A stretch of 64,000 nucleotides of DNA from Pseudomonas sp. P8_241 (lineage in GTDB: Bacteria > Pseudomonadota > Gammaproteobacteria > Pseudomonadales > Pseudomonadaceae): NCBI RefSeq assembly GCF_034008315.1, contig NZ_CP125377.1, positions 4,462,501 through 4,526,500 on the forward strand. Direction: 5' to 3'. Both the position numbers and the translations under genes were made by a program. Shown one piece after another: positions 1 through 64,000 of the stretch (the first letter of the stretch is position 1; each line of letters begins with the position of its first letter). Under the pieces are notes generated by a model, which saw only the letters and a program-made list of their open reading frames with translations, did not search any database and was not told the DNA's origin.

Positions 1-1
1 G

Positions 2-586
2 CACAAAGGTTTCGCCACCGATGAAGAAGACGCCCAACGGCGTTTCATCTGGGGCACTTTCGCCGACGCCAATGGCGTGCCGGTGACGATCATGAACGGT
101 TATTTCCCACAGGGAGAAAGCCGCGACCATCCGACCAAATTTCCGGCCAAGCAACGCTTTTACAGCGACTTGCAGCAATTGCTGGAGAGCCAGTTCAAAA
201 ACGAGCAACCACTGGTGGTCATGGGCGACGTGAATATCTCCCCGGAAGACTGCGACATCGGAATCGGCCCGGACAACATGAAGCGCTGGCTGAAAACCGG
301 CAAGTGCAGCTTTCTGCCGGAAGAGCGCGAGTGGATGGCGCGCCTGAAGAATTGGGGCCTGACTGACAGCTTCCGGCATTTGAACCCGCAAGTGGAAGAT
401 GTCTTCAGCTGGTTCGACTACCGCAGCCGTGGTTTTGAGGACGAACCCAAGCGCGGGCTGCGTATCGACGTGATCCTCGCGTCCCACGGCCTGTTACCGC
501 GGGTCAAGGCGGCCGGTGTCGACTACGAACTGCGCGGCATGGAAAAACCTTCGGATCATGCACCGATCTGGCTTGAATTGAGCTGA
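2..586 (+). CDS. xthA: Exodeoxyribonuclease III, 3' part (5'-truncated by window edge)
   Basis: The reading frame is open from base 2, so the gene starts before the window; 194 C-terminal residues are visible. ExoIII is a Mg-dependent AP endonuclease and 3'-5' exonuclease acting in base-excision repair in the cytoplasm. Visible family motifs are GDVNIS (the Asp-x-Asn catalytic pair), RIDVILAS (catalytic Asp) and a C-terminal [10 protein letters not shown] with the active-site His. The protein ends soon after this motif, as is normal for XthA. A REP palindrome follows directly and may end the transcript. The assignment is firm; only the start is unknown. Confidence 0.93.
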
Positions 587-591
587 AAAGC

Positions 592-657
592 AAAAGATCG
601 CAGCCTGTGGCAGCTCCGAGATATTCCTGTAGGAGCGGCCACAAGCTGCGATCTTTT
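592..657. repeat. REP palindrome pair (family AAAAGATCGCAGC)
   Basis: Inverted repeat with arms AAAAGATCGCAGC (592-604) and GCTGCGATCTTTT (645-657) enclosing GTAGGAGC-type sequence. It belongs to one of the two REP families that recur in this window and could act as a terminator for xthA. Confidence 0.85.
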
Positions 658-726
658 GACTGTCATCTTTTAGCAACCTCACTGACTTAATCTCCCGGCA
701 CCTCCTTTGGCTATTAAGGTGCCGGC

Positions 727-2067
727 ATGATGCTGCGCGTGTTGTTCCTGTTGACCCTCAGCCTTGGCCTGTTGCCAGTGGTCTCGGCTGACAATTTGCC
801 GATCCCCGAACACGGTCCGGTGCTGCGCATTCAGGGTTCCAACACCATCGGCGCGGCGCTGGGTCCGGCGCTGGTCGAGGGAATGATGCGTGAGCAGGGT
901 CTGCGCAATATTCATCGCAACCTCACGGACACGACCAACGAACTGCATGTCGTGGGTGAAACCGGACAAGGCCGCCAAGTCATCGTGGAAGTGGCGGCCC
1001 ACGGTTCCAGCACCGGCTTCACCGCACTGAAAACCGGCACGGCCGATCTCGCCACCTCATCGCGCTCAATCAAGGACAGCGAACTGGCCAGCCTCGAACC
1101 CCTGGGCGATCTGAAGAACTCCACGGCCGAACAGGTCATCGCCATCGACGGCCTGGCGATCATCCTTCATCCGGACAATCCGCTGAATCAACTCGACACC
1201 CTGCAATTGGCGCGTATCTTCAGTGGCGACGCCAAGACCTGGGAAGAAGTCGGCGGACACGGTGGGATGATTCATCTGTATGCACGGGATGATCAGTCCG
1301 GCACCTACGACACGTTCAAGGATCTGGTCCTCAACAGCCGTGGAAAAACGCTGAGCAGCACCGCCAAGCGCTTCGAATCCAGCGAACAACTGTCCGACTC
1401 TGTCAGCGCTGACCCGCAAGGCATCGGTTTTATCGGCCTGCCCTACGTGCGCCAAGCCAAAGCCGTGGCCATCGTCGACGGTCAATCGCAAGCCATGCTG
1501 CCACTCGACAGCCTGATCGCCACAGAAGACTACCCGCTGTCCCGACGCTTGTTCTTTTACCTGCCACCGACGGGGAAAAATCCCTGGGCCCAAGCACTGG
1601 TGGCCTACGCCCAAAGCAGCCAGGGGCAAGCGATCGTCGCCGCCAACGGGTTTGTTGCCCAGACCGTCCAGGCCATGGCCGTCACGCCAAATGCGTTGAT
1701 GCCAGAGGGGTATCAGGCTCTGAGTCGCCATGCCCAGCGTTTGTCGGTAAATTTTCGCTTCGAAGAAGGCAGCGCCAGTCTGGACAACAAGGCCCGGCAA
1801 GACCTGTCGCGCGTACTCGACTATATAAAGCAGCACGGCAAAACGGCTGGGCAAGTGACGCTGGTAGGGTTCGGCGATGCCAAGAGCGACCCCGCACGTG
1901 CCGATCTGCTGTCAAAACTGCGGGCCATGGCGGTACGGCGGGAACTGGTGAAAGACGGCGTGGTGTTTCGTGAGATTCGTGGATTCGGCGCCGAAATGCC
2001 GGTGGCTGCCAATAGCGAAGATGAGGGGCGGATCAAGAATCGGCGGGTTGAGGTTTGGGTGTATTGA
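727..2067 (+). CDS. PstS-like substrate-binding protein fused to an OmpA domain
   Basis: 446 residues. An N-terminal signal peptide (hydrophobic residues about 3-20, cleavage near VSA-DN) precedes a phosphate-binding-protein-like domain (about 25-320) with the PstS-type loops IQGSNTIG and DQSGTYDTF. A C-terminal OmpA peptidoglycan-binding-like domain follows (about 335-446, with NFRFEEGSASL and the NRRVEVWV ending). Known: the PstS fold binds phosphate or other oxyanions in the periplasm, and OmpA domains anchor to peptidoglycan. Inferred: a periplasmic binding protein tethered to the wall. No permease or ATPase gene lies beside it, so a sensing or storage role is as likely as uptake. The ligand is unknown. 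Confidence 0.8.
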   Translation: MMLRVLFLLTLSLGLLPVVSADNLPIPEHGPVLRIQGSNTIGAALGPALVEGMMREQGLRNIHRNLTDTTNELHVVGETGQGRQVIVEVAAHGSSTGFTALKTGTADLATSSRSIKDSELASLEPLGDLKNSTAEQVIAIDGLAIILHPDNPLNQLDTLQLARIFSGDAKTWEEVGGHGGMIHLYARDDQSGTYDTFKDLVLNSRGKTLSSTAKRFESSEQLSDSVSADPQGIGFIGLPYVRQAKAVAIVDGQSQAMLPLDSLIATEDYPLSRRLFFYLPPTGKNPWAQALVAYAQSSQGQAIVAANGFVAQTVQAMAVTPNALMPEGYQALSRHAQRLSVNFRFEEGSASLDNKARQDLSRVLDYIKQHGKTAGQVTLVGFGDAKSDPARADLLSKLRAMAVRRELVKDGVVFREIRGFGAEMPVAANSEDEGRIKNRRVEVWVY

Positions 2068-2141
2068 AAAGATCGCAACCTTCGGCAATTCCTACAGTTG
2101 CATGCGTATCCTGTAGGAGCTGCCGAAGGCTGCGATCTTTT
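2068..2141. repeat. REP palindrome pair
   Basis: GAAAAGATCGCAACC faces GGCTGCGATCTTTT with GTAGGAGCTGCCG inside. It starts at the stop codon of the PstS/OmpA gene and separates it from the convergent acyl-CoA dehydrogenase gene. Confidence 0.8.
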
Positions 2142-2149
2142 AGCTTTTC

Positions 2150-3379
2150 TTAATGCCCGCTGCGCATCATCTCTTTGGGCACATATTTGCCGATTTCAAA
2201 TTTGCCGATGGCAGCACGGTGCACTTCGTCCGGGCCGTCGGCCAGGCGCAGGGTGCGCTGCATCGCATACATGTAGGCCAGCGGAAAATCGTTGGAAACC
2301 CCTGCCCCGCCATGCATCTGGATCGCCCGGTCGATAACCCGCAAGGCCACGTTCGGCGCCACGACCTTGATCTGTGCGATTTCGCTCTTGGCCACTTTGT
2401 TGCCCACGGTGTCCATCATGTACGCCGCTTTCAATGTCAGCAGGCGCGCCATGTCGATCTCCATCCGCGAGTCGGCGATCTTGTCGATGTTACCGCCCAG
2501 GCGTGCCAGAGGCTTGCCGAACGCTGTGCGGTTCACCGAGCGTTTGCACATCAGTTCCAGTGCGCGTTCGGCCATGCCGATCGAACGCATGCAGTGGTGA
2601 ATCCGGCCCGGGCCAAGGCGACCTTGAGCGATTTCGAAACCACGTCCTTCACCCAACAGGACGTTTTCGTACGGCACCCGGACATTTTCAAAGTGCACTT
2701 CGGCGTGACCGTGAGGTGCATCGTCATAACCGAACACTGGAAGCGGGCGCACGATCTTCACGCCGGGGGCATCCACCGGCACCAGAATCATCGAGTGCTG
2801 GGCGTGGCGCGGCGCATCCGGGTTGCTCAGGCCCATGAAGATCAGGATTTTGCAGCGCGGGTCGCACGCACCTGAGGTCCACCATTTCTTGCCGTTGATC
2901 ACCCACTCATCGCCATCGCGCACGGCACGGGCGGCCATGTTGGTGGCGTCGGAGGACGCAACGTCCGGTTCGGTCATGGCGAAGGCCGAGCGGATCTCGC
3001 CCCGCAGCAAGGGTTCGAGCCAGCGTTGTTTCTGCTCTTCATTGGCATAACGCACCAGCACTTCCATGTTGCCGGTGTCCGGCGCCGAGCAGTTGAACGG
3101 CTCAGGCCCCAACAGCGAGCGGCCCATGATTTCCGCCAACGGCGCATATTCAAGGTTGGTCAGGCCAGCACCGAGCTCGGACTCAGGCAGAAACAAATTC
3201 CACAGGCCTTCAGCCTTGGCCTTGAGTTTGAGTTCTTCCATGATCGCGGTCGGCTGCCAGCGATCGCCTTCAGCGACCTGACGCTCGAACACGGCTTCAG
3301 CGGGATAAACGTAGTTGTCCATGAACGCTGTCACGCGCTCACGCAGTTCCTGAACCTTGGGCGAATAAGCGAAATCCAT
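2150..3379 (-). CDS. Acyl-CoA dehydrogenase
   Basis: 409 residues, the full length of the family. FAD-dependent alpha,beta-oxidation of an acyl-CoA, passing electrons to ETF. Typical motifs are [14 protein letters not shown] (flavin/substrate contact), [10 protein letters not shown], the [14 protein letters not shown] segment and [11 protein letters not shown] near the C-terminus, which is the arrangement seen in ACAD10/11-like bacterial dehydrogenases. It is transcribed away from the LysR gene at 3544, and the pair share a 164-bp divergent promoter region, so LysR control is likely. The substrate cannot be told from sequence. Confidence 0.9.
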
Positions 3380-3543
3380 GAGCGAGATACCTTCTTGGGG
3401 GAGGTTGTTTAGGTCATGTATCGATGCTAGAACAGCGTTGATAATTTACCTAGCCTATTCTCGGCGTGTATAAACATTCATCACCGATATATGATCGGCT
3501 GATCTACAAGAGCAGCCCGCCCACACAATAAGAGTGCCGCGTA

Positions 3544-4479
3544 ATGAATCTGAGCAAGGTCGACCTCAACCTTTTCATCGTCTTCGACGCGATCTACACC
3601 GAAGCGAATCTGACCCGTGCCGGGCAGATCGTGGGCATCACCCAGCCAGCGGTCTCGAACGCTCTGGCCCGCCTGCGCGAGACCTTCAACGACCCGCTGT
3701 TCGTGCGCACAGCCCAGGGCATGGTGCCTACACCGATGGCACAGAACATCATCGGCCCGGTGCGAAACGCCCTTTCGCTGCTTCGAATCTCCGTGCAGGA
3801 AAGCCGCATATTCAACCCGCAACAGGCGAACAAGACCTACCGCATCAGCATGACCGACCTTACCGAAGCGGTGATCCTGCCGCCGCTGTTCCAGCGACTG
3901 CGCCGCCTCGCACCAACGGTGATCATCGAAAGCTTCCTGTCCAAGCGTCGCGAGACGACCAAGGAACTGGCAGCCGGCCGCCTCGATTTCGCCGTGGATG
4001 CCCCCCTCAATACCGACCCGCAAGTGCGCCACGTCAAGTTGATGGAAGACCGCTACGTGTGCGCCATGCGCAAGGGGCACCCGCTGGCGGCCAAGGAAAA
4101 GCTTACCCTCGACGACTACCTGGGGCTGACGCACATCCATATTTCCAGCCGTCGCAGCGGCCTCGGCTATGTTGACCTGGCGCTGGGCAAAATGGGCATC
4201 CAGCGCAAGATCGCCCTGCGCTCCCAGCATTACTTGATGGCCTCCCAGGTGATGCAGCAGACAGACATGGTCATGACCGTGCCGGAACGTTTTGCCCGTC
4301 GTAACGATTTGCACGCCTTCAATCTGCCGGTCAACGATGTGCCGCCGGTGGAAACCCACCTCTACTGGCACGAAAGCACCGACCAGGATCCAGCCAACCG
4401 CTGGATGCGCGAGCAGATGATCGAGTTGTGCCAGCAGGTGACGGCGCATGAGAAGAAGTTCGACGCTAAAATGGTGTAA
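3544..4479 (+). CDS. LysR-family transcriptional regulator
   Basis: 311 residues. An N-terminal winged HTH (about residues 5-65, VDLNLFIVFDAIYTEANLTRA then TQPAVSNALARLR) and a C-terminal effector domain (about 90-300). The DLNLF opening and general form resemble the NodD/NahR branch of LysR proteins. It is divergent from the acyl-CoA dehydrogenase gene, which is its probable target. A small inverted repeat, CCGAT-N5-ATCGG (3484-3498), lies 46 bp upstream of its start and could be part of the operator. The inducer is unknown. Confidence 0.9.
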   Translation: MNLSKVDLNLFIVFDAIYTEANLTRAGQIVGITQPAVSNALARLRETFNDPLFVRTAQGMVPTPMAQNIIGPVRNALSLLRISVQESRIFNPQQANKTYRISMTDLTEAVILPPLFQRLRRLAPTVIIESFLSKRRETTKELAAGRLDFAVDAPLNTDPQVRHVKLMEDRYVCAMRKGHPLAAKEKLTLDDYLGLTHIHISSRRSGLGYVDLALGKMGIQRKIALRSQHYLMASQVMQQTDMVMTVPERFARRNDLHAFNLPVNDVPPVETHLYWHESTDQDPANRWMREQMIELCQQVTAHEKKFDAKMV

Positions 4480-4487
4480 AGCCATTC

Positions 4488-4564
4488 AAAAGATCGCAGC
4501 CTGCGGCAGCTCCTACACGGATACGCATTTTCCTGTAGGAGCTGCCGCAGGCTGCGATCCTTTT
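4488..4564. repeat. REP palindrome pair
   Basis: AAAAGATCGCAGCCTGCGGC and its inverted copy GCCGCAGGCTGCGATCC-TTTT enclose TCCTGTAGGAGC. It separates the LysR gene from the liuR promoter. Confidence 0.85.
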
Positions 4565-4570
4565 CGCCCC

Positions 4571-4586
4571 TTGACGTAAACGTCAA
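4571..4586 (+). promoter_or_regulatory. LiuR-type operator upstream of liuR
   Basis: TTGACGTAAACGTCAA has perfect 7-bp inverted arms (TTGACGT/ACGTCAA). The same ACGTnAACGT core occurs twice upstream of liuA. It lies 42 bp before the liuR start, which fits autoregulation. LiuR boxes of this form are known from comparative work on gamma-proteobacterial branched-chain catabolism. Confidence 0.8.
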
Positions 4587-4628
4587 CCTGCCATTAGCTT
4601 AGCGCCATGACCTTCAGTGAGCGCTTCC

Positions 4629-5030
4629 ATGAGCAGTCAGACCTACAGCATTTCCGACCTCGCCCGCGAGCTCGACATCACCACTCGCGCCATTCGCTTT
4701 TATGAAGAGCAAGGCCTGCTCAGTCCTGAGCGCCGTGGTCAGGAACGCATCTACTCGCCCCGTGACAAGGTCAGCCTGAAACTGATCCTGCGGGGCAAGC
4801 GCATCGGCTTCTCGTTGGCCGAATGCCGCGAATTGATCGAGCTTTACGACCCGTCCAGCGGTAACACCAAGCAGTTGCACAGCATGCTGGGAAAAATCAG
4901 CGAGCGCCGGGAACAGCTGGAACAGCAGTTGCTGGACATCGAGCAGATGAAGCTGGAACTGGATACGGCGGAAGAGCGCTGCGTGCAGGCGTTGGAACAG
5001 ACGCTCAAAAGCCAGGAAGTCATTCAGTAA
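4629..5030 (+). CDS. liuR: MerR-family regulator of leucine/isovalerate catabolism (LiuR)
   Basis: 133 residues from ATG 4629 (MSSQTYSISDLAREL); an in-frame GTG at 4617 would add four residues and is less likely. The N-terminal MerR winged helix (SISDLARELDITTRAIRFYEEQGLL) is followed by a long dimerising helix (about 75-125). LiuR represses leucine-degradation genes and is thought to release DNA when pathway acyl-CoAs build up. Neighbours support this: HMG-CoA lyase follows, liuABCD lie 3.6 kb on, and three matching palindromes sit at liuR and at liuA. Confidence 0.92.
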   Translation: MSSQTYSISDLARELDITTRAIRFYEEQGLLSPERRGQERIYSPRDKVSLKLILRGKRIGFSLAECRELIELYDPSSGNTKQLHSMLGKISERREQLEQQLLDIEQMKLELDTAEERCVQALEQTLKSQEVIQ

Positions 5031-5040
5031 AATCCGCCCC

Positions 5041-5143
5041 CTGTAGGAGCGAGCCTGCTCGCGATGGTCGTTAACGATAACGCGTGTTTGCTGGATAAAC
5101 GCGGTGGCTGGGAAACCATCGCGAGCAGGCTCGCTCCTACAGG
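5041..5143. repeat. REPIN (family GTAGGAGCGAGCCTGCTCGCGA)
   Basis: Two REP arms, each built on GGAGCGAGCCTGCTCGCGA, face each other around a 50-bp spacer with GATAACGCG. It lies between liuR and the HMG-CoA lyase gene, so the pair may be read as one transcript through a stem-loop. Confidence 0.88.
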
Positions 5144-5176
5144 GTTCTCCGAACAATCAGCACAGGTCGAATCCCC

Positions 5177-6076
5177 ATGTCCCTCCCCTCGCACGTACGC
5201 ATTGTCGAAGTCGGCCCTCGCGACGGCCTGCAAAACGAAGCCCAGCCCATCAGTGTTACCGACAAGGTGCAACTGGTTGATGCACTGACCGCCGCCGGGC
5301 TCGGCTATATAGAAGTCGGCAGCTTCGTGTCGCCCAAGTGGGTGCCGCAGATGGCCGGTTCGGCCGAGGTCTTCGCGCAGATCCAGCGTAAACCCGGTGT
5401 GATCTATGGCGCTCTCGCCCCCAACCTGCGGGGCTTTGAAGATGCCCTCGCTGCCGGGGTCAAGGAAATTGCCGTGTTCGCGGCGGCGTCCGAAGCGTTT
5501 TCCCAGCGCAACATCAACTGTTCGATCAGCGAGAGCCTGGAGCGTTTCGTACCGATCATGGACGCCGCCAGACAACATGGCGTGAGTGTGCGCGGTTATG
5601 TGTCGTGCGTGCTCGGCTGCCCATACGAGGGTAACGTCGCGCCGGAACAGGTCGCGGTTGTCGCTCGCGAGCTCTACGCCATGGGCTGCTATGAAGTTTC
5701 GCTGGGTGACACCATCGGTACGGGCACTGCTGGCGCGACCCGCCGAATGTTCGAAGTGGTTTCGGCGGATGTGCCGAGGGAAAAACTGGCCGGACACTTC
5801 CACGATACCTATGGCCAGGCCGTGGCCAACATTTATGCCAGCCTGCTGGAAGGGATCGCGGTGTTCGACAGCTCTATTGCCGGGCTCGGCGGCTGCCCTT
5901 ACGCCAAGGGCGCCAGCGGTAACGTTGCCACCGAGGACGTGGTGTACCTGCTTAACGGCCTCGGCATTCAGAGCGCAATCGACCTGGAGGCCCTGATCCT
6001 GGCCGGTCAGCAGATTTGCAACGTCTTGGGCCGGCCAACCGGTTCTCGTGTGGCCAAGGCACGTAGCACGCACTGA
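5177..6076 (+). CDS. mvaB/liuE: Hydroxymethylglutaryl-CoA lyase
   Basis: 299 residues, standard length. Cleaves HMG-CoA to acetoacetate and acetyl-CoA, the last step of leucine degradation. Evidence: the N-terminal EVGPRDGLQNE (metal and base residues of the DRE-TIM barrel), GHFHDTYGQA (metal-binding HxH-type loop) and the family signature GLGGCPYAKGASGNVATED carrying the catalytic Cys. It lies downstream of liuR in the same direction. In P. aeruginosa the lyase is in the liu operon itself; here it is split from liuABCD by the CrcY locus and an acyl-CoA synthetase gene. Confidence 0.95.
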   Translation: MSLPSHVRIVEVGPRDGLQNEAQPISVTDKVQLVDALTAAGLGYIEVGSFVSPKWVPQMAGSAEVFAQIQRKPGVIYGALAPNLRGFEDALAAGVKEIAVFAAASEAFSQRNINCSISESLERFVPIMDAARQHGVSVRGYVSCVLGCPYEGNVAPEQVAVVARELYAMGCYEVSLGDTIGTGTAGATRRMFEVVSADVPREKLAGHFHDTYGQAVANIYASLLEGIAVFDSSIAGLGGCPYAKGASGNVATEDVVYLLNGLGIQSAIDLEALILAGQQICNVLGRPTGSRVAKARSTH

Positions 6077-6096
6077 GTGGGGGGGAATGTGTCCGG

Positions 6097-6139
6097 GTGT
6101 TACCGCTGTTTCTGAAATGTGGGCGCAAGCGAGTAACAC
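6097..6139 (+). promoter_or_regulatory. CbrB-like upstream activating site for the crcY promoter
   Basis: Inverted repeat GTGTTAC (6097-6103) and GTAACAC (6133-6139), about 85-125 bp upstream of a sigma-54 promoter. Known CbrB subsites at crcZ are built from TGTTAC and GTAACA half-sites. The 29-bp spacing here is wider than I recall for a single subsite, so these may be half-sites of overlapping sites. Confidence 0.6.
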
Positions 6140-6220
6140 GGAAACAAAAACTAGGGGATTCCCTGAGGGACAAAAACCTAAGAAATCGCAAATCATTGAT
6201 TTTAAAGGGTTTTAAAAAGT

Positions 6221-6236
6221 TGGCACGGCTCCTGCT
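6221..6236 (+). promoter_or_regulatory. Sigma-54 (RpoN) promoter of crcY
   Basis: TGGCACGGCTCCTGCT fits the -24/-12 consensus TGGCAC-N5-TTGC, with GG and GC exactly 12 bp apart. The predicted start is near 6246-6247, in GCACAACAAG, a typical 5' end for Crc-sequestering RNAs. Confidence 0.88.
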
Positions 6237-6245
6237 ATATCTATC

Positions 6246-6628
6246 GCACAACAAGAATAAAAAATTTGCAGTAACCCTAATAAAAACAAGACGTAACGAC
6301 TCTGACATAACAAAAACAACAAGGCAGAGACGCAGCTAACAGATTTTTTTGGAGAAGATGTGCTTTTCAGGGTGCTTTTCGAAGTAACCCGCAACCGGGC
6401 AGAGAATAATAAAACTACCCTCAGGTAGCTCCCGAACTGGTTGGATCGCTCAGCGAAAAAGCAGATCAGCGCTCAAAAAAATACGTTTGCTCTTGATCCC
6501 GAATGGGGATCGCCAAAAACAGCGGTAAAGGGCAACGGTTGCCAAAAACAAAAACAGACCGACCCTCAATAATAAAAAAAGAGCACGCGCAACGACAAAT
6601 TAAAGGGGAGCTTCGGCTCCCCTTTGTG
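6246..6628 (+). ncRNA. crcY: CrcY/CrcZ-type small RNA that sequesters Hfq/Crc
   Basis: A roughly 380-nt AT-rich stretch without a credible gene, running from a sigma-54 start to a strong hairpin terminator. It carries six clusters of A-rich AAnAAnAA motifs at 6250-6257, 6279-6289, 6309-6322, 6405-6412, 6544-6554 and 6568-6575, which are the Hfq/Crc binding sites of this RNA family. Known: CbrAB with RpoN drives these RNAs on poor carbon sources; they titrate Hfq/Crc and lift catabolite repression. The position next to mvaB matches what I recall for P. putida crcY (crcZ lies by cbrB), so crcY is the better name. A small open frame at 6097-6339 overlaps the promoter and is rejected. Confidence 0.88.
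6602..6628 (+). terminator. Rho-independent terminator of crcY
   Basis: Stem AAAGGGGAGC (6602-6611), TTCG tetraloop, GCTCCCCTTT (6616-6625). A stable UUCG-capped hairpin whose 3' arm ends in T residues. Confidence 0.88.
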
Positions 6629-6668
6629 CTGTCTGGCGTTCATGAAATATTCGCAACAACTCATCTCT

Positions 6669-6752
6669 CTGTAGGAGCTGGCGCAGGCTGCGATCTTTTG
6701 ATCCGGATCTTCTGTTCCTCCAAAAGATCGCAGCCTGCGCCAGCTCCTACAG
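6669..6752. repeat. REP palindrome pair overlapping the acyl-CoA synthetase stop codon
   Basis: Almost perfect inverted repeat: CTGTAGGAGCTGGCGCAGGC and its reverse complement around TTTGATCCGGATC. The outer CTGTAG on the right arm (6747-6752, read on the minus strand) supplies the last Leu codon and TAG stop of the acyl-CoA synthetase gene. Confidence 0.88.
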
Positions 6753-8441
6753 CTTCGCTTTGAGCTCCGCGACACTGATCTCACGCATGCGGAATTTCTG
6801 GATCTTGCCGGTCACCGTCATCGGAAACTCCTCGACGAACTTGAAGTAGCGCGGCGTCTTGAAGTGCGCAATGCGCTCCTTGCACCAGGCTTGCAGTTCT
6901 TGCTCGGTAGCGCTGTGGCCGGGATGAAACTTGATCCAGGCAACGATTTCTTCACCATAACGCGAGCAAGGAATACCGATTACCTGCACGTCTGCGACAG
7001 CCGGATGCGTGAAGAAAAACTCTTCCAGCTCCCGGGGGTAAACGTTCTCACCGCCACGGATGATCATGTCCTTGTTGCGCCCGGCAATACACACGTAACC
7101 CTCGCCGTTCATGCTCGCCAGGTCACCGGTGTGCATCCAGCCTGCCTGATCGATGGCCTCTGCCGTGCCTTCGGGGTTGTTCCAGTAACCCAGCATCACG
7201 CTGTAGCCCCGGGTGCACAACTCGCCGATGGTGCCACGGGGCACGAGGTTGCCCGCTTCATCGATGATCTTGCTTTCCAGCTGCGGCTGAGTGCGACCGA
7301 CGGTAGTCACACGCAGCTCCAGCTCGTCTGAAGGGCCGGTCTGCAATGACACCGGACTGGTTTCCGTCATGCCGTAGGCAATCTGCACTTCGCTCATGTG
7401 CATTTCGCTGATGACCCGACGCATCACCTCGATCGGGCATGTCGCTCCAGCCATGATCCCGGTGCGCAGGCTCGACAGGTCGCATTCTGCGCGCTGCGGT
7501 TGATCGAGCATGGCGATGAACATGGTTGGCACACCGTAAAGCGCGGTGGCTTTTTCTTCGGCGACAGTGCTCAACGTCAACAACGGATCAAACGCGTCGT
7601 TCGGGTAAATCATGGTGCTGCCATGGGTAATGCAGCCAAGGTTGCCCATGACCATGCCGAAACAGTGATAAAGCGGCACTGGAATTACCAGGCGATCATT
7701 GGCAGTCAACCCGAGACTTTCGCCGACCATGTAACCGTTGTTGAGAATGTTGTAGTGACTGAGGGTCGCGCCCTTGGGGAAACCGGTGGTGCCGGAGGTG
7801 TACTGAATGTTTACGGGTTGATCGAAATGCAGGCTGTCCTGGCGCTCGCGCAACTGGTCGACTGACACACTGCAGGCGAGATCGGCAAGTTGCGACCAGG
7901 GCAGGAAACCGCTCGGAGGTTGTGCATCCAGGCTGATCACCCCGCGCAGATCCGGTAGTCGCTCACACTGCAATTGGCCGATGGATTGCTCTGCCAACTC
8001 CGGCGCCAGACCTTGCAGCATCGCGTGATAATTGGTCGTCTTGAACGCCCCGGCGCAGACCAGCCATTGGCAACCGGACTGCTTCAATACGTATTCGAGT
8101 TCGGAGCTGCGGTAAGCCGGGTTGATGTTGACCAGGATCACGCCGATTTTTGCGGTGGCAATCTGGGTAATGCACCACTGCGCGCAATTGGGCGCCCAGA
8201 TGCCGAGACGGTCCCCGGTTTGCAGCCCCAGCGCCAGCAGTGACCTGGCATGCAGGTCCGCCGCATCTGCCAGTTGTTGCCAGGTATAGCGCAGCTGTTG
8301 ATGGCGCACGACCAAGGCTTCTGCGGTCGAATACTTTGCCACAGTGTTATCAAACGCCTGGCCGATGGTCATCGCCAGCAAGGCTTTGTCCTGGGAACCG
8401 CGGGTGTAACTGCGTTGCTGATTTGCACTGGGTTGATCCAT
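6747..8441 (-). CDS. AMP-dependent acyl-CoA synthetase (ACSF2-like)
   Basis: 564 residues. Activates a carboxylic acid to its CoA ester via an acyl-AMP. Motifs: P-loop [12 protein letters not shown] (about 214-225), [33 protein letters not shown] and the C-terminal catalytic Lys in TVTGKIQK. It resembles medium-chain ACSF2-type ligases. It is divergent from liuA across a region with two LiuR boxes, and so probably belongs to the LiuR regulon, perhaps activating isovalerate or acyclic-terpene acids for entry into the pathway. The substrate is inferred from context only. Confidence 0.9.
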
Positions 8442-8534
8442 GACGACCCCTATTGTCTTTATTAATGGGCTACCGGCGGACCTGTACCTGGTGGGTCCGC
8501 GTTCTATCTTGAACTGGCTCTACTCTCGCTCAAG

Positions 8535-8550
8535 TTGACGTTAACGTAAA
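8535..8550 (+). promoter_or_regulatory. LiuR-type operator 1 at liuA
   Basis: TTGACGTTAACGTAAA with the perfect 10-bp core ACGTTAACGT (8538-8547). It sits between the divergent acyl-CoA synthetase gene and liuA. Its centre is 43 bp, about four helical turns, from operator 2. Confidence 0.82.
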
Positions 8551-8578
8551 GGGTGATTGACAGCCATTCGTCACAGGC

Positions 8579-8593
8579 TTACGTTAACGTAAA
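8579..8593 (+). promoter_or_regulatory. LiuR-type operator 2 at liuA
   Basis: TTACGTTAACGTAAA contains a perfect 14-bp palindrome (8579-8592), 56 bp before the liuA start. The pair of boxes on one helix face suggests cooperative repressor binding. Confidence 0.82.
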
Positions 8594-8648
8594 GGTGAGA
8601 GCCGAATCACTGCCCTCCCCACCCTACAAAAACGCCAAAAGGTGACCC

Positions 8649-9812
8649 ATGAGCTACCCATCCCTGAATTTTGCCCTCGGTGAAACCATCGACATGTTGC
8701 GCGATCAGGTTCAGTCCTTCGTCGCCAAGGAGATCGCCCCGCGCGCCGCTCAGATCGACATCGACAACCTGTTCCCCGCCGACCTGTGGCGCAAATTCGG
8801 CGACATGGGCCTGCTCGGCATTACCGTACCGGAAGAGTACGGTGGTGCCGGTCTGGGTTACCTGGCCCATGTCGTAGCGATGGAAGAAATCAGCCGTGGT
8901 TCGGCCTCGGTGGCGCTGTCCTACGGCGCCCACTCCAACCTGTGCGTCAACCAGATCAACCGCAACGGCACTCACGAACAGAAATCCAAATACCTGCCCA
9001 AGCTGATCAGCGGCGAGCACATCGGCGCCCTCGCCATGAGCGAGCCAAATGCCGGTTCCGACGTGGTGTCGATGAAATTGCGCGCTGATAAGCGTGGCGA
9101 CAAGTACGTGCTCAACGGCAGCAAGACCTGGATCACCAACGGTCCGGACGCCAACACGTACGTGATCTACGCCAAGACCGACCTGGAAAAAGGCCCCCAC
9201 GGCATCACCGCGTTCATCGTCGAGCGCGACTGGAAAGGCTTCAGCCGCAGCAACAAGTTCGACAAGCTCGGCATGCGCGGTTCGAACACCTGTGAGCTGT
9301 TCTTTGATGACGTCGAAGTGCCGGAAGAGAACATCCTCGGCGTGCTCAACGGTGGTGTGAAAGTGCTGATGAGCGGCCTCGACTACGAACGCGTCGTGCT
9401 GTCCGGAGGACCGACCGGGATCATGCAGGCGTGCATGGACCTGATCGTGCCGTACATTCACGACCGCAAGCAGTTCGGCCAGAGCATCGGCGAATTCCAG
9501 CTGATCCAGGGCAAGGTCGCCGACATGTACACCCAACTCAACGCCAGCCGTGCCTACCTGTATGCCGTGGCCCAGGCTTGCGAGCGCGGCGAAACCACGC
9601 GCAAGGACGCTGCCGGCGTGATCCTCTACAGCGCCGAACGCGCGACGCAAATGGCCCTTGATGCGATCCAGATCCTCGGCGGCAACGGCTACATCAACGA
9701 ATTCCCGGCCGGCCGGCTGTTGCGTGACGCCAAGCTGTACGAAATCGGTGCCGGCACCAGCGAGATCCGTCGCATGCTGATCGGTCGCGAACTGTTCAAC
9801 GAAACCCGCTAA
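8649..9812 (+). CDS. liuA: Isovaleryl-CoA dehydrogenase
   Basis: 387 residues. Oxidises isovaleryl-CoA to 3-methylcrotonyl-CoA and passes electrons to ETF, the first committed step of leucine breakdown. Motifs: [48 protein letters not shown] and [20 protein letters not shown] Glu in the helix segment LDYERVVLS fits the isovaleryl-CoA dehydrogenase position of the catalytic base. An AAGGTG ribosome site precedes ATG 8649. It heads liuABCD, with liuB starting 12 bp on. Confidence 0.95.
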
Positions 9813-9824
9813 ACGGAGCTGTCC

Positions 9825-11432
9825 ATGGCTACCTTGCATACCCAGCTCAACCCCCGTTCAGCGGAGTTCGCCACCAACAGCGCGGCGATGCTCAAGCAGG
9901 TCGACGCGTTGCACACCCTGCTCGCCCAGGTGGCACAAGGTGGTGGCCCGAAGGCTCAGGAACGCCACACCTCACGGGGCAAACTGCTGCCCCGTGAGCG
10001 CATCAACCGCCTGCTAGATCCGGGCTCGCCGTTTCTGGAGATCAGCCAACTGGCGGCGTACGAGGTGTATGGCGAAGACGTCCCCGCCGCTGGCGTGATT
10101 GCCGGTATCGGTCGTGTGGAAGGCATCGAATGCATGATCGTCGCCAACGACGCCACAGTTAAGGGTGGCTCTTATTACCCGCTGACCGTGAAGAAACACC
10201 TTCGCGCCCAGACCATCGCGCAACAGAATCGACTGCCATGCATCTATCTGGTGGACTCCGGCGGCGCCAACCTGCCGCGTCAGGATGAAGTGTTCCCGGA
10301 CCGTGAGCACTTCGGCCGAATCTTCTTCAATCAGGCCAACATGAGCGCCATGGGCATCCCGCAGATTGCCGTGGTCATGGGTTCTTGCACCGCCGGTGGT
10401 GCGTATGTGCCGGCAATGGCCGACGAAGCGATCATGGTCCGCGAACAAGCGACCATCTTCCTCGCCGGTCCACCGCTGGTGAAAGCCGCAACCGGTGAAG
10501 TGGTCAGTGCCGAAGACCTTGGCGGGGCCGATGTGCACTGCAAGATTTCCGGTGTAGCCGACCATTATGCCGAGAGCGATGAACACGCCCTCGCGCTGGC
10601 CCGCCGCAGCATCGCCAACCTCAACTGGCGCAAGCAAGGTGAGGTTCAGCAACGCACGCCAATCGCCCCGCTCTACAGCAGCGACGAGTTGTACGGCGTG
10701 GTCCCGGCCGATGCCAAGCAACCGTTCGACGTCCGCGAAGTGATTGCACGGCTGGTGGACGGTTCGGTATTCGACGAATTCAAAGCCTTGTTCGGGACCA
10801 CGCTGGTCTGCGGTTTTGCCTACCTGCACGGTTACCCGATCGCGATCCTCGCCAACAACGGCATCCTGTTCGCTGAAGCGGCGCAGAAAGGCGCGCACTT
10901 CATCGAACTGGCGTGCCAGCGCGGCATCCCGCTGCTGTTCCTGCAAAACATTACCGGCTTCATGGTCGGCCAGAAATACGAAGCCGGCGGCATCGCCAAG
11001 CACGGCGCAAAACTGGTGACGGCTGTGGCCTGCGCCAAGGTGCCGAAGTTCACCGTGATCATCGGCGGCAGTTTCGGCGCCGGTAACTACGGCATGTGCG
11101 GCCGCGCCTACGATCCGCGCTTCTTGTGGATGTGGCCGAATGCGCGCATCGGCGTGATGGGTGCCGAACAGGCGGCCGGCGTGCTGGTACAGGTCAAGCG
11201 TGAGCAGGCTGAACGCAGCGGCCAGGGTTTCAGCGCCGAGCAGGAGGCCGAGATCAAACAACCGATCCTCGATCAGTACGAAGAACAGGGCCACCCCTAC
11301 TATTCCAGCGCGCGCCTGTGGGACGACGGTGTCATCGACCCGGCCCAGACCCGCGACGTACTGGCCCTGGCCTTGTCCGCGTCGTTGAACGCGCCAATCG
11401 AACCGAGCCGCTTCGGCGTGTTCCGGATGTGA
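9825..11432 (+). CDS. liuB: Methylcrotonyl-CoA carboxylase, carboxyltransferase (beta) subunit
   Basis: 535 residues, full length. Transfers CO2 from carboxybiotin to 3-methylcrotonyl-CoA. The crotonase-fold carboxyltransferase halves are clear: [19 protein letters not shown] in the N-half, and [22 protein letters not shown] with [18 protein letters not shown] in the C-half. It acts with LiuD in the biotin enzyme. It follows liuA closely; a REPIN-like palindrome separates it from liuC. Confidence 0.95.
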
Positions 11433-11441
11433 TCTAGATCT

Positions 11442-11557
11442 CTGTAGGAGCGAGCACGCTCGCGAAGGTCGTCAACGATAACGTTGCGAACCTGACACCC
11501 AGCGGCGTCTCCAGGACTATCGTCGGAACGCCGCCCGGAGCATGTTCGCTCCTACAG
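11442..11557. repeat. Degenerate REPIN inside the liu operon
   Basis: Left arm CTGTAGGAGCGAGCACGCTC and a diverged right arm ending CATGTTCGCTCCTACAGG, around a spacer that resembles other REPIN spacers here (GTCGTCAACGATAACG). It lies between liuB and liuC and may set their relative expression. Confidence 0.75.
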
Positions 11558-11582
11558 GACAAAGTTGTGGAGACGGACGAAT

Positions 11583-12395
11583 ATGAGCGACTTCAACACC
11601 CTCGAACTGCTGAACGACCCCCGTGGTTTTGCCACGCTGTGGCTCAGCCGTGAAGAAAAGAACAACGCCTTCAACGCCGAAATGATCCGCGAGCTGATCC
11701 TTGCCCTCGACAAAGTGGCGAGCGATGCCAGCCTGCGATTCCTGATCGTGCGCGGTCGCGGCAAGCACTTCAGCGCCGGCGCCGACCTGGCCTGGATGCA
11801 ACAATCGGCCGAACTCGATTACGCCACCAACCTCGACGACGCGCGAGAGTTGGCGGAGTTGATGTACAACCTGGCCAAGCTGAAAGTACCGACCCTGGCC
11901 GTGGTGCAAGGCGCAGCCTTTGGTGGCGCGCTGGGTCTGATCAGTTGCTGCGACATGGCCATCGGCACCGATGACGCGCAGTTCTGCCTGTCGGAAGTGC
12001 GCATCGGCCTGGCGCCGGCGGTGATCAGCCCGTTCGTGGTGCAAGCCATCGGCGAGCGAGCGACCCGACGCTATGCCTTGACCGCTGAGCGCTTCGGCGG
12101 GCAACGGGCTCGGGAAATCGGTTTGTTGTCGGAGAGTTATGCAAGTGCCGAACTGGAACAGAAAGTCGGGCAGTGGATCGACAACCTGCTGCTCAACAGT
12201 CCGGCCGCGATGCGCGCCAGCAAGGACCTGTTGCGCGAAGTCGGTGACGGCTCATTGACCCCGGCATTGCGCCGCTACACCGAAAACGCCATCGCCCGCA
12301 TCCGCGTGAGTCCCGAAGGCCAGGAAGGCCTGCGTGCCTTCCTGCAAAAACGTCCGCCGACCTGGCAAGCCGAATCCACCAAGGAGCCCCGCTGA
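11583..12395 (+). CDS. liuC: Methylglutaconyl-CoA hydratase (crotonase family)
   Basis: 270 residues from ATG 11583, which has a GGAG site upstream; a TTG start at 11565 is less likely. Hydrates 3-methylglutaconyl-CoA to HMG-CoA, linking the carboxylase to HMG-CoA lyase. Crotonase-fold evidence: the oxyanion loop GRGKHFSAGADLAWM and QGAAFGGALGLISCCDMAIG, with the acidic residues of SEVRIGLAPAVISPFV. The stop overlaps the liuD start by one base (TGATG), showing translational coupling. Confidence 0.93.
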   Translation: MSDFNTLELLNDPRGFATLWLSREEKNNAFNAEMIRELILALDKVASDASLRFLIVRGRGKHFSAGADLAWMQQSAELDYATNLDDARELAELMYNLAKLKVPTLAVVQGAAFGGALGLISCCDMAIGTDDAQFCLSEVRIGLAPAVISPFVVQAIGERATRRYALTAERFGGQRAREIGLLSESYASAELEQKVGQWIDNLLLNSPAAMRASKDLLREVGDGSLTPALRRYTENAIARIRVSPEGQEGLRAFLQKRPPTWQAESTKEPR

Positions 12396-14350
12396 TGAGC
12401 ACACCTGTTCTCACTACCCTGTTGGTGGCCAACCGCGGCGAAATCGCTTGCCGGGTGATGCGCACCGCCAAGGCCCTGGGCCTGACCACTGTCGCCGTGC
12501 ACAGCGCCACCGATCGAGACGCCCGTCATAGTCGCGAAGCCGATATCCGCGTCGACCTCGGTGGCAGCAAAGCGGCCGACAGTTATCTGCAAATCGACAA
12601 ACTGATTGCAGCGGCCAAGGCCAGCGGCGCCCAGGCGATTCACCCCGGTTACGGATTTTTGTCGGAAAACGCCGGGTTCGCCCGCGCTATCGAAAACGCC
12701 GGCCTGATTTTCCTCGGCCCACCCGCTTCGGCCATCGATGCGATGGGCAGCAAGTCCGCCGCCAAAGCCTTGATGGAAACCGCCGGCGTACCATTGGTGC
12801 CGGGCTATCACGGTGAAGCCCAGGACCTCGACACCTTCCGCGATGCCTGCGAACGCATTGGCTACCCGGTGCTGCTCAAGGCCACGGCCGGTGGCGGCGG
12901 CAAAGGCATGAAAGTGGTCGAAGACGTCAGCCAATTGGCCGAAGCCCTGGCCTCGGCCCAGCGCGAAGCGCAATCGTCATTCGGCGACTCACGGATGCTG
13001 GTGGAAAAGTACCTGCTCAAACCGCGCCACGTGGAAATCCAGGTGTTCGCTGATCAGCACGGCAACTGCCTGTACCTCAACGAGCGTGACTGCTCGATTC
13101 AGCGCCGCCACCAGAAAGTCGTCGAAGAAGCCCCGGCGCCGGGTTTGAGCCCAGAGCTACGTCGAGCCATGGGCGAAGCTGCCGTGCGTTCAGCGCAGGC
13201 CATCGGTTATGTCGGCGCCGGTACCGTGGAGTTCTTGCTGGACGCGCGCGGCGAGTTCTTCTTTATGGAGATGAACACACGCCTGCAAGTAGAACACCCG
13301 GTCACCGAAGCCATCACCGGTCTAGACCTGGTGGCCTGGCAGATTCGCGTGGCCCGTGGCGAAGCATTGCCGATGACCCAGGATCAGGTTCCATTGATCG
13401 GCCATGCGATTGAAGTACGGCTGTATGCCGAGGATCCAGGCAATGACTTTCTGCCGGCCACCGGTCGCCTGGCGTTGTACCGCGAATCGGCGCCGGGTGC
13501 GGGTCGCCGGGTGGACAGCGGCGTTGAAGAAGGTGACGAAATTTCGCCGTTCTACGACCCGATGCTGGGCAAGCTGATTGCCTGGGGCGAGGACCGCGAG
13601 CAAGCCCGTTTGCGCCTGCTGAGCATGCTGGATGAGTTCGCCATCGGCGGATTGAAGACCAACATCAACTTCCTGCGCCGCATCGTTGCGCATCCTGCGT
13701 TTGCCGCCGCTGAACTGGATACCGGTTTCATTACGCGCTACCAGGAACAACTGCTGCCCGCGCCTGCGCAACTTGACGACGAATTCTGGCAAGCCGCCGC
13801 CCAGGCTTTTGCCCAAAGCCAGCCAAGTGCGAACCGCGCCGATGACCCGAGTTCACCTTGGTCGAACGCCAATGGTTTGCGGTTCGGTCTGCCTCGTGAA
13901 ATCACCTTGCACCTGAGTTGCGAGGACCAGGATCGTGCGCTGACCCTGGGTAATGTCTGCTCCGAGACCGCACAACTCAACGGTGAGCAATTGCTGACCG
14001 AACATAACGGGGTACGTCGCCAGCACCGAACCATTCGCCGTGGCGACTGCGTGTATTTGCAATGGGAAGGTGAACTGCGCCGCATCGAGACCTACGACCC
14101 GATCAGCGCCGTCGAAGCCAGTCACAGCCATCAGGGTGGCCTGACCGCCCCCATGAACGGCAGCATCGTCCGCGTGCTGGTAGAGGCCGGCCAATCGGTG
14201 GAAGCCGGGGCGCAATTGGTGGTGCTGGAAGCGATGAAGATGGAACACAGTATTCGCGCACCCCATGCCGGTGTGATCAAGGCACTGTATTGCCAGGAAG
14301 GCGAGATGGTCAGCGAAGGCAGTGCGTTGGTTGAACTGGAAGAAGCCTGA
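12395..14350 (+). CDS. liuD: Methylcrotonyl-CoA carboxylase, biotin carboxylase/BCCP (alpha) subunit
   Basis: 651 residues. ATP-dependent carboxylation of its own biotin, then delivery to LiuB. Order: biotin carboxylase N-domain (LVANRGEIACRVMRTAKALG), ATP-grasp domain with the Gly-rich loop KATAGGGGKGMKVV (about 165-178) and EMNTRLQVEHPVTE, biotin-carboxylase C-domain, linker, and C-terminal biotinyl domain with EAMKMEHSIRAP; the biotinylated Lys is near residue 613. Last gene of the liu operon. Confidence 0.95.
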   Translation: MSTPVLTTLLVANRGEIACRVMRTAKALGLTTVAVHSATDRDARHSREADIRVDLGGSKAADSYLQIDKLIAAAKASGAQAIHPGYGFLSENAGFARAIENAGLIFLGPPASAIDAMGSKSAAKALMETAGVPLVPGYHGEAQDLDTFRDACERIGYPVLLKATAGGGGKGMKVVEDVSQLAEALASAQREAQSSFGDSRMLVEKYLLKPRHVEIQVFADQHGNCLYLNERDCSIQRRHQKVVEEAPAPGLSPELRRAMGEAAVRSAQAIGYVGAGTVEFLLDARGEFFFMEMNTRLQVEHPVTEAITGLDLVAWQIRVARGEALPMTQDQVPLIGHAIEVRLYAEDPGNDFLPATGRLALYRESAPGAGRRVDSGVEEGDEISPFYDPMLGKLIAWGEDREQARLRLLSMLDEFAIGGLKTNINFLRRIVAHPAFAAAELDTGFITRYQEQLLPAPAQLDDEFWQAAAQAFAQSQPSANRADDPSSPWSNANGLRFGLPREITLHLSCEDQDRALTLGNVCSETAQLNGEQLLTEHNGVRRQHRTIRRGDCVYLQWEGELRRIETYDPISAVEASHSHQGGLTAPMNGSIVRVLVEAGQSVEAGAQLVVLEAMKMEHSIRAPHAGVIKALYCQEGEMVSEGSALVELEEA

Positions 14351-14355
14351 AATGA

Positions 14356-14387
14356 AGATCGGTCCTTCGCTTGACCGGGACCGATCT
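14356..14387. terminator. Stem-loop between liuD and the S24 repressor gene
   Basis: Perfect 10-bp stem AGATCGGTCC (14356-14365) with GGACCGATCT (14378-14387) in the convergent gap. There is no clear T-run, so it is a weak or bidirectional terminator. Confidence 0.5.
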
Positions 14388-14389
14388 GA

Positions 14390-15037
14390 CTAGAACTTGA
14401 TCGTTGCCTGAACGACTACGCCGAGGATTCTGCATTCCTCTGAGTACAAGGCTTTCGGATACGTCGGATTGAGCGGGACCAGGTAACGCTGCCCGCCCTC
14501 TTCGATCAGCTTGCGGAAGGTCGCTTCGCTACTGTCGGGCCACTGGGCAATCACCAGTTTGCCGGGAGCGGCATGGATATCCGGGTCCACCAGGATCAAC
14601 ATGCCTTCCGGGATGCTGACGCCACTGGGAGCGGTCATCGCATCACCTGCCACCTTCAACCAGAAGGCTGCGCCCTGGGCGTGGTAGTCAGTCAGTTCGA
14701 ACTGCTCTTTGCCATACACGGTCCGCTCACCATCACGTACCTCCACAGGTTCGCGCCAGTCACTGACCGGGTAACGGAAGTACGGGTTGTACTTTTGCGT
14801 CAGCGAAAGTTCGTCGCCCTGTGACGCCTGCGGCTCTCTGATGACCAGGGCCACTTCGAGAAACCCCAGGCCGAGCGCGTGCAACACCCGGTTCATGTCA
14901 TCGATGCCCGGCTCGCGACGCTTGTTGAGCCAGTGACCTATGCCCCCCTGGGACATCCCGAGACGTTCGGCGAGTATTTCCTGAGTGATTTTGAGTTCAC
15001 TCATCTTGGCTTTGACCAATTCAATCCATTTATCCAT
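14390..15037 (-). CDS. LexA/CI-type (S24) repressor lacking both self-cleavage residues
   Basis: 215 residues from the Met of MDKWIELVKAK (14 more upstream residues are possible). N-terminal HTH (about 8-60, ITQEILAERLGMSQGGIGHWLNKRR) plus an S24 peptidase-like domain (about 85-215), as in PrtR and phage CI repressors. Normal members have GDSM with the catalytic Ser and EATFKKL with the catalytic Lys. Here these read GDAM (Ala133, codon GCG) and EATFRKL (Arg175), and no Ala-Gly cleavage pair is visible in the linker. Inferred: it still folds, dimerises and binds DNA but cannot be inactivated by RecA-stimulated self-cleavage. No pyocin or prophage genes lie beside it; DUF6124 is divergent. Confidence 0.85.
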   Translation of the reverse strand: MDKWIELVKAKMSELKITQEILAERLGMSQGGIGHWLNKRREPGIDDMNRVLHALGLGFLEVALVIREPQASQGDELSLTQKYNPYFRYPVSDWREPVEVRDGERTVYGKEQFELTDYHAQGAAFWLKVAGDAMTAPSGVSIPEGMLILVDPDIHAAPGKLVIAQWPDSSEATFRKLIEEGGQRYLVPLNPTYPKALYSEECRILGVVVQATIKF

Positions 15038-15093
15038 GTGCGGCACGATACGTGGACGACTCCAGCCATCAAAACACACATTGTAGTATTTAA

Positions 15094-15107
15094 TTTGTCG
15101 TCACAAA
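15094..15107. promoter_or_regulatory. Possible operator between the repressor and DUF6124 genes
   Basis: TTTGTCGTCACAAA, an inverted repeat TTTGT-N4-ACAAA, lies in the AT-rich divergent region 57 bp upstream of the repressor start. Size and position fit a CI-like operator. This is a candidate only. Confidence 0.4.
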
Positions 15108-15167
15108 TACAAACCGTACTAGGATGAGTTCTCGGATCTGAATCAATCACGGAGCTTTGCCATCGTC

Positions 15168-15509
15168 ATGAACGAACACGCCAACGACTTGCCCGACATC
15201 CAGATAGACACCTCCCTCACCTCGCCCCAAGGCTCGGCAGCGGCCCAGCGTGCGTTGGACTACTACTTGAAACCAGCTGTGTCAGAGGATGTAAGCGAAC
15301 CGCGTTTTTTTGATGTGAACCGCAGCGTCAGCTGTGAGGAGGCATTGCTTCACGCCTCGGACCTGTTGCGGTGCGCTGCGGCGACAGCGTTCGAGTCGGC
15401 CAGTCACCTGTTCGGAGCCAATCGGGACCTGGCGTTCTCGACGGTACACATGATCGACATGGCCAAGGCGATGGTTGACCGATCGCTGGAAGGGCATCAG
15501 AAGGGCTGA
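15168..15509 (+). CDS. DUF6124-family small protein
   Basis: 113 residues. It resembles the Pseudomonas DUF6124/DUF3077 small proteins: an acidic N-terminus, an ALDYYLKP motif near residue 30, and an Ala-rich helical C-half (ALLHASDLLRCAAATAFESA, then MIDMAKAMVDRSLEGHQK). No signal or membrane segment. Function is not known. It is divergent from the non-cleavable repressor and may be under its control. Confidence 0.75.
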   Translation: MNEHANDLPDIQIDTSLTSPQGSAAAQRALDYYLKPAVSEDVSEPRFFDVNRSVSCEEALLHASDLLRCAAATAFESASHLFGANRDLAFSTVHMIDMAKAMVDRSLEGHQKG

Positions 15510-15566
15510 ATTTGAAACGTAAAAAAAGGACGGGAAAGAATTTTCCAATCGTGCAGATAAAAAAGT

Positions 15567-15600
15567 TTGACTTGCAAACGAGAATGATTATTATTGCATC
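15567..15600 (+). promoter_or_regulatory. Promoter and Fur box of prrF
   Basis: TTGACT (15567-15572), 16-bp spacer, TATTAT (15589-15594) form a sigma-70 promoter. The -10 region lies inside a Fur-box-like GAGAATGATTATTATTGCAT (15580-15599), so Fe-Fur would block it. Confidence 0.85.
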
Positions 15601-15601
15601 A

Positions 15602-15712
15602 ACTGGTCGCGAGATCAGTGATGGACCAGGTGACCTTAGGTCGGTCTCCTGGACTATCTCCTCATCAGGCTAATCACGGTTTTTGACCCGGCTTTTTGCC
15701 GGGTCTTTTTTT
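15602..15712 (+). ncRNA. prrF: PrrF-type iron-responsive small RNA
   Basis: About 110 nt starting ACTGGTCGCGAGATCAG, with the strongly conserved PrrF core CTCATCAGGCTAATCACG (15661-15678) and a GC hairpin plus T-run at the end. PrrF RNAs are the Pseudomonas counterpart of RyhB: made when iron is scarce, they pair with mRNAs of iron-using proteins (sodB, TCA enzymes, antR) with Hfq. The Fur box over the promoter confirms the class. Whether this is PrrF1 or PrrF2 cannot be decided here; the second copy is not in the window. Confidence 0.9.
15685..15712 (+). terminator. Terminator of prrF
   Basis: GACCCGGC (15685-15692), TTTTT loop, GCCGGGTC (15698-15705), then seven T residues. Confidence 0.93.
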
Positions 15713-15988
15713 GCCAGTTTTTCTGGCTTTGGCTTCAGGCTAATGAAGTCTTTTGGGTGCTGCCAATTCGATGGCGCGGATAATATCAAAAGAATATCTG
15801 TTGGCAAGAGAAGCCAGTCATTATTGACCCAAACTAAAATAGAAATAGCACTTGAGAATCAATCGCACAGCCTCTAAGCTGCGTCCGCGTCAAGGAGGAC
15901 GCCCCCCTTGCACCCCGCAATTTCACTCGGTTTCACCCCAGCCTTGCGTGTAAAGTAGCCGCCATAAAATCATATTCAGGAAACGACT
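15713..15988. other. Intergenic stretch between prrF and the carboxypeptidase gene
   Basis: AT-richer than its surroundings. A short open frame here (15683-15877) begins inside the prrF terminator and is not credible. A ribosome site-like AGGA (15978-15981) precedes the carboxypeptidase start. Nothing else is recognised. Confidence 0.6.
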
Positions 15989-17140
15989 ATGACCGTGGCT
16001 AAATCCTCTTTCGATATCAGTGCCAACTTCGACAGCGGCAATATTGAAGTGCTGGATATCAGCAACCCATTGCAAGCGTTGCTGGCCATCAAGCCTGATA
16101 CACGCAGCCCGCATTTCCAGTGGTTTCACTTCAAGGCCAGCGGCCTGCATGTCGGCCAGGAACACTGGTTTCGCCTGAGCAACGCCAGCAAATCCTCATA
16201 CAACAAAGCCTGGGATGGTTATCAAGCCGTAGCCTCCTACGACCACGTCAACTGGTTCCGTGTGCCCACCATTTTCGAAGGCGACTGCCTGCGTTTCAGC
16301 CTCGAAGCCACTGCTACCCACGCCTGGTTTGCCTACTTCGAGCCCTACAGCCGTGGCCGCCACGACTGGCTGATCGAGCAAGCGCTGAGCAAGGCCGGCA
16401 CCGAACTGCTGGCGACCGGCAAGAGCGTCGAAGGGCGTGATATCCAGTTACTGCGCAAAGGCACCGGTGCTGAAGGCCGGCGTAAGGTATGGATCATCGC
16501 CCAGCAGCATCCGGGCGAACACATGGCCGAGTGGTTCATGGAAGGGGTGATTGAGCGCCTTGAAAAGCACGATGACCCGGTAATGAACAAACTGCTGGCC
16601 AGCGCCGACCTGTATCTGGTGCCGAACATGAACCCGGACGGTGCCTTCCACGGTCACCTGCGTACCAACGCCATGGGCCAGGACCTGAACCGCGCCTGGC
16701 AAAACGCCAGCCAGGAAATCAGCCCGGAGGTCTTTTTCGTACAGCAGCAGATGGAACAGTACGGCGTCGATCTGTTTCTCGACATCCATGGCGACGAAGA
16801 AATCCCTTACGTGTTCACCGCCGGTTGCGAAGGCAACCCGGGTTACACGCCACGCATCGCCAAACTCGAAGAACACTTTCGCAGTCATCTGAAGCACCTG
16901 ACCAAGGACTTCCAGACCACTCATGGCTACGTCCTCGACAAGCCGGGCCAAGCCAATATGACCCTGGCCTGCAACAGCGTTGGTCAGAAGTACGACTGCC
17001 TGTCGCTGACCCTGGAAATGCCGTTCAAGGACAACAACGATGCGCCGAATCCACTGACCGGGTGGTCGGGCAAGCGTTCGAAGCAATTGGGCAAGGATGT
17101 GTTGACGACTGTGGCGCAGATGGTCGACTCCCTGCGCTGA
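15989..17140 (+). CDS. M14-type zinc carboxypeptidase (PaCCP-like)
   Basis: 383 residues, no signal peptide, so cytosolic. An N-terminal beta-sandwich domain (about 1-120) precedes an M14 carboxypeptidase domain (about 130-380). Zinc ligands are visible as HPGEHMAEWF (His and Glu of HxxE) and FLDIHGDEE (third His); substrate residues lie in MNPDGAFHGHLRTN and DLNRAW; the general base is likely the Glu of LTLEMPF. This is the arrangement of the bacterial cytosolic carboxypeptidase PaCCP, related to eukaryotic tubulin deglutamylases. The bacterial substrate is unknown. Confidence 0.88.
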   Translation: MTVAKSSFDISANFDSGNIEVLDISNPLQALLAIKPDTRSPHFQWFHFKASGLHVGQEHWFRLSNASKSSYNKAWDGYQAVASYDHVNWFRVPTIFEGDCLRFSLEATATHAWFAYFEPYSRGRHDWLIEQALSKAGTELLATGKSVEGRDIQLLRKGTGAEGRRKVWIIAQQHPGEHMAEWFMEGVIERLEKHDDPVMNKLLASADLYLVPNMNPDGAFHGHLRTNAMGQDLNRAWQNASQEISPEVFFVQQQMEQYGVDLFLDIHGDEEIPYVFTAGCEGNPGYTPRIAKLEEHFRSHLKHLTKDFQTTHGYVLDKPGQANMTLACNSVGQKYDCLSLTLEMPFKDNNDAPNPLTGWSGKRSKQLGKDVLTTVAQMVDSLR

Positions 17141-17156
17141 TTACCCTGAGCGTCAC

Positions 17157-17231
17157 AAGATCGCAGCCTGCGGCAACTCCTACGAAAAACGCATCGATCC
17201 GTAGGAATTGCCGCAGGCTGCGATCTTTTTT
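17157..17231. repeat. REP palindrome pair with T-run
   Basis: AAGATCGCAGCCTGCGGCAA faces TTGCCGCAGGCTGCGATCTT, followed by T residues. It probably terminates the carboxypeptidase transcript and the convergent cytochrome b561 transcript. Confidence 0.85.
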
Positions 17232-17240
17232 TCGTGACAA

Positions 17241-17786
17241 CTACCCGCGATCCCTACCCCGCAACATGCTGTCCAGTACATCATCGCGACGCACCCAGCC
17301 GTGAAACAACGCCGCCGCAAGATGCAGCAACACCGTCAAGAACAGCAGATACGCCAGATACCCGTGAGCCTTACGCAAAAATGCGAACACCTGCGCATTC
17401 GCCGGAACAATGGACGGTAACTGTAGCGAAGTGCCGAGCATCACAGGCTCACCTGAAGCCGAGATCATCGCCCAACCCAGAATTGGCAAAATCAGCATCA
17501 GTGCATACAGCAACACATGCGATCCCTTGGCCGCCAATACCTGCCAACCCGGCAGGTCCACGGGCAACGGTGGCTGTGTGGTGGAGAAACGCACCACCAG
17601 CCGCACAATCACCAGTAGCAAAATGGCGATGCCCAAGGGTTTGTGCAGATGAATCAGCCATTCATGCCGTTCGGACACCGAGGCAACCATGCCCGCGCCG
17701 ATAAACAGCATGGCAATGATCATCAGTGCCATCAGCCAGTGCAGCAGGCGCGCCAACGGTGCGAAGTGTTTGGGTTGAGTGCTCAT
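17241..17786 (-). CDS. Cytochrome b561
   Basis: 181 residues with four membrane helices (about 11-32, 45-65, 85-107, 140-163) and His residues in or near them (LLHWLM, HLHKPLG, GSHVLLY, KAHGYLA) as heme-b ligands. Its start overlaps the stop of the peroxidase gene (ATGA), so the two are co-translated. Inferred: a quinol-to-heme electron donor for the membrane-anchored catalase-family peroxidase upstream. A second b561 gene lies at 32706. Confidence 0.9.
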   Translation of the reverse strand: MSTQPKHFAPLARLLHWLMALMIIAMLFIGAGMVASVSERHEWLIHLHKPLGIAILLLVIVRLVVRFSTTQPPLPVDLPGWQVLAAKGSHVLLYALMLILPILGWAMISASGEPVMLGTSLQLPSIVPANAQVFAFLRKAHGYLAYLLFLTVLLHLAAALFHGWVRRDDVLDSMLRGRDRG

Positions 17787-18877
17787 TGCTGGGCCTCCTG
17801 TTTGGCGGCGGGCAATTGGCTGACTTCGCTGGTGCGACGCAGGTAGGAATTGGCGTATCCGGCGGAACGAGCGGCGAGCAATGGGTCGTCGGAACCTTCG
17901 ATACCGGCAGGCAATACCAGCGGGTCGTAGTTGATGTCACGGCACTCACCCTTCAGTTGCGCCTGGGTGCTTTCAAGCACCAAAGTACCCGCGTTCAATA
18001 CCTTGCGCCCAGTTGGCCAGGCCTTGCTGGCGTCGTCGACAGGATCGCCTGGGTCGGCAAGCGTGATGTTCAACTGCCAACGCAACGGACCTGCGGCGAT
18101 GCGCTGCACCAGGTCTTTTTCCAGGAAATCGCCGCCCTCCGGTGCGGTCGCGCCCGGCGCATCCTGCGCGACGGGCACCATGCTCCAGCGCACGGCCTGG
18201 CGCTGTCCGGTGGCGTTGACCAGGTAAAACGCGTTGACGCTGTTATAGGTTTCGGTGACGTAACTGGCCGAAGGTTTGGCCGTCTTGACCCACGCCAGGA
18301 ACGGCGCGGATTCGGGGTGCGAGCCAAAGAACGCCGGCACCGCTTTAGGGTCCGGTTTACCGGTGGCCGGATCGGGTGACTGGGCTTTTTGAAACTGATA
18401 AAACGCCTCAGGCGTGCCCACCGGGAAGACCGGCATGCTGTTCATCCCGGTACGCCATTGCTGACCGTTGGCCTGGTTGAAACGCAGCGCCAGGCTGCGG
18501 ATCGGCACGGCGTTGTCCGGCGCGTAAGGATTGCCCGCAGGCAACGCAAAACGCCCCACCACCGGCGTCCGTGCCTCATTGAACACCTGGGCGGTGGAGT
18601 AACTCCGAGCTTCGCCGCTGCTCTCGAAGTGGCCGATCACGCACACGCCTTTGGAATGATTGCGACGAAAACCGGGGTGCACTCCGTTGTTGGTTTCCAG
18701 CACATTGATCAGTTTTTTTGGCGTCAGACGCTCTGGGTCCAAGGTGCCATTGACGTAGGCAAACGCCCCGGCCAGCGCCGCGACGACGACCGCGATGCCC
18801 GTCAGTCGCAGTGTCAGGCTCGCGGCACTCAGCGGTGGCCGATCCGGCCCCGTTGGCGGTGATGATCGATCTACCAT
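17783..18877 (-). CDS. Membrane-anchored catalase-family peroxidase (SrpA-like)
   Basis: 364 residues from ATG 18877, chosen for the GGAG six bases before it; longer starts have no ribosome site and would overlap the promoter. One N-terminal membrane helix (about 22-42) puts the catalase domain in the periplasm. Catalase-fold features: the RRNHSKG distal His region, the RSLALRF segment and a C-terminal YANSYLRR likely carrying the proximal Tyr. At this length it is the minimal catalase-related type, which has peroxidase rather than catalase activity. It forms an operon with cytochrome b561 and is preceded by an ECF-type promoter matching that of the sigma gene. Confidence 0.88.
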   Translation of the reverse strand: MVDRSSPPTGPDRPPLSAASLTLRLTGIAVVVAALAGAFAYVNGTLDPERLTPKKLINVLETNNGVHPGFRRNHSKGVCVIGHFESSGEARSYSTAQVFNEARTPVVGRFALPAGNPYAPDNAVPIRSLALRFNQANGQQWRTGMNSMPVFPVGTPEAFYQFQKAQSPDPATGKPDPKAVPAFFGSHPESAPFLAWVKTAKPSASYVTETYNSVNAFYLVNATGQRQAVRWSMVPVAQDAPGATAPEGGDFLEKDLVQRIAAGPLRWQLNITLADPGDPVDDASKAWPTGRKVLNAGTLVLESTQAQLKGECRDINYDPLVLPAGIEGSDDPLLAARSAGYANSYLRRTSEVSQLPAAKQEAQQ

Positions 18878-18920
18878 GAAAAACTCCAGGGCCATCGGCC
18901 GCAAGTGAGAAGAATCAAGC

Positions 18921-18946
18921 AGACGAACCGCACACCGGTTTATTCC
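18921..18946 (-). promoter_or_regulatory. ECF-type promoter for the peroxidase-b561 operon
   Basis: On the minus strand GGAATAAAC begins at 18946 and CGTCT at 18925, 21 bp start to start. This is identical in sequence class and spacing to the promoter of the ECF sigma gene on the other strand. Confidence 0.75.
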
Positions 18947-18974
18947 CACGTGCGGTGTTTATTTTTCCAAGCGT

Positions 18975-19000
18975 GGAATAACCTCCCGTATCGGGCGTCT
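18975..19000 (+). promoter_or_regulatory. ECF-type autoregulatory promoter of the sigma gene
   Basis: GGAATAAC (18975-18982) and CGTCT (18996-19000), 21 bp start to start. This is a typical ECF -35 GGAAT / -10 CGTC pair just before the sigma gene. Confidence 0.75.
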
Positions 19001-19035
19001 TCCTAGTCCAGAGCGTAGTGACTAGCCAGAACTTC

Positions 19036-19542
19036 ATGAACGATATCGACGAAAAACTGCGAGAAATCATTCCCCGACTGCGGCGATTTGCTGTGTCGTT
19101 GACGCGCAACCCGAGCAGCGCCGACGACCTGGTCCAGGCCAGCCTCGAGCGTGCGCTGTCGAGTTGGGGAGATAAACGTGTCGATGGTGATTTGCGCGCC
19201 TGGCTGTTTTCAATTCTCTATCGGCAGTTTCTCGACGCGCACCGACGCTCTCGAAGGTATGCGCGCATGCTCGAATTTTTTACCGGACGCGACGATACGC
19301 AGCCGTCGGTGGAGCGCACGGTCATTGCCCAATCGACCCTCAGCGCCTTCGACCAATTACCCACCGAACAACGTGCGTTGCTGTTGTGGGTGTCGGTCGA
19401 AGGCCTGAGCTACAAAGAGGTCGCCGAGATTCTTGACGTCCCCATCGGCACCGTGATGTCCCGCCTGTCCCGGGCTCGCCAGGCCCTGCGCCAGCTCAGC
19501 GATGGCGAAATCAACCGCCCTTCCCTGCGGAGACTCAAATGA
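19036..19542 (+). CDS. ECF-type RNA polymerase sigma factor
   Basis: 168 residues from ATG 19036; GTG 19018 would add six. Region 2 (about 12-80) holds NPSSADDLVQASLERAL and the -10-reading helix LRAWLFSILYRQFLDAHRRSRR. Region 4 (about 105-155) holds LPTEQRALLLWVSVEGLSYKEVAEILDVPIGTV, an HTH. The anti-sigma gene overlaps its stop. Both its own promoter and that of the peroxidase operon carry the same -35/-10 pair, so it probably controls both in response to oxidative or membrane stress. The signal is unknown. Confidence 0.92.
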   Translation: MNDIDEKLREIIPRLRRFAVSLTRNPSSADDLVQASLERALSSWGDKRVDGDLRAWLFSILYRQFLDAHRRSRRYARMLEFFTGRDDTQPSVERTVIAQSTLSAFDQLPTEQRALLLWVSVEGLSYKEVAEILDVPIGTVMSRLSRARQALRQLSDGEINRPSLRRLK

Positions 19543-20291
19543 TCAGCATGCCCCCTGACGAACGTGACCTTCATGCTTTTGTCGACCATCAGCTCAGCGA
19601 CAGCGACCGACACCTGGTGGAAACTTTTCTCGCCAGCAACCCGCAAGCAGCCGCGCAGGTCCGCGCCTGGCAGCACGATGCCCAGGCACTGCGCGCAGCG
19701 TTGGGTGGTGCCTTGCAACAACCGGCCAACCCGGACCTGGATCCGGTCGCGATTCGCCAACGCCTGAAACACCAGTCCCGTCGTCACCTGGCCAGCGCGG
19801 CGGTGTTGTTGATCGCCGTCAGCGTCGGCGGACTCAGCGGCTGGCAGGCACGCGAGATGACGCTTGCCGCGGCCCCGCTACCGATGACCGATGCCCTTCA
19901 GGCCTACCGCCTGATTGCCCAGCAAGGCATCCTGCCCGCGGACTACAAAGCCGCTGAGGGTGGCAACATGCAAGAGTGGCTCGACCGTTATTTCAATCAA
20001 GCCAATCGCCTGCCTGACCTTTCGGGTGCGGGTTTCAAACCGGCGAGCGGGCGCTTGCTCAGCACCGAGCAAGGACCGGCGGCGATGGTGATTTATGAGA
20101 ATCATGGCGGGCAAAAAATCAGTTTCTACGTCCGGCCACCGGGGCCGAAAAACTTCCTGCTGCCAAGGGGCAGTCGTCGCGATAACGGGTTGCAGGCCGA
20201 GTATTGGTCTGGAGGTGGCTACAACTACGCAATGGTCAGCCCGGTGGATACGCCTGCTGCGCAGATGCTCAGGCAGACCGTGCAATTCTAG
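19539..20291 (+). CDS. Anti-sigma factor (membrane-anchored)
   Basis: 250 residues. The N-terminal segment DERDLHAFVDHQLSDSDR is the usual sigma-binding (ZAS-like) helix pattern, without the Cys pair of zinc-type members. One membrane helix (about 83-102) separates it from a periplasmic domain (about 103-250). The start overlaps the sigma stop by four bases (ATGA). Inferred: it holds the sigma factor at the membrane until an envelope or oxidative signal is sensed. Confidence 0.88.
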   Translation: MISMPPDERDLHAFVDHQLSDSDRHLVETFLASNPQAAAQVRAWQHDAQALRAALGGALQQPANPDLDPVAIRQRLKHQSRRHLASAAVLLIAVSVGGLSGWQAREMTLAAAPLPMTDALQAYRLIAQQGILPADYKAAEGGNMQEWLDRYFNQANRLPDLSGAGFKPASGRLLSTEQGPAAMVIYENHGGQKISFYVRPPGPKNFLLPRGSRRDNGLQAEYWSGGGYNYAMVSPVDTPAAQMLRQTVQF

Positions 20292-20380
20292 GGATCAGCA
20301 TATCGCAGCGCAAAGCCGCTCTGGTTACACTACACCGCTGCAGCTCGGGGGAGCTCGCCAGTCAATGAAGGTGATATCAC

Positions 20381-21505
20381 GTGGCCGTTCGACCACCCAA
20401 GCGTTCGCGACTCACACCACGCTGGTCCTTGTTGCGCCGTCTTTTCGGCAAGGCTTCGGCGGCAGGTTGCGCTGCCAGCGGTCAAGCCATCCACGACTTC
20501 TTTCGCCACAAGGCACATTCCCAGGGTTACACCCTCAGCCACAGCCAACAGCGCGTGATCGACTGCATGGCGCGGTACGCCACAGCGTTGCCGTGCTCCT
20601 CGACCAAACCCCTTCCCGGCCTTTACCTGCATGGCGCCGTGGGACGCGGCAAGAGCTGGTTGCTCGAGGGTTTTTTCCAGGCCGTCCCCCTCACGAAAAA
20701 ACAACGCCTGCACTTTCATGATTTTTTCGCCAGGCTGCACCACGGCATGTTCACCCATCGCGAGCAGCCTGACGCACTGGCGACCACCCTTGATGAATTG
20801 CTTAGCGATTGTCGGGTGCTGTGTTTCGATGAGTTCCATGTGCACGACATCGGCGATGCCATGCTCATCACGCGGCTGTTCAAGGCCCTGTTCCAGCGCG
20901 GCATCCTGCTGCTGGTCACCTCCAATTACCCGCCCGAGGGCCTGTTGCCCAACCCGCTGTATCACGCGCGCTTCAAACCGGTGATCGATCTGATCAACGC
21001 CCGCATGCAAGTCATGGAAGTCGGTGGCCCCCACGACTACCGTAGCCAGGCCCGCACCCACGCGCAACAGCTGTTCACCCAGGGCCACTACGTCTGGCCG
21101 GCCAGCGTCGCGCAACGGTTGTCGCTGAACCTGCCTCAGCGCGACGCGCCGCCCGTGTCATTGGCCGTCGGCACCCGGCAGTTCCAGGCACGGTTCTGCG
21201 AAGGACGGCGCATCGGCTTCACCTTTGCCGACCTGTGCGACCGCCCCACGGCGGTGATGGATTACCTGGAACTGTGCCGTCACTTCGACAGCTGGATCAT
21301 CGATGACCTGCCGCCACTGGTTGAATGCACGATGGCCGCGCAACAGCGTTTCATCAACCTGATTGACGTGTTGTACGACCAGGACAAGCACCTGGTTTTG
21401 CTTGGCCAGCACTCGTTGCGAGAAAGCCTGGGCGGTGATGCCATTGACCTGGCGCGCACTCGCAGTCGATTGGGACAATTGGCGCAAGTCAGGGAACCGG
21501 ACTGA
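20381..21505 (+). CDS. ZapE/AFG1-like ATPase
   Basis: 374 residues from GTG 20381. A P-loop ATPase with Walker A GAVGRGKS (85-92), Walker B CFDEFH (148-153) and the sensor-like VTSNYPPEGLLPN. ZapE binds FtsZ and destabilises Z-rings late in division; AFG1 relatives work with membrane proteases. It diverges from the usual ZapE in its basic N-terminus and its pairing with a kinase gene, so it may be a second paralogue. Confidence 0.87.
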   Translation: MAVRPPKRSRLTPRWSLLRRLFGKASAAGCAASGQAIHDFFRHKAHSQGYTLSHSQQRVIDCMARYATALPCSSTKPLPGLYLHGAVGRGKSWLLEGFFQAVPLTKKQRLHFHDFFARLHHGMFTHREQPDALATTLDELLSDCRVLCFDEFHVHDIGDAMLITRLFKALFQRGILLLVTSNYPPEGLLPNPLYHARFKPVIDLINARMQVMEVGGPHDYRSQARTHAQQLFTQGHYVWPASVAQRLSLNLPQRDAPPVSLAVGTRQFQARFCEGRRIGFTFADLCDRPTAVMDYLELCRHFDSWIIDDLPPLVECTMAAQQRFINLIDVLYDQDKHLVLLGQHSLRESLGGDAIDLARTRSRLGQLAQVREPD

Positions 21506-21585
21506 CAGGCAACACACCATAACCGCTATCATGTCCCCCATTTCCGGGCCCAGTGCCTGCTCCTTGATCAATAGTGAACCCGTTC

Positions 21586-22899
21586 ATGCACACCCTTGCA
21601 CAATTGCGCGCCGGCCAACTGTCGGGCATTACGCGGCTGGATCTGGCCGAAGGCCTGAGCGAGTTCCCCCGGGAAATCTTCGATCTGGCGGACTCGCTCG
21701 AAGTGCTCAACCTCAGCGGCAATGCCTTGAGCGCACTGCCGCAAGACCTGCATCGGCTGACCCGTTTACGCATACTGTTCTGCTCCGATAACCGCTTCAC
21801 CGATTTGCCGGCCTGCCTCGGCCAATGCGCCGAACTGACGATGATCGGCTTCAAGGCCAACCGCATTGCTCATGTCCCCGGCGCTGCGTTGCCGCCGCTG
21901 CTGCGCTGGCTGATCCTCACCGACAATTGCATCGAGACGCTGCCCGTTGAATTGGGTGAGCGCCCACATCTGCAAAAACTCATGCTCGCCGGAAACCGTT
22001 TGCAAGCGTTGCCGCCGACATTAAGCAATTGCCATCAACTGGAACTGATCCGCATCGCCGCCAATCAGCTGACCGAGTTGCCACAATGGCTGCTGACGCT
22101 ACCGAGGCTGACGTGGCTGGCTTACGCCGGCAATCCGCTGGAAACCGAGGCCGATACCGCCGCCCTCGACGCCACCGCGCGCATTGACTGGTCGACGTTG
22201 CGCCTGGAGCAACAATTGGGCGAAGGCGCGTCCGGGGTCATCCACCAAGCCGTTTGGCAACCGGCCCATCAGCCGGCGGTGCCGGTTGCGGTGAAACTCT
22301 ACAAAGGCGAGATGACCAGCGACGGCTCACCCTTGCACGAGATGAATGCCTGCATCACCGCTGGCCTGCACCCGAACCTGATCCGCGTCGAAGGCCGCAT
22401 CGTCGGTCATCCACAAGACGCGGCCGGGCTGGTCATGCAACTGATCACACCGAATTACCGCAACCTCGCCGGACTGCCAAGCCTGGCGTCCTGCAGCCGT
22501 GATGTGTATGCCGACGACCTGCGCCTCAACGCGGCAGTAGCGCTACGTATCGCCTGCGGCATCGCTTCGGTGGCCGAACACCTGCACCGGCATGGCATCA
22601 CCCACGGCGATCTCTACGGGCACAACATTTTGTGCAATGAACAGGGCGACTGTTTGCTGGGAGACTTTGGCGCAGCGTCATTCCATGCCACGGATGACAG
22701 CCTTGAGAGTCGGGCGTTGCAGCGGATCGAGGTACGGGCGTTCGGGGTGTTGCTGGGGGAATTGCTGGAGCGGATCGACTCAGGGTTGAGCGATGAGCAG
22801 CGAGAGGCTCTGGAAGACTTGCTAGAGCGTTGTTGTCAGCCGCAAGTGCTGACTCGACCTGGATTCAATGAAATTATCCAGGCGTTGAATGCCACCTGA
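21586..22899 (+). CDS. Leucine-rich-repeat protein kinase
   Basis: 437 residues from ATG 21586 (GTG 21574 would add four). Residues about 10-185 form seven to eight LRRs (LEVLNLSGNALSALP, LQKLMLAGNRLQALP, and so on). Residues about 205-437 form a Ser/Thr/Tyr-kinase fold: Gly loop LGEGASGV (211-218), Lys237 in VAVKLYKG, catalytic HGD (340-342) with N347, and metal-binding DFG (360-362). HGD instead of HRD is seen in small-kinase branches. No signal peptide or membrane helix, so probably cytosolic. Such LRR-kinase fusions are rare outside plants; substrates are unknown. Confidence 0.88.
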   Translation: MHTLAQLRAGQLSGITRLDLAEGLSEFPREIFDLADSLEVLNLSGNALSALPQDLHRLTRLRILFCSDNRFTDLPACLGQCAELTMIGFKANRIAHVPGAALPPLLRWLILTDNCIETLPVELGERPHLQKLMLAGNRLQALPPTLSNCHQLELIRIAANQLTELPQWLLTLPRLTWLAYAGNPLETEADTAALDATARIDWSTLRLEQQLGEGASGVIHQAVWQPAHQPAVPVAVKLYKGEMTSDGSPLHEMNACITAGLHPNLIRVEGRIVGHPQDAAGLVMQLITPNYRNLAGLPSLASCSRDVYADDLRLNAAVALRIACGIASVAEHLHRHGITHGDLYGHNILCNEQGDCLLGDFGAASFHATDDSLESRALQRIEVRAFGVLLGELLERIDSGLSDEQREALEDLLERCCQPQVLTRPGFNEIIQALNAT

Positions 22900-22912
22900 C
22901 CGCTTCGCGGTC

Positions 22913-22982
22913 AATCGCGAGCAGGCTCGCTCCTACAGGGATTTTTGTGGATGACACAAAACCTGTGGGAGCGAGCCTGCTC
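22913..22982. repeat. REPIN
   Basis: AATCGCGAGCAGGCTCGCTC facing GGGAGCGAGCCTGCTC, about 30 bp apart, between the convergent LRR-kinase and YebC genes. Confidence 0.8.
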
Positions 22983-23041
22983 TGGCGGCGATCCGACGAT
23001 GACGGTCTGCCAGACAACAGAACCGTCACTGACACAAAGAC

Positions 23042-23746
23042 TTAACCCGCCAACCCGACAAACATGTCCTGCACATCATCGTGGTTATCGAGGCCTTCCA
23101 GGAAGGCTTCGACTTCGGCCATCTGCTCATCGCTCAGGCCGCTGACCGGGTTTTTCGGCTGGTAGCCCAGCTTGGCCGAGAGCACGGTGAAACCTTGCTC
23201 CGGCAGGGCTTTCTGTACCGCGTCCAGGTCCGTAGGTTCGGTCAGGAACAGGGTCGCACCGTCTTCACCCGGTTCGAAATCCTGGGCGCCGGCTTCAATG
23301 GCGGCCATTTCAGGATCCGCGTCCGGGGTGTCCGGCGAGGCTTCGATCATGCCAACGTGGTTGAAGTCCCACGCCACCGAGCCGGAAGCACCCAGCTGAC
23401 CCTTGCGGAACGCCACGCGAATTTCAGCCACGGTGCGGTTGATGTTGTCGGTCACACACTCAACGATCAACGGCACCTGATGCGGCGCGAATCCTTCATA
23501 GGTCACACGATGGTATTGCACGGTTTCGCCCAACAGGCCCGCGCCTTTCTTGATGGCGCGATCCAGTGTTTCTTTGGGCATTGAAGCTTTCTTGGCCTGT
23601 TCGACCACCAGACGCAGGTGTGCGTTGGTGGTGGTATCGGCACCGTTGCGTGCAGCGATGGTGATTTCTTTCACCAGTTTGCCGAAGATCTTGCCCTTGG
23701 CATTGGCTGCCGCTTCTTTGTGTTTAACCTTCCACTGTGCGCCCAT
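23042..23746 (-). CDS. YebC/PmpR-family protein
   Basis: 234 residues. Family hallmarks: the basic N-terminus [20 protein letters not shown], then [37 protein letters not shown], and an acidic middle and C-terminal domain. YebC proteins are DNA-binding regulators in some species and, in recent work, ribosome-associated factors easing translation of proline-rich stretches. The sequence looks like the YeeN-type paralogue rather than the ruvC-linked YebC, and ruvC is not nearby. Confidence 0.9.
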
Positions 23747-23962
23747 TACTCACTCTCTTGTCGATGGCGCCGAGACATCTATTGGCCGACGCTTTGCGCA
23801 AGTTTATACGGCCTAAAGTCGGCAATCGACCAAAAAATCCGCCTTGCATCGACATCTTCACCAGCGTTTGTAGGGCGATTCTGAAAAGTCAATTTGCGGT
23901 GACAACAAAGGGCTGCGGTTTCGTACCCTCTTCGTCCGTATTCCACGACAGCAGCGAGTTCG

Positions 23963-25324
23963 ATGCACAACGACACGCAAAGTCCATTCACCCTGACCCT
24001 GCTCGACGATGATTTGCACTTTCAGGTGGTGCAGTTCAGCGGTCATGAAGGGCTCAACCAACCTTACCGTTTCGACATCGATGTAATCGGCCTGGCACCG
24101 GCCATCAAGCTCGAACACTTTTTGCACCAGCCGGCCTACCTCGAGCTAGGCCTGGGTCAGGGCATCCATGGCGTCCTGCGTAGCGCCGGTTTCGAATATC
24201 GTTGTGCATTGCGGGTCGTCTACAAGCTGGTGCTGGTGCCAAGCCTTGAAAGACTGGGCGAGCATCGCCGGCGGTGCATTTTCCAGCACATGAATACGCC
24301 CATGATCCTGCGCCGGGTGCTGGAGCAACATGAATTGCCTGCCGACAGCTACCGCTTCGAATTGACGACCGGCCATTACCCGGTGCGACCGTTTTGCATT
24401 CAATACGAAGAAACAGACCTGGACCTGCTGCAACGGCTCTGCGAGGAAGAGGGCATCCACTATCACTTCGAGCATCAGCGCCAAGGGCATGTTCTGGTTC
24501 TGGCCGATGATTGCCTGAGCTTCCCCCAGGAACCACTTGCGGGAAGGTTCCAAAGCAACACGTACGGTGAGCACCAGGGGCCGGCAATCAGTGAGCTGTT
24601 CCAGCGCCATGATTGGCCACCCCTGCCCCCCTCCTCGACACCGCTGCGCAATCCTGCCCACGAGCAACAGTATCGCGATCAACTCAGTCGTCGACAGTTG
24701 GAGGGCCTGCGTTGCCGACAGCTGCAAATACACGGGCACAGTAATCTGATTGCATTGCGTTGTGCCCGGATCGTGCAGGTATCAGACCACCCCTTGACCC
24801 GTTTCAATGATCAATGGCTGGTCACCGAGGTACGGCATCAAGGGCAACAAACATCGAGCCTTGCCGAAGGCACGCCAGACAAGGTCACGAATTACCGCAA
24901 CCGGTTTACCGTCATCCCTTGGTCAACTCCGTTCCGACCGGCACTCAAGCAACCCAGGCCAAGTATCCCGGGATATCAGCCAGGTCGAGTGAGTGGCCCG
25001 TCAGGACAACCGGCAGACAGGGATGAACAAGGTCGAATCCGGGTAGACATCTGGCCCAGCCCGGAAACGGATACAAATGACGCTGCAGGGCTTTGGCTGC
25101 CGGTGGCGATGAACTGCGCGCAGGACCCCATCAACCTGAGCCGGCTGCCACTGGCCGGCAGCGATGTGATGGTCAACTTTCTCGCCAGCGATCCGGATCG
25201 CCCAGTGGTCTGCGCGGTCATGGTCACACCCGAACCGCCTCCCCCCGCTCGCCCCCCCAGGCCTGCCGGGGATAGTCGCCTGCTACTCGACTGGCTGGTC
25301 AATCGTTCGGACTTCGAACGCTGA
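23963..25324 (+). CDS. vgrG: Short orphan VgrG (type VI secretion tip protein) without spike
   Basis: 453 residues; ordinary VgrGs have 600 or more. Residues about 5-350 form the gp27-like base (FSGHEGLNQPYRFDIDVIG, YEETDLDLLQRLCEEEGIHYHFEH) and about 350-430 a gp5-type OB fold (GRVSGP, DEQGRIRVDIWPSP, WLPVAMNCA, GSDVMVNFLASDPDRPVV). The protein then ends in a Pro-rich tail; the beta-helix needle and any effector domain are missing. The stop is two bases from the convergent FAD-oxidase stop, with no downstream remnants. No tss, paar or effector gene is in the window. It may be a degraded orphan or a tip using another spike. Confidence 0.85.
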   Translation: MHNDTQSPFTLTLLDDDLHFQVVQFSGHEGLNQPYRFDIDVIGLAPAIKLEHFLHQPAYLELGLGQGIHGVLRSAGFEYRCALRVVYKLVLVPSLERLGEHRRRCIFQHMNTPMILRRVLEQHELPADSYRFELTTGHYPVRPFCIQYEETDLDLLQRLCEEEGIHYHFEHQRQGHVLVLADDCLSFPQEPLAGRFQSNTYGEHQGPAISELFQRHDWPPLPPSSTPLRNPAHEQQYRDQLSRRQLEGLRCRQLQIHGHSNLIALRCARIVQVSDHPLTRFNDQWLVTEVRHQGQQTSSLAEGTPDKVTNYRNRFTVIPWSTPFRPALKQPRPSIPGYQPGRVSGPSGQPADRDEQGRIRVDIWPSPETDTNDAAGLWLPVAMNCAQDPINLSRLPLAGSDVMVNFLASDPDRPVVCAVMVTPEPPPPARPPRPAGDSRLLLDWLVNRSDFER

Positions 25325-25326
25325 CA

Positions 25327-26718
25327 TCAGCCCTTGTCGGCCTTGCCTGCCGCCGCCGCGAACTTCGCCAGGCGTACATCCAGGTGACGAGGGCGGTGTC
25401 CATGGTCTTCGGCCCGTTCCTTGCGGCGGATGGCATTGCGCACCATCAAAGACCCCAGGTAGCGAATCGGCTCCGGCGGAAAAAAGCCAAGCGGTCCGTT
25501 CACCAACGGCGAACGGGTCCAGGCGTTGTCCAGGCCCATGACCATCGAAGCAATAATCTGCCCGCCCATATGACAGGGTCCGACACCGCTGCCGGAGTAA
25601 CCGAAACCATAGAACACGTTGCCACTGGCGCTCATCTGCCCGAAGAACGGCAAGCCGGTCACCGAGCGATCCGACGGGCCGTTCCAGGTGGCCTCGACCT
25701 TCACGTCGGCAAACCTGGGAAAGAAATCCGCGAGACTGCTTTGCAACAGGCCGGCATAAGGAGATGGCTGGTCGAACACCGGCAGCATGCGCCCGCCATA
25801 GGCGAAGGTGTTGCCGCCCTTGCCGAGCATGATCCGGCCGTCCGGAGTGTTGTGGTAGTAGTGCACGAAAATCCGCGAATCGAGCACCGTGACGCCGCTG
25901 GTCAAGCCGATCTCGTTGAGCAGATCCGGCCGTGGTTCGGTGATCAGCATGTCGCTGGAAACGATCGCCACGCTGCGCTCGAACTGCGCAAAAGCGCGGG
26001 CCATCCAGGCATTCATGGCCAGCACCACCCGGTCGGCGCGAATCGTGCCGTTCGGCGTTTGAATCCCCGCTGGCTTGCCTTCTTCCAGGCCGGTCATCGC
26101 GGTGTTTTCGTGAATCCTCACGCCCAGTTGCAGGGCGACCCGGCGCAACCCGCGTACCAGCTTGCCCGGCTGCACACTGGCCGCTGCCGGGGAAAACCAG
26201 CCTTCCAGGTGCTTGCTGGAACCGGCCATGCGCTGCACGTCAGCCACCGGCCGCTGGGTGAACGAGTTGATGCCGTGGCGTTCCAGCGCCGCGATGACCG
26301 CGTCAGTCGAACCCACTTGTGCACGGTTTGTGGCGGTATAGAGCGTGCCATCAAGGCGGTAATCGGCATCCACCGCATACTGCTCACAGAATGCTCCAAT
26401 GGCATGGATGCTGCGCTCGGATTCCTTGACCAGCCGCACCGCCTCCTCGACGCCGAACAGTCTTTCAAGGGTGAAGTATTTCGCCGACCACGACAGCGCA
26501 CAGCCGCCATTGCGACCACTGGCGCCAGCGCCGCAGATGTCCGCCTCGATCAGCACCACGTCCAGTTCGGGGTTCTGCTCCTTGAGCATGATGGCGGTCC
26601 ACAACCCGGTGTATCCGCCCCCGACAATGCAGACATCGGCACGGCTATCGCCTTGCAGTGGCGGGCAGGTTTGGGATGCATCGGCCTTCAAGGCCTGGTC
26701 CAGCCAAAAGGGTCTCAT
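25327..26718 (-). CDS. FAD-dependent oxidoreductase of the phosphonate locus
   Basis: 463 residues of the DAO/PuuB family. The N-terminal Rossmann motif DVCIVGGGYTGLWTAIMLKE binds FAD; GRNGGCALSW and the C-terminal YGFGYSGSGVGPCHMGGQ are DAO-family elements. It is in one operon with the MFS transporter and next to phnW/phnX. FAD enzymes that oxidise 2-aminoethylphosphonate or N-alkyl derivatives to phosphonoacetaldehyde (the PbfC/PbfD types) recur at such loci, so this is the likely role. The stop is two bases from that of vgrG. Confidence 0.85.
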   Translation of the reverse strand: MRPFWLDQALKADASQTCPPLQGDSRADVCIVGGGYTGLWTAIMLKEQNPELDVVLIEADICGAGASGRNGGCALSWSAKYFTLERLFGVEEAVRLVKESERSIHAIGAFCEQYAVDADYRLDGTLYTATNRAQVGSTDAVIAALERHGINSFTQRPVADVQRMAGSSKHLEGWFSPAAASVQPGKLVRGLRRVALQLGVRIHENTAMTGLEEGKPAGIQTPNGTIRADRVVLAMNAWMARAFAQFERSVAIVSSDMLITEPRPDLLNEIGLTSGVTVLDSRIFVHYYHNTPDGRIMLGKGGNTFAYGGRMLPVFDQPSPYAGLLQSSLADFFPRFADVKVEATWNGPSDRSVTGLPFFGQMSASGNVFYGFGYSGSGVGPCHMGGQIIASMVMGLDNAWTRSPLVNGPLGFFPPEPIRYLGSLMVRNAIRRKERAEDHGHRPRHLDVRLAKFAAAAGKADKG

Positions 26719-26787
26719 GGGTCAATCTCCAGTCAGACGTCCACACGCAGACCCGCCGCCAGTGCAGCAGGCCGCGCGGGACAGGAT

Positions 26788-28113
26788 TCAGGTTCGCAGG
26801 GGTTTGATGGCCATTGCCCGGTTGGGCACGTAGGCGTAGTGGGTGCCCTGGCCACCGGGACGGCTGTTCCAGTGGGGGATCAGCACCAGGGCGGAGAACA
26901 TTGCGCAGCCGGCGAAGACGATGAAGACGGTTACGGTATCGAAATAGCCTGGCAACAATCCGCCGAGAATCGCCCCGACCGAACCGCAGCCGTTGACGAA
27001 ACCCGCCGCCGTGGCGCCGGCCTTGGCGGTACCGAAGTCAATGGCCGCCGCACCGCTGATCATCGAATCCGGCCCGTAGAGGGTCAAGCCCATGACGAAC
27101 AACAGCGCTACCACTAGTAGCACGCTGCCGGTATGCAGGGCCCCCATAAAGAACGCCAGGGACACGGTCAGCGCCAGCAGGCTGATGACACAGGCCGGCA
27201 TGCGCCGGGCGCCGAACAGTTTGTCCGAGGCCAGTCCAATCAGGATCGGCCCGAGCAACCCGGCCAGTTCAAACGCGGTCGGTATGATCGCCGCGCCCAC
27301 CTTGCCGACCGAAGGCATCTGCTCGAAGACGATCACCGGCCCCCACAGCAGAATCGCATAGCGCGCCGGTTTCAGCATGAAATACGCCAGGCCCAGGACC
27401 AGCACCGTGCGATTGCGCAGGATTTCCTTCAATGGCTCCCACATGCTGATTTTGCTTTGCGCGTCGGCTTGTTCAGCCGTCAGCTCGGGTTCCGGCTCCA
27501 CTGCCGGCAAGCCAACGTCTTGCGGTTTGTTGCGTTGAAAAATGAAAAACAGCACGGCGACCAGCCCAACCACCACCGCACTGGAAATGAACGCCGCATG
27601 CCAGCTGCCGATGTACGTGTACGCCCACCAGCCGGCAAACGGCGAGGCCACCAGACCACCAAAGGCGTAGCAGGAGCTCCACAGCCCCAACACCCGCCCG
27701 CGCTGCTCCGAGGGGAAGAAACTGCCAAGGTTCTTGCACAACCCCGACCACCCGGTGGACTGCGCCAGGCCTTGTATCAGCATGCAGGTGGCGAAGATCG
27801 GTAATGTCGCGAAACTGCCCATCACCAGAGCTGCACCGGCGGAAATCAGAAAGCCGCCCAGCACCACGACCCGTGGACCGAAACGGTCGGCCAGGATGCC
27901 CCAACCGAACTGGCCCACAGCGTAAGCGGCCAGGTAAATGGCATCAAGGTTGGCCATGGTCATCTTGTCGAGCATGAACATCGGGTCTTCGCCAATGCCC
28001 AACTTGGCGACCGAGAAAGCTTTGCGGGTGAAGTAGAAAGCGGCGTAGGCGAGCCAGGTGATCGCGAAGATCTGCACGCGCCAACGCTTGATGGTGCCGA
28101 TGTGCTTGTTCAT
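26788..28113 (-). CDS. MFS transporter, GlpT/UhpT-like (probable phosphonate uptake)
   Basis: 441 residues with about 12 membrane helices and the organophosphate:phosphate antiporter look (FYFTRKAFSVAKLGIG in helix 1; a central cytosolic loop 208-240). GlpT relatives exchange an organic phosphate or phosphonate for Pi. Being in the operon with a phosphonate-type FAD oxidase and near phnWX, it probably imports 2-aminoethylphosphonate or an N-substituted form. It is divergent from the LysR gene at 28382. Confidence 0.87.
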   Translation of the reverse strand: MNKHIGTIKRWRVQIFAITWLAYAAFYFTRKAFSVAKLGIGEDPMFMLDKMTMANLDAIYLAAYAVGQFGWGILADRFGPRVVVLGGFLISAGAALVMGSFATLPIFATCMLIQGLAQSTGWSGLCKNLGSFFPSEQRGRVLGLWSSCYAFGGLVASPFAGWWAYTYIGSWHAAFISSAVVVGLVAVLFFIFQRNKPQDVGLPAVEPEPELTAEQADAQSKISMWEPLKEILRNRTVLVLGLAYFMLKPARYAILLWGPVIVFEQMPSVGKVGAAIIPTAFELAGLLGPILIGLASDKLFGARRMPACVISLLALTVSLAFFMGALHTGSVLLVVALLFVMGLTLYGPDSMISGAAAIDFGTAKAGATAAGFVNGCGSVGAILGGLLPGYFDTVTVFIVFAGCAMFSALVLIPHWNSRPGGQGTHYAYVPNRAMAIKPLRT

Positions 28114-28327
28114 TGTGGTTCTGACCTCAGGGTGTGAGTGTGCCGGCAGAATTGGAAGAAAACGCCTGTTTTTTTATTGTTGAGCACTGCGATATCGCCC
28201 TGTCCCTACGGCGGATACCGGTCAGATGAGTCCTGTTGTTGCACGCACAGGCTCATGGCACCCGCTGCTGTTCGACTGACCAGTCAGCGGGGCTGAGGTG
28301 GATAAAAACAATTACTGATTAATAAGT

Positions 28328-28348
28328 GAAATCGATTTATCGTATTTC
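28328..28348. promoter_or_regulatory. Possible LysR operator between transporter and regulator
   Basis: GAAAT-N11-ATTTC inverted repeat, with AAATCGATTT inside, in the AT-rich divergent region 34 bp before the LysR start. Its shape fits the T-N11-A LysR box. Confidence 0.45.
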
Positions 28349-28381
28349 AAATATAAGCTCAGCTTGTTACTGGAGTTTCCC

Positions 28382-29254
28382 ATGTCGGTGTCCCACGCCC
28401 AGCTCAAAGCTTTCCACGCCGTGGCGGTGCATGGAAGCTTCACCAAGGCCGCCGAGCGACTGTTTCTGACCCAACCGGCGATTTCCGATCAGGTGCGCAA
28501 ACTCGAAGAGCGCTATGGCGTGTTGTTGTTTCACCGCAACAAACGCTCGGTGCGCCTGACGGATCTGGGCGAGCGCCTGCTGAGCGTCACGCAAAAACTG
28601 TTCGTCATCGAAGCCGAGGCCCAGGAGTTACTGCAGGACTCCCAGGCCTTGCAGACGGGCAGCCTGATTCTCGCGGTCGACGCGCCGGTGCATGTGCTGC
28701 CGCAGATTGCCCGGTTCTGCGAGCGTTACCCCGGCATCAGTGTGAAAATCGAAACCGGTAACACCGATGAGTCGTTGTTTCGACTTTTCAACTACCAGGC
28801 TGATCTGGCGTTGCTGGGTCGAGATGTCAGCGATGAACGCTTGCTTTCATTGCCGCTGCGCAATGACCCGATGGTGGCGTTTGTGTCGCGCAACCATCCG
28901 TGGGCCGATCGGGAATCCATCTGCCTGGCCGACCTTGATGACACGCCACTGGTGTTGCGGGAGATCGGGTCGGTGACCCGGCAGACGCTGGAAGAGGAAA
29001 TGGCCGGCGCCGGCTTTCGCATCCGTCCGGCCATTCAGGTCGAGGGACGGGAGGCAGCACGTGAGGCCGTGGTGGTGGGGATTGGCGTTGGCGTTGTTTC
29101 GGCTGCCGAGTTTGGTGCGGATTCGCGGGTTTGTGCCTTGCCGATTGTTGATTGCAAACGCAGGCTGACGGAAACCCTGGTGTGCTTGCGCGAGCAGAGC
29201 TCACGGCGGGTGGTGGCGACTTTTCTGGAGATGGTGCGCGAGAGTCTGGTGTAG
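28382..29254 (+). CDS. LysR-family regulator (transporter side of the phosphonate locus)
   Basis: 290 residues from ATG 28382, chosen for the GGAG six bases upstream. LysR HTH AQLKAFHAVAVHGSFTKAAERLFLTQPAISDQVRKLEE (1-65, described by position) and an effector domain (about 88-290). It is divergent from the MFS-FAD operon and similar in its HTH to the second LysR at 29376, suggesting an old duplication within the locus. The likely effector is 2-aminoethylphosphonate or a product. Confidence 0.9.
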   Translation: MSVSHAQLKAFHAVAVHGSFTKAAERLFLTQPAISDQVRKLEERYGVLLFHRNKRSVRLTDLGERLLSVTQKLFVIEAEAQELLQDSQALQTGSLILAVDAPVHVLPQIARFCERYPGISVKIETGNTDESLFRLFNYQADLALLGRDVSDERLLSLPLRNDPMVAFVSRNHPWADRESICLADLDDTPLVLREIGSVTRQTLEEEMAGAGFRIRPAIQVEGREAAREAVVVGIGVGVVSAAEFGADSRVCALPIVDCKRRLTETLVCLREQSSRRVVATFLEMVRESLV

Positions 29255-29268
29255 GCAGGTCCGGCTCC

Positions 29269-29361
29269 ATCGCTAGCAGGCTAGCTCCCACAGTGGGCCT
29301 GTGTTGCCTGCATAATCTGTGGTCGGCACAAATTCCCTGTGGGAGCTAGCCTGCTAGCGAT
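29269..29361. repeat. REPIN (variant GCTAGCAGGCTAGC)
   Basis: ATCGCTAGCAGGCTAGCTCC facing GGGAGCTAGCCTGCTAGCGA, between two convergent LysR genes. The arm differs from the other REPINs here (CTAGC for GCGAG). Confidence 0.8.
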
Positions 29362-29375
29362 TCAGGCGCCTCGGT

Positions 29376-30239
29376 CTACCCGCCCGGCGCCAACCCGAAA
29401 AACGCCTGAATCAAGCGCAAATCCCGGCGCCGCTCCATGCACCCCATCATGTGCCGGTTCACCAACCCCTCGCCAATGATCGGCACCGCCGCCACTCGCG
29501 GGTCATGGCTGACCTCCACCGACGAGACCACGCCCACCCCCAGTTCAGCAGCCACGGCCTCGGTCACCGCCTCGCGGCTGTCCAGTTCCAGCAACACCCG
29601 TGGATTGACCTTGGCCTGGGCGCACGCCTCATCGAAGGTGCGCCGGGTAATCGAGCTCGGTTCGCGCAGCACCATGATCACCTGATCCAGATCCTTGAGC
29701 TGCACGCCTTTGGTCTTCTGCGCCCAAGGATGCGTGTGCGGCACCAGCGCGCAAATCCGCGATTCACTCAACGCCTGCAGGTGCAGCCCCTTGCGCGGCT
29801 CGACTTCGGTCAGCACTGCCACGTCGGCATGTTCGGACAGCAGCGCCGCCAGGGTTTCCTGGGCGTTGCCCAGGCGCAGGTTGACGGTGACCCCCGGATA
29901 ACGCGCCCGCAGGCTCGCGAGCATCGGCATGACCATGTGCGGACCGTCCGCCGCCACCTCCAGGCGCCCGGTCAACAGTTGCCGATTGGCCTCCAACATG
30001 ACCTGTGCTTCTTCGGCCAGACCAAACATCGCCCGGGTGATCGCCGCAAGCTTGGTGCCCTCCTCGGTCAATTCCACGCGCCTGGCGGTACGGCGCAACA
30101 GAGTGATCTGGTAGTGCTCCTCCAGCGCCTTGATGTGGCCTGTGACCGCCGGCTGGCTGATAAACAACCGCTCGGCCGCCCGGGTAAAGCTGCCCTCCCG
30201 GGCCACCGCGTCGAAGGCACGGAGCTGGAACAGATTCAT
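29376..30239 (-). CDS. LysR-family regulator of phnW/phnX
   Basis: 287 residues. HTH region 1-60 (LRAFDAVAREGSFTRAAERL, ISQPAVTGHIKALEE) and an effector domain (about 88-287). It is divergent from phnW across 109 bp holding an inverted repeat, the usual layout of a LysR activator of 2-aminoethylphosphonate breakdown (compare PhnR/AepR-type regulators). Confidence 0.9.
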   Translation of the reverse strand: MNLFQLRAFDAVAREGSFTRAAERLFISQPAVTGHIKALEEHYQITLLRRTARRVELTEEGTKLAAITRAMFGLAEEAQVMLEANRQLLTGRLEVAADGPHMVMPMLASLRARYPGVTVNLRLGNAQETLAALLSEHADVAVLTEVEPRKGLHLQALSESRICALVPHTHPWAQKTKGVQLKDLDQVIMVLREPSSITRRTFDEACAQAKVNPRVLLELDSREAVTEAVAAELGVGVVSSVEVSHDPRVAAVPIIGEGLVNRHMMGCMERRRDLRLIQAFFGLAPGG

Positions 30240-30274
30240 GAATAAGCCTCACTGATGGCTGGCATAACAACAAA

Positions 30275-30307
30275 CAATTTGATTGATAAGTCGGCAAATT
30301 GCAATTT
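30275..30307. promoter_or_regulatory. Candidate LysR operator at phnW
   Basis: CAATTTG (30275-30281) and CAAATTG (30295-30301) form an inverted repeat 13 bp apart. The right arm overlaps the perfect palindrome AAATTGCAATTT (30296-30307). It lies 42-74 bp upstream of phnW. Confidence 0.55.
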
Positions 30308-30348
30308 AAGCCCCGTAGCTTCATCCCATCGAATGCGAGGACACGAGA

Positions 30349-31458
30349 ATGAGTATTGCCGCCCCCATCCTGCTCACCCCCGGCCCGTTGACCACGTCGG
30401 CCCGCACCCGTCAGGCAATGATGGTTGACTGGGGTTCATGGGATGACCGCTTCAATCAACTGACCGCCAGCCTGTGCGAGCAACTGCTGGCGATCATCAA
30501 CGGCGCCGCCACCCACCACTGCGTGCCTTTGCAAGGCAGCGGCACTTTCGCGGTCGAAGCGGCAATCGGCACGCTGGTGCCTCGCGACGGCAAGGTGTTG
30601 GTGCTGATCAACGGCGCCTACGGCAAACGCCTGGCAAAAATCTGCGAAGTGCTCGGCCGCACCTTCAGCACCTTTGAAACCGCTGAAGACGAACCGACCA
30701 CCGCCGCCGACGTCGACCGTCTGCTGCGCGCCGATGCCGACATCACTCACGTGGCGCTGATTCACTGCGAAACCAGCACCGGCATCCTCAATCCGCTGCC
30801 GGAGATCGCTCAGGTCATTGCGCAACACGGAAAACGCCTGATCATCGACGCCATGAGTTCCTTCGGCGCCCTGCCGGTGGACGCGCAGCAGGTGCCGTTC
30901 GATGCGCTGATCGCTGCGTCAGGCAAATGCCTGGAAGGCGTACCGGGCATGGGCTTCGTCTTCGCCCGCAAAGAATCCCTGGCCAGCGCTGCCGGCAATT
31001 CGCACTCACTGGCGATGGACCTTCACGACCAACATTCGTACATGGCCAAGACCGGCCAATGGCGCTTCACCCCGCCGACCCACGTGGTCGCCGCACTACA
31101 CGAAGCCCTGCTGCAATACAACGAAGAAGGCGGCTTGCCGGCCCGGCATGAGCGCTACGCCGCCAACTGCCAGGCTCTGATGGAAGAGATGGGCAAACTG
31201 GGGCTGCGCAGCTTCCTGCCCGCCGCGATCCAGGCGCCGATCATCGCCACCTTCCACGCCCCGAAAGATCCGCGCTACGCATTCAAGGAGTTCTACGAAC
31301 GGGTCAAGGCCAAGGGTTACATCCTCTACCCTGGCAAGCTGACCCAGGTCGAAACCTTCCGCGTTGGCTGCATCGGTCACGTTCAACCGGCCGAAATGCG
31401 TGAAGCCGTGGCCGCGATCGCTGAAGTGTTGCGCGAGATGGAAGTGTTAGAGATCTAA
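30349..31458 (+). CDS. phnW: 2-Aminoethylphosphonate:pyruvate aminotransferase
   Basis: 369 residues, standard length. PLP enzyme converting 2-aminoethylphosphonate and pyruvate to phosphonoacetaldehyde and alanine. Evidence: the opening [27 protein letters not shown], the substrate loop [23 protein letters not shown] (PLP Asp) and the Schiff-base Lys in [21 protein letters not shown] ribosome site precedes ATG. PhnX follows 150 bp on, after a REPIN. Confidence 0.95.
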
Positions 31459-31475
31459 CCCACACCACATTCCCC

Positions 31476-31564
31476 CTGTAGGAGCGAGCTTGCTCGCGAT
31501 GAGGCCCGGTCAGTCGACTCACATGTTGAATGAAAGACCATCGCGAGCGAGCTCGCTCCTACAG
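31476..31564. repeat. REPIN between phnW and phnX
   Basis: CTGTAGGAGCGAGCTTGCTC and its inverted copy ending GAGCTCGCTCCTACAG, about 25 bp spacer. It may attenuate phnX expression within the operon. Confidence 0.85.
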
Positions 31565-31609
31565 TAAAGCTGCTCTCCAATAGCCAGTTATTACAGGATT
31601 AAGATCACC

Positions 31610-32437
31610 ATGAACTACACCAACCCAACCAGACTGCAAGCCGCCATCCTCGACTGGGCCGGCACCGTCGTCGACTTCGGTTCCTTCGCGCCAACACAGA
31701 TTTTCGTCGAAGCCTTCGCCGAGTTCGACGTTCAGGTGTCCATCGAAGAAGCGCGTGGCCCAATGGGCATGGGCAAGTGGGATCACATCCGCACCCTGTG
31801 CGATCAACCGCAGGTTGCCGAGCGTTATCGCAACGTGTTCGGCCGCACGCCGACCGACGATGACGTTACCGCCATCTACCAGCGCTTCATGCCGCTGCAG
31901 ATCGAAAAAATCGCCGAACACTCGGCGCTGATTCCGGGGGCATTGGAGACCATCGCCAACCTGCGCCAGCAAGGGATCAAGATCGGCTCCTGCTCCGGCT
32001 ATCCGAAACAGGTCATGGACAAAGTGGTCGAACTGGCTGCCACCAACGGCTACGTCGCCGATCACGTGGTTGCCACCGACGAAGTCCCGAACGGTCGCCC
32101 ATGGCCAGCCCAGGCCCTGGCCAACGTCATCGCCCTGGGCATTGACGATGTCGCCGCTTGCGTGAAGATCGACGACACCGTACCAGGCATTCTTGAAGGG
32201 CGCCGTGCCGGGATGTGGACCGTGGCGCTGATCTGCTCGGGCAACGCGCTGGGCCTGGATTACGAAGGGTACCGCGCCCTCGACAGCGACACACTGGACA
32301 GCGAACGCAAGCGCATCCACGCGATGTTCGAAGGTTCGCGCCCCCACTACATGATCGACACCATCACCGATTTGCCGCAAGTCATTGCTGACATCAACAA
32401 GCGCCTGGCCAATGGCGAGATGCCGCAGTCGAGCTGA
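31610..32437 (+). CDS. phnX: Phosphonoacetaldehyde hydrolase
   Basis: 275 residues. HAD-fold enzyme cleaving the C-P bond of phosphonoacetaldehyde to acetaldehyde and phosphate. Key residues: the nucleophile Asp in [10 protein letters not shown] (about residue 15), the Schiff-base Lys in [10 protein letters not shown] (about residue 56), GSCSGYPKQ, and the metal-binding [10 protein letters not shown]. With phnW it completes release of phosphorus, carbon and nitrogen from 2-aminoethylphosphonate. Confidence 0.95.
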
Positions 32438-32449
32438 TCACAACGAAAC

Positions 32450-32566
32450 ACCGCCCCCCGTAGGAGCGAGCCTGCTCGCGATGGTCGTCAACGATGACGC
32501 GTACCCGCTGGGTAACCGCGACGGACTTGAGACCTTCGCGAGCAGGCTCGCTCCTACGGGGGCGGT
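32450..32566. repeat. REPIN with extended GC arms
   Basis: Outer arms ACCGCCCCCCGTAGGAGCGA and CGCTCCTACGGGGGCGGT extend the usual REPIN by complementary GC sequence on both sides, a strong stem downstream of phnX. Confidence 0.88.
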
Positions 32567-32705
32567 GCGTTCTTCCTGTCTATCAGCTGAATCAGAGCAG
32601 CCAGCGACCATTAGCCTCAGGCAAATCCGGTAAAAAACGCTTACAGTTAAAGCACACCGTCGAACAAGAACGGTGGCTTTAAACCGGACCTGTGAGGAAC
32701 ACCGT

Positions 32706-33266
32706 ATGCCGTGGAAAAACTCCGCCTCGCGCTACAGCACCGTATCGATCGCGCTGCATTGGTTGATGCTGGTTCTGCTGGCGCTGGTTTACGCCTGTAT
32801 CGAGCTTCGCGGGATCTTCCCCAAGGGCAGCGGCGGCCGCACGCTGATCGTCGAATCACATTTCATGCTCGGCCTGACCGTGTTTGTTCTGGTCTGGCTG
32901 CGATTGTTCGCGCGCAGCCTCGGCCCGGCGCCGCAAATCTTTCCCGCTTCACCGCGCTGGCAAACGCTGTTGGCCAGGTTGATGCACTGGGCGCTGTACA
33001 TTTTCATGATCGCCATGCCTATTCTCGGATGGCTGATCACCAGTGCCAAAGGCAATCAGGTGATGTTCTACGGTTTCGACTTGCCGTTGCTGATGGCCGA
33101 AGACAAGGCGTTCGCCAAACAACTGGAAGGCTGGCATGTGCTCGGTGGCACCATCGGCTACTGGCTGATCGGATTGCATGCTGTCGCCGGGCTCTATCAC
33201 CACTATGTGGTGGGCGATAACACGTTGTTGCGGATGATGCCAAAACGGGAAACCCGCGATACCTGA
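32706..33266 (+). CDS. Cytochrome b561
   Basis: 186 residues from ATG 32706, preceded by GAGGA. Four membrane helices (about 13-33, 46-67, 90-110, 147-168) with His residues in IALHWLM, ESHFMLG, LMHWALY and IGLHAVAG as heme ligands. Monocistronic between REPINs. It probably shuttles electrons from quinol to a periplasmic acceptor or superoxide. It is distinct from the b561 paired with the peroxidase at 17241. Confidence 0.9.
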   Translation: MPWKNSASRYSTVSIALHWLMLVLLALVYACIELRGIFPKGSGGRTLIVESHFMLGLTVFVLVWLRLFARSLGPAPQIFPASPRWQTLLARLMHWALYIFMIAMPILGWLITSAKGNQVMFYGFDLPLLMAEDKAFAKQLEGWHVLGGTIGYWLIGLHAVAGLYHHYVVGDNTLLRMMPKRETRDT

Positions 33267-33281
33267 GACCACCTGTAAACA

Positions 33282-33372
33282 CTGTAGGAGCGAGCCTGCT
33301 CGCGATGGCGCCCTATCATTCAACAGATGTATTGAATGACCTGACCTCATCGCGAGCAGGCTCGCTCCCACA
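33282..33372. repeat. REPIN
   Basis: CTGTAGGAGCGAGCCTGCTC and its inverted copy ending AGGCTCGCTCCCACA. The spacer holds its own inverted repeat (CATTCAA/TTGAATG). Confidence 0.85.
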
Positions 33373-33389
33373 CTGATTGGCGATGCCCT

Positions 33390-34316
33390 TCAGATCGGTG
33401 AATCAAACCCGCGACGCCCCTGCAAGCCGCCAGTGTGGACGAAAATCAGCCGCATGCCCCTAGCCAACATTCCCGTTTCGACTCGCTGCTTCAACGCCAT
33501 CAATGCCTTGCCGGTGTACAACGGCTCCAGTGGAATGCCGCTGGCCTGCTCGGTCTGTGCGATGAAATCGAGCAACAGGGGATCGACCTTGGCAAAGCCG
33601 CCGCGACTGGCATCAATCAGCTCATATTCACGATCGATCAAGCCCGCTTGCTGCACGATCGACTCGACCTGTTGCGCCACCCCGTGGTCGTCGGGCACCG
33701 CCAGCGCACCGTAAACCGGATGCTTGCCCGCCTCCGACAACACCAGACCCGCCAGAGTGGTACCGGTGCCGCAGGCCAGCCACCAGCCGTCGTAGGCGCT
33801 CCAGCCCAAACCTTCCAATTGCGTGCAAACCGTTCCCTTCAACTGCATGCAACCCCGGGCACCGGGCAAACCACCGCCCCCTTCAGGCACCGCATGCAAC
33901 GTTGGATATCGGGTTTGCCACGGCTGCCAGAAACCCGGTTCATGCCGGGCCCGATATCCGCCATAACCCAACCAGTGCAACTGCATGCCAAATGCCTGCA
34001 AATCCCCCACCGTAGGGGTTTGCTGTGGATGGCCGCGCAACAGCCCTACGGTGGAAAAACCGAATCGTTTGCCCGCCGCCGCCAGCGCATGAAGATGATT
34101 GGAATGGGCGCCACCGAGGCTGATGATGCCCTCGGCACCTGCTCGCTGCGCGGCCCTGAGGTGTTCGATCAGCTTGAACCACTTGTTGCCACTGATTAGC
34201 GGATCGATCTGATCCAGACGCAGAATCGCGACTTCGATGCCGGCGTGAGCCAGCCAATCGAGGTGCAGGCGTTCGAGCGGAGCGTGAGGAAGAATGTTGT
34301 CTTGAGAAGAAAGCAT
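33390..34316 (-). CDS. PLP enzyme: D-cysteine desulfhydrase / ACC-deaminase-like
   Basis: 308 residues of the tryptophan-synthase-beta fold. PLP Lys in ISGNKWFKL (about residue 46), phosphate and substrate loop SLGGAHSNHLHAL, and the PLP-phosphate loop ACGTGTTLAGL. Family members release pyruvate and ammonia from D-cysteine or 1-aminocyclopropane-1-carboxylate; motifs alone do not decide, but D-cysteine desulfhydrase is more usual for this length and context. The only good start, ATG 34316, directly abuts a 14-bp hairpin and has no visible Shine-Dalgarno sequence. Confidence 0.82.
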   Translation of the reverse strand: MLSSQDNILPHAPLERLHLDWLAHAGIEVAILRLDQIDPLISGNKWFKLIEHLRAAQRAGAEGIISLGGAHSNHLHALAAAGKRFGFSTVGLLRGHPQQTPTVGDLQAFGMQLHWLGYGGYRARHEPGFWQPWQTRYPTLHAVPEGGGGLPGARGCMQLKGTVCTQLEGLGWSAYDGWWLACGTGTTLAGLVLSEAGKHPVYGALAVPDDHGVAQQVESIVQQAGLIDREYELIDASRGGFAKVDPLLLDFIAQTEQASGIPLEPLYTGKALMALKQRVETGMLARGMRLIFVHTGGLQGRRGFDSPI

Positions 34317-34346
34317 GATGCCGGATCTTTGGAAAGATCCGGCATC
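34317..34346 (-). terminator. Hairpin between fadH and the desulfhydrase start codon
   Basis: GATGCCGGATCTTT (34317-34330) pairs fully with AAAGATCCGGCATC (34333-34346). On the minus strand it follows fadH by 34 bp and ends one base before the next ATG, so it is both a likely fadH terminator and a fold sitting on the desulfhydrase start. Confidence 0.7.
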
Positions 34347-34380
34347 TTAGCAGCACCTTGGTGGGTGATCTGAATGTGTG

Positions 34381-36799
<2,419 letters not shown>

Positions 36800-37360
36800 A
36801 TGACTCAATCAATGCGGTTCTTCCTGTCGTTCTTCCTCGCAGTTACAACACTGGCATCGGCAAGTCTGCTGAACAATGCAGGAGCGGCCACGGCCGAGGA
36901 CCTGAATGCCGACGCTAAACAAGCGTTGCAATTGCTCTACAAGACCAATCCCACTGCCGAAACCCTTTCGCGTCAGGCCAAAGCCATATTGGTCTTCCCG
37001 AAAATCATCAAGGCAGGTCTCGTATTTGGTGGCAGCTATGGCGAAGGCGTGCTGATGAAGGGCACGAAAGTCGATAACTATTACAACTCGGTCAGTGGCT
37101 CATGGGGGCTGCAGGCCGGTGCTCAATCGTATGGCTATGCGGTTTTTCTGATGACCGACAAAGCATTGAAATACATCACTGAAACCAAAGGTTGGGAAAT
37201 CGGTGTAGGACCCACCGTTGTCGTGGTCGATGAAGGGGTTGCGAAAAACCTGTCAAGCTCGACGATCAAAGACGACGCTTACGCCTTCATCTTCGACCAG
37301 CAAGGCCTGATGGCCGGGGTCAGCATCGAGGGCACGAAGATTTCCCTGATCAAGCGCTGA
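36800..37360 (+). CDS. YSC84/SYLF-domain lipid-binding lipoprotein-like protein
   Basis: 186 residues from ATG 36800 (GGAG upstream). A signal peptide (about 1-29, hydrophobic core FFLSFFLAVTTLASASLL, cleavage near AGA-AT) and a SYLF domain (about 30-186) with KAILVFPKIIKAGLVFGGSYGEGVL, GSWGLQAGAQSYGYAVFLMT and the C-terminal GLMAGVSIEGTKIS. SYLF proteins bind phosphoinositide or other lipids; bacterial ones are envelope proteins of unclear role. It precedes the DUF3300-DUF2950 pair. Confidence 0.88.
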   Translation: MTQSMRFFLSFFLAVTTLASASLLNNAGAATAEDLNADAKQALQLLYKTNPTAETLSRQAKAILVFPKIIKAGLVFGGSYGEGVLMKGTKVDNYYNSVSGSWGLQAGAQSYGYAVFLMTDKALKYITETKGWEIGVGPTVVVVDEGVAKNLSSSTIKDDAYAFIFDQQGLMAGVSIEGTKISLIKR

Positions 37361-37552
37361 TCTCTATCGGGTCGATTTCTGTCAGCTGTCGTTGCCAGGA
37401 ATCGACCCCTTGCGCGCCCAGCGCAAAAATTATTCATTTGCTCCCTTCAGAAAGCGACATTGAAGCTAAGCTCTATGGCTTGCAGGGTCGGATTTCGCCC
37501 GCCTGACGTTGATCCACTCTTATCAAGCCTGCCTGACCACATAGGGGGTGCA

Positions 37553-39067
37553 ATGCGCATTCCAATCCTTTACGCGTTGTCAGCCGTACTGTTTTTGAGC
37601 GGATCCTCCGGCCTGGCTTTGTCAGCGGGCGCGACCGCACCGGCACCGGCGAATGTTTCCACTGCAGCACCCGCTGCGGCGTTGGCCAAAGACCCTGTAT
37701 TCACCCAGGAACAACTGGATCAAATGCTGGCGCCCATTGCGCTTTACCCGGACCCGCTGCTGGCCCAGGTGCTGATGGCGACCACATACCCAGGGGAGAT
37801 CACAGAGGCAGTAGCCTGGTCGAAGGCGCATCCGGACGCCAAGGGTGACGATGCGGTCAAGCAAGTGGCGAATCAGCCTTGGGATCCGAGCGTGCAGGCC
37901 CTGGTTGCCTTTCCACAGGTGTTGGCAACGCTGGGACAGGACCCCGTCTGGGTACAACGCCTGGGTGATGCCTTCCTGGCGCAACCCGACGACGTCATGC
38001 AGGGTGTGCAGCGTTTGCGTCATCAGGCGCAGGCGGCAGGCAACCTGCAGAGCAATCAGTATCAGAACGTGACCATCCAGAATACCCCAGCACCGGCGCC
38101 GGCGCCGGCACCGACGCAAGAAGCCGCCGCTCCAGCCCCGGCCAGCAGCTCCACCATCATCATTCAACCTGCCGACCCGCAAGTGGTGTACGTCCCCACC
38201 TATAACCCGACCACCACCTACGGCACCTGGCCCTACCCGGCCTCGCCCCCCGCCTACTATCCACCGCCACCTGCGTATTACCCCGGTCAGGCCTTGATGG
38301 CCGGGCTGGCATTCGGGACCGGCGTGGCGATTGTCGGTGCGTTGTGGGGTGAATGTGACTGGGGCAACAACGACGTCGACATCGACGTGAACCGTTACAA
38401 CAACATCAATGCCAACAATCGAATTAACAACGGTAACTGGCAACACAACCCCGTTCACCGCAACGGCGTGCCTTATCGCGACAACAAGAGCCGTGAACAG
38501 TACGGCCGCCAACTCAACGGTGCCAATCAGCGTGAAGCCTATCGGGGCGACAATGCCCAACGCTCCCAGGCTCGCGAAAACGCCCGCAGCTCCATGGACC
38601 GGGCCGGTATCGAAAGACCACCCACCAGCAACGCCCAGGCCCGTGATCAAGCACGCAGGGCCCAATCCGCAACGGCTGACAGAAATCGGGCGCAATCGGG
38701 CACCTCGGACAGAAATCGGGCACAAGCGGGAGCCGACAGACCCAGAACGTCCGACAGAAGCCAGAACACCGCCAGAAACACTCGGGAGAATCAGCAACCG
38801 AGGAAGCAGAACGTGCAAAACAATCAGCGCAGAGACGGCAGCGCGCAGACGCGACAAGCGAGCCAGAAACGGCCAGCCGCCAGTGCCGGCAGCGCCCGCA
38901 ACAACGCGTTCGCCGGTGCGCGTTCACCGTCCAAGAGCCAGGTGCAGGCCAACCGTGGCCGGGCCAGCCAGGCTTCCGCCCAACGTCCCCAAGCGGCGCG
39001 ATCGGCCGGTCATCAGGTCAGTCGGCCGTCCAATCCACCATCGCGTTCAAGGGGGGGCCGTCGTTGA
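37553..39067 (+). CDS. DUF3300-family envelope protein with disordered basic tail
   Basis: 504 residues from ATG 37553 (GGGGGTG ribosome site). A signal peptide (about 1-24), then the DUF3300 domain (about 45-170, EQLDQMLAPIALYPDPLLAQVLMATTYP), an Ala-Pro linker, and VVYVPTYNPTTTYGTWPYP with a Pro-Tyr stretch. One Gly/Ala helix (about 245-260) is followed by an Asn/Arg/Gln-rich low-complexity tail (about 275-504) with ADRNRAQSGTSDRNRAQ-type repeats. The tail is strongly basic and probably disordered. It overlaps the DUF2950 gene by four bases. Function is unknown. Confidence 0.87.
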   Translation: MRIPILYALSAVLFLSGSSGLALSAGATAPAPANVSTAAPAAALAKDPVFTQEQLDQMLAPIALYPDPLLAQVLMATTYPGEITEAVAWSKAHPDAKGDDAVKQVANQPWDPSVQALVAFPQVLATLGQDPVWVQRLGDAFLAQPDDVMQGVQRLRHQAQAAGNLQSNQYQNVTIQNTPAPAPAPAPTQEAAAPAPASSSTIIIQPADPQVVYVPTYNPTTTYGTWPYPASPPAYYPPPPAYYPGQALMAGLAFGTGVAIVGALWGECDWGNNDVDIDVNRYNNINANNRINNGNWQHNPVHRNGVPYRDNKSREQYGRQLNGANQREAYRGDNAQRSQARENARSSMDRAGIERPPTSNAQARDQARRAQSATADRNRAQSGTSDRNRAQAGADRPRTSDRSQNTARNTRENQQPRKQNVQNNQRRDGSAQTRQASQKRPAASAGSARNNAFAGARSPSKSQVQANRGRASQASAQRPQAARSAGHQVSRPSNPPSRSRGGRR

Positions 39068-39984
39068 AAAATCATCCTCGAGTGAATCGACTCATGGGCT
39101 TGTTTCCTCAGGTTCTTGCGCTGACTGCCGGCGTTATGTGGTCGTGTATCACGATGGCACAGCAGTCATTTCCAACGCCGGAAAAGGCTGTTGAAGCCTT
39201 CGTTGAAGCACTGGGTCAGGAGCACGCCGATCAGGCACGCCTGACAGAGTTGCTGGGCAGCGAATGGCACAGTTTCATTCCACGCGAAGGCGTACAGCGC
39301 AAAGACGTGGATGCGTTTCTGCAGCATTACCGCGAGCAACACAAGATTGAAAAAACCGGCGATCGCAAGGCCGTACTGGAAGTCGGCGCCGACCACTGGA
39401 CACTGCCTATTCCGTTGGTCGAAGACGCCAATGGCTGGCGCTTCGACATGAAGGCCGGCAATGCCGAAATCCGTGCGCGTCGAATCGGCCGCAACGAGCT
39501 TAACGCGGTGCAATCGGTGCTGGCCTATCACGATGCCCAGATGGACTACGCGTCAGTGGATCGTGACGGCGACGGCGCCCTCGAATACGCACAGAAAATC
39601 TTCAGCACCAATGGCAAGCACGACGGACTCTATTGGGCAGAGGATGGCAGCGGCCAGATCAGCCCGCTCGGGCCTTCGTTCGGCAGAGCCATAGCCGACG
39701 AAGAATGGCGCGGCTACCGCTTCCGCATCCTCAAAGGCCAGGGTCCTTCAGCACCCGGGGGTGCCTATAGCTATCTCATCGGCGACAAGATGAGCCGAGG
39801 CTTTGCGCTGATCGCCTGGCCGGCGAAATACAATGACACCGGCGTGATGAGCTTCATGATCAGTCATGAAGGTCAGGTATTCGAGAAGGATCTGGGACCC
39901 GATGGTGAAAAAATCGGGCAAGCCATGAAGCGCTTCGATCCGGATGCCAGTTGGAAGGAAGTCGACCCAGATCAGGATCAATAA
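39064..39984 (+). CDS. DUF2950-family envelope protein
   Basis: 306 residues from a TTG overlapping the DUF3300 stop; an internal ATG at 39094 is an alternative. A signal peptide (hydrophobic LFPQVLALTAGVMWSCITMA, cleavage near MAQ-Q) and a DUF2950 domain (PTPEKAVEAFVEAL, WRFDMKAGNAEIRARRIGRNELNAV, GYRFRILKGQGPSAPGGAYSYL). DUF3300 and DUF2950 genes occur as a pair in many proteobacteria and are probably exported partners. No enzymatic motif was found. Confidence 0.86.
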   Translation: MKNHPRVNRLMGLFPQVLALTAGVMWSCITMAQQSFPTPEKAVEAFVEALGQEHADQARLTELLGSEWHSFIPREGVQRKDVDAFLQHYREQHKIEKTGDRKAVLEVGADHWTLPIPLVEDANGWRFDMKAGNAEIRARRIGRNELNAVQSVLAYHDAQMDYASVDRDGDGALEYAQKIFSTNGKHDGLYWAEDGSGQISPLGPSFGRAIADEEWRGYRFRILKGQGPSAPGGAYSYLIGDKMSRGFALIAWPAKYNDTGVMSFMISHEGQVFEKDLGPDGEKIGQAMKRFDPDASWKEVDPDQDQ

Positions 39985-39987
39985 CCG

Positions 39988-40161
39988 CTACCGGAAATTA
40001 AGCCAGTTCGGGGCGCTCGAACTCATGGCGACACAGCTCGCATAACGCTTGCAGGCCAGGACGCTGGGTGACTCCGGTGGGACCGAGACCTGCACGGTCA
40101 ACACCAGGAAAAACAGGACCAGCAAGGGAAAGAAATAGGCAAGAAGACTTTTTATTTTCAT
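39988..40161 (-). CDS. Possible small membrane protein
   Basis: 57 residues from the ATG of MKIKSLLAYFFPLLVLFFLV, with one strong hydrophobic helix (about 5-25) and a Cys-containing tail. Ribosome site is weak (GAGC). It fills most of the 304-bp gap between DUF2950 and the KshA-like gene and is convergent with DUF2950. No family recognised; it may be chance. Confidence 0.35.
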   Translation of the reverse strand: MKIKSLLAYFFPLLVLFFLVLTVQVSVPPESPSVLACKRYASCVAMSSSAPNWLNFR

Positions 40162-40288
40162 TGTCAGTGCTCTCATGACCTTTGAATCCGATCTGCTCTA
40201 CTGCCATGACTTGCAAGGTGGCAGTGCGTCTGCGAGCGGCGCCTTCGAGTGACAATCGCTTATCGCTCGAAGACCCCTGGTTGCTCCG

Positions 40289-41329
40289 TCAGCGTTCGTC
40301 GACCGTAATGAACTCGCGACGCTCGGCCATGAATGCGGGCACGTCGTCCTCATTGGTGAAGAACTGCTCGTACCATTCGCGCAACTGGTAGACCGGGCCG
40401 TCGGTTTCTGCCAGCACCGGCTTGTCGATACGAATCTTGTGTTTCCAGATCACCACGTCTTGATAGAACGAATCGCGGTTGCCCTGGACATAGGCCTTGG
40501 CCACTTCCTGGTTCTGCTCTTCGGTCCAGCCCGGCACGCGCTTGACCATGCAACCAAAGCGCAGGTCGAAACTGTTCGGCGTCACCGGCACGTGGCTGTT
40601 GAGCAAAATGGCGTGGATGCGCACATCGCCGAACATCGAACTGATGTGCGTGAAGTGAGTGGCCGGGCCGTAGTAGGCCGATGGCGCGATCAGGTCGCCG
40701 CCCAGGCGCTCGGAGTCGCCATGGAAAATCTGGTGGCCGATATGCCCTTCGAAGACGTTGGCGAAATACTTGGTCGGCGTGCCGTGCACCGGCCCGAAGT
40801 GCTGGGCATCCACCAGGTTATCGACCAACTCCCGTGGGTTGGTTTCGATGTGCATGGTGTCGATGTTCCAGTCATGCACCCAGTCCGGATCGTCCATCTC
40901 TGGCAGGTGCGGAATGATCACGCCCTCTTTCGGCGGACGGCCTTCAGGGTTGTTCCAGACGAACAGCAGGTTGTTTTCCTCGCAGGTCAACCAGCTGCGG
41001 GTCTTGGCCTTGGGTGGAATGCGCTTGCAGTAAGGAATTTCCACGCACTTGCCGCCAGTGTCGTACTTCCAGTGATGGAACGGACACACCAGTTTGTCGT
41101 TCTCGATAGTGCCCTGGGACAGGTCGGCGCCCATGTGCGGGCAATAGGCATCCAGAATGCTGATGTGGCCCTGGCTGTCGGCGAAGGCCACCAGGCGGGT
41201 GCCGAAGACTTCCAGGGTATGGGGCTTGCCATCACGGTAATCGCTGGCATTGCCCAGGCAGTGCCAGCCGCGCGCGTAACGGTGGGTCCGCTGGGCGTTC
41301 TCGATATTGATTTCAGCGAGTTTGGTCAT
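40289..41329 (-). CDS. kshA: Rieske oxygenase, 3-ketosteroid 9-alpha-hydroxylase oxygenase-like
   Basis: 346 residues. Rieske 2Fe-2S site C63-x-H65 and C82-x2-H85 (YCPHMGADL, VCPFHHWKY). Mononuclear iron site N171-x2-D174-x2-H177-x4-H182 (DNLVDAQHFGPVHG). This spacing and the CPHMGADLSQGT sequence are those of KshA, which hydroxylates C9 of 1,4-androstadiene-3,17-dione and, with the dehydrogenase KstD, opens ring B. The reductase KshB is not in the window. A TesR-type box lies about 100 bp upstream. Confidence 0.88.
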   Translation of the reverse strand: MTKLAEINIENAQRTHRYARGWHCLGNASDYRDGKPHTLEVFGTRLVAFADSQGHISILDAYCPHMGADLSQGTIENDKLVCPFHHWKYDTGGKCVEIPYCKRIPPKAKTRSWLTCEENNLLFVWNNPEGRPPKEGVIIPHLPEMDDPDWVHDWNIDTMHIETNPRELVDNLVDAQHFGPVHGTPTKYFANVFEGHIGHQIFHGDSERLGGDLIAPSAYYGPATHFTHISSMFGDVRIHAILLNSHVPVTPNSFDLRFGCMVKRVPGWTEEQNQEVAKAYVQGNRDSFYQDVVIWKHKIRIDKPVLAETDGPVYQLREWYEQFFTNEDDVPAFMAERREFITVDER

Positions 41330-41429
41330 TGTTATTGTTCCTCGAATGCAGACTTCGGGGCAGGCAATGCCCCTAGGAAATACAGGGTGATCCCATGGCG
41401 AACATCATTGAGCAGTCGCGCAAGGTGAA

Positions 41430-41447
41430 CATCCTTCAGTTGGACTA
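41430..41447 (+). promoter_or_regulatory. Steroid-cluster box 1 (kshA)
   Basis: CATCCTTCAGTTGGACTA, 12 of 18 matches to box 4, with the conserved CATC and GGACTA ends. About 100 bp upstream of kshA, read against the gene like the others. Confidence 0.55.
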
Positions 41448-41507
41448 GATCAAATGCGATCCGCTCTCAATCGGCGCCCATGGCCCAACAGGCGCCGTGC
41501 TTGTCGG

Positions 41508-42884
41508 TTACTGGCCGAAACGCCGGGCGGCTTCCGGGCCGAAGTCCCGGGGACTGAAACCGGGTTTGTTCAACAGATAGCCGTTGCGCTGCTCGTTGAT
41601 CAGGTTGAACGCCAGGTAACTGCCGGCATTGAGGTCGTAGTACAGGCCCACACCCGCTTGCTGGCGCTGGCTTTCATAGGCGTAGAAGTAGTTGACCATC
41701 GAGGTGCGCCACAGCTCGCCACGGTTGTCGTAGTTGTCGGCGAGCATCGGAAACCAGGTGTCCTCGTCGACATACAACTTGCGCTTGCCATACAAGTGGC
41801 GATAACCCGGTTTGAGCGTGCCTTCCAGTTCCCAGACCCGATGGCGCTCATAGCGCATGGCCTGGGGATTGATGTGGCCGGGGGTCAGCAGGTCGGCGTA
41901 CTTGAGATTGGCCGCATGCAGGCGGTAGGTGTTGTAAGGGATGTACATCTCGCGCTTGCCGACGATCTTCCAGTCGTAGCGCTGGCCGGAACCGTTGAAC
42001 AGGCGCACTTCGTCCACTGTGATCGAGCCACCGCTGCCGGGGAACGACATGTCGAAACCATAACCCGGCGACTGCCGCACGCGACGGGTGCCCGGGTCGT
42101 AACGCCAGGCCTGGCGCGGTTCGGTCTTGTCATTCCAGAACTCGGTGCCGGTATTGATCTCGCCCTTGTCCCGTTGCGGCAGCAGGGTTTCATTGAGATA
42201 GAACGACGAGTTGCCGCTGGTTTCGCCAATCTTGCCGGGCTCCAGCGACGGCGCCAGGTTGCGCGAATGCACGCGACCCCAGTTGATGTTGCCGTCCTTG
42301 AGCACATAGGCGTTATCCGAGACATATTCCTCGGTCCAGGCGCGCAAGGTAAACGTCGAAGCGTTTTTCAACAGTTCGAGGCCGCTGCGCGGTACCGGAA
42401 ACGGTGTGCCGCCGGTCTTGCCGACCACCCCTTCGCCGTCATCCACCAGACGTGCCACGCTGGCATTTTCGCGGGTGGCCTGGCAGACCGCGTCGTTGTA
42501 ACGGAAATCCCGATGCGAGGGATAGACCGGCATTTTGTAAGTGCCCGGGTACAGCTTGAACAGCGCTTTCTGGCCATCGGACAGGTAGTCGCTGTATTGC
42601 GCGATGTTCTGCGCGGTGATCACGAACAGCGGCTTTTCGTCCGGGTACGGATCCACCGGATGGTTGCCCGTGCCCTTGAAATCAACGTGGGGCGGTGCAC
42701 CCAGCCACTTGCCGCTGAACGCTGGAATGCTGCCGTCGGCATTGCCGGCCTTTTCCGCGCCCAGGCACGTCAAGTCGTTGCCCAAGCGCGGGATGTCTTC
42801 CGGTGCGGCATGTACCGTGCCGACGGCACAGCATCCCAACAACAACGTCAACGCCCAGCCAGGGGTCTGATTACTGCCGGTCAT
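41508..42884 (-). CDS. DUF1329-family exported protein
   Basis: 458 residues from ATG 42884 (AAGGAG upstream). A signal peptide (about 8-26, ALTLLLGCCAVGTVHA) and a DUF1329 domain over the rest: DVTRLGND-like start, FSGKWLGAPPHVDF, YDPGTRRVRQSPGYGFD and a C-terminal KLYVDEDTWFPMLADNYDNRG that resembles LolA/LolB-type lipoprotein carriers. DUF1329 genes often accompany degradation genes for steroids and other hydrophobic compounds, so a role in outer-membrane passage of the substrate is inferred. Confidence 0.85.
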   Translation of the reverse strand: MTGSNQTPGWALTLLLGCCAVGTVHAAPEDIPRLGNDLTCLGAEKAGNADGSIPAFSGKWLGAPPHVDFKGTGNHPVDPYPDEKPLFVITAQNIAQYSDYLSDGQKALFKLYPGTYKMPVYPSHRDFRYNDAVCQATRENASVARLVDDGEGVVGKTGGTPFPVPRSGLELLKNASTFTLRAWTEEYVSDNAYVLKDGNINWGRVHSRNLAPSLEPGKIGETSGNSSFYLNETLLPQRDKGEINTGTEFWNDKTEPRQAWRYDPGTRRVRQSPGYGFDMSFPGSGGSITVDEVRLFNGSGQRYDWKIVGKREMYIPYNTYRLHAANLKYADLLTPGHINPQAMRYERHRVWELEGTLKPGYRHLYGKRKLYVDEDTWFPMLADNYDNRGELWRTSMVNYFYAYESQRQQAGVGLYYDLNAGSYLAFNLINEQRNGYLLNKPGFSPRDFGPEAARRFGQ

Positions 42885-42944
42885 TTTTATTCTCCTTGGA
42901 TTCGACAACGGTTGCCCAGTATCGACAGCCCAGGAACCCGGCAG

Positions 42945-42962
42945 CATCGTCCGCACGGACTA
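42945..42962 (+). promoter_or_regulatory. Steroid-cluster box 2 (DUF1329 gene)
   Basis: CATCGTCCGCACGGACTA with palindromic GTCCG-CA-CGGAC core, 61 bp upstream of the DUF1329 start. Confidence 0.7.
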
Positions 42963-42985
42963 ACGCATTTTGCCGCAGCCGCGCC

Positions 42986-44188
42986 TCACAGCCGGACCGC
43001 AGCCGGCTGCGGCGCCCCCAGCGCCACCACGCTGTTGAGCATGATCCGCACCAGCTCGGTCTGGCGCCGTACGCCGGTCTTGGAAAAGATCGAACGCAGG
43101 TGCGCCCGCGCGGTGTTGCGGCGGATATTGAGCAGTTCCGAGGCTTCCTCCAACGACAGACCGTTGGCCAGTTCCAGGGCCAGTGCGGTTTCCGCCGGAG
43201 TCAGGTTGTACAGTTGCGACGTCAACACCGTACTCACCAGCGACTTGCTCACCGCATCGCGCACATACACCACCACCGTCGGCTTGCCGTTGCCTTCGAG
43301 CAGATCCCGGGAGGGAATCAACTCCACCACAACCCCCAGGCTGACCTGTCCGGAAGGACGGGAAATCGACGTCGCCTCGGCCACCTGCACGCCCCTGGCG
43401 GCGCCCTGCCTGGCACGCTGAAAGGCGTTGCGCACAAGCCGCGACAACTCGCGATTGTCACTGGGGTAGGTTGCCTCCAGCCGGCCGCCCACCACCTTGA
43501 GGCCGTCCTGACTGTCGAGAATCTCCCGGGCCACGGGATTGAGTTGCACCACGCTGCCGTTTTCATCAAGCACGATGGTCGCCACCGCGAGGCGGCTGAT
43601 CGTCTGCGAATACAGACTGCCGAGGGACTCACTGCGGTCGAGCTGCGAATACATGTGCAAGGTCCGGCGCAGGTGCGGCAACAACATGGCGCACATGGCC
43701 CGCTCGGTGTCACTGAAAGCTGGCTGACCCTGTGGTCGATTGATCCGAAAGCGCACCGTGCCGCCATCCGGCATGCGGATATCGGCACCGAGCATGTGGT
43801 AGCAATCGTAGGGTTGGCAGTACAGCAGGTAAAACGCCGAACTGGCCCACTCGGCCTCGCTCATCAGTTCATCGATGGTGAACACGGTGTCGGTGGGCAA
43901 GCCTTCGAACAGGGTGGATTTGGCGTAGTAGGCATAATGGTTAATCCCGCCCTGCCCCAGTTCGACATCACCGGCAACCACCATCGGTGACAACAGCGGC
44001 TCGTCCTGGACCCGCAGGATCAGGGTAACGAAATTGGCCTTGAACAATGCGCGGATCTCGCGCAACGAGTCGCTCAGGCAGCGAGTATTCATCGCCGCTT
44101 CGTAGATGTTGCCGATAATCCGTTCGTACTCGGCCAGCTCCAGGCCCATTTGCGCCAGGACCTGTGCATTGGGCATGTGACTTTGCAT
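42986..44188 (-). CDS. tesR: LuxR-type regulator, TeiR/TesR-like
   Basis: 400 residues from ATG 44188, which has GGGGA at proper spacing (ATG 44194 would add two). A long N-terminal sensory part (about 1-320, with a PAS-like segment near 185-290, VATIVLDENGSVVQLNPVAREIL) and a LuxR HTH at 335-395 (LTPAETALALELANGLSLEEASELLNI, then RAHLRSIFSKTGV). Length and architecture match TeiR/TesR of Comamonas testosteroni, the activator of testosterone degradation. It lies inside the steroid cluster, 75 bp after the thiolase gene. It is the best candidate to bind the repeated 18-bp box. Confidence 0.82.
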   Translation of the reverse strand: MQSHMPNAQVLAQMGLELAEYERIIGNIYEAAMNTRCLSDSLREIRALFKANFVTLILRVQDEPLLSPMVVAGDVELGQGGINHYAYYAKSTLFEGLPTDTVFTIDELMSEAEWASSAFYLLYCQPYDCYHMLGADIRMPDGGTVRFRINRPQGQPAFSDTERAMCAMLLPHLRRTLHMYSQLDRSESLGSLYSQTISRLAVATIVLDENGSVVQLNPVAREILDSQDGLKVVGGRLEATYPSDNRELSRLVRNAFQRARQGAARGVQVAEATSISRPSGQVSLGVVVELIPSRDLLEGNGKPTVVVYVRDAVSKSLVSTVLTSQLYNLTPAETALALELANGLSLEEASELLNIRRNTARAHLRSIFSKTGVRRQTELVRIMLNSVVALGAPQPAAVRL

Positions 44189-44263
44189 AACCATTCCCCA
44201 GCAGCGGGCCCGACCAGCGGGCCCCCATGGATTGAATCGCGACGGCGCGGCGCTCCGCTCGCC

Positions 44264-45472
44264 TCACGGCAGTTCGAACAGTCCTGCGGCGCCCATGCCG
44301 CCACCGATGCACATGGCAATCACCACATAGCGCACACCGCGACGTCGACCTTCCAGCAAGGCGTGGCCGACCATCCGCGCACCGGACATGCCGAAGGGGT
44401 GCCCGATGGCAATCGCTCCGCCATTGACGTTCAGGCGATCCGCCGGGATCTGCAGTGCATCGCGGCAATGCAACACCTGGCTGGCGAAGGCCTCGTTGAT
44501 CTCCCACAGACCGATGTCCGCTACCCCAAGGCCAAAGCGCTTGAGCAGCTTGGGAATCGCAATCACCGGGCCGATACCCATTTCCTCTGGCGCGCAGCCG
44601 CCCACGGCAATGCCGCGGTAGATGCCCAGCGGTGTCAATCCGCGGCGCTTGGCCTCGGCGCGGCTCATCAGCAGGCTGGCCGCGGCGCCGTCGGAGAATT
44701 GCGAGGCGTTGCCGGCGGTGACGAACTCGCCCTGTGCGACCCATTTGCCGTCCTTCCACACCGGTTTCAATCCGGCCAGGTCTTCCAGGCGCGTATTGGG
44801 CCGGTTGCACTCGTCACGCAGGACCTGCACGCGTTCATGGCCATTGGGCTGGCCATCGGCGGCAAACAGCAGCTTGTCGACGCTCAGGCCGACGATTTCG
44901 TCGTCGAACAGTCCGTCGCGCTGGGCGGCAGCGGTGCGCAGTTGGCTTTGCAGCGAATACTCATCCTGGGCGGCGCGGCTGATGCCATAGCGGCGCGAGA
45001 CGATTTCGGCGGTTTCGATCATCGGGATATAGGCGCTGGGCATCACCTGCAGCACGGCTTCGGACTGCGCGCGGAAGCTGTTCTTGTGTTTGGTCTGGGT
45101 CAGCGACAGCGACTCCACGCCGCCGCCGATGGCGATGCTCATCTCGCCGGTCATGATGCCCTTGGCCGCCACGCCGATACTCATCAGGCCCGAGGCGCAC
45201 ATCCGGTCCAGGGCCATGCCCGCCACGCTGTCCGGCAAACCGCCGGTGTAGGCGCAGAGTCGACCGATGTTGTAGGCCTGGGTGCCCTGCTGCACCGCTG
45301 CGCCCATGATCACATCCTCGACGTCAGCCGGCTCGATGCCGGCGCGCTCGACCACCGCGCGCACCACATGGCCGCCCAGCACCGGGGCCTCGGTATCGTT
45401 GAACGATCCGCGAAACGACTTGGCCAACGCGGTACGGGCGGTGGCGACGATGACAACTTCATTCAGGTCCAT
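44264..45472 (-). CDS. Acetyl-CoA acyltransferase (thiolase)
   Basis: 402 residues. Thiolytic removal of acetyl-CoA or propionyl-CoA. Nucleophilic Cys in [11 protein letters not shown] (about residue 91), His in [19 protein letters not shown], and second Cys in [14 protein letters not shown]. It is a general AtoB/FadI-type thiolase, less like FadA5/FadA6 than the one at 48124, so it may serve a different chain length. Third gene of the ipdF operon, 7 bp after the MaoC gene. Confidence 0.9.
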
Positions 45473-45479
45473 GGGGAAC

Positions 45480-45950
45480 TCACTCGGAAATGGGGTTGAA
45501 GGTGTAGCGGCTGATGGTGTCGATCACGCAGCCCGGGCGCGCCTGGCCCTCGACTTCCATGGTCATGCGCACCACCAGTTGCACGGCGTCGCCCAGTGTT
45601 TCGCAGCGGATGATCTGGCCGCTGCCGCGCACTCGCGAATCGACCTTGACCGGTGCCGGGAAGCGCACCCGGTCGCTGCCGTAGTTGACGCCCATGGCCA
45701 TGTTTTCAATGGTCATCAGCTGCGGCATGAACAGATTGGCCAGGGACTGGGTCAGGTAACCGTGGGCAATGCAGGCGCCAAACGGACCGCTGGCGGCGCG
45801 CACCGGATCGACATGAATCCACTGGTGATCACTGGTGGCTTCGGCGAACAGATCGATGCGTTGCTGGTCGATGGTCACCCATTCGGTATGGCCCAGGTCC
45901 AGGCCCTCGGCCGCCAGCAAGGCCTGGGCACTGCTGAAAACGTGACTCAT
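45480..45950 (-). CDS. MaoC-like (R)-enoyl-CoA hydratase
   Basis: 156 residues from ATG 45950. Single hot-dog domain with the hydratase motif [33 protein letters not shown] (about 35-67), carrying the catalytic Asp and His. It hydrates a trans-2-enoyl-CoA. It sits between IpdF and a thiolase, so it probably acts in beta-oxidation of a steroid-ring or side-chain acyl-CoA. Confidence 0.9.
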
Positions 45951-45960
45951 GAGCGAGCCC

Positions 45961-46746
45961 TCACGCTTGTTGGGAACTGACGGACAGCACTTCGCCGACC
46001 ATGTAGGAGGCATAGTCACTGGCCAGGAACATCATCACGTTGGCCACTTCCCAGACTTCAGCGGCGCGACCGAACGCCTCGCGCCCGGCGAGGCTTTCGA
46101 GCAACTCTTCGCTGGAGGCTTTCTTGAGGAAATCGTGCAGCGCAATCGAGGGCGATACCGCGTTGATGCGCACGCCGAACTCGGCGGCTTCCAGTGCGCT
46201 GCAGCGGGTCAGCGCCATCACCCCGGCCTTGGCGGCGGCGTAATGGGCCTGTTCCTTCTGGGCCCGCCAACCGAGCACCGAGGCGTTGTTGACGATGGCC
46301 CCGGCGCCGCGACGCTGCATGTGCGGCAGCATCGCCCGGGTCATGCGGAAGGTGCCGGTCAAGGTCACATCCAGCACCCGCAGCCACTCTTCGTCGCTCA
46401 TCTCAACCACGCGCTTTTGACCACCCAAGCCCGCGTTGTTGATCAGCACATCGACCCCGCCCAACGCCTCTTCGGCGGCAGCCACCAGGGCCTGGACTTC
46501 GTCTTCGACGGTGACATTGCACAGCTGGCCATAAATCGCCTGCAAACCGGTCTCGGCCTTGAGGCGCTCCACCGCCTCTTCGAGGCGCCGCGCATGCACA
46601 TCGGAAATCATCAGCGCCCGACAGCCTTCCTCAGCACTGCGGCGAGCCGCCGAATAACCGATACCGGCACCGGCAGCAGCGGTAATCAACACCGACTTGC
46701 CGGCCAGCAATTGATGGCCGGGAACATAAGGGGGGGCTTGTTTCAC
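45961..46746 (-). CDS. ipdF: SDR, 5-hydroxy-HIP-CoA dehydrogenase-like
   Basis: 261 residues from GTG 46746, chosen for GGAGG eight bases upstream and because it gives the IpdF length (about 262); the open frame itself continues further up. NAD-binding SVLITAAAGAGIGYSAARR, NNAG (LINNAGLGGQ), catalytic Ser in NNASVLGWRAQ and YAAAK. The run AKAGVMALTRCSALEAAE and VSPSIA...FGRAAEVWEVA closely recall mycobacterial IpdF, which oxidises the 5-hydroxyl of the rings-C/D intermediate. First gene of an operon with maoC and a thiolase; box 3 lies 60 bp upstream. Confidence 0.85.
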   Translation of the reverse strand: MKQAPPYVPGHQLLAGKSVLITAAAGAGIGYSAARRSAEEGCRALMISDVHARRLEEAVERLKAETGLQAIYGQLCNVTVEDEVQALVAAAEEALGGVDVLINNAGLGGQKRVVEMSDEEWLRVLDVTLTGTFRMTRAMLPHMQRRGAGAIVNNASVLGWRAQKEQAHYAAAKAGVMALTRCSALEAAEFGVRINAVSPSIALHDFLKKASSEELLESLAGREAFGRAAEVWEVANVMMFLASDYASYMVGEVLSVSSQQA

Positions 46747-46805
46747 AGCGTCTACCTCCGAAGAAATCAATACGCTGTAGTTGTACGGAGGGAGCGATGC
46801 CGGCG

Positions 46806-46823
46806 CATCGTCAAAATGGGGTA
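46806..46823 (+). promoter_or_regulatory. Steroid-cluster box 3 (ipdF operon)
   Basis: CATCGTCAAAATGGGGTA, a weaker match (perfect CATCGTC half, degenerate second half), 60 bp upstream of the ipdF start. Confidence 0.5.
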
Positions 46824-46854
46824 TGAAGGTGGAGAAGGATGACGTGGCGCAACA

Positions 46855-46923
46855 GCAAGATCTTTTGCTTTGGCTTTTGATCTTCCTGCCCCATCGAGAG
46901 GCTTCGATTCTGCGCAGTGGGTC
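46855..46923. repeat. Remnant of a Pseudomonas intergenic repeat
   Basis: AAGATCTTTTGCTTTGGCTT, then TTTTGATCTTCC...CTGCGCAGTGGG, is a diverged and shortened copy of the element at 59730-59820. It occupies part of the 438-bp gap between ipdF and the SDR gene. Confidence 0.6.
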
Positions 46924-47026
46924 TTGTAGGAGCGAGCTTGCTCGCGAAAAACCTGAGAGCACCGCGGGGTGTCAGGATTCCCGCGTCATCGTTGGCCTCC
47001 ATCGCGAGCAAGCTCGCTCCTACAGG
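46924..47026. repeat. REPIN A, inverted near-identical partner of REPIN B
   Basis: 103 bp with arms GTAGGAGCGAGCTTGCTCGC. Its reverse complement matches 59536-59639 with only about three differences inside the body, including the 55-bp spacer. It lies between the 3' end of the hsaC operon and the ipdF promoter. Confidence 0.9.
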
Positions 47027-47124
47027 CTTTTCCAAGTGACCCGCTGTAAGAGCGGAACCGTAAGTGGCCGTTACCGCAGGAATGGATATTTACTCGGTCA
47101 AAATCCAGGTCGGCTGTCAGGCCG

Positions 47125-47151
47125 CCATCGCTGGCAAGCCAGCTCCTACAG
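47125..47151. repeat. Single REP
   Basis: CCATCGCTGGCAAGCCAGCT plus CCTACAG: one palindromic REP unit just downstream of the SDR gene of the hsaC operon. Confidence 0.75.
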
Positions 47152-47184
47152 TAGATCGAGTGAATCCGCGAGTGAGGCTGGGCG

Positions 47185-48063
47185 TCAACTCCCCCAGACT
47201 TTCTGCGCCTTGGGCGCCTCGGCGAGGATTGCGTCCACTGCCGCGCCGATTTCTTCAACCTGCCACATCGCGCCCTTGTCACGGGTGATGCCGGTGCGCC
47301 AGCCGTCGCCGAGGGAGATTCGCCCGCCCTGGCTTTCGAAGATCTGGCCGCTGACGTGGGCCGATGCCGGACTGCCCAACCACACCACCAACGGCGCAAC
47401 GTTTTCGGCGGCCCAGGCGTCGAAGCTGCCGTCCTCGGGTTTTTTCACCATGTCGGGCATGGCGCTCTCGGTCATCGAGGTGCGTGCGGCCGGTGCCAGC
47501 GCGTTGGCGGTGACGCCGTAGCGGGCCAGTTCCGCCGCTTGCACCAGAGTCAGCGCAGCGATGCCGCCCTTGGCCGCCGAATAGTTCGACTGCCCCACCG
47601 AACCCTGCAGGCCGGCGCCGGAGCTGGTGTTGATGATCCGCGCGTCGACCGGCGTACCGGCCTTGGCCAGGTCGCGCCAGCGGCGGCCGAGGATGTTGGC
47701 CAGGCAGTAATGGCCCTTGAGGTGGACGCGCATGACCATGTCCCAGTCCTCTTCACTGAGGCTGATGAACATTCGGTCGCGCAAGACCCCGGCGTTGTTG
47801 ATCAGCACATGCACTTCACCGAACGCCGCCAATGCCGCATCGACGATGTGCTGCGCGGTGGCCAGGGTGGTGATGTCGTCGCTGTTGGCAATCGCCTGGC
47901 CACCGTTGGCACGGATCTCCCCCGCCACGTCTTCTGCGGCCTCGGCGCGAATATCGTTGACCAGCACATTGGCCCCTTGCGCGGCGAACGCCAAGGCGTA
48001 GGCGCGCCCCAGGCCGCCGCCGGCCCCGGTGATGATCACGGTGCGGTCTGCACACATAGCCAT
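47185..48063 (-). CDS. Short-chain dehydrogenase of the hsaC operon
   Basis: 292 residues from ATG 48063 (AAGGAGT six bases upstream). TGAGGGLGRAYA nucleotide loop, NNAGVL, catalytic Ser in INTSSGAGLQG and YSAAKGG, and an extended C-terminus (about 235-292). This layout is that of 17-beta-HSD4/MFE-2-type hydroxyacyl-CoA dehydrogenases, such as the SDR encoded beside the ipd genes in mycobacteria (Rv3548c). It probably oxidises a hydroxyacyl-CoA in ring C/D or side-chain breakdown. Last gene of the operon. Confidence 0.85.
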   Translation of the reverse strand: MAMCADRTVIITGAGGGLGRAYALAFAAQGANVLVNDIRAEAAEDVAGEIRANGGQAIANSDDITTLATAQHIVDAALAAFGEVHVLINNAGVLRDRMFISLSEEDWDMVMRVHLKGHYCLANILGRRWRDLAKAGTPVDARIINTSSGAGLQGSVGQSNYSAAKGGIAALTLVQAAELARYGVTANALAPAARTSMTESAMPDMVKKPEDGSFDAWAAENVAPLVVWLGSPASAHVSGQIFESQGGRISLGDGWRTGITRDKGAMWQVEEIGAAVDAILAEAPKAQKVWGS

Positions 48064-48123
48064 GTTTGACTCCTTGAAAGATTGGCTGGCCGCACGCCCG
48101 AAGCGGCGGCCTCGCATAAAAAA

Positions 48124-49275
48124 TTACAGACGTTCGATGATGGTCACGTTGGCCTGGCCGCCGCCTTCACACATGGTTTGCAGGCCGTAGCGACCACCGC
48201 TGCATTCGAGTTCGTTGAGCAGCGTGGTCATGAGCCGGGCGCCGGTTGCCCCCAACGGATGGCCGAGGGCAATCGCGCCGCCGTTGACGTTGGTGCGTGC
48301 CGGGTCGTAATCCAGTTCCTTGGCCCAGGCCATGACCACCGAGGCAAAAGCTTCGTTGATCTCCACGCGGTCGATGTCGGCCATGCTCAGGCCGCTCTTG
48401 GCCAAGGCTCGGCGGGTGGCGGCAATCGGAGCGGTGAGGTGCCAGATCGGATCGTCACCAAGCACCGTCAAGTGATGAATCCGCGCCCGTGGCGTCAGGT
48501 CGTAACGCTTGAGTGCCGCTTCGGACACCACCAGCAGCGCCGCCGAGGCGTCGCAGGTCTGGCTGGACACGGCAGCGGTGATCGACGGGAACTGCGGGTC
48601 CACCGGCTGCAATTCGGCCATCTTCGCCAGGCTGCTGTGACGCGGCGTTTCATCCACCGCCAGGCCCTGACAGCTGACGATTTCCCGGGCAAAGCGCCCA
48701 CTGGCGATGGCCGCCAGGGCGCGTTCGTGGCTTTGCAAAGCAAAGGCTTCCATTTGCTCGCGGCTGATCTGCCAGTGATCGGCAATCCGTTGCGCGGCAT
48801 AAAACTGGTTCACCGGCTGCTGGCCGAATCGTGCGCGCCAGCCAACGCTGCCCGAGAACGGATCGGCAAAGCCCAGAGGCTGGCCGGCGAGCATCGCCGA
48901 GGAGATGGGGATCCGGGTCATGGTCTGCACCCCGCCCACCGCCACCACATCCTGGGTGCCGCTCATCACCGCCTGCGCGGCAAAGTGCAGCGCCTGTTGC
49001 GACGAACCGCACTGGCGATCGACTGTGGTGCCAGGCACGGTCAGCGGCAAGCCGGCGGCCAGCCAACTGGTGCGGGCAATGTCGCCGGCCTGGGAGCCGA
49101 TGGTGTCGACGCAACCGAATATCACGTCGTCGTAGTCTTCAGCCGGGATCACATTGCGCTCCACCAGCGCCTTGAGCACATGGGCGCCCAGGTCAATCGC
49201 GTGGATCTCGCTCAATGCGCCCTTGCGCTTGCCGGTGGGGCTGCGCAGTGCATCAACAATGTAGGCCTGTGCCAT
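48124..49275 (-). CDS. fadA6: Steroid-type thiolase, FadA6-like
   Basis: 383 residues. Active Cys in [18 protein letters not shown] (about residue 88), His in [17 protein letters not shown], and second Cys in [19 protein letters not shown]. The whole run of motifs ([31 protein letters not shown]) closely recalls mycobacterial FadA6, the thiolase acting after ring C opening in HIP-CoA breakdown. It sits with IpdA/B/C genes, as in Actinobacteria. Confidence 0.87.
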
Positions 49276-49278
49276 GAC

Positions 49279-50337
49279 TCAATCCTCGAAAGTATGCCCC
49301 GGCGCAAGGCCGGTGGCGTCGGCGAACAGGTAGTCGCTGACACGGGTTTTGTGAAAGCCGCGGTCGCCCCAGGACGCATCGAGAGCCCAGGTGCGCTTCA
49401 TGAACATCTGCAAATCGACTTCCCAGGTGTACCCCATCGCACCGTGCACCTGGATGCCTTTGCGCGCTGCGATCCAGCTCGCCTCATTGGCTGCCAGGCG
49501 CGCTTGCGAAACCCGCACGCCCGCGTTGACATCACCCCGGGCCAGCGCATGGGCGGCGCGGTACAGCACCGGTTTTGCCTGTTCGATGTAACGGGCCACA
49601 TCGGCCAGGTGATGCTTGACCGCCTGGAAACTGCCGATCGGCTTGCCGAACTGTTTGCGCTGGGCCACGTAATCCACCGACAGGTCGAGCATGCGCTGCG
49701 CCAACCCCAGCAGTTGCCCGGCCACCGACAGCGCCCCCCGATCCAGCAGGCGTTCCTGCAAGGCGCGGCCCTGTTCGCCCTTGGCAATGCAGGTCGCCGA
49801 CGACGGCGTCCAGGTCACTTGGCCCAGGCGCCGCGAGGCATCGATACTCAGGTGGTTGTCCACTTCGACTTCGGCGCGCGACACCACATGGATCTCATCG
49901 CCGTGAGTAAGGATCAATACTTCGGCCAGTTGTGCGTCGCTGACCAGGGCATTGACCGGATGACTGATCGCCATGCGCAAGCTGCCGTCGGCTATCAGTG
50001 GCAACAGATCGGCACGGGCCGGATGCTGCGCAGGCAGGTCGGCGAGCAAGCCGGTGGCGACATAGGCGGTGTCGGCGAGGGAGTCGGGAATCGCGTAGTA
50101 GCCCAGCTCCTGGGTCATCAGCGCCCAGGCCACATCGTCCATGCCCAGGCCGCCTTCGGCCTCGGGCACCGACAAGGCGGTCAAGCCCTGCTCGGCGATC
50201 TTGTTGCGCAGCTCCCGGGAGCGCCCGGCATCGGTTTCCCAGATTTCCCGGAGCATTTCCGGGGCAGCTTCGGTCATCAGGAAACGACCGATGGCTTCGC
50301 GGAACGCCAACTGGTCATCGTTAAAAGTGAAGTCCAT
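49279..50337 (-). CDS. Acyl-CoA dehydrogenase subunit (short type)
   Basis: 352 residues from ATG 50337 (AAGGAA upstream). ACAD fold: FTFNDDQLAFREAIGRFL at the start, RKQFGKPIGSFQAVKHHLADV and HGAMGYTWEVDLQMFMKR. It lacks the usual C-terminal GT-S/N-EIQR segment; its partner at 50348 has it. Such unequal pairs form alpha2-beta2 acyl-CoA dehydrogenases in steroid catabolism (FadE28/29, FadE31-33 types). It starts 10 bases from the stop of the partner gene. Confidence 0.87.
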   Translation of the reverse strand: MDFTFNDDQLAFREAIGRFLMTEAAPEMLREIWETDAGRSRELRNKIAEQGLTALSVPEAEGGLGMDDVAWALMTQELGYYAIPDSLADTAYVATGLLADLPAQHPARADLLPLIADGSLRMAISHPVNALVSDAQLAEVLILTHGDEIHVVSRAEVEVDNHLSIDASRRLGQVTWTPSSATCIAKGEQGRALQERLLDRGALSVAGQLLGLAQRMLDLSVDYVAQRKQFGKPIGSFQAVKHHLADVARYIEQAKPVLYRAAHALARGDVNAGVRVSQARLAANEASWIAARKGIQVHGAMGYTWEVDLQMFMKRTWALDASWGDRGFHKTRVSDYLFADATGLAPGHTFED

Positions 50338-50347
50338 GGGCGGTTCC

Positions 50348-51511
50348 TTATTTCGGCAAACCGAGCATGCGCTCGGCGATGATGTTGCGCTGGATTTCGT
50401 TGGTGCCGGCGTAGATCGGCCCGGACTGGGCAAACAGGAAGCCCTCCAGCCAGCCCGCCGCATCGCCCGCTTCCGCGCCCTTTGCCACCAGCTCGCCGCG
50501 TGTGCCGAGAATGCGCATGGCGGTCTCGTGCATCTTCAGGTCGAGCTCCGACCAAATGATCTTGTTGATGCTCGATTCGGCGCCGATCTGCTCGCCCCGG
50601 CTCAAACGTCCCACCGTGTAATAGGCCGACATCGCATAGGCCTCGGCGCACATCCAGGTGTCCAGCACGGCATCGCGCAGGCCAGGGTCACGGTCGGCAC
50701 TGACGCGGTGGGCCTTGTACAATTCAACCAGTTTGCGTGCCGTGCACTGGAAGCGCGCTGGTGACCGCAGCAGCAGACCACGCTCGAAGCCGGCGGTCGC
50801 CATTGCTACGTGCCAGCCCTGCCCCTGGGCACCGATGAGGTTGTTCACGGGGACCCGGACGTCATCGAAAAACACCTCGGCGAAGGACTCTTTGCCGTTG
50901 AGTGCCTTGATCGGGCGAATGCTCACCCCTGGCGTATTGAGCGGCACCATGATGAACGACAGGCCGTGATGACGAGCCGAACCCGGCTCGCTGCGGAACA
51001 GGCCAAACAGCCAGTCGGCGAAGTTGGCCCGGCTTGACCAGGTCTTCTGCCCGTTGATCACGTAATGGTCGCCGTCGAGCACCGCCTTGCTGGTGATCGC
51101 CGCCATGTCGGAACCGGCGTTGGGCTCCGACCAGCCTTGCGCCCACATGTCCAGGCTTTCGGCCATGCGTGGCAAGAAGCGCTGCTTCTGCTCCTCGGTG
51201 CCAAACTCCATCAACGTCGGGCCCAGCAACAGTTGGCCGTTCTGGTTGATGCGCATCGGTGCACCGGCGCCGTAATACTCTTCCTCGAAGATCAGCCACT
51301 CGATCAAGTCGCTGCCGCGACCGCCCAGTTCGGCGGGCCACATCACCATCGACCAGCGGCTTTCGAACAGCTTGGCCTCCCAGGCGCGGTGCTGTTCAAA
51401 ACCTTCGCGACTGTCGTAGCTGGCAAAGGGCTCACTTGGCAGATTGGCCGCCAGCCAGGCCCGGACTTCGGCGCGAAAGGCGTTTTGCTTGGGGGTATAT
51501 GTCAGGTCCAT
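50348..51511 (-). CDS. Acyl-CoA dehydrogenase subunit, FadE30/ScdC1-like
   Basis: 387 residues. [33 protein letters not shown] and C-terminal PIYAGTNEIQRNIIAERML. The last motif has Ala where many ACADs have the catalytic Glu (YEGT), as in steroid dehydrogenases that take the base from another position or from the partner subunit. The gene order suggests it works with the 352-residue protein on HIP-CoA or a later acyl-CoA. Confidence 0.87.
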   Translation of the reverse strand: MDLTYTPKQNAFRAEVRAWLAANLPSEPFASYDSREGFEQHRAWEAKLFESRWSMVMWPAELGGRGSDLIEWLIFEEEYYGAGAPMRINQNGQLLLGPTLMEFGTEEQKQRFLPRMAESLDMWAQGWSEPNAGSDMAAITSKAVLDGDHYVINGQKTWSSRANFADWLFGLFRSEPGSARHHGLSFIMVPLNTPGVSIRPIKALNGKESFAEVFFDDVRVPVNNLIGAQGQGWHVAMATAGFERGLLLRSPARFQCTARKLVELYKAHRVSADRDPGLRDAVLDTWMCAEAYAMSAYYTVGRLSRGEQIGAESSINKIIWSELDLKMHETAMRILGTRGELVAKGAEAGDAAGWLEGFLFAQSGPIYAGTNEIQRNIIAERMLGLPK

Positions 51512-51520
51512 GGCGTGATC

Positions 51521-52273
51521 TCAGAACTTGGCGTCGCGTTTTTCGACGAAGGCCCGGCGCGTTTCCGCGGAGTCCGGGCTGCTATAGGCCTGCATGGTGA
51601 AGCCCTGCTCCCAGCGGTATTTGTCTTCCAGGTTGCCGTCTTCGATGCCGTTCAAGGCTTCCTTGGCAATGCGGATCATGCCGGGGCTTTTTTCGGCGAT
51701 CTTCGCCGCGATGCCCAGGGCGGTTTCACGCAGTTGGTCCTTGGGCACGATGCGCTCGATAAAGCCGTATTGCAGGGCATCCGGTGCACTGATGCTGTCG
51801 CCGGTAAAGAACAGGTAGCGGACCTTTTGCACCGGGAACAGGCGCTGCAGATGCGCACCGCCGCCCATGGCGCCACGGTCGACTTCCGGCAGGGCGAAGG
51901 TCGCGCAGTCGGAGGCAACGACGATGTCCGCCGCTCCGGTGATGCCGATGCCACCACCCAGGACAAACCCGTGCACCGCGACAATCACCGGCACCGGATT
52001 GCGGTGCACGGCCTTGAAGGTGGCGTAGTTGCCAGCGTTGACCTCGATGATCCGCTCCGGATGCTTGTCCAGTTCCTTGATATCGACACCGGCGCAAAAG
52101 CCCCGGCCTTCGGCACGGATCACAATCACCCGCACCTCGGGATTGGCGCCGAGGGTTTCGATCTGTTGCGCCAGAGCGAGCCATTCCTGGCTATCGAGGG
52201 CATTGACCGGTGGTTTGGCGATCACCAGTTCAGCGATCCCCTGATTGAGTTGTGTGGTAAATGCCTGGTTCAC
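51521..52273 (-). CDS. echA20: Crotonase-family hydrolase/hydratase, EchA20-like
   Basis: 250 residues from GTG 52273, chosen for GGAGAG upstream and because it overlaps the ipdC stop (GTGA); the open frame runs further. Oxyanion loops RAEGRGFCAGVDIKEL and HGFVLGGGIGITGAADIV, and the DRGAMGGGAHLQRLFPVQKVR segment typical of EchA20. EchA20 hydrolyses ring D of 5-oxo-HIC-CoA in mycobacteria. It adjoins ipdC, as there. Confidence 0.85.
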   Translation of the reverse strand: MNQAFTTQLNQGIAELVIAKPPVNALDSQEWLALAQQIETLGANPEVRVIVIRAEGRGFCAGVDIKELDKHPERIIEVNAGNYATFKAVHRNPVPVIVAVHGFVLGGGIGITGAADIVVASDCATFALPEVDRGAMGGGAHLQRLFPVQKVRYLFFTGDSISAPDALQYGFIERIVPKDQLRETALGIAAKIAEKSPGMIRIAKEALNGIEDGNLEDKYRWEQGFTMQAYSSPDSAETRRAFVEKRDAKF

Positions 52274-53382
52274 AGGGGCTCTCCAATACTGACGGGTTGG
52301 TTCGAGGGATGGGTCTGGCTGCGTGTCAGGAGCGCGTCCAGGCATTGCTGGGCCTCACTGGCGATGCCTTCGATGACTTCACGACAACTGAGCAATTCAC
52401 CGATGGCCGCCGCCACCTGGCCGCTGGACAGGATCCCCTCGTCCGGGGCGCCATCGACCATCGAGCGCTGCAACAACACCGGCTGGTTGGCGGCCATCAC
52501 CACTTGCGACAGTTGCGAGGGGTCTTCACGCAATGCCCGGAAAAATACCGAGGCCATGTGCCCCAGGCTCATGCCGGTTTGCTGCTTCCACTGCCAGGCG
52601 CTGCCCAGGGCAATGCGCAGGCGACCGAAGGCGCCCGCCTGCTCCAGACGATTGATGAAGCGGTTTTCGATCATGCGGTGGCGCATGCCATCGACCGCGG
52701 TGGTCACGCGCACCTGCTGCGGATCGTTGACCTTCAAGTAATGTTCCAGTGTCGCGGCCGGCGTCGGCGATTCGCGGGTCATCAGAAATCGCGTGCCCAT
52801 GGCGATGCCGACACCACCGGCAGCCAGCACCGAGGCCAGCCCTCGGCCAGTGGAATATCCTCCGGCGGCGATCACCGGCACCTTGACCGCCGCCAGCACC
52901 TGGGGCAGCAGGATCGAGCTGGGCACACCGCCGGTATGGCCGCCGCCCTCGCCGCCCTGGATGGTGATCAGGTCGGCGCCCAACTCCACCGCCTTGAGCG
53001 CATGCTTCAAGGCGCCGACGGTGGGAATGCACAACACCTTGGCTGCCTTGAAGCGGGCGATCGTTTGTTTGTCGGGGCCGCGTCCGTAGCTCACGGCGCG
53101 CAAGCGGTACTTGATCGCCAGGTCGACGCACTGCGCGGCGTTGTCCTGGAACATATGGAAATTGAGCCCGAAATTGCTGCCGCCGGTGGCATCGATGACC
53201 TTGCGGATCTCACCTTCCAGCGCATCGGCCGTAATGGTCGCACCGGCCAGGAAACCGAAGCCCCCTGCCTGTGTCGTGGCGATCACCAGGTTGGCGTCGG
53301 CGACCCAGCCCATGGCGGTTTGCACAATCGGGTAACGGCAACCGAGGGCCTCGGTCAGCGGCGTCTCGAGCCAGCGGTTCAT
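52270..53382 (-). CDS. ipdC: FMN-dependent dehydrogenase of ring C/D breakdown (nitronate-monooxygenase-like)
   Basis: 370 residues of the 2-nitropropane-dioxygenase fold: PIVQTAMGWVADANLVIATTQAGGFGFL at the start, TIQGGEGGGHTGGVPSSILLPQ and AAGGYSTGRGLASVLAAGGVGIAMGTRFLMT as the FMN-phosphate region. IpdC introduces the double bond that precedes ring opening in HIP-CoA breakdown; it is often mis-annotated as nitronate monooxygenase. Its start overlaps the upstream enoyl-CoA hydratase stop (ATGA). Confidence 0.87.
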   Translation of the reverse strand: MNRWLETPLTEALGCRYPIVQTAMGWVADANLVIATTQAGGFGFLAGATITADALEGEIRKVIDATGGSNFGLNFHMFQDNAAQCVDLAIKYRLRAVSYGRGPDKQTIARFKAAKVLCIPTVGALKHALKAVELGADLITIQGGEGGGHTGGVPSSILLPQVLAAVKVPVIAAGGYSTGRGLASVLAAGGVGIAMGTRFLMTRESPTPAATLEHYLKVNDPQQVRVTTAVDGMRHRMIENRFINRLEQAGAFGRLRIALGSAWQWKQQTGMSLGHMASVFFRALREDPSQLSQVVMAANQPVLLQRSMVDGAPDEGILSSGQVAAAIGELLSCREVIEGIASEAQQCLDALLTRSQTHPSNQPVSIGEPL

Positions 53383-54287
53383 TGGTTTTTTTCCTCGGCC
53401 TGCTTGTTGGCCCGCGCCATGCCCTTGGCGTCGAAACCACCGAGTTTGTCGCCGGACAACAGCTCGTTATGGGCATGGGCAAAGTGGTGCCAGGCGAACA
53501 CGGCATCCATTGCCGTGCGCTTGCCTTGCAGGTCCTCGACGTGGTTGATCGCCTGCTTGGTCAGGGCCAGGCCCATGCGTGGCTGGCGGGCGATACCGGC
53601 GGCCAGGGCATAGGTCGTCGACTCCAGTTCCTCGCGTGATACCAGACGGTTGACCATGCCCACCTGCCAGGCCCGGTTGGCGCTCATGCGGTCACCGGTG
53701 AACAGGAATTCCTTGGCGATGCGCGGGTTCATTTCATAGGGATGGGCAAAATACTCCACCCCCGGAATGCCCATGCGCACCACCGGGTCCTGGAAGAAGG
53801 CGTCGTCGCTGGCGACGATCAGATCGCACACCCAGGCCAGCATCAGCCCTCCCGCGACACACGCGCCATGGACCATGGCGATGGTCGGCTTGGGCAATTC
53901 ACGCCAGCGTCGGCACATGCCCAGGTACACCTCCTGCTCGCGGGCGTACAGCTGCTCGCCACCAGGTTTATTGGTGTGATCCCACCACAGGTGCGCGCGC
54001 TCGAACGGCTTGTCGATATCACGCCCCGGGGTGCCGATATCGTGGCCCGCCGAGAAATGCTTGCCGTTGCCGCGCAGGACGATGACCTTGACGCTGTCGT
54101 CATTCACCGCCTGGCGAAAGCAGGCATCCAGGGCATAGGTCATCTGCGAGTTTTGCGCGTTGTTGAAGGTCGGCCGGTTCAGCGTCAGCGTGGCGATGCC
54201 CTCGGCCACGCTGTACAGCACCGGGGTGTCCGTCTCGTAGACGGCGTTGTCCTGGCGGACGATGAATTCACTGTCGCTGCTGTGCAT
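53379..54287 (-). CDS. Enoyl-CoA hydratase family protein
   Basis: 302 residues, longer than EchA20. Crotonase loops VLRGNGKHFSAGHDIGTPG and HGACVAGGLMLAWVCDLIVAS, followed by a helical extension EYFAHPYEMNPRIAKEFLFTGDRM. Strong ribosome site GAGGAGG. It lies between ipdB and ipdC. It probably hydrates an enoyl-CoA from the opened rings; the substrate is unknown. Confidence 0.87.
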   Translation of the reverse strand: MHSSDSEFIVRQDNAVYETDTPVLYSVAEGIATLTLNRPTFNNAQNSQMTYALDACFRQAVNDDSVKVIVLRGNGKHFSAGHDIGTPGRDIDKPFERAHLWWDHTNKPGGEQLYAREQEVYLGMCRRWRELPKPTIAMVHGACVAGGLMLAWVCDLIVASDDAFFQDPVVRMGIPGVEYFAHPYEMNPRIAKEFLFTGDRMSANRAWQVGMVNRLVSREELESTTYALAAGIARQPRMGLALTKQAINHVEDLQGKRTAMDAVFAWHHFAHAHNELLSGDKLGGFDAKGMARANKQAEEKNQ

Positions 54288-54302
54288 GCTCGCCTCCTCG
54301 TC

Positions 54303-55100
54303 TCAGACCGTACGGATGCCGGGCGGGTTGCCCTTGATCGCGGTGGCTCGGTAATCATGGGGGTCGAGTCGGCGGATCAGGGCCAACTGCTCAGGGGTGG
54401 GGTGCACGGTTTCGTGCAACTGTGCGGACTTGAGCAACGGGAAACCGGTGTTTTCCTGGACCCGCTCGAAACTCACGCCGGGGTGCAACGAACGCACCTG
54501 CACCGCACGCTCAGGGCCATTGAAATCCATGACGCACAGGTCGCTGACCACGCAATGGATGTCCATCAAGTCACGACGTGCGCCCTCGGGCCAGCGCTCG
54601 GCCTTGAAGCCGACACCGGACACCATGTCCACTTCGCCGCTGACGAACACGCGGGTGTTGTGGCTGGGCACAAAGAACGAGTTGAGGTGGTTGATGCTGT
54701 TGCCGGGCAAGCCGCGCACGCCAAGGATCGCGGTCCTGGGCTTTTGATAGTCGCCCACGCAGGACAAGTTGGTCTGGCCCCAGCGGTCGATCTGGGTCGG
54801 GCCGATCATCGCGTGACGGCGACCGCCCCAGACGCACTCGAAGACCCGCTCAAAGGACATGTAACCCGAGTAACGCGGCACATAGTCGCCACGCGGGCCC
54901 AGCGGGATCGGTTCTTCGACCAGGAACGCCTCGCTGTCGGTCATCAGCAGTTCCGGGCTGTGGGTCAGTTTGGCCAGGCTGGCGCCCAGGCGCGGGATCA
55001 CGCCCAGACCTGAGGCGATCAGCTCGCCATTGCCGCGCCAGGCCTCGGAGGCCGCGACGATCATCAGTTCAGCGAGGGTGAAATCACAGGTTGCAGACAT
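54303..55100 (-). CDS. ipdB: Ring C hydrolase, beta subunit
   Basis: 265 residues of the class I CoA-transferase fold: ELMIVAASEAWRGNGELIASGLGVIPRLGA, VFECVWGGRRHAMIGPTQIDRWGQTN and GLPGNSINHLNSFFVPSHNTRVFV. IpdAB, despite its CoA-transferase fold, hydrolyses the C ring of COCHEA-CoA. It follows ipdA by 12 bp in the operon. The Comamonas equivalents are ScdL1L2. Confidence 0.9.
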   Translation of the reverse strand: MSATCDFTLAELMIVAASEAWRGNGELIASGLGVIPRLGASLAKLTHSPELLMTDSEAFLVEEPIPLGPRGDYVPRYSGYMSFERVFECVWGGRRHAMIGPTQIDRWGQTNLSCVGDYQKPRTAILGVRGLPGNSINHLNSFFVPSHNTRVFVSGEVDMVSGVGFKAERWPEGARRDLMDIHCVVSDLCVMDFNGPERAVQVRSLHPGVSFERVQENTGFPLLKSAQLHETVHPTPEQLALIRRLDPHDYRATAIKGNPPGIRTV

Positions 55101-55112
55101 AGTCGCTAATCC

Positions 55113-55988
55113 TCAGAACACGGGAAGGGGCAAGACGCCCATGGATTCGGCACCGCCGTTCTGTGCCTGATAGGCCTGCTCGCCACCGGCGACGTAGGTC
55201 TGCACATAGTCCTGCCAGCCGTTGTCCGCCTGGCTGCTGGCGACATAGGTTTTCAGGTGCTTGAGGTCCCAGCCGTAGTCGGGAGCGCAGAGTGTCGGAT
55301 GCGCACCGAGGGGGGCGTGCACCACACCGGTCACCAGATAGCGTTCAAAGGTATTGAAGCGGGCCTGATCGGCAGTCAGTTCCAGGCGCTCTTCAAGACG
55401 TTCGCAGGAGACAAAGCACTGCTTGGCGGCGCGAGCGAACAGGTGATCGAAATAAGGGTCCGGCCCGGTCATCAGGCAATTGCCCAGGCGGTCGGCGACG
55501 TTGGCATGCAGGAACGCCACGTCGAGGTTGAGGGCCGGCATCGCCAGCAGCACCTCTCCATCGGCATAGGGCGACTGGATGGTCTTGATTTCAGGATTGA
55601 GCCGCGTCACATCAGTGGCCAGGCCACAACGGGTCGGCAGGAACGGCAAGCGCATGCCGGCGGCGCGCAGGCCCCACTGGAACATGCCTTCGTCGAGCTC
55701 CATCAGCTCCAGTTCGCCGGCTTCGCGGGCCTTGCGGTAGTAGGGTTCCAGCGGAATGGCATCAAGGGTGGCGAAACCGAACACCAGCTTCTTGACCTTG
55801 CCGGCGGCGCAAAGCATGCCGACTTCAGGGCCGCCGTAGGCGACCACGGTCAGGTCCTTGACCGGTGAGCGCAGGATCTCGCGCACGATGGCCATCGGCT
55901 TGCGCCGCGGACCCCAGCCGCCGAAACCGATGGTCATGCCATCGCGCAGTTGAGCGACCGCATCGGCCGCTGTCAGTTGTTTGTTCAT
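55113..55988 (-). CDS. ipdA: Ring C hydrolase, alpha subunit
   Basis: 291 residues, equal to mycobacterial IpdA. CoA-transferase-fold motifs: DGMTIGFGGWGPRRKPMAIVREI, VVAYGGPEVGMLCAAGKV and LMELDEGMFQWGLRAAGMRLPFLPTRCGL, the last containing the likely catalytic Glu. Forms a heteromer with IpdB. It follows the extradiol dioxygenase gene by 12 bp. Confidence 0.9.
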   Translation of the reverse strand: MNKQLTAADAVAQLRDGMTIGFGGWGPRRKPMAIVREILRSPVKDLTVVAYGGPEVGMLCAAGKVKKLVFGFATLDAIPLEPYYRKAREAGELELMELDEGMFQWGLRAAGMRLPFLPTRCGLATDVTRLNPEIKTIQSPYADGEVLLAMPALNLDVAFLHANVADRLGNCLMTGPDPYFDHLFARAAKQCFVSCERLEERLELTADQARFNTFERYLVTGVVHAPLGAHPTLCAPDYGWDLKHLKTYVASSQADNGWQDYVQTYVAGGEQAYQAQNGGAESMGVLPLPVF

Positions 55989-56000
55989 GATGATTTTTCC

Positions 56001-56891
56001 TTACTGTTGGCCGACCGAAAAGTCGTGCCCCCAAATGCTCACGCGAGTGAATTCGAATGCCGAGTGCTCGGCCCAGTCGACCTGCAATCCGCCAAAGCCG
56101 TATTCCAGATCGAAACCGGACGGCGTCTTCATGTAGAAACTGGTCATGCGATCGTTCAGGTGCTGTCCGAGGGTGGCCGAGAGGGTCACGTCATGGGCGT
56201 GCAAACGGTCATGGGCACGACCGACTTCGGTCATCGAATCGACCTCCACCATCACGTGCACGCAACCTGACGGCACCGGGTACTCGGCCAGGGCCAGACT
56301 GTGGTGGCGGGCGTTCTGGCAATGCAGGAAGTGAATGCGGATAGGCGGCGCCGACGGGTCGGGGCGGAAGTTGAAAATGTCCGACAGCTTGAAGCCCAGC
56401 ACATCCTTGGCGAAAGCCAGAGTGGCGTCGAAATTCGGTGCCGGCAGCACCGTGTGGCCCAGCCCCATGTCGCCAGTGATGAAACGCGGCACGCCTTGAG
56501 GCGAAACAAACGGCAGACAGTCGGAGCGGTGGCCCCAGCTCAGTTCATGGCAGTTGCCGGAGGGATCGGTGACCTTGACCAGCGCCTGTACGCCGCGCTG
56601 GTCGATCTCGGCGGCAGAGCCCGGCTGCCATTCGATGCCGGCCGCGCTCAGGTGCTCGAGTGCGGCCCGGAATGCCGGCTCGTTGGCCAGCTCCCAACCG
56701 GACGCCAGATAGCGCGCCTCGCTGCCTTCGACGATCAGCATGCGAAACGGACGCTCGTCCATTTTCACGTACAAGCCACCGCCCGGCGCTGACTGTACCT
56801 GCATGCCCAGCACGTCTTCGGCGTAACGCTGCCAATGGCTGAGGTTTTCGATCTGCGAGACGAAATAGCTCAAACCGCGAATGTCGATCAT
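56001..56891 (-). CDS. hsaC: Extradiol dioxygenase for 3,4-DHSA (HsaC/TesB-like)
   Basis: 296 residues, a two-domain type I extradiol (VOC) dioxygenase. Iron ligands H146 (GLGHTVL), H212 (GCVHVMVEV) and E263 (FDLEYGFGG); active-site His196/197 (ARHHSLAL) and Tyr253 match BphC. It opens the aromatised ring A of 3,4-dihydroxy-9,10-secoandrostatriene-dione. First gene of a ten-gene operon down to 47185; box 4 lies 66 bp upstream. Confidence 0.9.
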   Translation of the reverse strand: MIDIRGLSYFVSQIENLSHWQRYAEDVLGMQVQSAPGGGLYVKMDERPFRMLIVEGSEARYLASGWELANEPAFRAALEHLSAAGIEWQPGSAAEIDQRGVQALVKVTDPSGNCHELSWGHRSDCLPFVSPQGVPRFITGDMGLGHTVLPAPNFDATLAFAKDVLGFKLSDIFNFRPDPSAPPIRIHFLHCQNARHHSLALAEYPVPSGCVHVMVEVDSMTEVGRAHDRLHAHDVTLSATLGQHLNDRMTSFYMKTPSGFDLEYGFGGLQVDWAEHSAFEFTRVSIWGHDFSVGQQ

Positions 56892-56956
56892 GCCTGGGTC
56901 CTCGTTGGCTGAATGGCTTACGTGGCAGGCATTGTGCTAAGCGCCACCTTGCACTT

Positions 56957-56974
56957 CATCGTCCGTTGAGACTA
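56957..56974 (+). promoter_or_regulatory. Steroid-cluster box 4 (hsaC operon)
   Basis: CATCGTCCGTTGAGACTA, 66 bp upstream of hsaC. One mismatch in the GTCC-N4-GGAC palindrome. Confidence 0.7.
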
Positions 56975-56980
56975 AGCACC

Positions 56981-57050
56981 CTGCTGGAGCCCGACTTGCC
57001 GGCGAAGGTGACTTCAAGAACGCCTTCGCCGGCAAGCCGGGCTCCTACAG
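56981..57050. repeat. REP pair (variant)
   Basis: CTGGAGCCCGACTTGCCGGC facing GCCGGCAAGCCGGGCTCCTA in the divergent region between hsaC and the dehydrogenase pair, an unusual site for a REPIN. Confidence 0.75.
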
Positions 57051-57076
57051 CGCGAAGCCCCGATGACGTGGTGCCC

Positions 57077-57094
57077 TAGTCCGTTTTAATGATT
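57077..57094 (-). promoter_or_regulatory. Steroid-cluster box 7 (dehydrogenase pair)
   Basis: Reads AATCATTAAAACGGACTA on the minus strand: the ACGGACTA half is perfect and ATC-N-T is kept in the other half. It lies 61 bp upstream of ATG 57155, oriented as expected for a plus-strand gene. Confidence 0.45.
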
Positions 57095-57154
57095 CGAGCA
57101 CCGTTGCCAACGCCTCAGACTGGCGCATCCATCCGCTTTGCAGAGACAACCCCC

Positions 57155-58327
57155 ATGGAGTTCGCTTTTACCGAAGAACACCTGATGATTCGCGACAGTG
57201 CCGAGCGCTTTCTCGCCCAGGTCAGTGACACACATGCCGTGCGCGCTGCCATGAATCGCCCTGACGCGCATGACCCCGAGGTCTGGCGGCGAATCGGCCA
57301 GGAGTTGTACTGGCCGGCGCTGATGGTGCCCGAGCGTTTTGGTGGTATGGGCCTGGGGTTTGTCGAGCTGGCGATCCTGCTGGAACAAAGTGGCCGCTAC
57401 CTGCTCGGTTCGCCGCTTTTCGCTACCGCGTGCCTGGCCACCCCAGCGCTGTTGCTGGGACACAACGAGGCCGTGCAGACGTATTGGCTGGGGGCGATTG
57501 CCGGCGGCGAAACCCGCGCCACCCTGGCCTTCGCCAGTGTTCCGGGACTGGAGGCTTGCAGCGTGCAAGCCGTGGCCGCGCCACGCCCGGGAGGCTGGAC
57601 CCTTGACGGCCAGTACGCACAAGTCATCGATGGCGCCTCGGCCGACCTGCTGATCGTCGCCGCCCGCGCCCCCGGTACTCAGGGCCAACAGGGCATCAGC
57701 CTGTTCGTCTTGCCGGGCGATACGCCGGGCGTGATCCGCACCCCCCTGGCCACCCTCGACCAGACCCGCCGCCTGGCACGCATCGAACTGCATCAGGTGC
57801 AGGTCAGCGAGGCGCAGCTGCTTTGCGGCCCCGAACAAGGCTGGACAGTGCTGCGCGACACCTTGTTGATCGCCGCCATCGGCCTTGCCGCCGAGCAGAC
57901 CGGCGGCGCACAACAGGCCCTGGACCTGACCCTGGCGTACATCGCCGAACGCCGGCAATTCAAACGCACCATTGCCAGCTTCCAGGCGATCAAGCACCGC
58001 TGCGCCGACATGATGCTGCAAGTCGAATGCGCCCGGTCGGCGGCCTACTATGCCGCTTGCGTGGCCCAGGAACGCCTCGACCCGAATGGCGATGTGGCGG
58101 TGACCGAGGAGCTTGAGCAGGCCGCCGCCACCGCGAAGATCCATGCCAGCGAGGCGTTTTTCCACTGCGCCGCCGAGTCGATCCAGCTGCACGGCGGCGT
58201 CGGCTTCACCTGGGAATACGACCCACACCTGTACTTCAAACGTGCCCGCGCCGGCGAGCAGCTGTTGGGCAACCCGGCATTGCACCGCGAGCGTCTGGCC
58301 GCGCATCTTTTGGGAGAACAAGCATGA
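57155..58327 (+). CDS. Acyl-CoA dehydrogenase subunit
   Basis: 390 residues from ATG 57155. ACAD fold with MEFAFTEEHLMIRDSAERFL, EQTGGAQQALDLTLAYIAERRQFKRTIASFQAIKHRCADM and LHGGVGFTWEYDPHLYFKRA; no C-terminal EIQR segment. It overlaps the next ACAD gene by four bases. The two together look like the unequal subunits of a steroid acyl-CoA dehydrogenase (FadE26/27 or FadE28/29 type), perhaps for the side chain. Confidence 0.87.
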   Translation: MEFAFTEEHLMIRDSAERFLAQVSDTHAVRAAMNRPDAHDPEVWRRIGQELYWPALMVPERFGGMGLGFVELAILLEQSGRYLLGSPLFATACLATPALLLGHNEAVQTYWLGAIAGGETRATLAFASVPGLEACSVQAVAAPRPGGWTLDGQYAQVIDGASADLLIVAARAPGTQGQQGISLFVLPGDTPGVIRTPLATLDQTRRLARIELHQVQVSEAQLLCGPEQGWTVLRDTLLIAAIGLAAEQTGGAQQALDLTLAYIAERRQFKRTIASFQAIKHRCADMMLQVECARSAAYYAACVAQERLDPNGDVAVTEELEQAAATAKIHASEAFFHCAAESIQLHGGVGFTWEYDPHLYFKRARAGEQLLGNPALHRERLAAHLLGEQA

Positions 58328-59517
58328 AAATCGGTTTCAGTCGTGCCGACGAAGCGTTCCGCGAAGAGGTCGCCCGGTGGATGGCCGAGCACCTGAGCGG
58401 CGCGTTCGCGCCCTTGCGCTTTCGCGGGGGACCGGGGGATGAACACAGCTTTCCCGAAGAACGCAAAGCCTGGGAACGCGAGTTGGCGGCCGGTGGCTGG
58501 ATCGGTGTCGGCTGGTCGAAAGAACACGGCGGACGCGGACTGTCGATCAGCCAGCAGGTCATCTTCCACGAGGAATATGCCCGTGCCGGTGGCCCCGGAC
58601 GCATGGGCCATATCGGCGAAGGCCTGGTCGGCCCGACCCTCGCCGCCTTCGGTACCCCGTCCCAGCAGCAGCGCCTGTTGCCCGGCATTCTCGATGGCAG
58701 CCAGTTCTGGTGCCAGGGCTACTCGGAACCGGGCGCGGGTTCCGACCTTGCCAATGTACAGACTCGGGCGAAACTCGATGCCACGGGCGAGCACTGGCTG
58801 ATCAGCGGGCAAAAGGTCTGGACCTCCCTGGCCCACGAGGCCGACTGGTGTTTCGTACTGGCGCGCACCGAACCTGGCAGCCAAGGGCATCACGGTTTGT
58901 CGTTCCTGCTGGTGCCGATGGCCCAGGACAGCATCCGCGTGCAACCGATCCAGCAACTGACCGGCACCAGTGAATTCAACGAAGTGTTCTTCGACCAGAC
59001 CGTCACCCATGCTGACAACCTGATCGGCCAACCGGGTGATGGCTGGAAGATCGCCATGGCGCTGCTGGGTTTTGAGCGTGGCGTATCGACGCTGGGCCAG
59101 CAGATGCAGTTCCACAACGAACTCGACGAAATCATCCGTATCGCCCGCGCCAACGGTGCTGCCCGCGATCCATTGCTGCGCCAGCGCATCGCCCAGGCCT
59201 GGGCCGGTCTCAAGGTATTGCGCTACAACTCGCTGCGTATGCTTTCAGGTCCGCAAGACGGCAACCTGGGGCGTGAAGCGATGATCTACAAACTGGCCTG
59301 GTCCACCTGGCACAGCGACCTGGGAAAACTGGCCATGGACGTGCTGGGCGATGCCGGGGAAATCCTCGACGCCGCGCCCTACCAGCTCAGCCGCCTGCAG
59401 TCGCTGTTTCTGTTCACCCGCTCGGATACCATTTACGGTGGCAGTAACGAGATTCAGCGCAATGTGATTGCCGAGCGGGCCCTGGGTATGCCCCGAGAGC
59501 CGCGGGTGAGCGCATGA
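58324..59517 (+). CDS. Acyl-CoA dehydrogenase subunit
   Basis: 397 residues. GYSEPGAGSDLANVQTRAKL, SGQKVWTSLAHEADW and C-terminal TIYGGSNEIQRNVIAERALG. Gly-Gly replaces the Glu-Gly of classical ACADs at the catalytic end. Its ATG overlaps the stop of the preceding subunit (ATGA), so the two are made in equal amounts. Transcribed away from the hsaC operon and closed by REPIN B. Confidence 0.88.
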   Translation: MKIGFSRADEAFREEVARWMAEHLSGAFAPLRFRGGPGDEHSFPEERKAWERELAAGGWIGVGWSKEHGGRGLSISQQVIFHEEYARAGGPGRMGHIGEGLVGPTLAAFGTPSQQQRLLPGILDGSQFWCQGYSEPGAGSDLANVQTRAKLDATGEHWLISGQKVWTSLAHEADWCFVLARTEPGSQGHHGLSFLLVPMAQDSIRVQPIQQLTGTSEFNEVFFDQTVTHADNLIGQPGDGWKIAMALLGFERGVSTLGQQMQFHNELDEIIRIARANGAARDPLLRQRIAQAWAGLKVLRYNSLRMLSGPQDGNLGREAMIYKLAWSTWHSDLGKLAMDVLGDAGEILDAAPYQLSRLQSLFLFTRSDTIYGGSNEIQRNVIAERALGMPREPRVSA

Positions 59518-59535
59518 TCTGAACACCATCAAAAA

Positions 59536-59639
59536 CCTGTAGGAGCGAGCTTGCTCGCGATGGAGGTCAACGATGACGCGGGAATCCTGACACCTCGCGG
59601 TGCTCTCAGGTTTATCGCGAGCAAGCTCGCTCCTACAGA
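59536..59639. repeat. REPIN B, inverted near-identical partner of REPIN A
   Basis: CCTGTAGGAGCGAGCTTGCT through CAAGCTCGCTCCTACAGA; the reverse complement of REPIN A (46924-47026) with about three differences. It lies just after the dehydrogenase pair. Confidence 0.9.
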
Positions 59640-59705
59640 GCCCGCCGCCATCGCGCCATCCATGGCCGGGGCCGGCCGGCCTGGTCGGCAGCTCGTGCAC
59701 ATTTC

Positions 59706-59960
59706 CCGTAGGAGCTGCCGAAGGCTGCGATCTTTTGATCTTGCTTGGCTTTGGCTTTTGATCTTGATCCACCCGCCCCGTTTCCAGAGGCCGAACGCAG
59801 GCGTTGCGCAGTGGGCATCCCGGCATGGATGCCGGGATAGCCGCGCACGGCCATGGATGGCCGATCGCGGCGGGCCCACGGAGCAATGCCGGAGTGAGGG
59901 CACCCCGAGCCTCAGCGAGGGGCCGAATGGTGGGGCAAGACTTTTTGGTTACTTTTGAGG
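59706..59960. repeat. REP plus long Pseudomonas intergenic repeat element
   Basis: A single REP (59706-59736, GTAGGAGCTGCCGAAGGCTG) leads into a composite of short palindromes: CCCGGCATGGATGCCGGG (59818-59835), CGGCCATGGATGGCCG (59848-59863), then GGGGCAAGACTTTTTGGTTA. The style (ends in TTTTTGGTTACTTTT) is of an element widespread between genes in this genus. Short frames across it are not genes. A shortened copy is at 46855. The rest of the 592-bp gap after the dehydrogenase pair holds only a terminator. Confidence 0.65.
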
Positions 59961-60073
59961 CGTTCGGTACGTGTCAAGGTACCTGTCGTCTTGCTCCCAC
60001 AGGTAACGCGTACAGCCGCAAAACCCAGGCTAGCTGGAAGGTGCGCGCCAAAAGGGGTATACCGTCGCGCAAG

Positions 60074-60103
60074 CAAAAGGGCGGCACCTGCACGGGCCGC
60101 CCT
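60074..60103 (-). terminator. Terminator of the SnoaL-SDR-SDR operon
   Basis: AGGGCGGC (60078-60085) pairs with GCCGCCCT (60096-60103); on the minus strand the stem is followed by TTTGCTT, directly after the SnoaL-type gene. Confidence 0.75.
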
Positions 60104-60109
60104 GATTAT

Positions 60110-60745
60110 TCAACGCACGCGAATCTTCGGATCATCCGCCCCACGGCGCAGATTTTTGAGGAAGCCTTCCAACGGCGCCGGTTCGGCAATCTGCGGCAAG
60201 GCGTCCTTGTCCGGACGCTGCGCCCAGAACGCATCCCACGACGGAAACAGCTCATGGAAGCTGCCAGCGTACGGCTCGCGCCCCGGCCAGCGCATTTTCA
60301 GGCCGCCGATCGGAGGTTTGTTCAGGTCAGTCGCGTACCAGTAGCACGGCAAGCGGCGACGGAAACACCAGCGCCCGTCGATCCGCTCGTAGTCGTCCCA
60401 GTACAGCATCTGCATGATCACCCACTCCGGCCCGGTCTCATGTTCGTTCTTGGAATAGACCACGCCGGTGGCGTGATCGGCATCGCTGAACTCGATGATG
60501 TGCTGGCCCAGGTGATGAGACGTGCCATGGAACTGCTTGCGCATGGTTTCGTCCAGCCACGCCTTGAGGTGCGCGCGACCGCTCTTGTCGCGGCCCACGC
60601 GCACGTCCGGGGCGAAGCAGTTGGCCATGGCATCCATGTCACGCATGTCCAGCGCCAGGGCGTACTTGCCCGCCAGTTGGCGGATCGCGTCCAGCGACTC
60701 CAGGCGGTCGATACGCTCAAGCAGCGCGGCGGATTCCAGGCCCAT
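60110..60745 (-). CDS. SnoaL/NTF2-fold protein, possible hydroxysteroid dehydratase or isomerase
   Basis: 211 residues: an SnoaL_4-type domain (about 10-150, LESLDAIRQLAGKYALALDMRDMDAMANCFAPDVRVGRD, and GTSHHLGQHIIEF) with an extra C-terminal arm (about 150-211). In bile-acid degraders 7-alpha-dehydratases (BaiE, Hsh2) and ketosteroid isomerases share this fold, with Tyr, Asp and His in the cavity (candidates Y29, D36, H79/H80). The start overlaps the stop of the SDR gene upstream by one base. The steroid role is inferred from operon and fold. Confidence 0.72.
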   Translation of the reverse strand: MGLESAALLERIDRLESLDAIRQLAGKYALALDMRDMDAMANCFAPDVRVGRDKSGRAHLKAWLDETMRKQFHGTSHHLGQHIIEFSDADHATGVVYSKNEHETGPEWVIMQMLYWDDYERIDGRWCFRRRLPCYWYATDLNKPPIGGLKMRWPGREPYAGSFHELFPSWDAFWAQRPDKDALPQIAEPAPLEGFLKNLRRGADDPKIRVR

Positions 60746-61518
60746 CAGTCGAGCACCGTATACAGGTCCGAACCGCGTCCGCCGTCCACCGCCAGGCTGG
60801 CGCCGGTGACATACGAAGCCTCATCGCTGGCCAGGAACAGGATGGCGTTGGCCAACTCAACCGGCAGGCCGACCCGTTTCATCGGGATGACTTTTTCAGT
60901 GTTGCTGCGAGTCTTGGCGTCGCCGAGCATGCCGGCAGTGGCCGGGGTGTCGACCACGCCTGGGATGATCACGTTGCAACGAATATTGTTCGGTGCACCT
61001 TCGCTGGCCGCCGCCCGGCTGAAGTTGATCACAGCCGCCTTGGCCGCCGAGTAGCCGGCCATCCACGCCGTGCCGAACAGGCCGCAGATCGACGCGATGT
61101 TGACGATCGAACCACCGCCCTGCGCTTTCATCAACTGCATCGCGGTGCGGGTGCCCCAGAAAGTGCCGTCGACGGTGGTGGCGAAGTTGGCGTGCCAGTC
61201 GGCGGTGGTCATCGTGTCGATGCCGCCCCAGGTGTAGGCCATCGCGTTGTTGACCAGAATGTCCAGGCGACCGTGGCGTTGCGCGGTGGCTTGCAGCGCA
61301 CCGACGTAGGCCTGTTCGTCGCTGACATCGGCCACGGCGATCTCGGCCCGCCCGCCCTGGGCACGGATTTTTTCCTGCACGCCTTGCAACGGCTCGATGC
61401 GACGCCCGCACAACACCACCGTTGCACCTTCTTCGGCGAAGCGCAGTGCAGTGGCTTCGCCGATGCCGGAACCGGCGCCGGTGACGAAGGCGATTTTTCC
61501 TTGTAAACGCTTGCTCAT
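60745..61518 (-). CDS. SDR, possible hydroxysteroid dehydrogenase
   Basis: 257 residues from ATG 61518 (AGGGAGT upstream). Nucleotide loop [20 protein letters not shown], basic CGRR after strand 2 (NADP preference possible), NNAMAY in place of NNAG, catalytic Ser in [10 protein letters not shown] and YSAAKAA. It sits between an SnoaL-type gene and another SDR gene in one operon, which suggests oxidation of a ring hydroxyl on the steroid. Confidence 0.85.
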
Positions 61519-61532
61519 GGGTGACTCCCTGA

Positions 61533-62267
61533 TCAGATAAAGGCCATGCCGCCGTTGACGGCAACGTTCTGCCCGGTCATGAAACTGGCGTCTTCGCTGG
61601 CCAGGAACACCGCGACCCGGGCGATTTCGTCGGTCTCGCACATGCGCCCCAGCGGCACATTCTTGAGCAGCGCTTCCATGTATTCGTCAGGGATGCCGGC
61701 CATCATCGGCGTGTTGGTCGGCCCCGGCACCAGGGTGTTGACGCGGATGCCGCTGGCCGCCAGCTCACGGGCGATCGAACGGGTCAGGCCCATCACCCCG
61801 GCTTTCGAAGCGCAATAGTGGCTTGGACCTTCACCGGTCAGCGCAGCGGTGCTGGAGAGGTTGATGATCGCGCCCTTGCGGCCCCCCTTGACCATCAGTT
61901 TTGCGCCCTCACGACAGCACAGAAAGGTGCCACCCATATTCACGCCGATCACCCGCGCCCAGCTCTCGTCCGGGGTTTCGAGGAAGCTGTCCAGTCCGCC
62001 CACGCCGGCGTTGTTGACCAGGATGTCGAGGCCGCCGAAGTGCTGCTCGGTCTGCCCCATCGCATCGGCTACGGAGGCGCTGTCACCGACGTTGCAGGAC
62101 AGGGCCAGGACCTTGTCGCCCAAGTCTGCCAGGCTCTCGGCCAGTGCCGCCTGGTTGAGGTCGACAGCTACCACTTTGGCGCCTTCGGCGACAAAACCAC
62201 GCACGATGGCCTGGCCCATGCCCTGTGCCGCACCGGTCACAAAGGCCACTTTGTTGAGTAACTTCAT
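61533..62267 (-). CDS. SDR, possible hydroxysteroid dehydrogenase
   Basis: 244 residues, classical FabG-like [23 protein letters not shown], acidic VAVDLN after strand 2 (NAD preference), NNAGVGG, Ser in [12 protein letters not shown] and YCASKAG. First gene of the three-gene minus-strand operon, 14 bp before the second SDR. Box 5 lies 90 bp upstream. Likely acts on a 7- or 12-hydroxyl or similar group before ring breakdown. Confidence 0.85.
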
Positions 62268-62356
62268 AGCAATCTCCGAATGTGCAAATACGCTGCGCCC
62301 CCTGCCCTTGCAGTGGCGCCGTCCCCTGCATGATTAGCGGCAGGCACCCGGGCACA

Positions 62357-62374
62357 CATCGTCCGATGGGACTA
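62357..62374 (+). promoter_or_regulatory. Steroid-cluster box 5 (SDR operon)
   Basis: CATCGTCCGATGGGACTA with perfect GTCC-N4-GGAC palindrome, 90 bp upstream of the SDR start. Confidence 0.72.
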
Positions 62375-62382
62375 CCGCCGCG

Positions 62383-62400
62383 TGGTCTGAACGGACGATG
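62383..62400 (-). promoter_or_regulatory. Steroid-cluster box 6 (hsaD)
   Basis: On the minus strand CATCGTCCGTTCAGACCA, 16 of 18 equal to box 4, facing box 5 with eight bases between. It is oriented for hsaD, 127 bp downstream. Confidence 0.72.
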
Positions 62401-62526
62401 TGAACACGCCGATCAAAGCCCAGCATTCGCAAGGCGCGCACCACGCCAGGCGCTGTGCTCCCCTTCAACCTGCTGCAGCGCCTGGCGCGGCTGCGCTTCA
62501 TGAATCCGCCATCAATGGAGAACCCC

Positions 62527-63360
62527 ATGAACCAACCCGTAGATTTGCCCCTGCCCGTCGGCCATTACGCGAGCCTGCCAAACAGCCTGCGCCTGCACTA
62601 TCTGGATGAGGGCGCCGGCCCCGTGGTGCTGTGGCTGCACGGCAGCGGGCCGGGCGCCAGTGGCTTCAGCAACTTCAAGGGCAACTATCCGCAAATGGTC
62701 GCCGCGGGCTATCGCAACATCGTGCTCGACCTTCCGGGTTTCGGCCGCTCGGACAAACCCGAAGATGTGCAGTACAACCTGGATTTCTTCGTCGATTGCG
62801 TGGCGGCGTTCCTCGAGGCCATCGGTGTGCAACGTTGCACGATCCTGGGGAACTCGCTGGGCGGCGCCATCGCCCTGGGGCTGGCCCTGCGCTTGCCACA
62901 ATTGCCGCAGAGCCTGATCCTGCTGGCGCCGGGCGGTGTCGAGGAGCGGGAAACCTACTTCAAGATGGAAGGCATCGTGCGCATGGTCACCCTGTTCGCC
63001 GCGGGGCCTATCGGGATGGAGGAGATGCGCAGCATGATGAGCCTGCAGTTGTTCGATGCGTCGATCCTGCCGGAGAGCCTGCTGCAAGAGCGCGTGGCGG
63101 TGGCGGTCACCCAGCCGAAGAATCTGTTCAGCACGATGATGGTGCAGAACATGGAAGCACGTCTGGGTGAGATCCAGTGCCCGATCCTGGGTTTCTGGGG
63201 CAACAACGATCACTTCAACCCGATCAGCGGCGCCCAGCGCATCATCGACGGCGCGCCGAATGCCCGCTTCATCGTCCTCAACCGCTGCGGCCATTGGGTC
63301 CAGGTGGAACACCGCGAACTGTTCAACCGCAGCTGCATCGAGTTCCTTCAACACGGCTAA
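62527..63360 (+). CDS. hsaD: Meta-cleavage product hydrolase (HsaD/TesD-like)
   Basis: 277 residues from ATG 62527 (GGAGAA upstream). Alpha/beta hydrolase with oxyanion loop LWLHGSGPGASG, nucleophile S110 in ILGNSLGGAIA, acid D228 (GNNDHFNP) and base H256 (CGHWVQVEH). Hydrolyses the C-C bond of the ring A meta-cleavage product made by HsaC, giving the HIP-type C/D-ring acid. Transcribed alone, away from the SDR operon. Confidence 0.9.
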   Translation: MNQPVDLPLPVGHYASLPNSLRLHYLDEGAGPVVLWLHGSGPGASGFSNFKGNYPQMVAAGYRNIVLDLPGFGRSDKPEDVQYNLDFFVDCVAAFLEAIGVQRCTILGNSLGGAIALGLALRLPQLPQSLILLAPGGVEERETYFKMEGIVRMVTLFAAGPIGMEEMRSMMSLQLFDASILPESLLQERVAVAVTQPKNLFSTMMVQNMEARLGEIQCPILGFWGNNDHFNPISGAQRIIDGAPNARFIVLNRCGHWVQVEHRELFNRSCIEFLQHG

Positions 63361-63368
63361 CCGCAAAT

Positions 63369-63469
63369 TGTAGGAGCGAGCATGCTCGCGAAGGATGTTA
63401 ACGAAAACGCGTGATGGCTGGATAAACGCGTTGCCCTTGAGTCCTTCGCGAGCAGGCTCGCTCCTGCAG
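63369..63469. repeat. REPIN
   Basis: TTGTAGGAGCGAGCATGCTC and GAGCAGGCTCGCTCCTGCAG around a spacer very like that of the REPIN at 5041 (AACGCG...GCTGGATAAACGCG). Confidence 0.85.
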
Positions 63470-63481
63470 GGGGATGTGGGG

Positions 63482-64000
63482 TTAGCGATCCGCCGCCTTC
63501 TGGCTGTTCAATACGGCATCACCCGGCTGGCCCAATACGCAGGAAGTGCCACCGGGGGTATACATCATCGCCACACAGCGGTTGCACGCGGTGCAGATCG
63601 AATCGCGACTGGCGCCGCTGGCGAGTTTGTCGACGTAGTCATTTTCAGCCAGCAACACCCGGCCCATGGCGACCAGGTCAAAGCCCTCGGCCATGATCTT
63701 TTCGATACTCGCCAGGCTCTTGGCGCCGCCCAGGTAAGCCAGCGGCATCTTTACCGCCGCCCGCACCTTGCGTGCATGCTCCAGCAGATACAGCTCACGG
63801 AACTCCACGGTCGGCTCTTTGCGGCGCTGGATAGCCATCGCCAGGGCGATGATCTTGTTCTTCTGCTGCACGCGGTTTTCCTTGGGGAAGGACGAGCCGA
63901 ACATGGTGGTGATCGATTCGGCGTTCATCCCGGCGCTGAGCACCAGCAGGTGCGCGCCCTCTTCTTCCAGCATGCGGGCGATCTGTGCGCCGTCTTCGGC
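63482..64000 (-). CDS. Old-yellow-enzyme/dienoyl-CoA-reductase-like flavoprotein (3' part)
   Basis: 172 C-terminal residues are visible; the frame is open to the window edge. The second half of an FMN barrel (LLEHARKVRAAVKMPLAYLGGAKS, GFDLVAMGRVLLAENDYV) and a Cys motif CTACNRCVAMMYTPGGTSC like the 4Fe-4S site of FadH. It then stops, without the FAD/NADPH domain of FadH (compare 34381). It lies at the end of the steroid cluster, convergent with hsaD, and may reduce an enone or dienone of the steroid. Confidence 0.82.
   Translation of the reverse strand, partial: AEDGAQIARMLEEEGAHLLVLSAGMNAESITTMFGSSFPKENRVQQKNKIIALAMAIQRRKEPTVEFRELYLLEHARKVRAAVKMPLAYLGGAKSLASIEKIMAEGFDLVAMGRVLLAENDYVDKLASGASRDSICTACNRCVAMMYTPGGTSCVLGQPGDAVLNSQKAADR

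Follow-up and report, generated by a model that had tools for sequence, protein, structure and literature searches.

The window, which is the whole 64,000-nucleotide stretch of DNA that was analysed, carries genes of the 9,10-seco steroid pathway, and seven 18-bp boxes lie upstream of them. All seven boxes reported in a first-pass annotation were found, and the presence of the box at the steroid genes is real. In gene direction its usual form is TAGTCY-N4-RGACGATG, an inverted repeat of which the promoter-facing half, GACGATG, is the better conserved and extends into the -35 region. The fully symmetric form is CATCGTC-N6-GACGATG. The GTCC-N4-GGAC palindrome previously ascribed to the strong copies was exact only in boxes 2 and 5, whereas boxes 4 and 6 carry AGAC.

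Five boxes, with their -10-like hexamers and genes, are located on the minus strand. The weak box 1 (41430..41447; TAGTCCAACTGAAGGATG in gene direction) is followed after 20 bp by AATGAT (41404..41409) and lies upstream of kshA (40289..41329), recognized by its Rieske and KshA_C domain match. Box 2 (42945..42962; TAGTCCGTGCGGACGATG), a strong copy directly 3' of a regulator gene, precedes the gene of a DUF1329 protein (41508..42884; start picked by eye), with GATACT (42918..42923) 21 bp after the box. The degenerate, conserved box 3 (46806..46823; TACCCCATTTTGACGATG) is located upstream of a predicted operon of SDR and thiolase genes (44264..46746) in which this regulator, regulator 1, comes last. 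The strong box 4 (56957..56974; TAGTCTCAACGGACGATG), with CACAAT (56931..56936) 20 bp after it, stands upstream of the hsaC operon, the first genes of which (53379..56891) encode an HsaC-like dioxygenase, a CoA transferase that is IpdA-like by name only, a neighbour taken to be the second subunit by position, and an enoyl-CoA hydratase. Box 5 (62357..62374; TAGTCCCATCGGACGATG), also strong, precedes the SDR operon (60110..62267, with an SDR family gene at 61533-62267 and a SnoaL-like gene at 60110-60745) and is followed after 21 bp by AATCAT (62330..62335).

The two other boxes are on the plus strand, as are their hexamers and genes. Box 6 (62383..62400; TGGTCTGAACGGACGATG) lies upstream of hsaD, encoding an HsaD-like hydrolase (62527..63360; start picked by eye), with CAGCAT (62421..62426) 20 bp after it. 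The weak box 7 (57077..57094; TAGTCCGTTTTAATGATT) precedes an acyl-CoA dehydrogenase pair (57155..59517; first start picked by eye) and is followed after 21 bp by CAGACT (57116..57121). The distances from box to start codon, about 60 bp for boxes 2, 3 and 7, 65 bp for box 4, 89 bp for box 5, 100 bp for kshA and 126 bp for hsaD, agree with those first reported.

Close matches and promoter geometry

A search of the window with CATCGTCCGNNNGGACTA at up to 3 mismatches gave 10 matches, as compared to 1.52 expected from shuffles, and none of 100 shuffles reached 10. Five of the seven boxes were among them, at 41430 (3 mismatches), 42945 (0), 56957 (1), 62357 (0) and 62383 (2). The other two, at 46806 and 57077, exceed 3 mismatches; the latter has its -10 hexamer at the usual place, and the former has TACAAC there (46780..46785, minus strand, 20 bp after the box), which fails the T6 part of the strict A2/T6 rule. 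Another match, with 1 mismatch, at 54247..54264 on the plus strand, antisense within the enoyl-CoA hydratase gene, was judged to be due to chance.

Genome-wide, an excess over the control was seen for close matches only. With up to 3 mismatches allowed, 201 matches were counted, fewer than the 318 given by the reversed-pattern control. Nine remained with no more than 1 mismatch, comprising seven island promoter boxes, the match at 54247..54264 in island coding sequence and one at 4622265, within an ORF 23 kb outside the island. Exact matches to CATCGTCNNNNNRGACTA (CATCGTC-N5-RGACTA) numbered 12 in the 6.39-Mb genome and 0 in the reversed control; all 12 span 4505445 to 4622282 (within 117 kb), 11 of them upstream of steroid-island genes, and strong boxes run on for about 73 kb beyond the window. 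The spread over unrelated genes that had been named as counting against an operator was not seen: in a scan with a model of box, spacer and -10, in which 150 of 5198 first-look candidates were scored, all eight matches with E<0.05 fell in the island, and the best ones outside it were at 4622265 (23 kb past the island, E 0.27) and at 29312 (E 0.52).

The -10-like hexamer starts 20–21 bp after the box in all 30 nonredundant boxes from relatives and in 16 of 18 boxes here. At this spacing, the box falls near -41.5, the position typical of class II activators. It spans approximately -50 to -33, overlapping the -35 element by about 3 bp and stopping short of the -10; its conserved part reaches about -50. 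The box is mostly upstream of the -35, which is poor (in 30 promoters, 1–3 of 6 positions agree with TTGACA). Class II activator sites of the LuxR/NarL type lie near -41.5, and with the start sites that we infer, the box positions look like such sites. Further likenesses are the inverted repeat, the half-sites about one helical turn apart, the reach into a weak -35 element and the fixed distance to the -10. We know of no described LuxR-type protein with the half-site T(A/C)GTCY / RGACGATG. The fixed spacing was absent from the first-pass annotation, and we regard it as the main clue to the role of the box.

Two LuxR-type regulators and other candidate explanations

Regulator 1 (P0001, 402 aa; 42986..44194, minus strand), the proposed binder of the box, has a LuxR-type HTH at residues 330-384 and, in the model, a GAF-like N-terminal domain. 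It had been singled out as the regulator; judged from sequence, however, regulator 2 (genome 4546327-4547562), 59% identical and with a nearly identical HTH, is an equal candidate. Both have the C-terminal PF00196 LuxR-type HTH (24.5 and 26.5 bits against a cut-off of 23.5), and their genes sit in a 9,10-seco steroid cluster, with KshA, HsaC-, HsaD-, HsaA-, HsaF- and HsaG-like genes in the island. Pfam at E<=0.01 gave HTH families only, with no kinase domain evident, and hydropathy gave no evident membrane helix (largest 19-residue means 1.19 and 1.23). The structure match of regulator 1 was limited to residues 1-189, and the finding of no kinase among the 50 structure matches listed for these residues is not evidence of absence.

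Of the 298 genomes compared within the genus, 53 encode a TesR-like LuxR protein (E<=1e-40, weaker homologs being counted as absent), and 51 of these carry at least 4 boxes, as compared to 0 of the 245 without it. Part of this co-occurrence follows automatically from regulator and boxes sharing one cluster able to move as a unit. Together with the activator-like geometry and the lack of TetR homologs (E<=1e-30) in 39 of the 51 box-rich genomes, the co-occurrence supports the earlier reading of the boxes as a predicted LuxR operator.

It is very unlikely that the box serves another regulator encoded in the cluster, for example the TetR (4601443-4602078) or AraC (4603325-4604365) protein. Palindromic boxes are typical of TetR repressors, which the form of the box would suit, and both genes are located at the island end. 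The TetR homologs, the only other regulators covered by the cross-genome comparison, are moreover enriched among box-rich genomes (12 of 51, as compared to 10 of the 247 others; Fisher p 3.2e-5). Despite this enrichment, TetR was judged unlikely as the binder from its absence in most box-rich genomes, and it also occurs in 10 genomes without that many boxes. In the relatives' loci, no TetR match and one AraC match at E<=1e-60 came with an upstream region, and the box lies mostly upstream of the -35 and short of the -10.

Equally improbable is that LuxR proteins bind the box and act mainly as repressors. A different LuxR protein, a repressor of 3,17beta-HSD, is described for C. testosteroni in the available text of PMC6678751 and PMC8700777, but the position near -41.5 beside a poor -35 element argues for activation, as does the description of TesR/TeiR as a positive regulator in the literature at hand. 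A role as part of a core promoter or as an alternative sigma-factor element is less probable still. It would account for the fixed -10 spacing and for a conserved GACGATG that extends to the -35 position, but the conserved part reaches about -50 and is an inverted repeat, the close matches stay within the island and co-occur with the LuxR gene, and no sigma factor was found among that part of the island genes that was annotated.

Conservation in relatives and other orders

Absence of the box from orthologous clusters, also named beforehand as counting against an operator, was not seen. Boxes were found upstream of orthologs in other orders and classes, namely of hsaC, hsaA, hsaD or kshA in Burkholderiales, on a Vibrio plasmid, in Sphingobium and in a further genome from another class. 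A box scoring at least 10 precedes kshA in 23 of 27 nonredundant upstream regions of relatives, 20 of these with a -10. At the position of box 2, just beyond the regulator, a box scoring 20.5–28.8 was found in 66 of 80 regulator loci; the other 14 had none within 400 bp (L105, L107, L109-L116, L132, L134, L143, L147). In 14 related loci (L069-L082), a sequence identical to box 3, located by position, stands some 2.63 kb before the regulator, and degenerate boxes are conserved upstream of the predicted operons of both regulators. Counterparts of box 7 at orthologs are TAGTCCGTTTCGATGATT (L085, score 11.1) and TAGTCCGTTTCAATGATT (L102, score 4.9). The weaker boxes 1, 3 and 7 look genuine.

Promoter-specific variants of the box are kept across genera, in a comparison that excluded upstream regions with a best score <10 before counting and, across genera, also boxes without a -10 and the BNR operon. 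TAGTCTCAAYGGACGATG upstream of hsaC (compare box 4) occurs also in G266, G595, G042, G378, G929 and G915, and G595 has a box identical to box 6 upstream of hsaD. Several ortholog groups have few or no boxes elsewhere (AMP ligase 0/5, OYE 0/8, ACAD62 3/9, KstD118 4/9, DUF1302 6/22). Homologs 39–49% identical to regulator 2 were present in 7 of the 150 genomes covered from the family to which G378 belongs.

One-mismatch counts in 20 distant or odd genomes were in several cases not above the reversed control (14 as compared to 16 in G042, 18 as compared to 21 in G595), and the full model reached down to E 0.045 in six regulator-free genomes; the case for the distant genomes is therefore made by the position of their boxes upstream of orthologs and not by genome-wide scores. 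In G225, a 36%-identical regulator adjoins an ORF with a kshA-like start (by eye); this genome has no exact box, no box scoring at least 13 in the 20 kb covered (best 12.0), and nothing recurrent as an alternative motif by a crude word count. Viral contigs gave 10 pattern matches, none with a relative of the regulator. A rule of divergent promoters for CATCGTC-N6-GACGATG was dropped, with 0 of 7 sites having gene starts on both sides (simple gene caller); the ECH114/SDR113 pair fits it, and no general rule is claimed. Similarity by chance or descent from a repeat, with which the genome count at up to 3 mismatches, not exceeding that of the reversed control, would agree, is contradicted by the fixed -10 spacing and the cross-genus conservation and has a negligible probability.

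Proposed role in steroid degradation

We propose, with a probability of roughly 0.86, that the box is the predicted binding site of two paralogous TesR/TeiR-like LuxR activators by which the 9,10-seco steroid pathway is switched on. The pattern of boxes across species suggests a site at which a LuxR-type protein turns the pathway on. A regulator dimer would be centred near -41.5 to -42.5 on the box; acting as a class II activator, it would contact RNA polymerase and offset the poor -35 element. The GAF-like domain may sense a ligand. Differences between promoter boxes, in part kept across genera, suggest graded responses, and the degenerate boxes at the regulators' predicted operons suggest weak positive autoregulation. 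The second regulator, these conserved degenerate boxes and the promoter-specific variants are new here.

In Comamonas testosteroni, TesR/TeiR is a regulator of the LuxR type that acts positively on steroid degradation, according to the available text of three papers (PMC6678751, PMC8700777, PMC8399759). The proteins here resemble it as LuxR-type HTH proteins encoded within a 9,10-seco steroid gene cluster, and the HTH and cluster context are the basis for calling them TesR/TeiR-like. In the same texts, two TeiR-like genes are reported for P. stutzeri Chol1, as found here, whereas TeiR is described as a polar membrane protein with kinase activity, unlike the present proteins with no evident membrane helix or kinase domain. 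The KstR/KstR2 and EdcR operators are likewise common to several steroid operons but are repressor sites, and the EdcR palindrome overlaps the -10 and has another sequence (available text of PMC6678751, PMC8700777). The earlier remark that no published operator of this form was known to its author agrees with the literature searched, outside which the primary Comamonas TesR/TeiR papers lie; the matches listed for two pieces of the box were unrelated.

A wider reading, which we hold tentatively and at slightly less than even odds, is that of one operator code across Pseudomonadota. At least two GAF-LuxR activators per genome could share this code, and the variant of each promoter, kept across orders, may set the order of pathway steps. 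Deliberately weak boxes at the regulator operons would act as a feedback threshold, and one symmetric box could fire a divergent pair (enoyl-CoA hydratase/SDR), from Pseudomonas to a Vibrio plasmid.

In the available text of a 2021 review, regulation in bile-acid-degrading Proteobacteria is called largely unknown (PMC8399759). According to cited references, a need for TesR/TeiR in steroid degradation was reported in 2004, and if binding is confirmed, the box would provide the DNA target so far lacking for a regulator described some twenty years ago. With the site defined and its promoter geometry exact, direct binding, the identity of the inducer and the membership of the regulon become testable. 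The box is also of help in listing steroid regulons from genome sequences, and its promoters may be usable for steroid biosensors.

Boxes in the steroid island

The genome of Pseudomonas sp. P8_241 is a single contig of 6,392,675 bases, of which the window is 4462501-4526500. All seven 18-bp boxes that the first-pass annotation had placed before steroid-degradation genes are present in the window, and the three called weaker (boxes 1, 3 and 7) indeed fall in a weaker class, at 4503930, 4509306 and 4519577. Other weaker boxes are located at 4551288, 4588096 and 4599021. Thirteen strong boxes are spread across approximately 94 kb of the island, at 4505445, 4519457, 4524857, 4524883, 4533024, 4533422, 4546245, 4559616, 4559676, 4563615, 4578007, 4593816 and 4599053.

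With at most three mismatches to the box consensus, the window contains 10 matches as compared to 1.52 expected from shuffles. Genome-wide, close matches alone are in excess. Allowing up to three mismatches gives 201 matches, below the 318 of the reversed control. The nine matches with at most one mismatch comprise seven island promoter boxes, 4516747 inside an island coding sequence and 4622265 beyond the island. The exact sequence CATCGTCNNNNNRGACTA occurs 12 times, all within 4505445-4622282, and never in the reversed control. Eleven copies, two of which overlap the start of the longest possible ORF, stand before island genes. The remaining copy, at 4622265, lies within an ORF and is probably due to chance.

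The island genes extend from about 4502789 to 4604365. The annotation, which covers part of the genes, identified KshA, HsaC-, HsaD-, HsaA-, HsaF- and HsaG-like enzymes, a CoA transferase, acyl-CoA dehydrogenases, SDRs, FAD-binding proteins, two DUF1329 proteins, DUF1302, one MMPL transporter, MFS transporters, and TetR, AraC and two LuxR-type regulators. The HsaC, HsaD and HsaA matches score under the NCBIfam cut-offs, and "-like" is thus meant literally for these. Gene starts were taken from a simple ORF caller, with corrections by eye at hsaD, DUF1329, the regulator-operon SDR and the acyl-CoA dehydrogenase.

The island also contains type VI secretion-like genes (4537444-4544306 and 4563738-4573447), including VgrG-like, DUF4123, class 3 lipase and VasX_N proteins, the last adjoining several ORFs of about 395 residues with similar starts, one of which weakly matches DUF6708. 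A methyl-accepting chemotaxis protein gene (4595802-4597460), possibly encoding a steroid chemoreceptor, adjoins an aldehyde dehydrogenase gene with the palindrome CCTCGTCCGATTGGACGAGG in its promoter. REP-like inverted repeats of 23 nt, 100% and 83% complementary, lie at window positions 46925-47150, flanked by the end of the hsaC operon and by box 3.

Promoter geometry

In the gene direction, the box reads TAGTCY-N4-RGACGATG. A -10-like hexamer, with A in the second and T in the sixth position, starts 20 or 21 bp past the box in 16 of the 18 own-genome boxes scored (13 strong and 5 weak), the exceptions being 4578007 and 4509306. The same was observed for 30/30 nonredundant boxes from 80 named loci. 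These loci contain 113 exact boxes, 106 of them unique, and 30 were left once boxes at least 65% alike across the next 60 bases had been removed. Other adjacent offset pairs averaged 1.88, with a maximum of 7. The 18-bp box is therefore placed at approximately -50 to -33. The -35 hexamer at 17-bp spacing is poor (1-3 of 6 matches). Judged from sequence, with start sites inferred, the box promoters resemble activator-dependent class II promoters.

Using the full model of box, spacer and -10 hexamer, six regulator-free control genomes reach E 0.045. Genomes G042, G595, G358 and G329 beat these controls (2e-4 to 1e-3), and the scores of G378, G614, G592, G466, G441, G623, G348, G397 and G225 were not, or just slightly, clear of them. 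The genome-wide score separates few distant genomes, and most are not separable. Of the rival regulators, one was tested across genomes.

Boxes before orthologous genes

The first-pass annotation had proposed conservation in related clusters as a check, and a scan with a matrix built from the 30 boxes of the 80 loci and the 13 own-genome boxes does place boxes before orthologs in other genomes. A box precedes hsaC in G595, G042, G378, G929, G915, Caballeronia, B. arboris, G614 and G907, and also in G329 and G046, there without a -10 by the rule. It precedes hsaA in a Vibrio alfacsensis plasmid, Caballeronia, B. arboris, G595, G042, G929, G614, G1020 and G329, the last classified as sharing phylum, not class, with the source genome. 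For kshA, the genomes with a preceding box include those of Sphingobium and Cupriavidus. The plasmid (NZ_CP140104.1), from a fish gut isolate, carries a steroid-type degradation cluster with boxes.

After removal of regions under 10, ortholog upstream regions scoring at least 10 contained 93 boxes, 81 with a -10. Leaving out the own genome and G266 gave 67 and 57, and additionally leaving out G042 and G046, the two further genomes of the genus, gave 52 and 44 in a recount of rows. Reversed-sequence controls gave 0-2 per ortholog group at scores of at least 13. Among nonredundant upstream regions, boxes were frequent for HsaC (13/15), HsaA (15/18), HsaD (7/8), KshA (23/27), the BNR operon (19/21), SDR82 (10/15), flavin reductase (4/5), SDR66 (5/5) and ALDH (6/6), few for ACAD62 (3/9), KstD118 (4/9), DUF1302 (6/22), DUF1329b (12/25) and MFS92 (7/12), and not found for AMP ligase (0/5) or OYE (0/8).

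Regulators and promoter-specific variants

Judged by the regulator sequence, the closest named relatives are Pseudomonas. The second LuxR gene (4546327-4547562; locus L010, 327-1562) encodes a protein 59% identical to the window regulator. A weak box (4551288) precedes its predicted operon, and a strong one (4546245) lies directly past the gene. PMC8399759 describes a pair of TeiR-like genes in P. stutzeri Chol1, and reports that losing one by deletion delays growth on cholate (unpublished data therein). No TesR/TeiR operator was found in passages of PMC6678751, PMC8399759, PMC12239570, PMC6895838, PMC8700777, PMC12882949 and PMC10637631, nor by title or abstract start among the matches listed in literature searches; an earlier description may exist, for example in the primary Comamonas papers.

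Predicted operons ending in a regulator gene have a degenerate box upstream, which is a new observation: TACCCCATTTTGACGATG for the operon of the window regulator in 14 loci (L069-L082), and mostly TAAGCCATTTGGACGATG or TAGGCCATTTGGACGATG for that of the second. A box scoring 20.5-28.8 lies just past the regulator gene in 66 of 80 loci, and none was found within 400 bp past it in the other 14.

A second set of genus genomes, for example G046, has a 38%-identical regulator within an hsa-like cluster that carries the same box. This second cluster type was seen in G046, G277 and G204 (L036-L039, L048), with regulators 35-38% identical. In G225, of the same genus, contig C21 88001-108000 encodes a regulator of 36% identity together with an ORF starting like kshA. 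No box scoring at least 13 was found at this locus, and its regulator may use another site.

The likeness of the box between orthologous promoters across genomes is also a new observation. At the seven variable box positions, orthologous promoters from different genomes are 61.7% alike, versus 47.7% with gene labels shuffled within genomes (0/1000 shuffles reach 61.7%). The likeness remains without G266, G046 and G614 (60.5 vs 47.0%) and without the own genome and G266 (57.6 vs 47.9%). The difference is small in the spacer (31.2 vs 28.6%; 0/1000) and smaller in the 25 bases before the box (28.3 vs 27.0%; 22/1000). Shared ancestry accounts for part of the likeness. The larger difference in the box than in its flanks suggests that the promoter-specific variants have a function.
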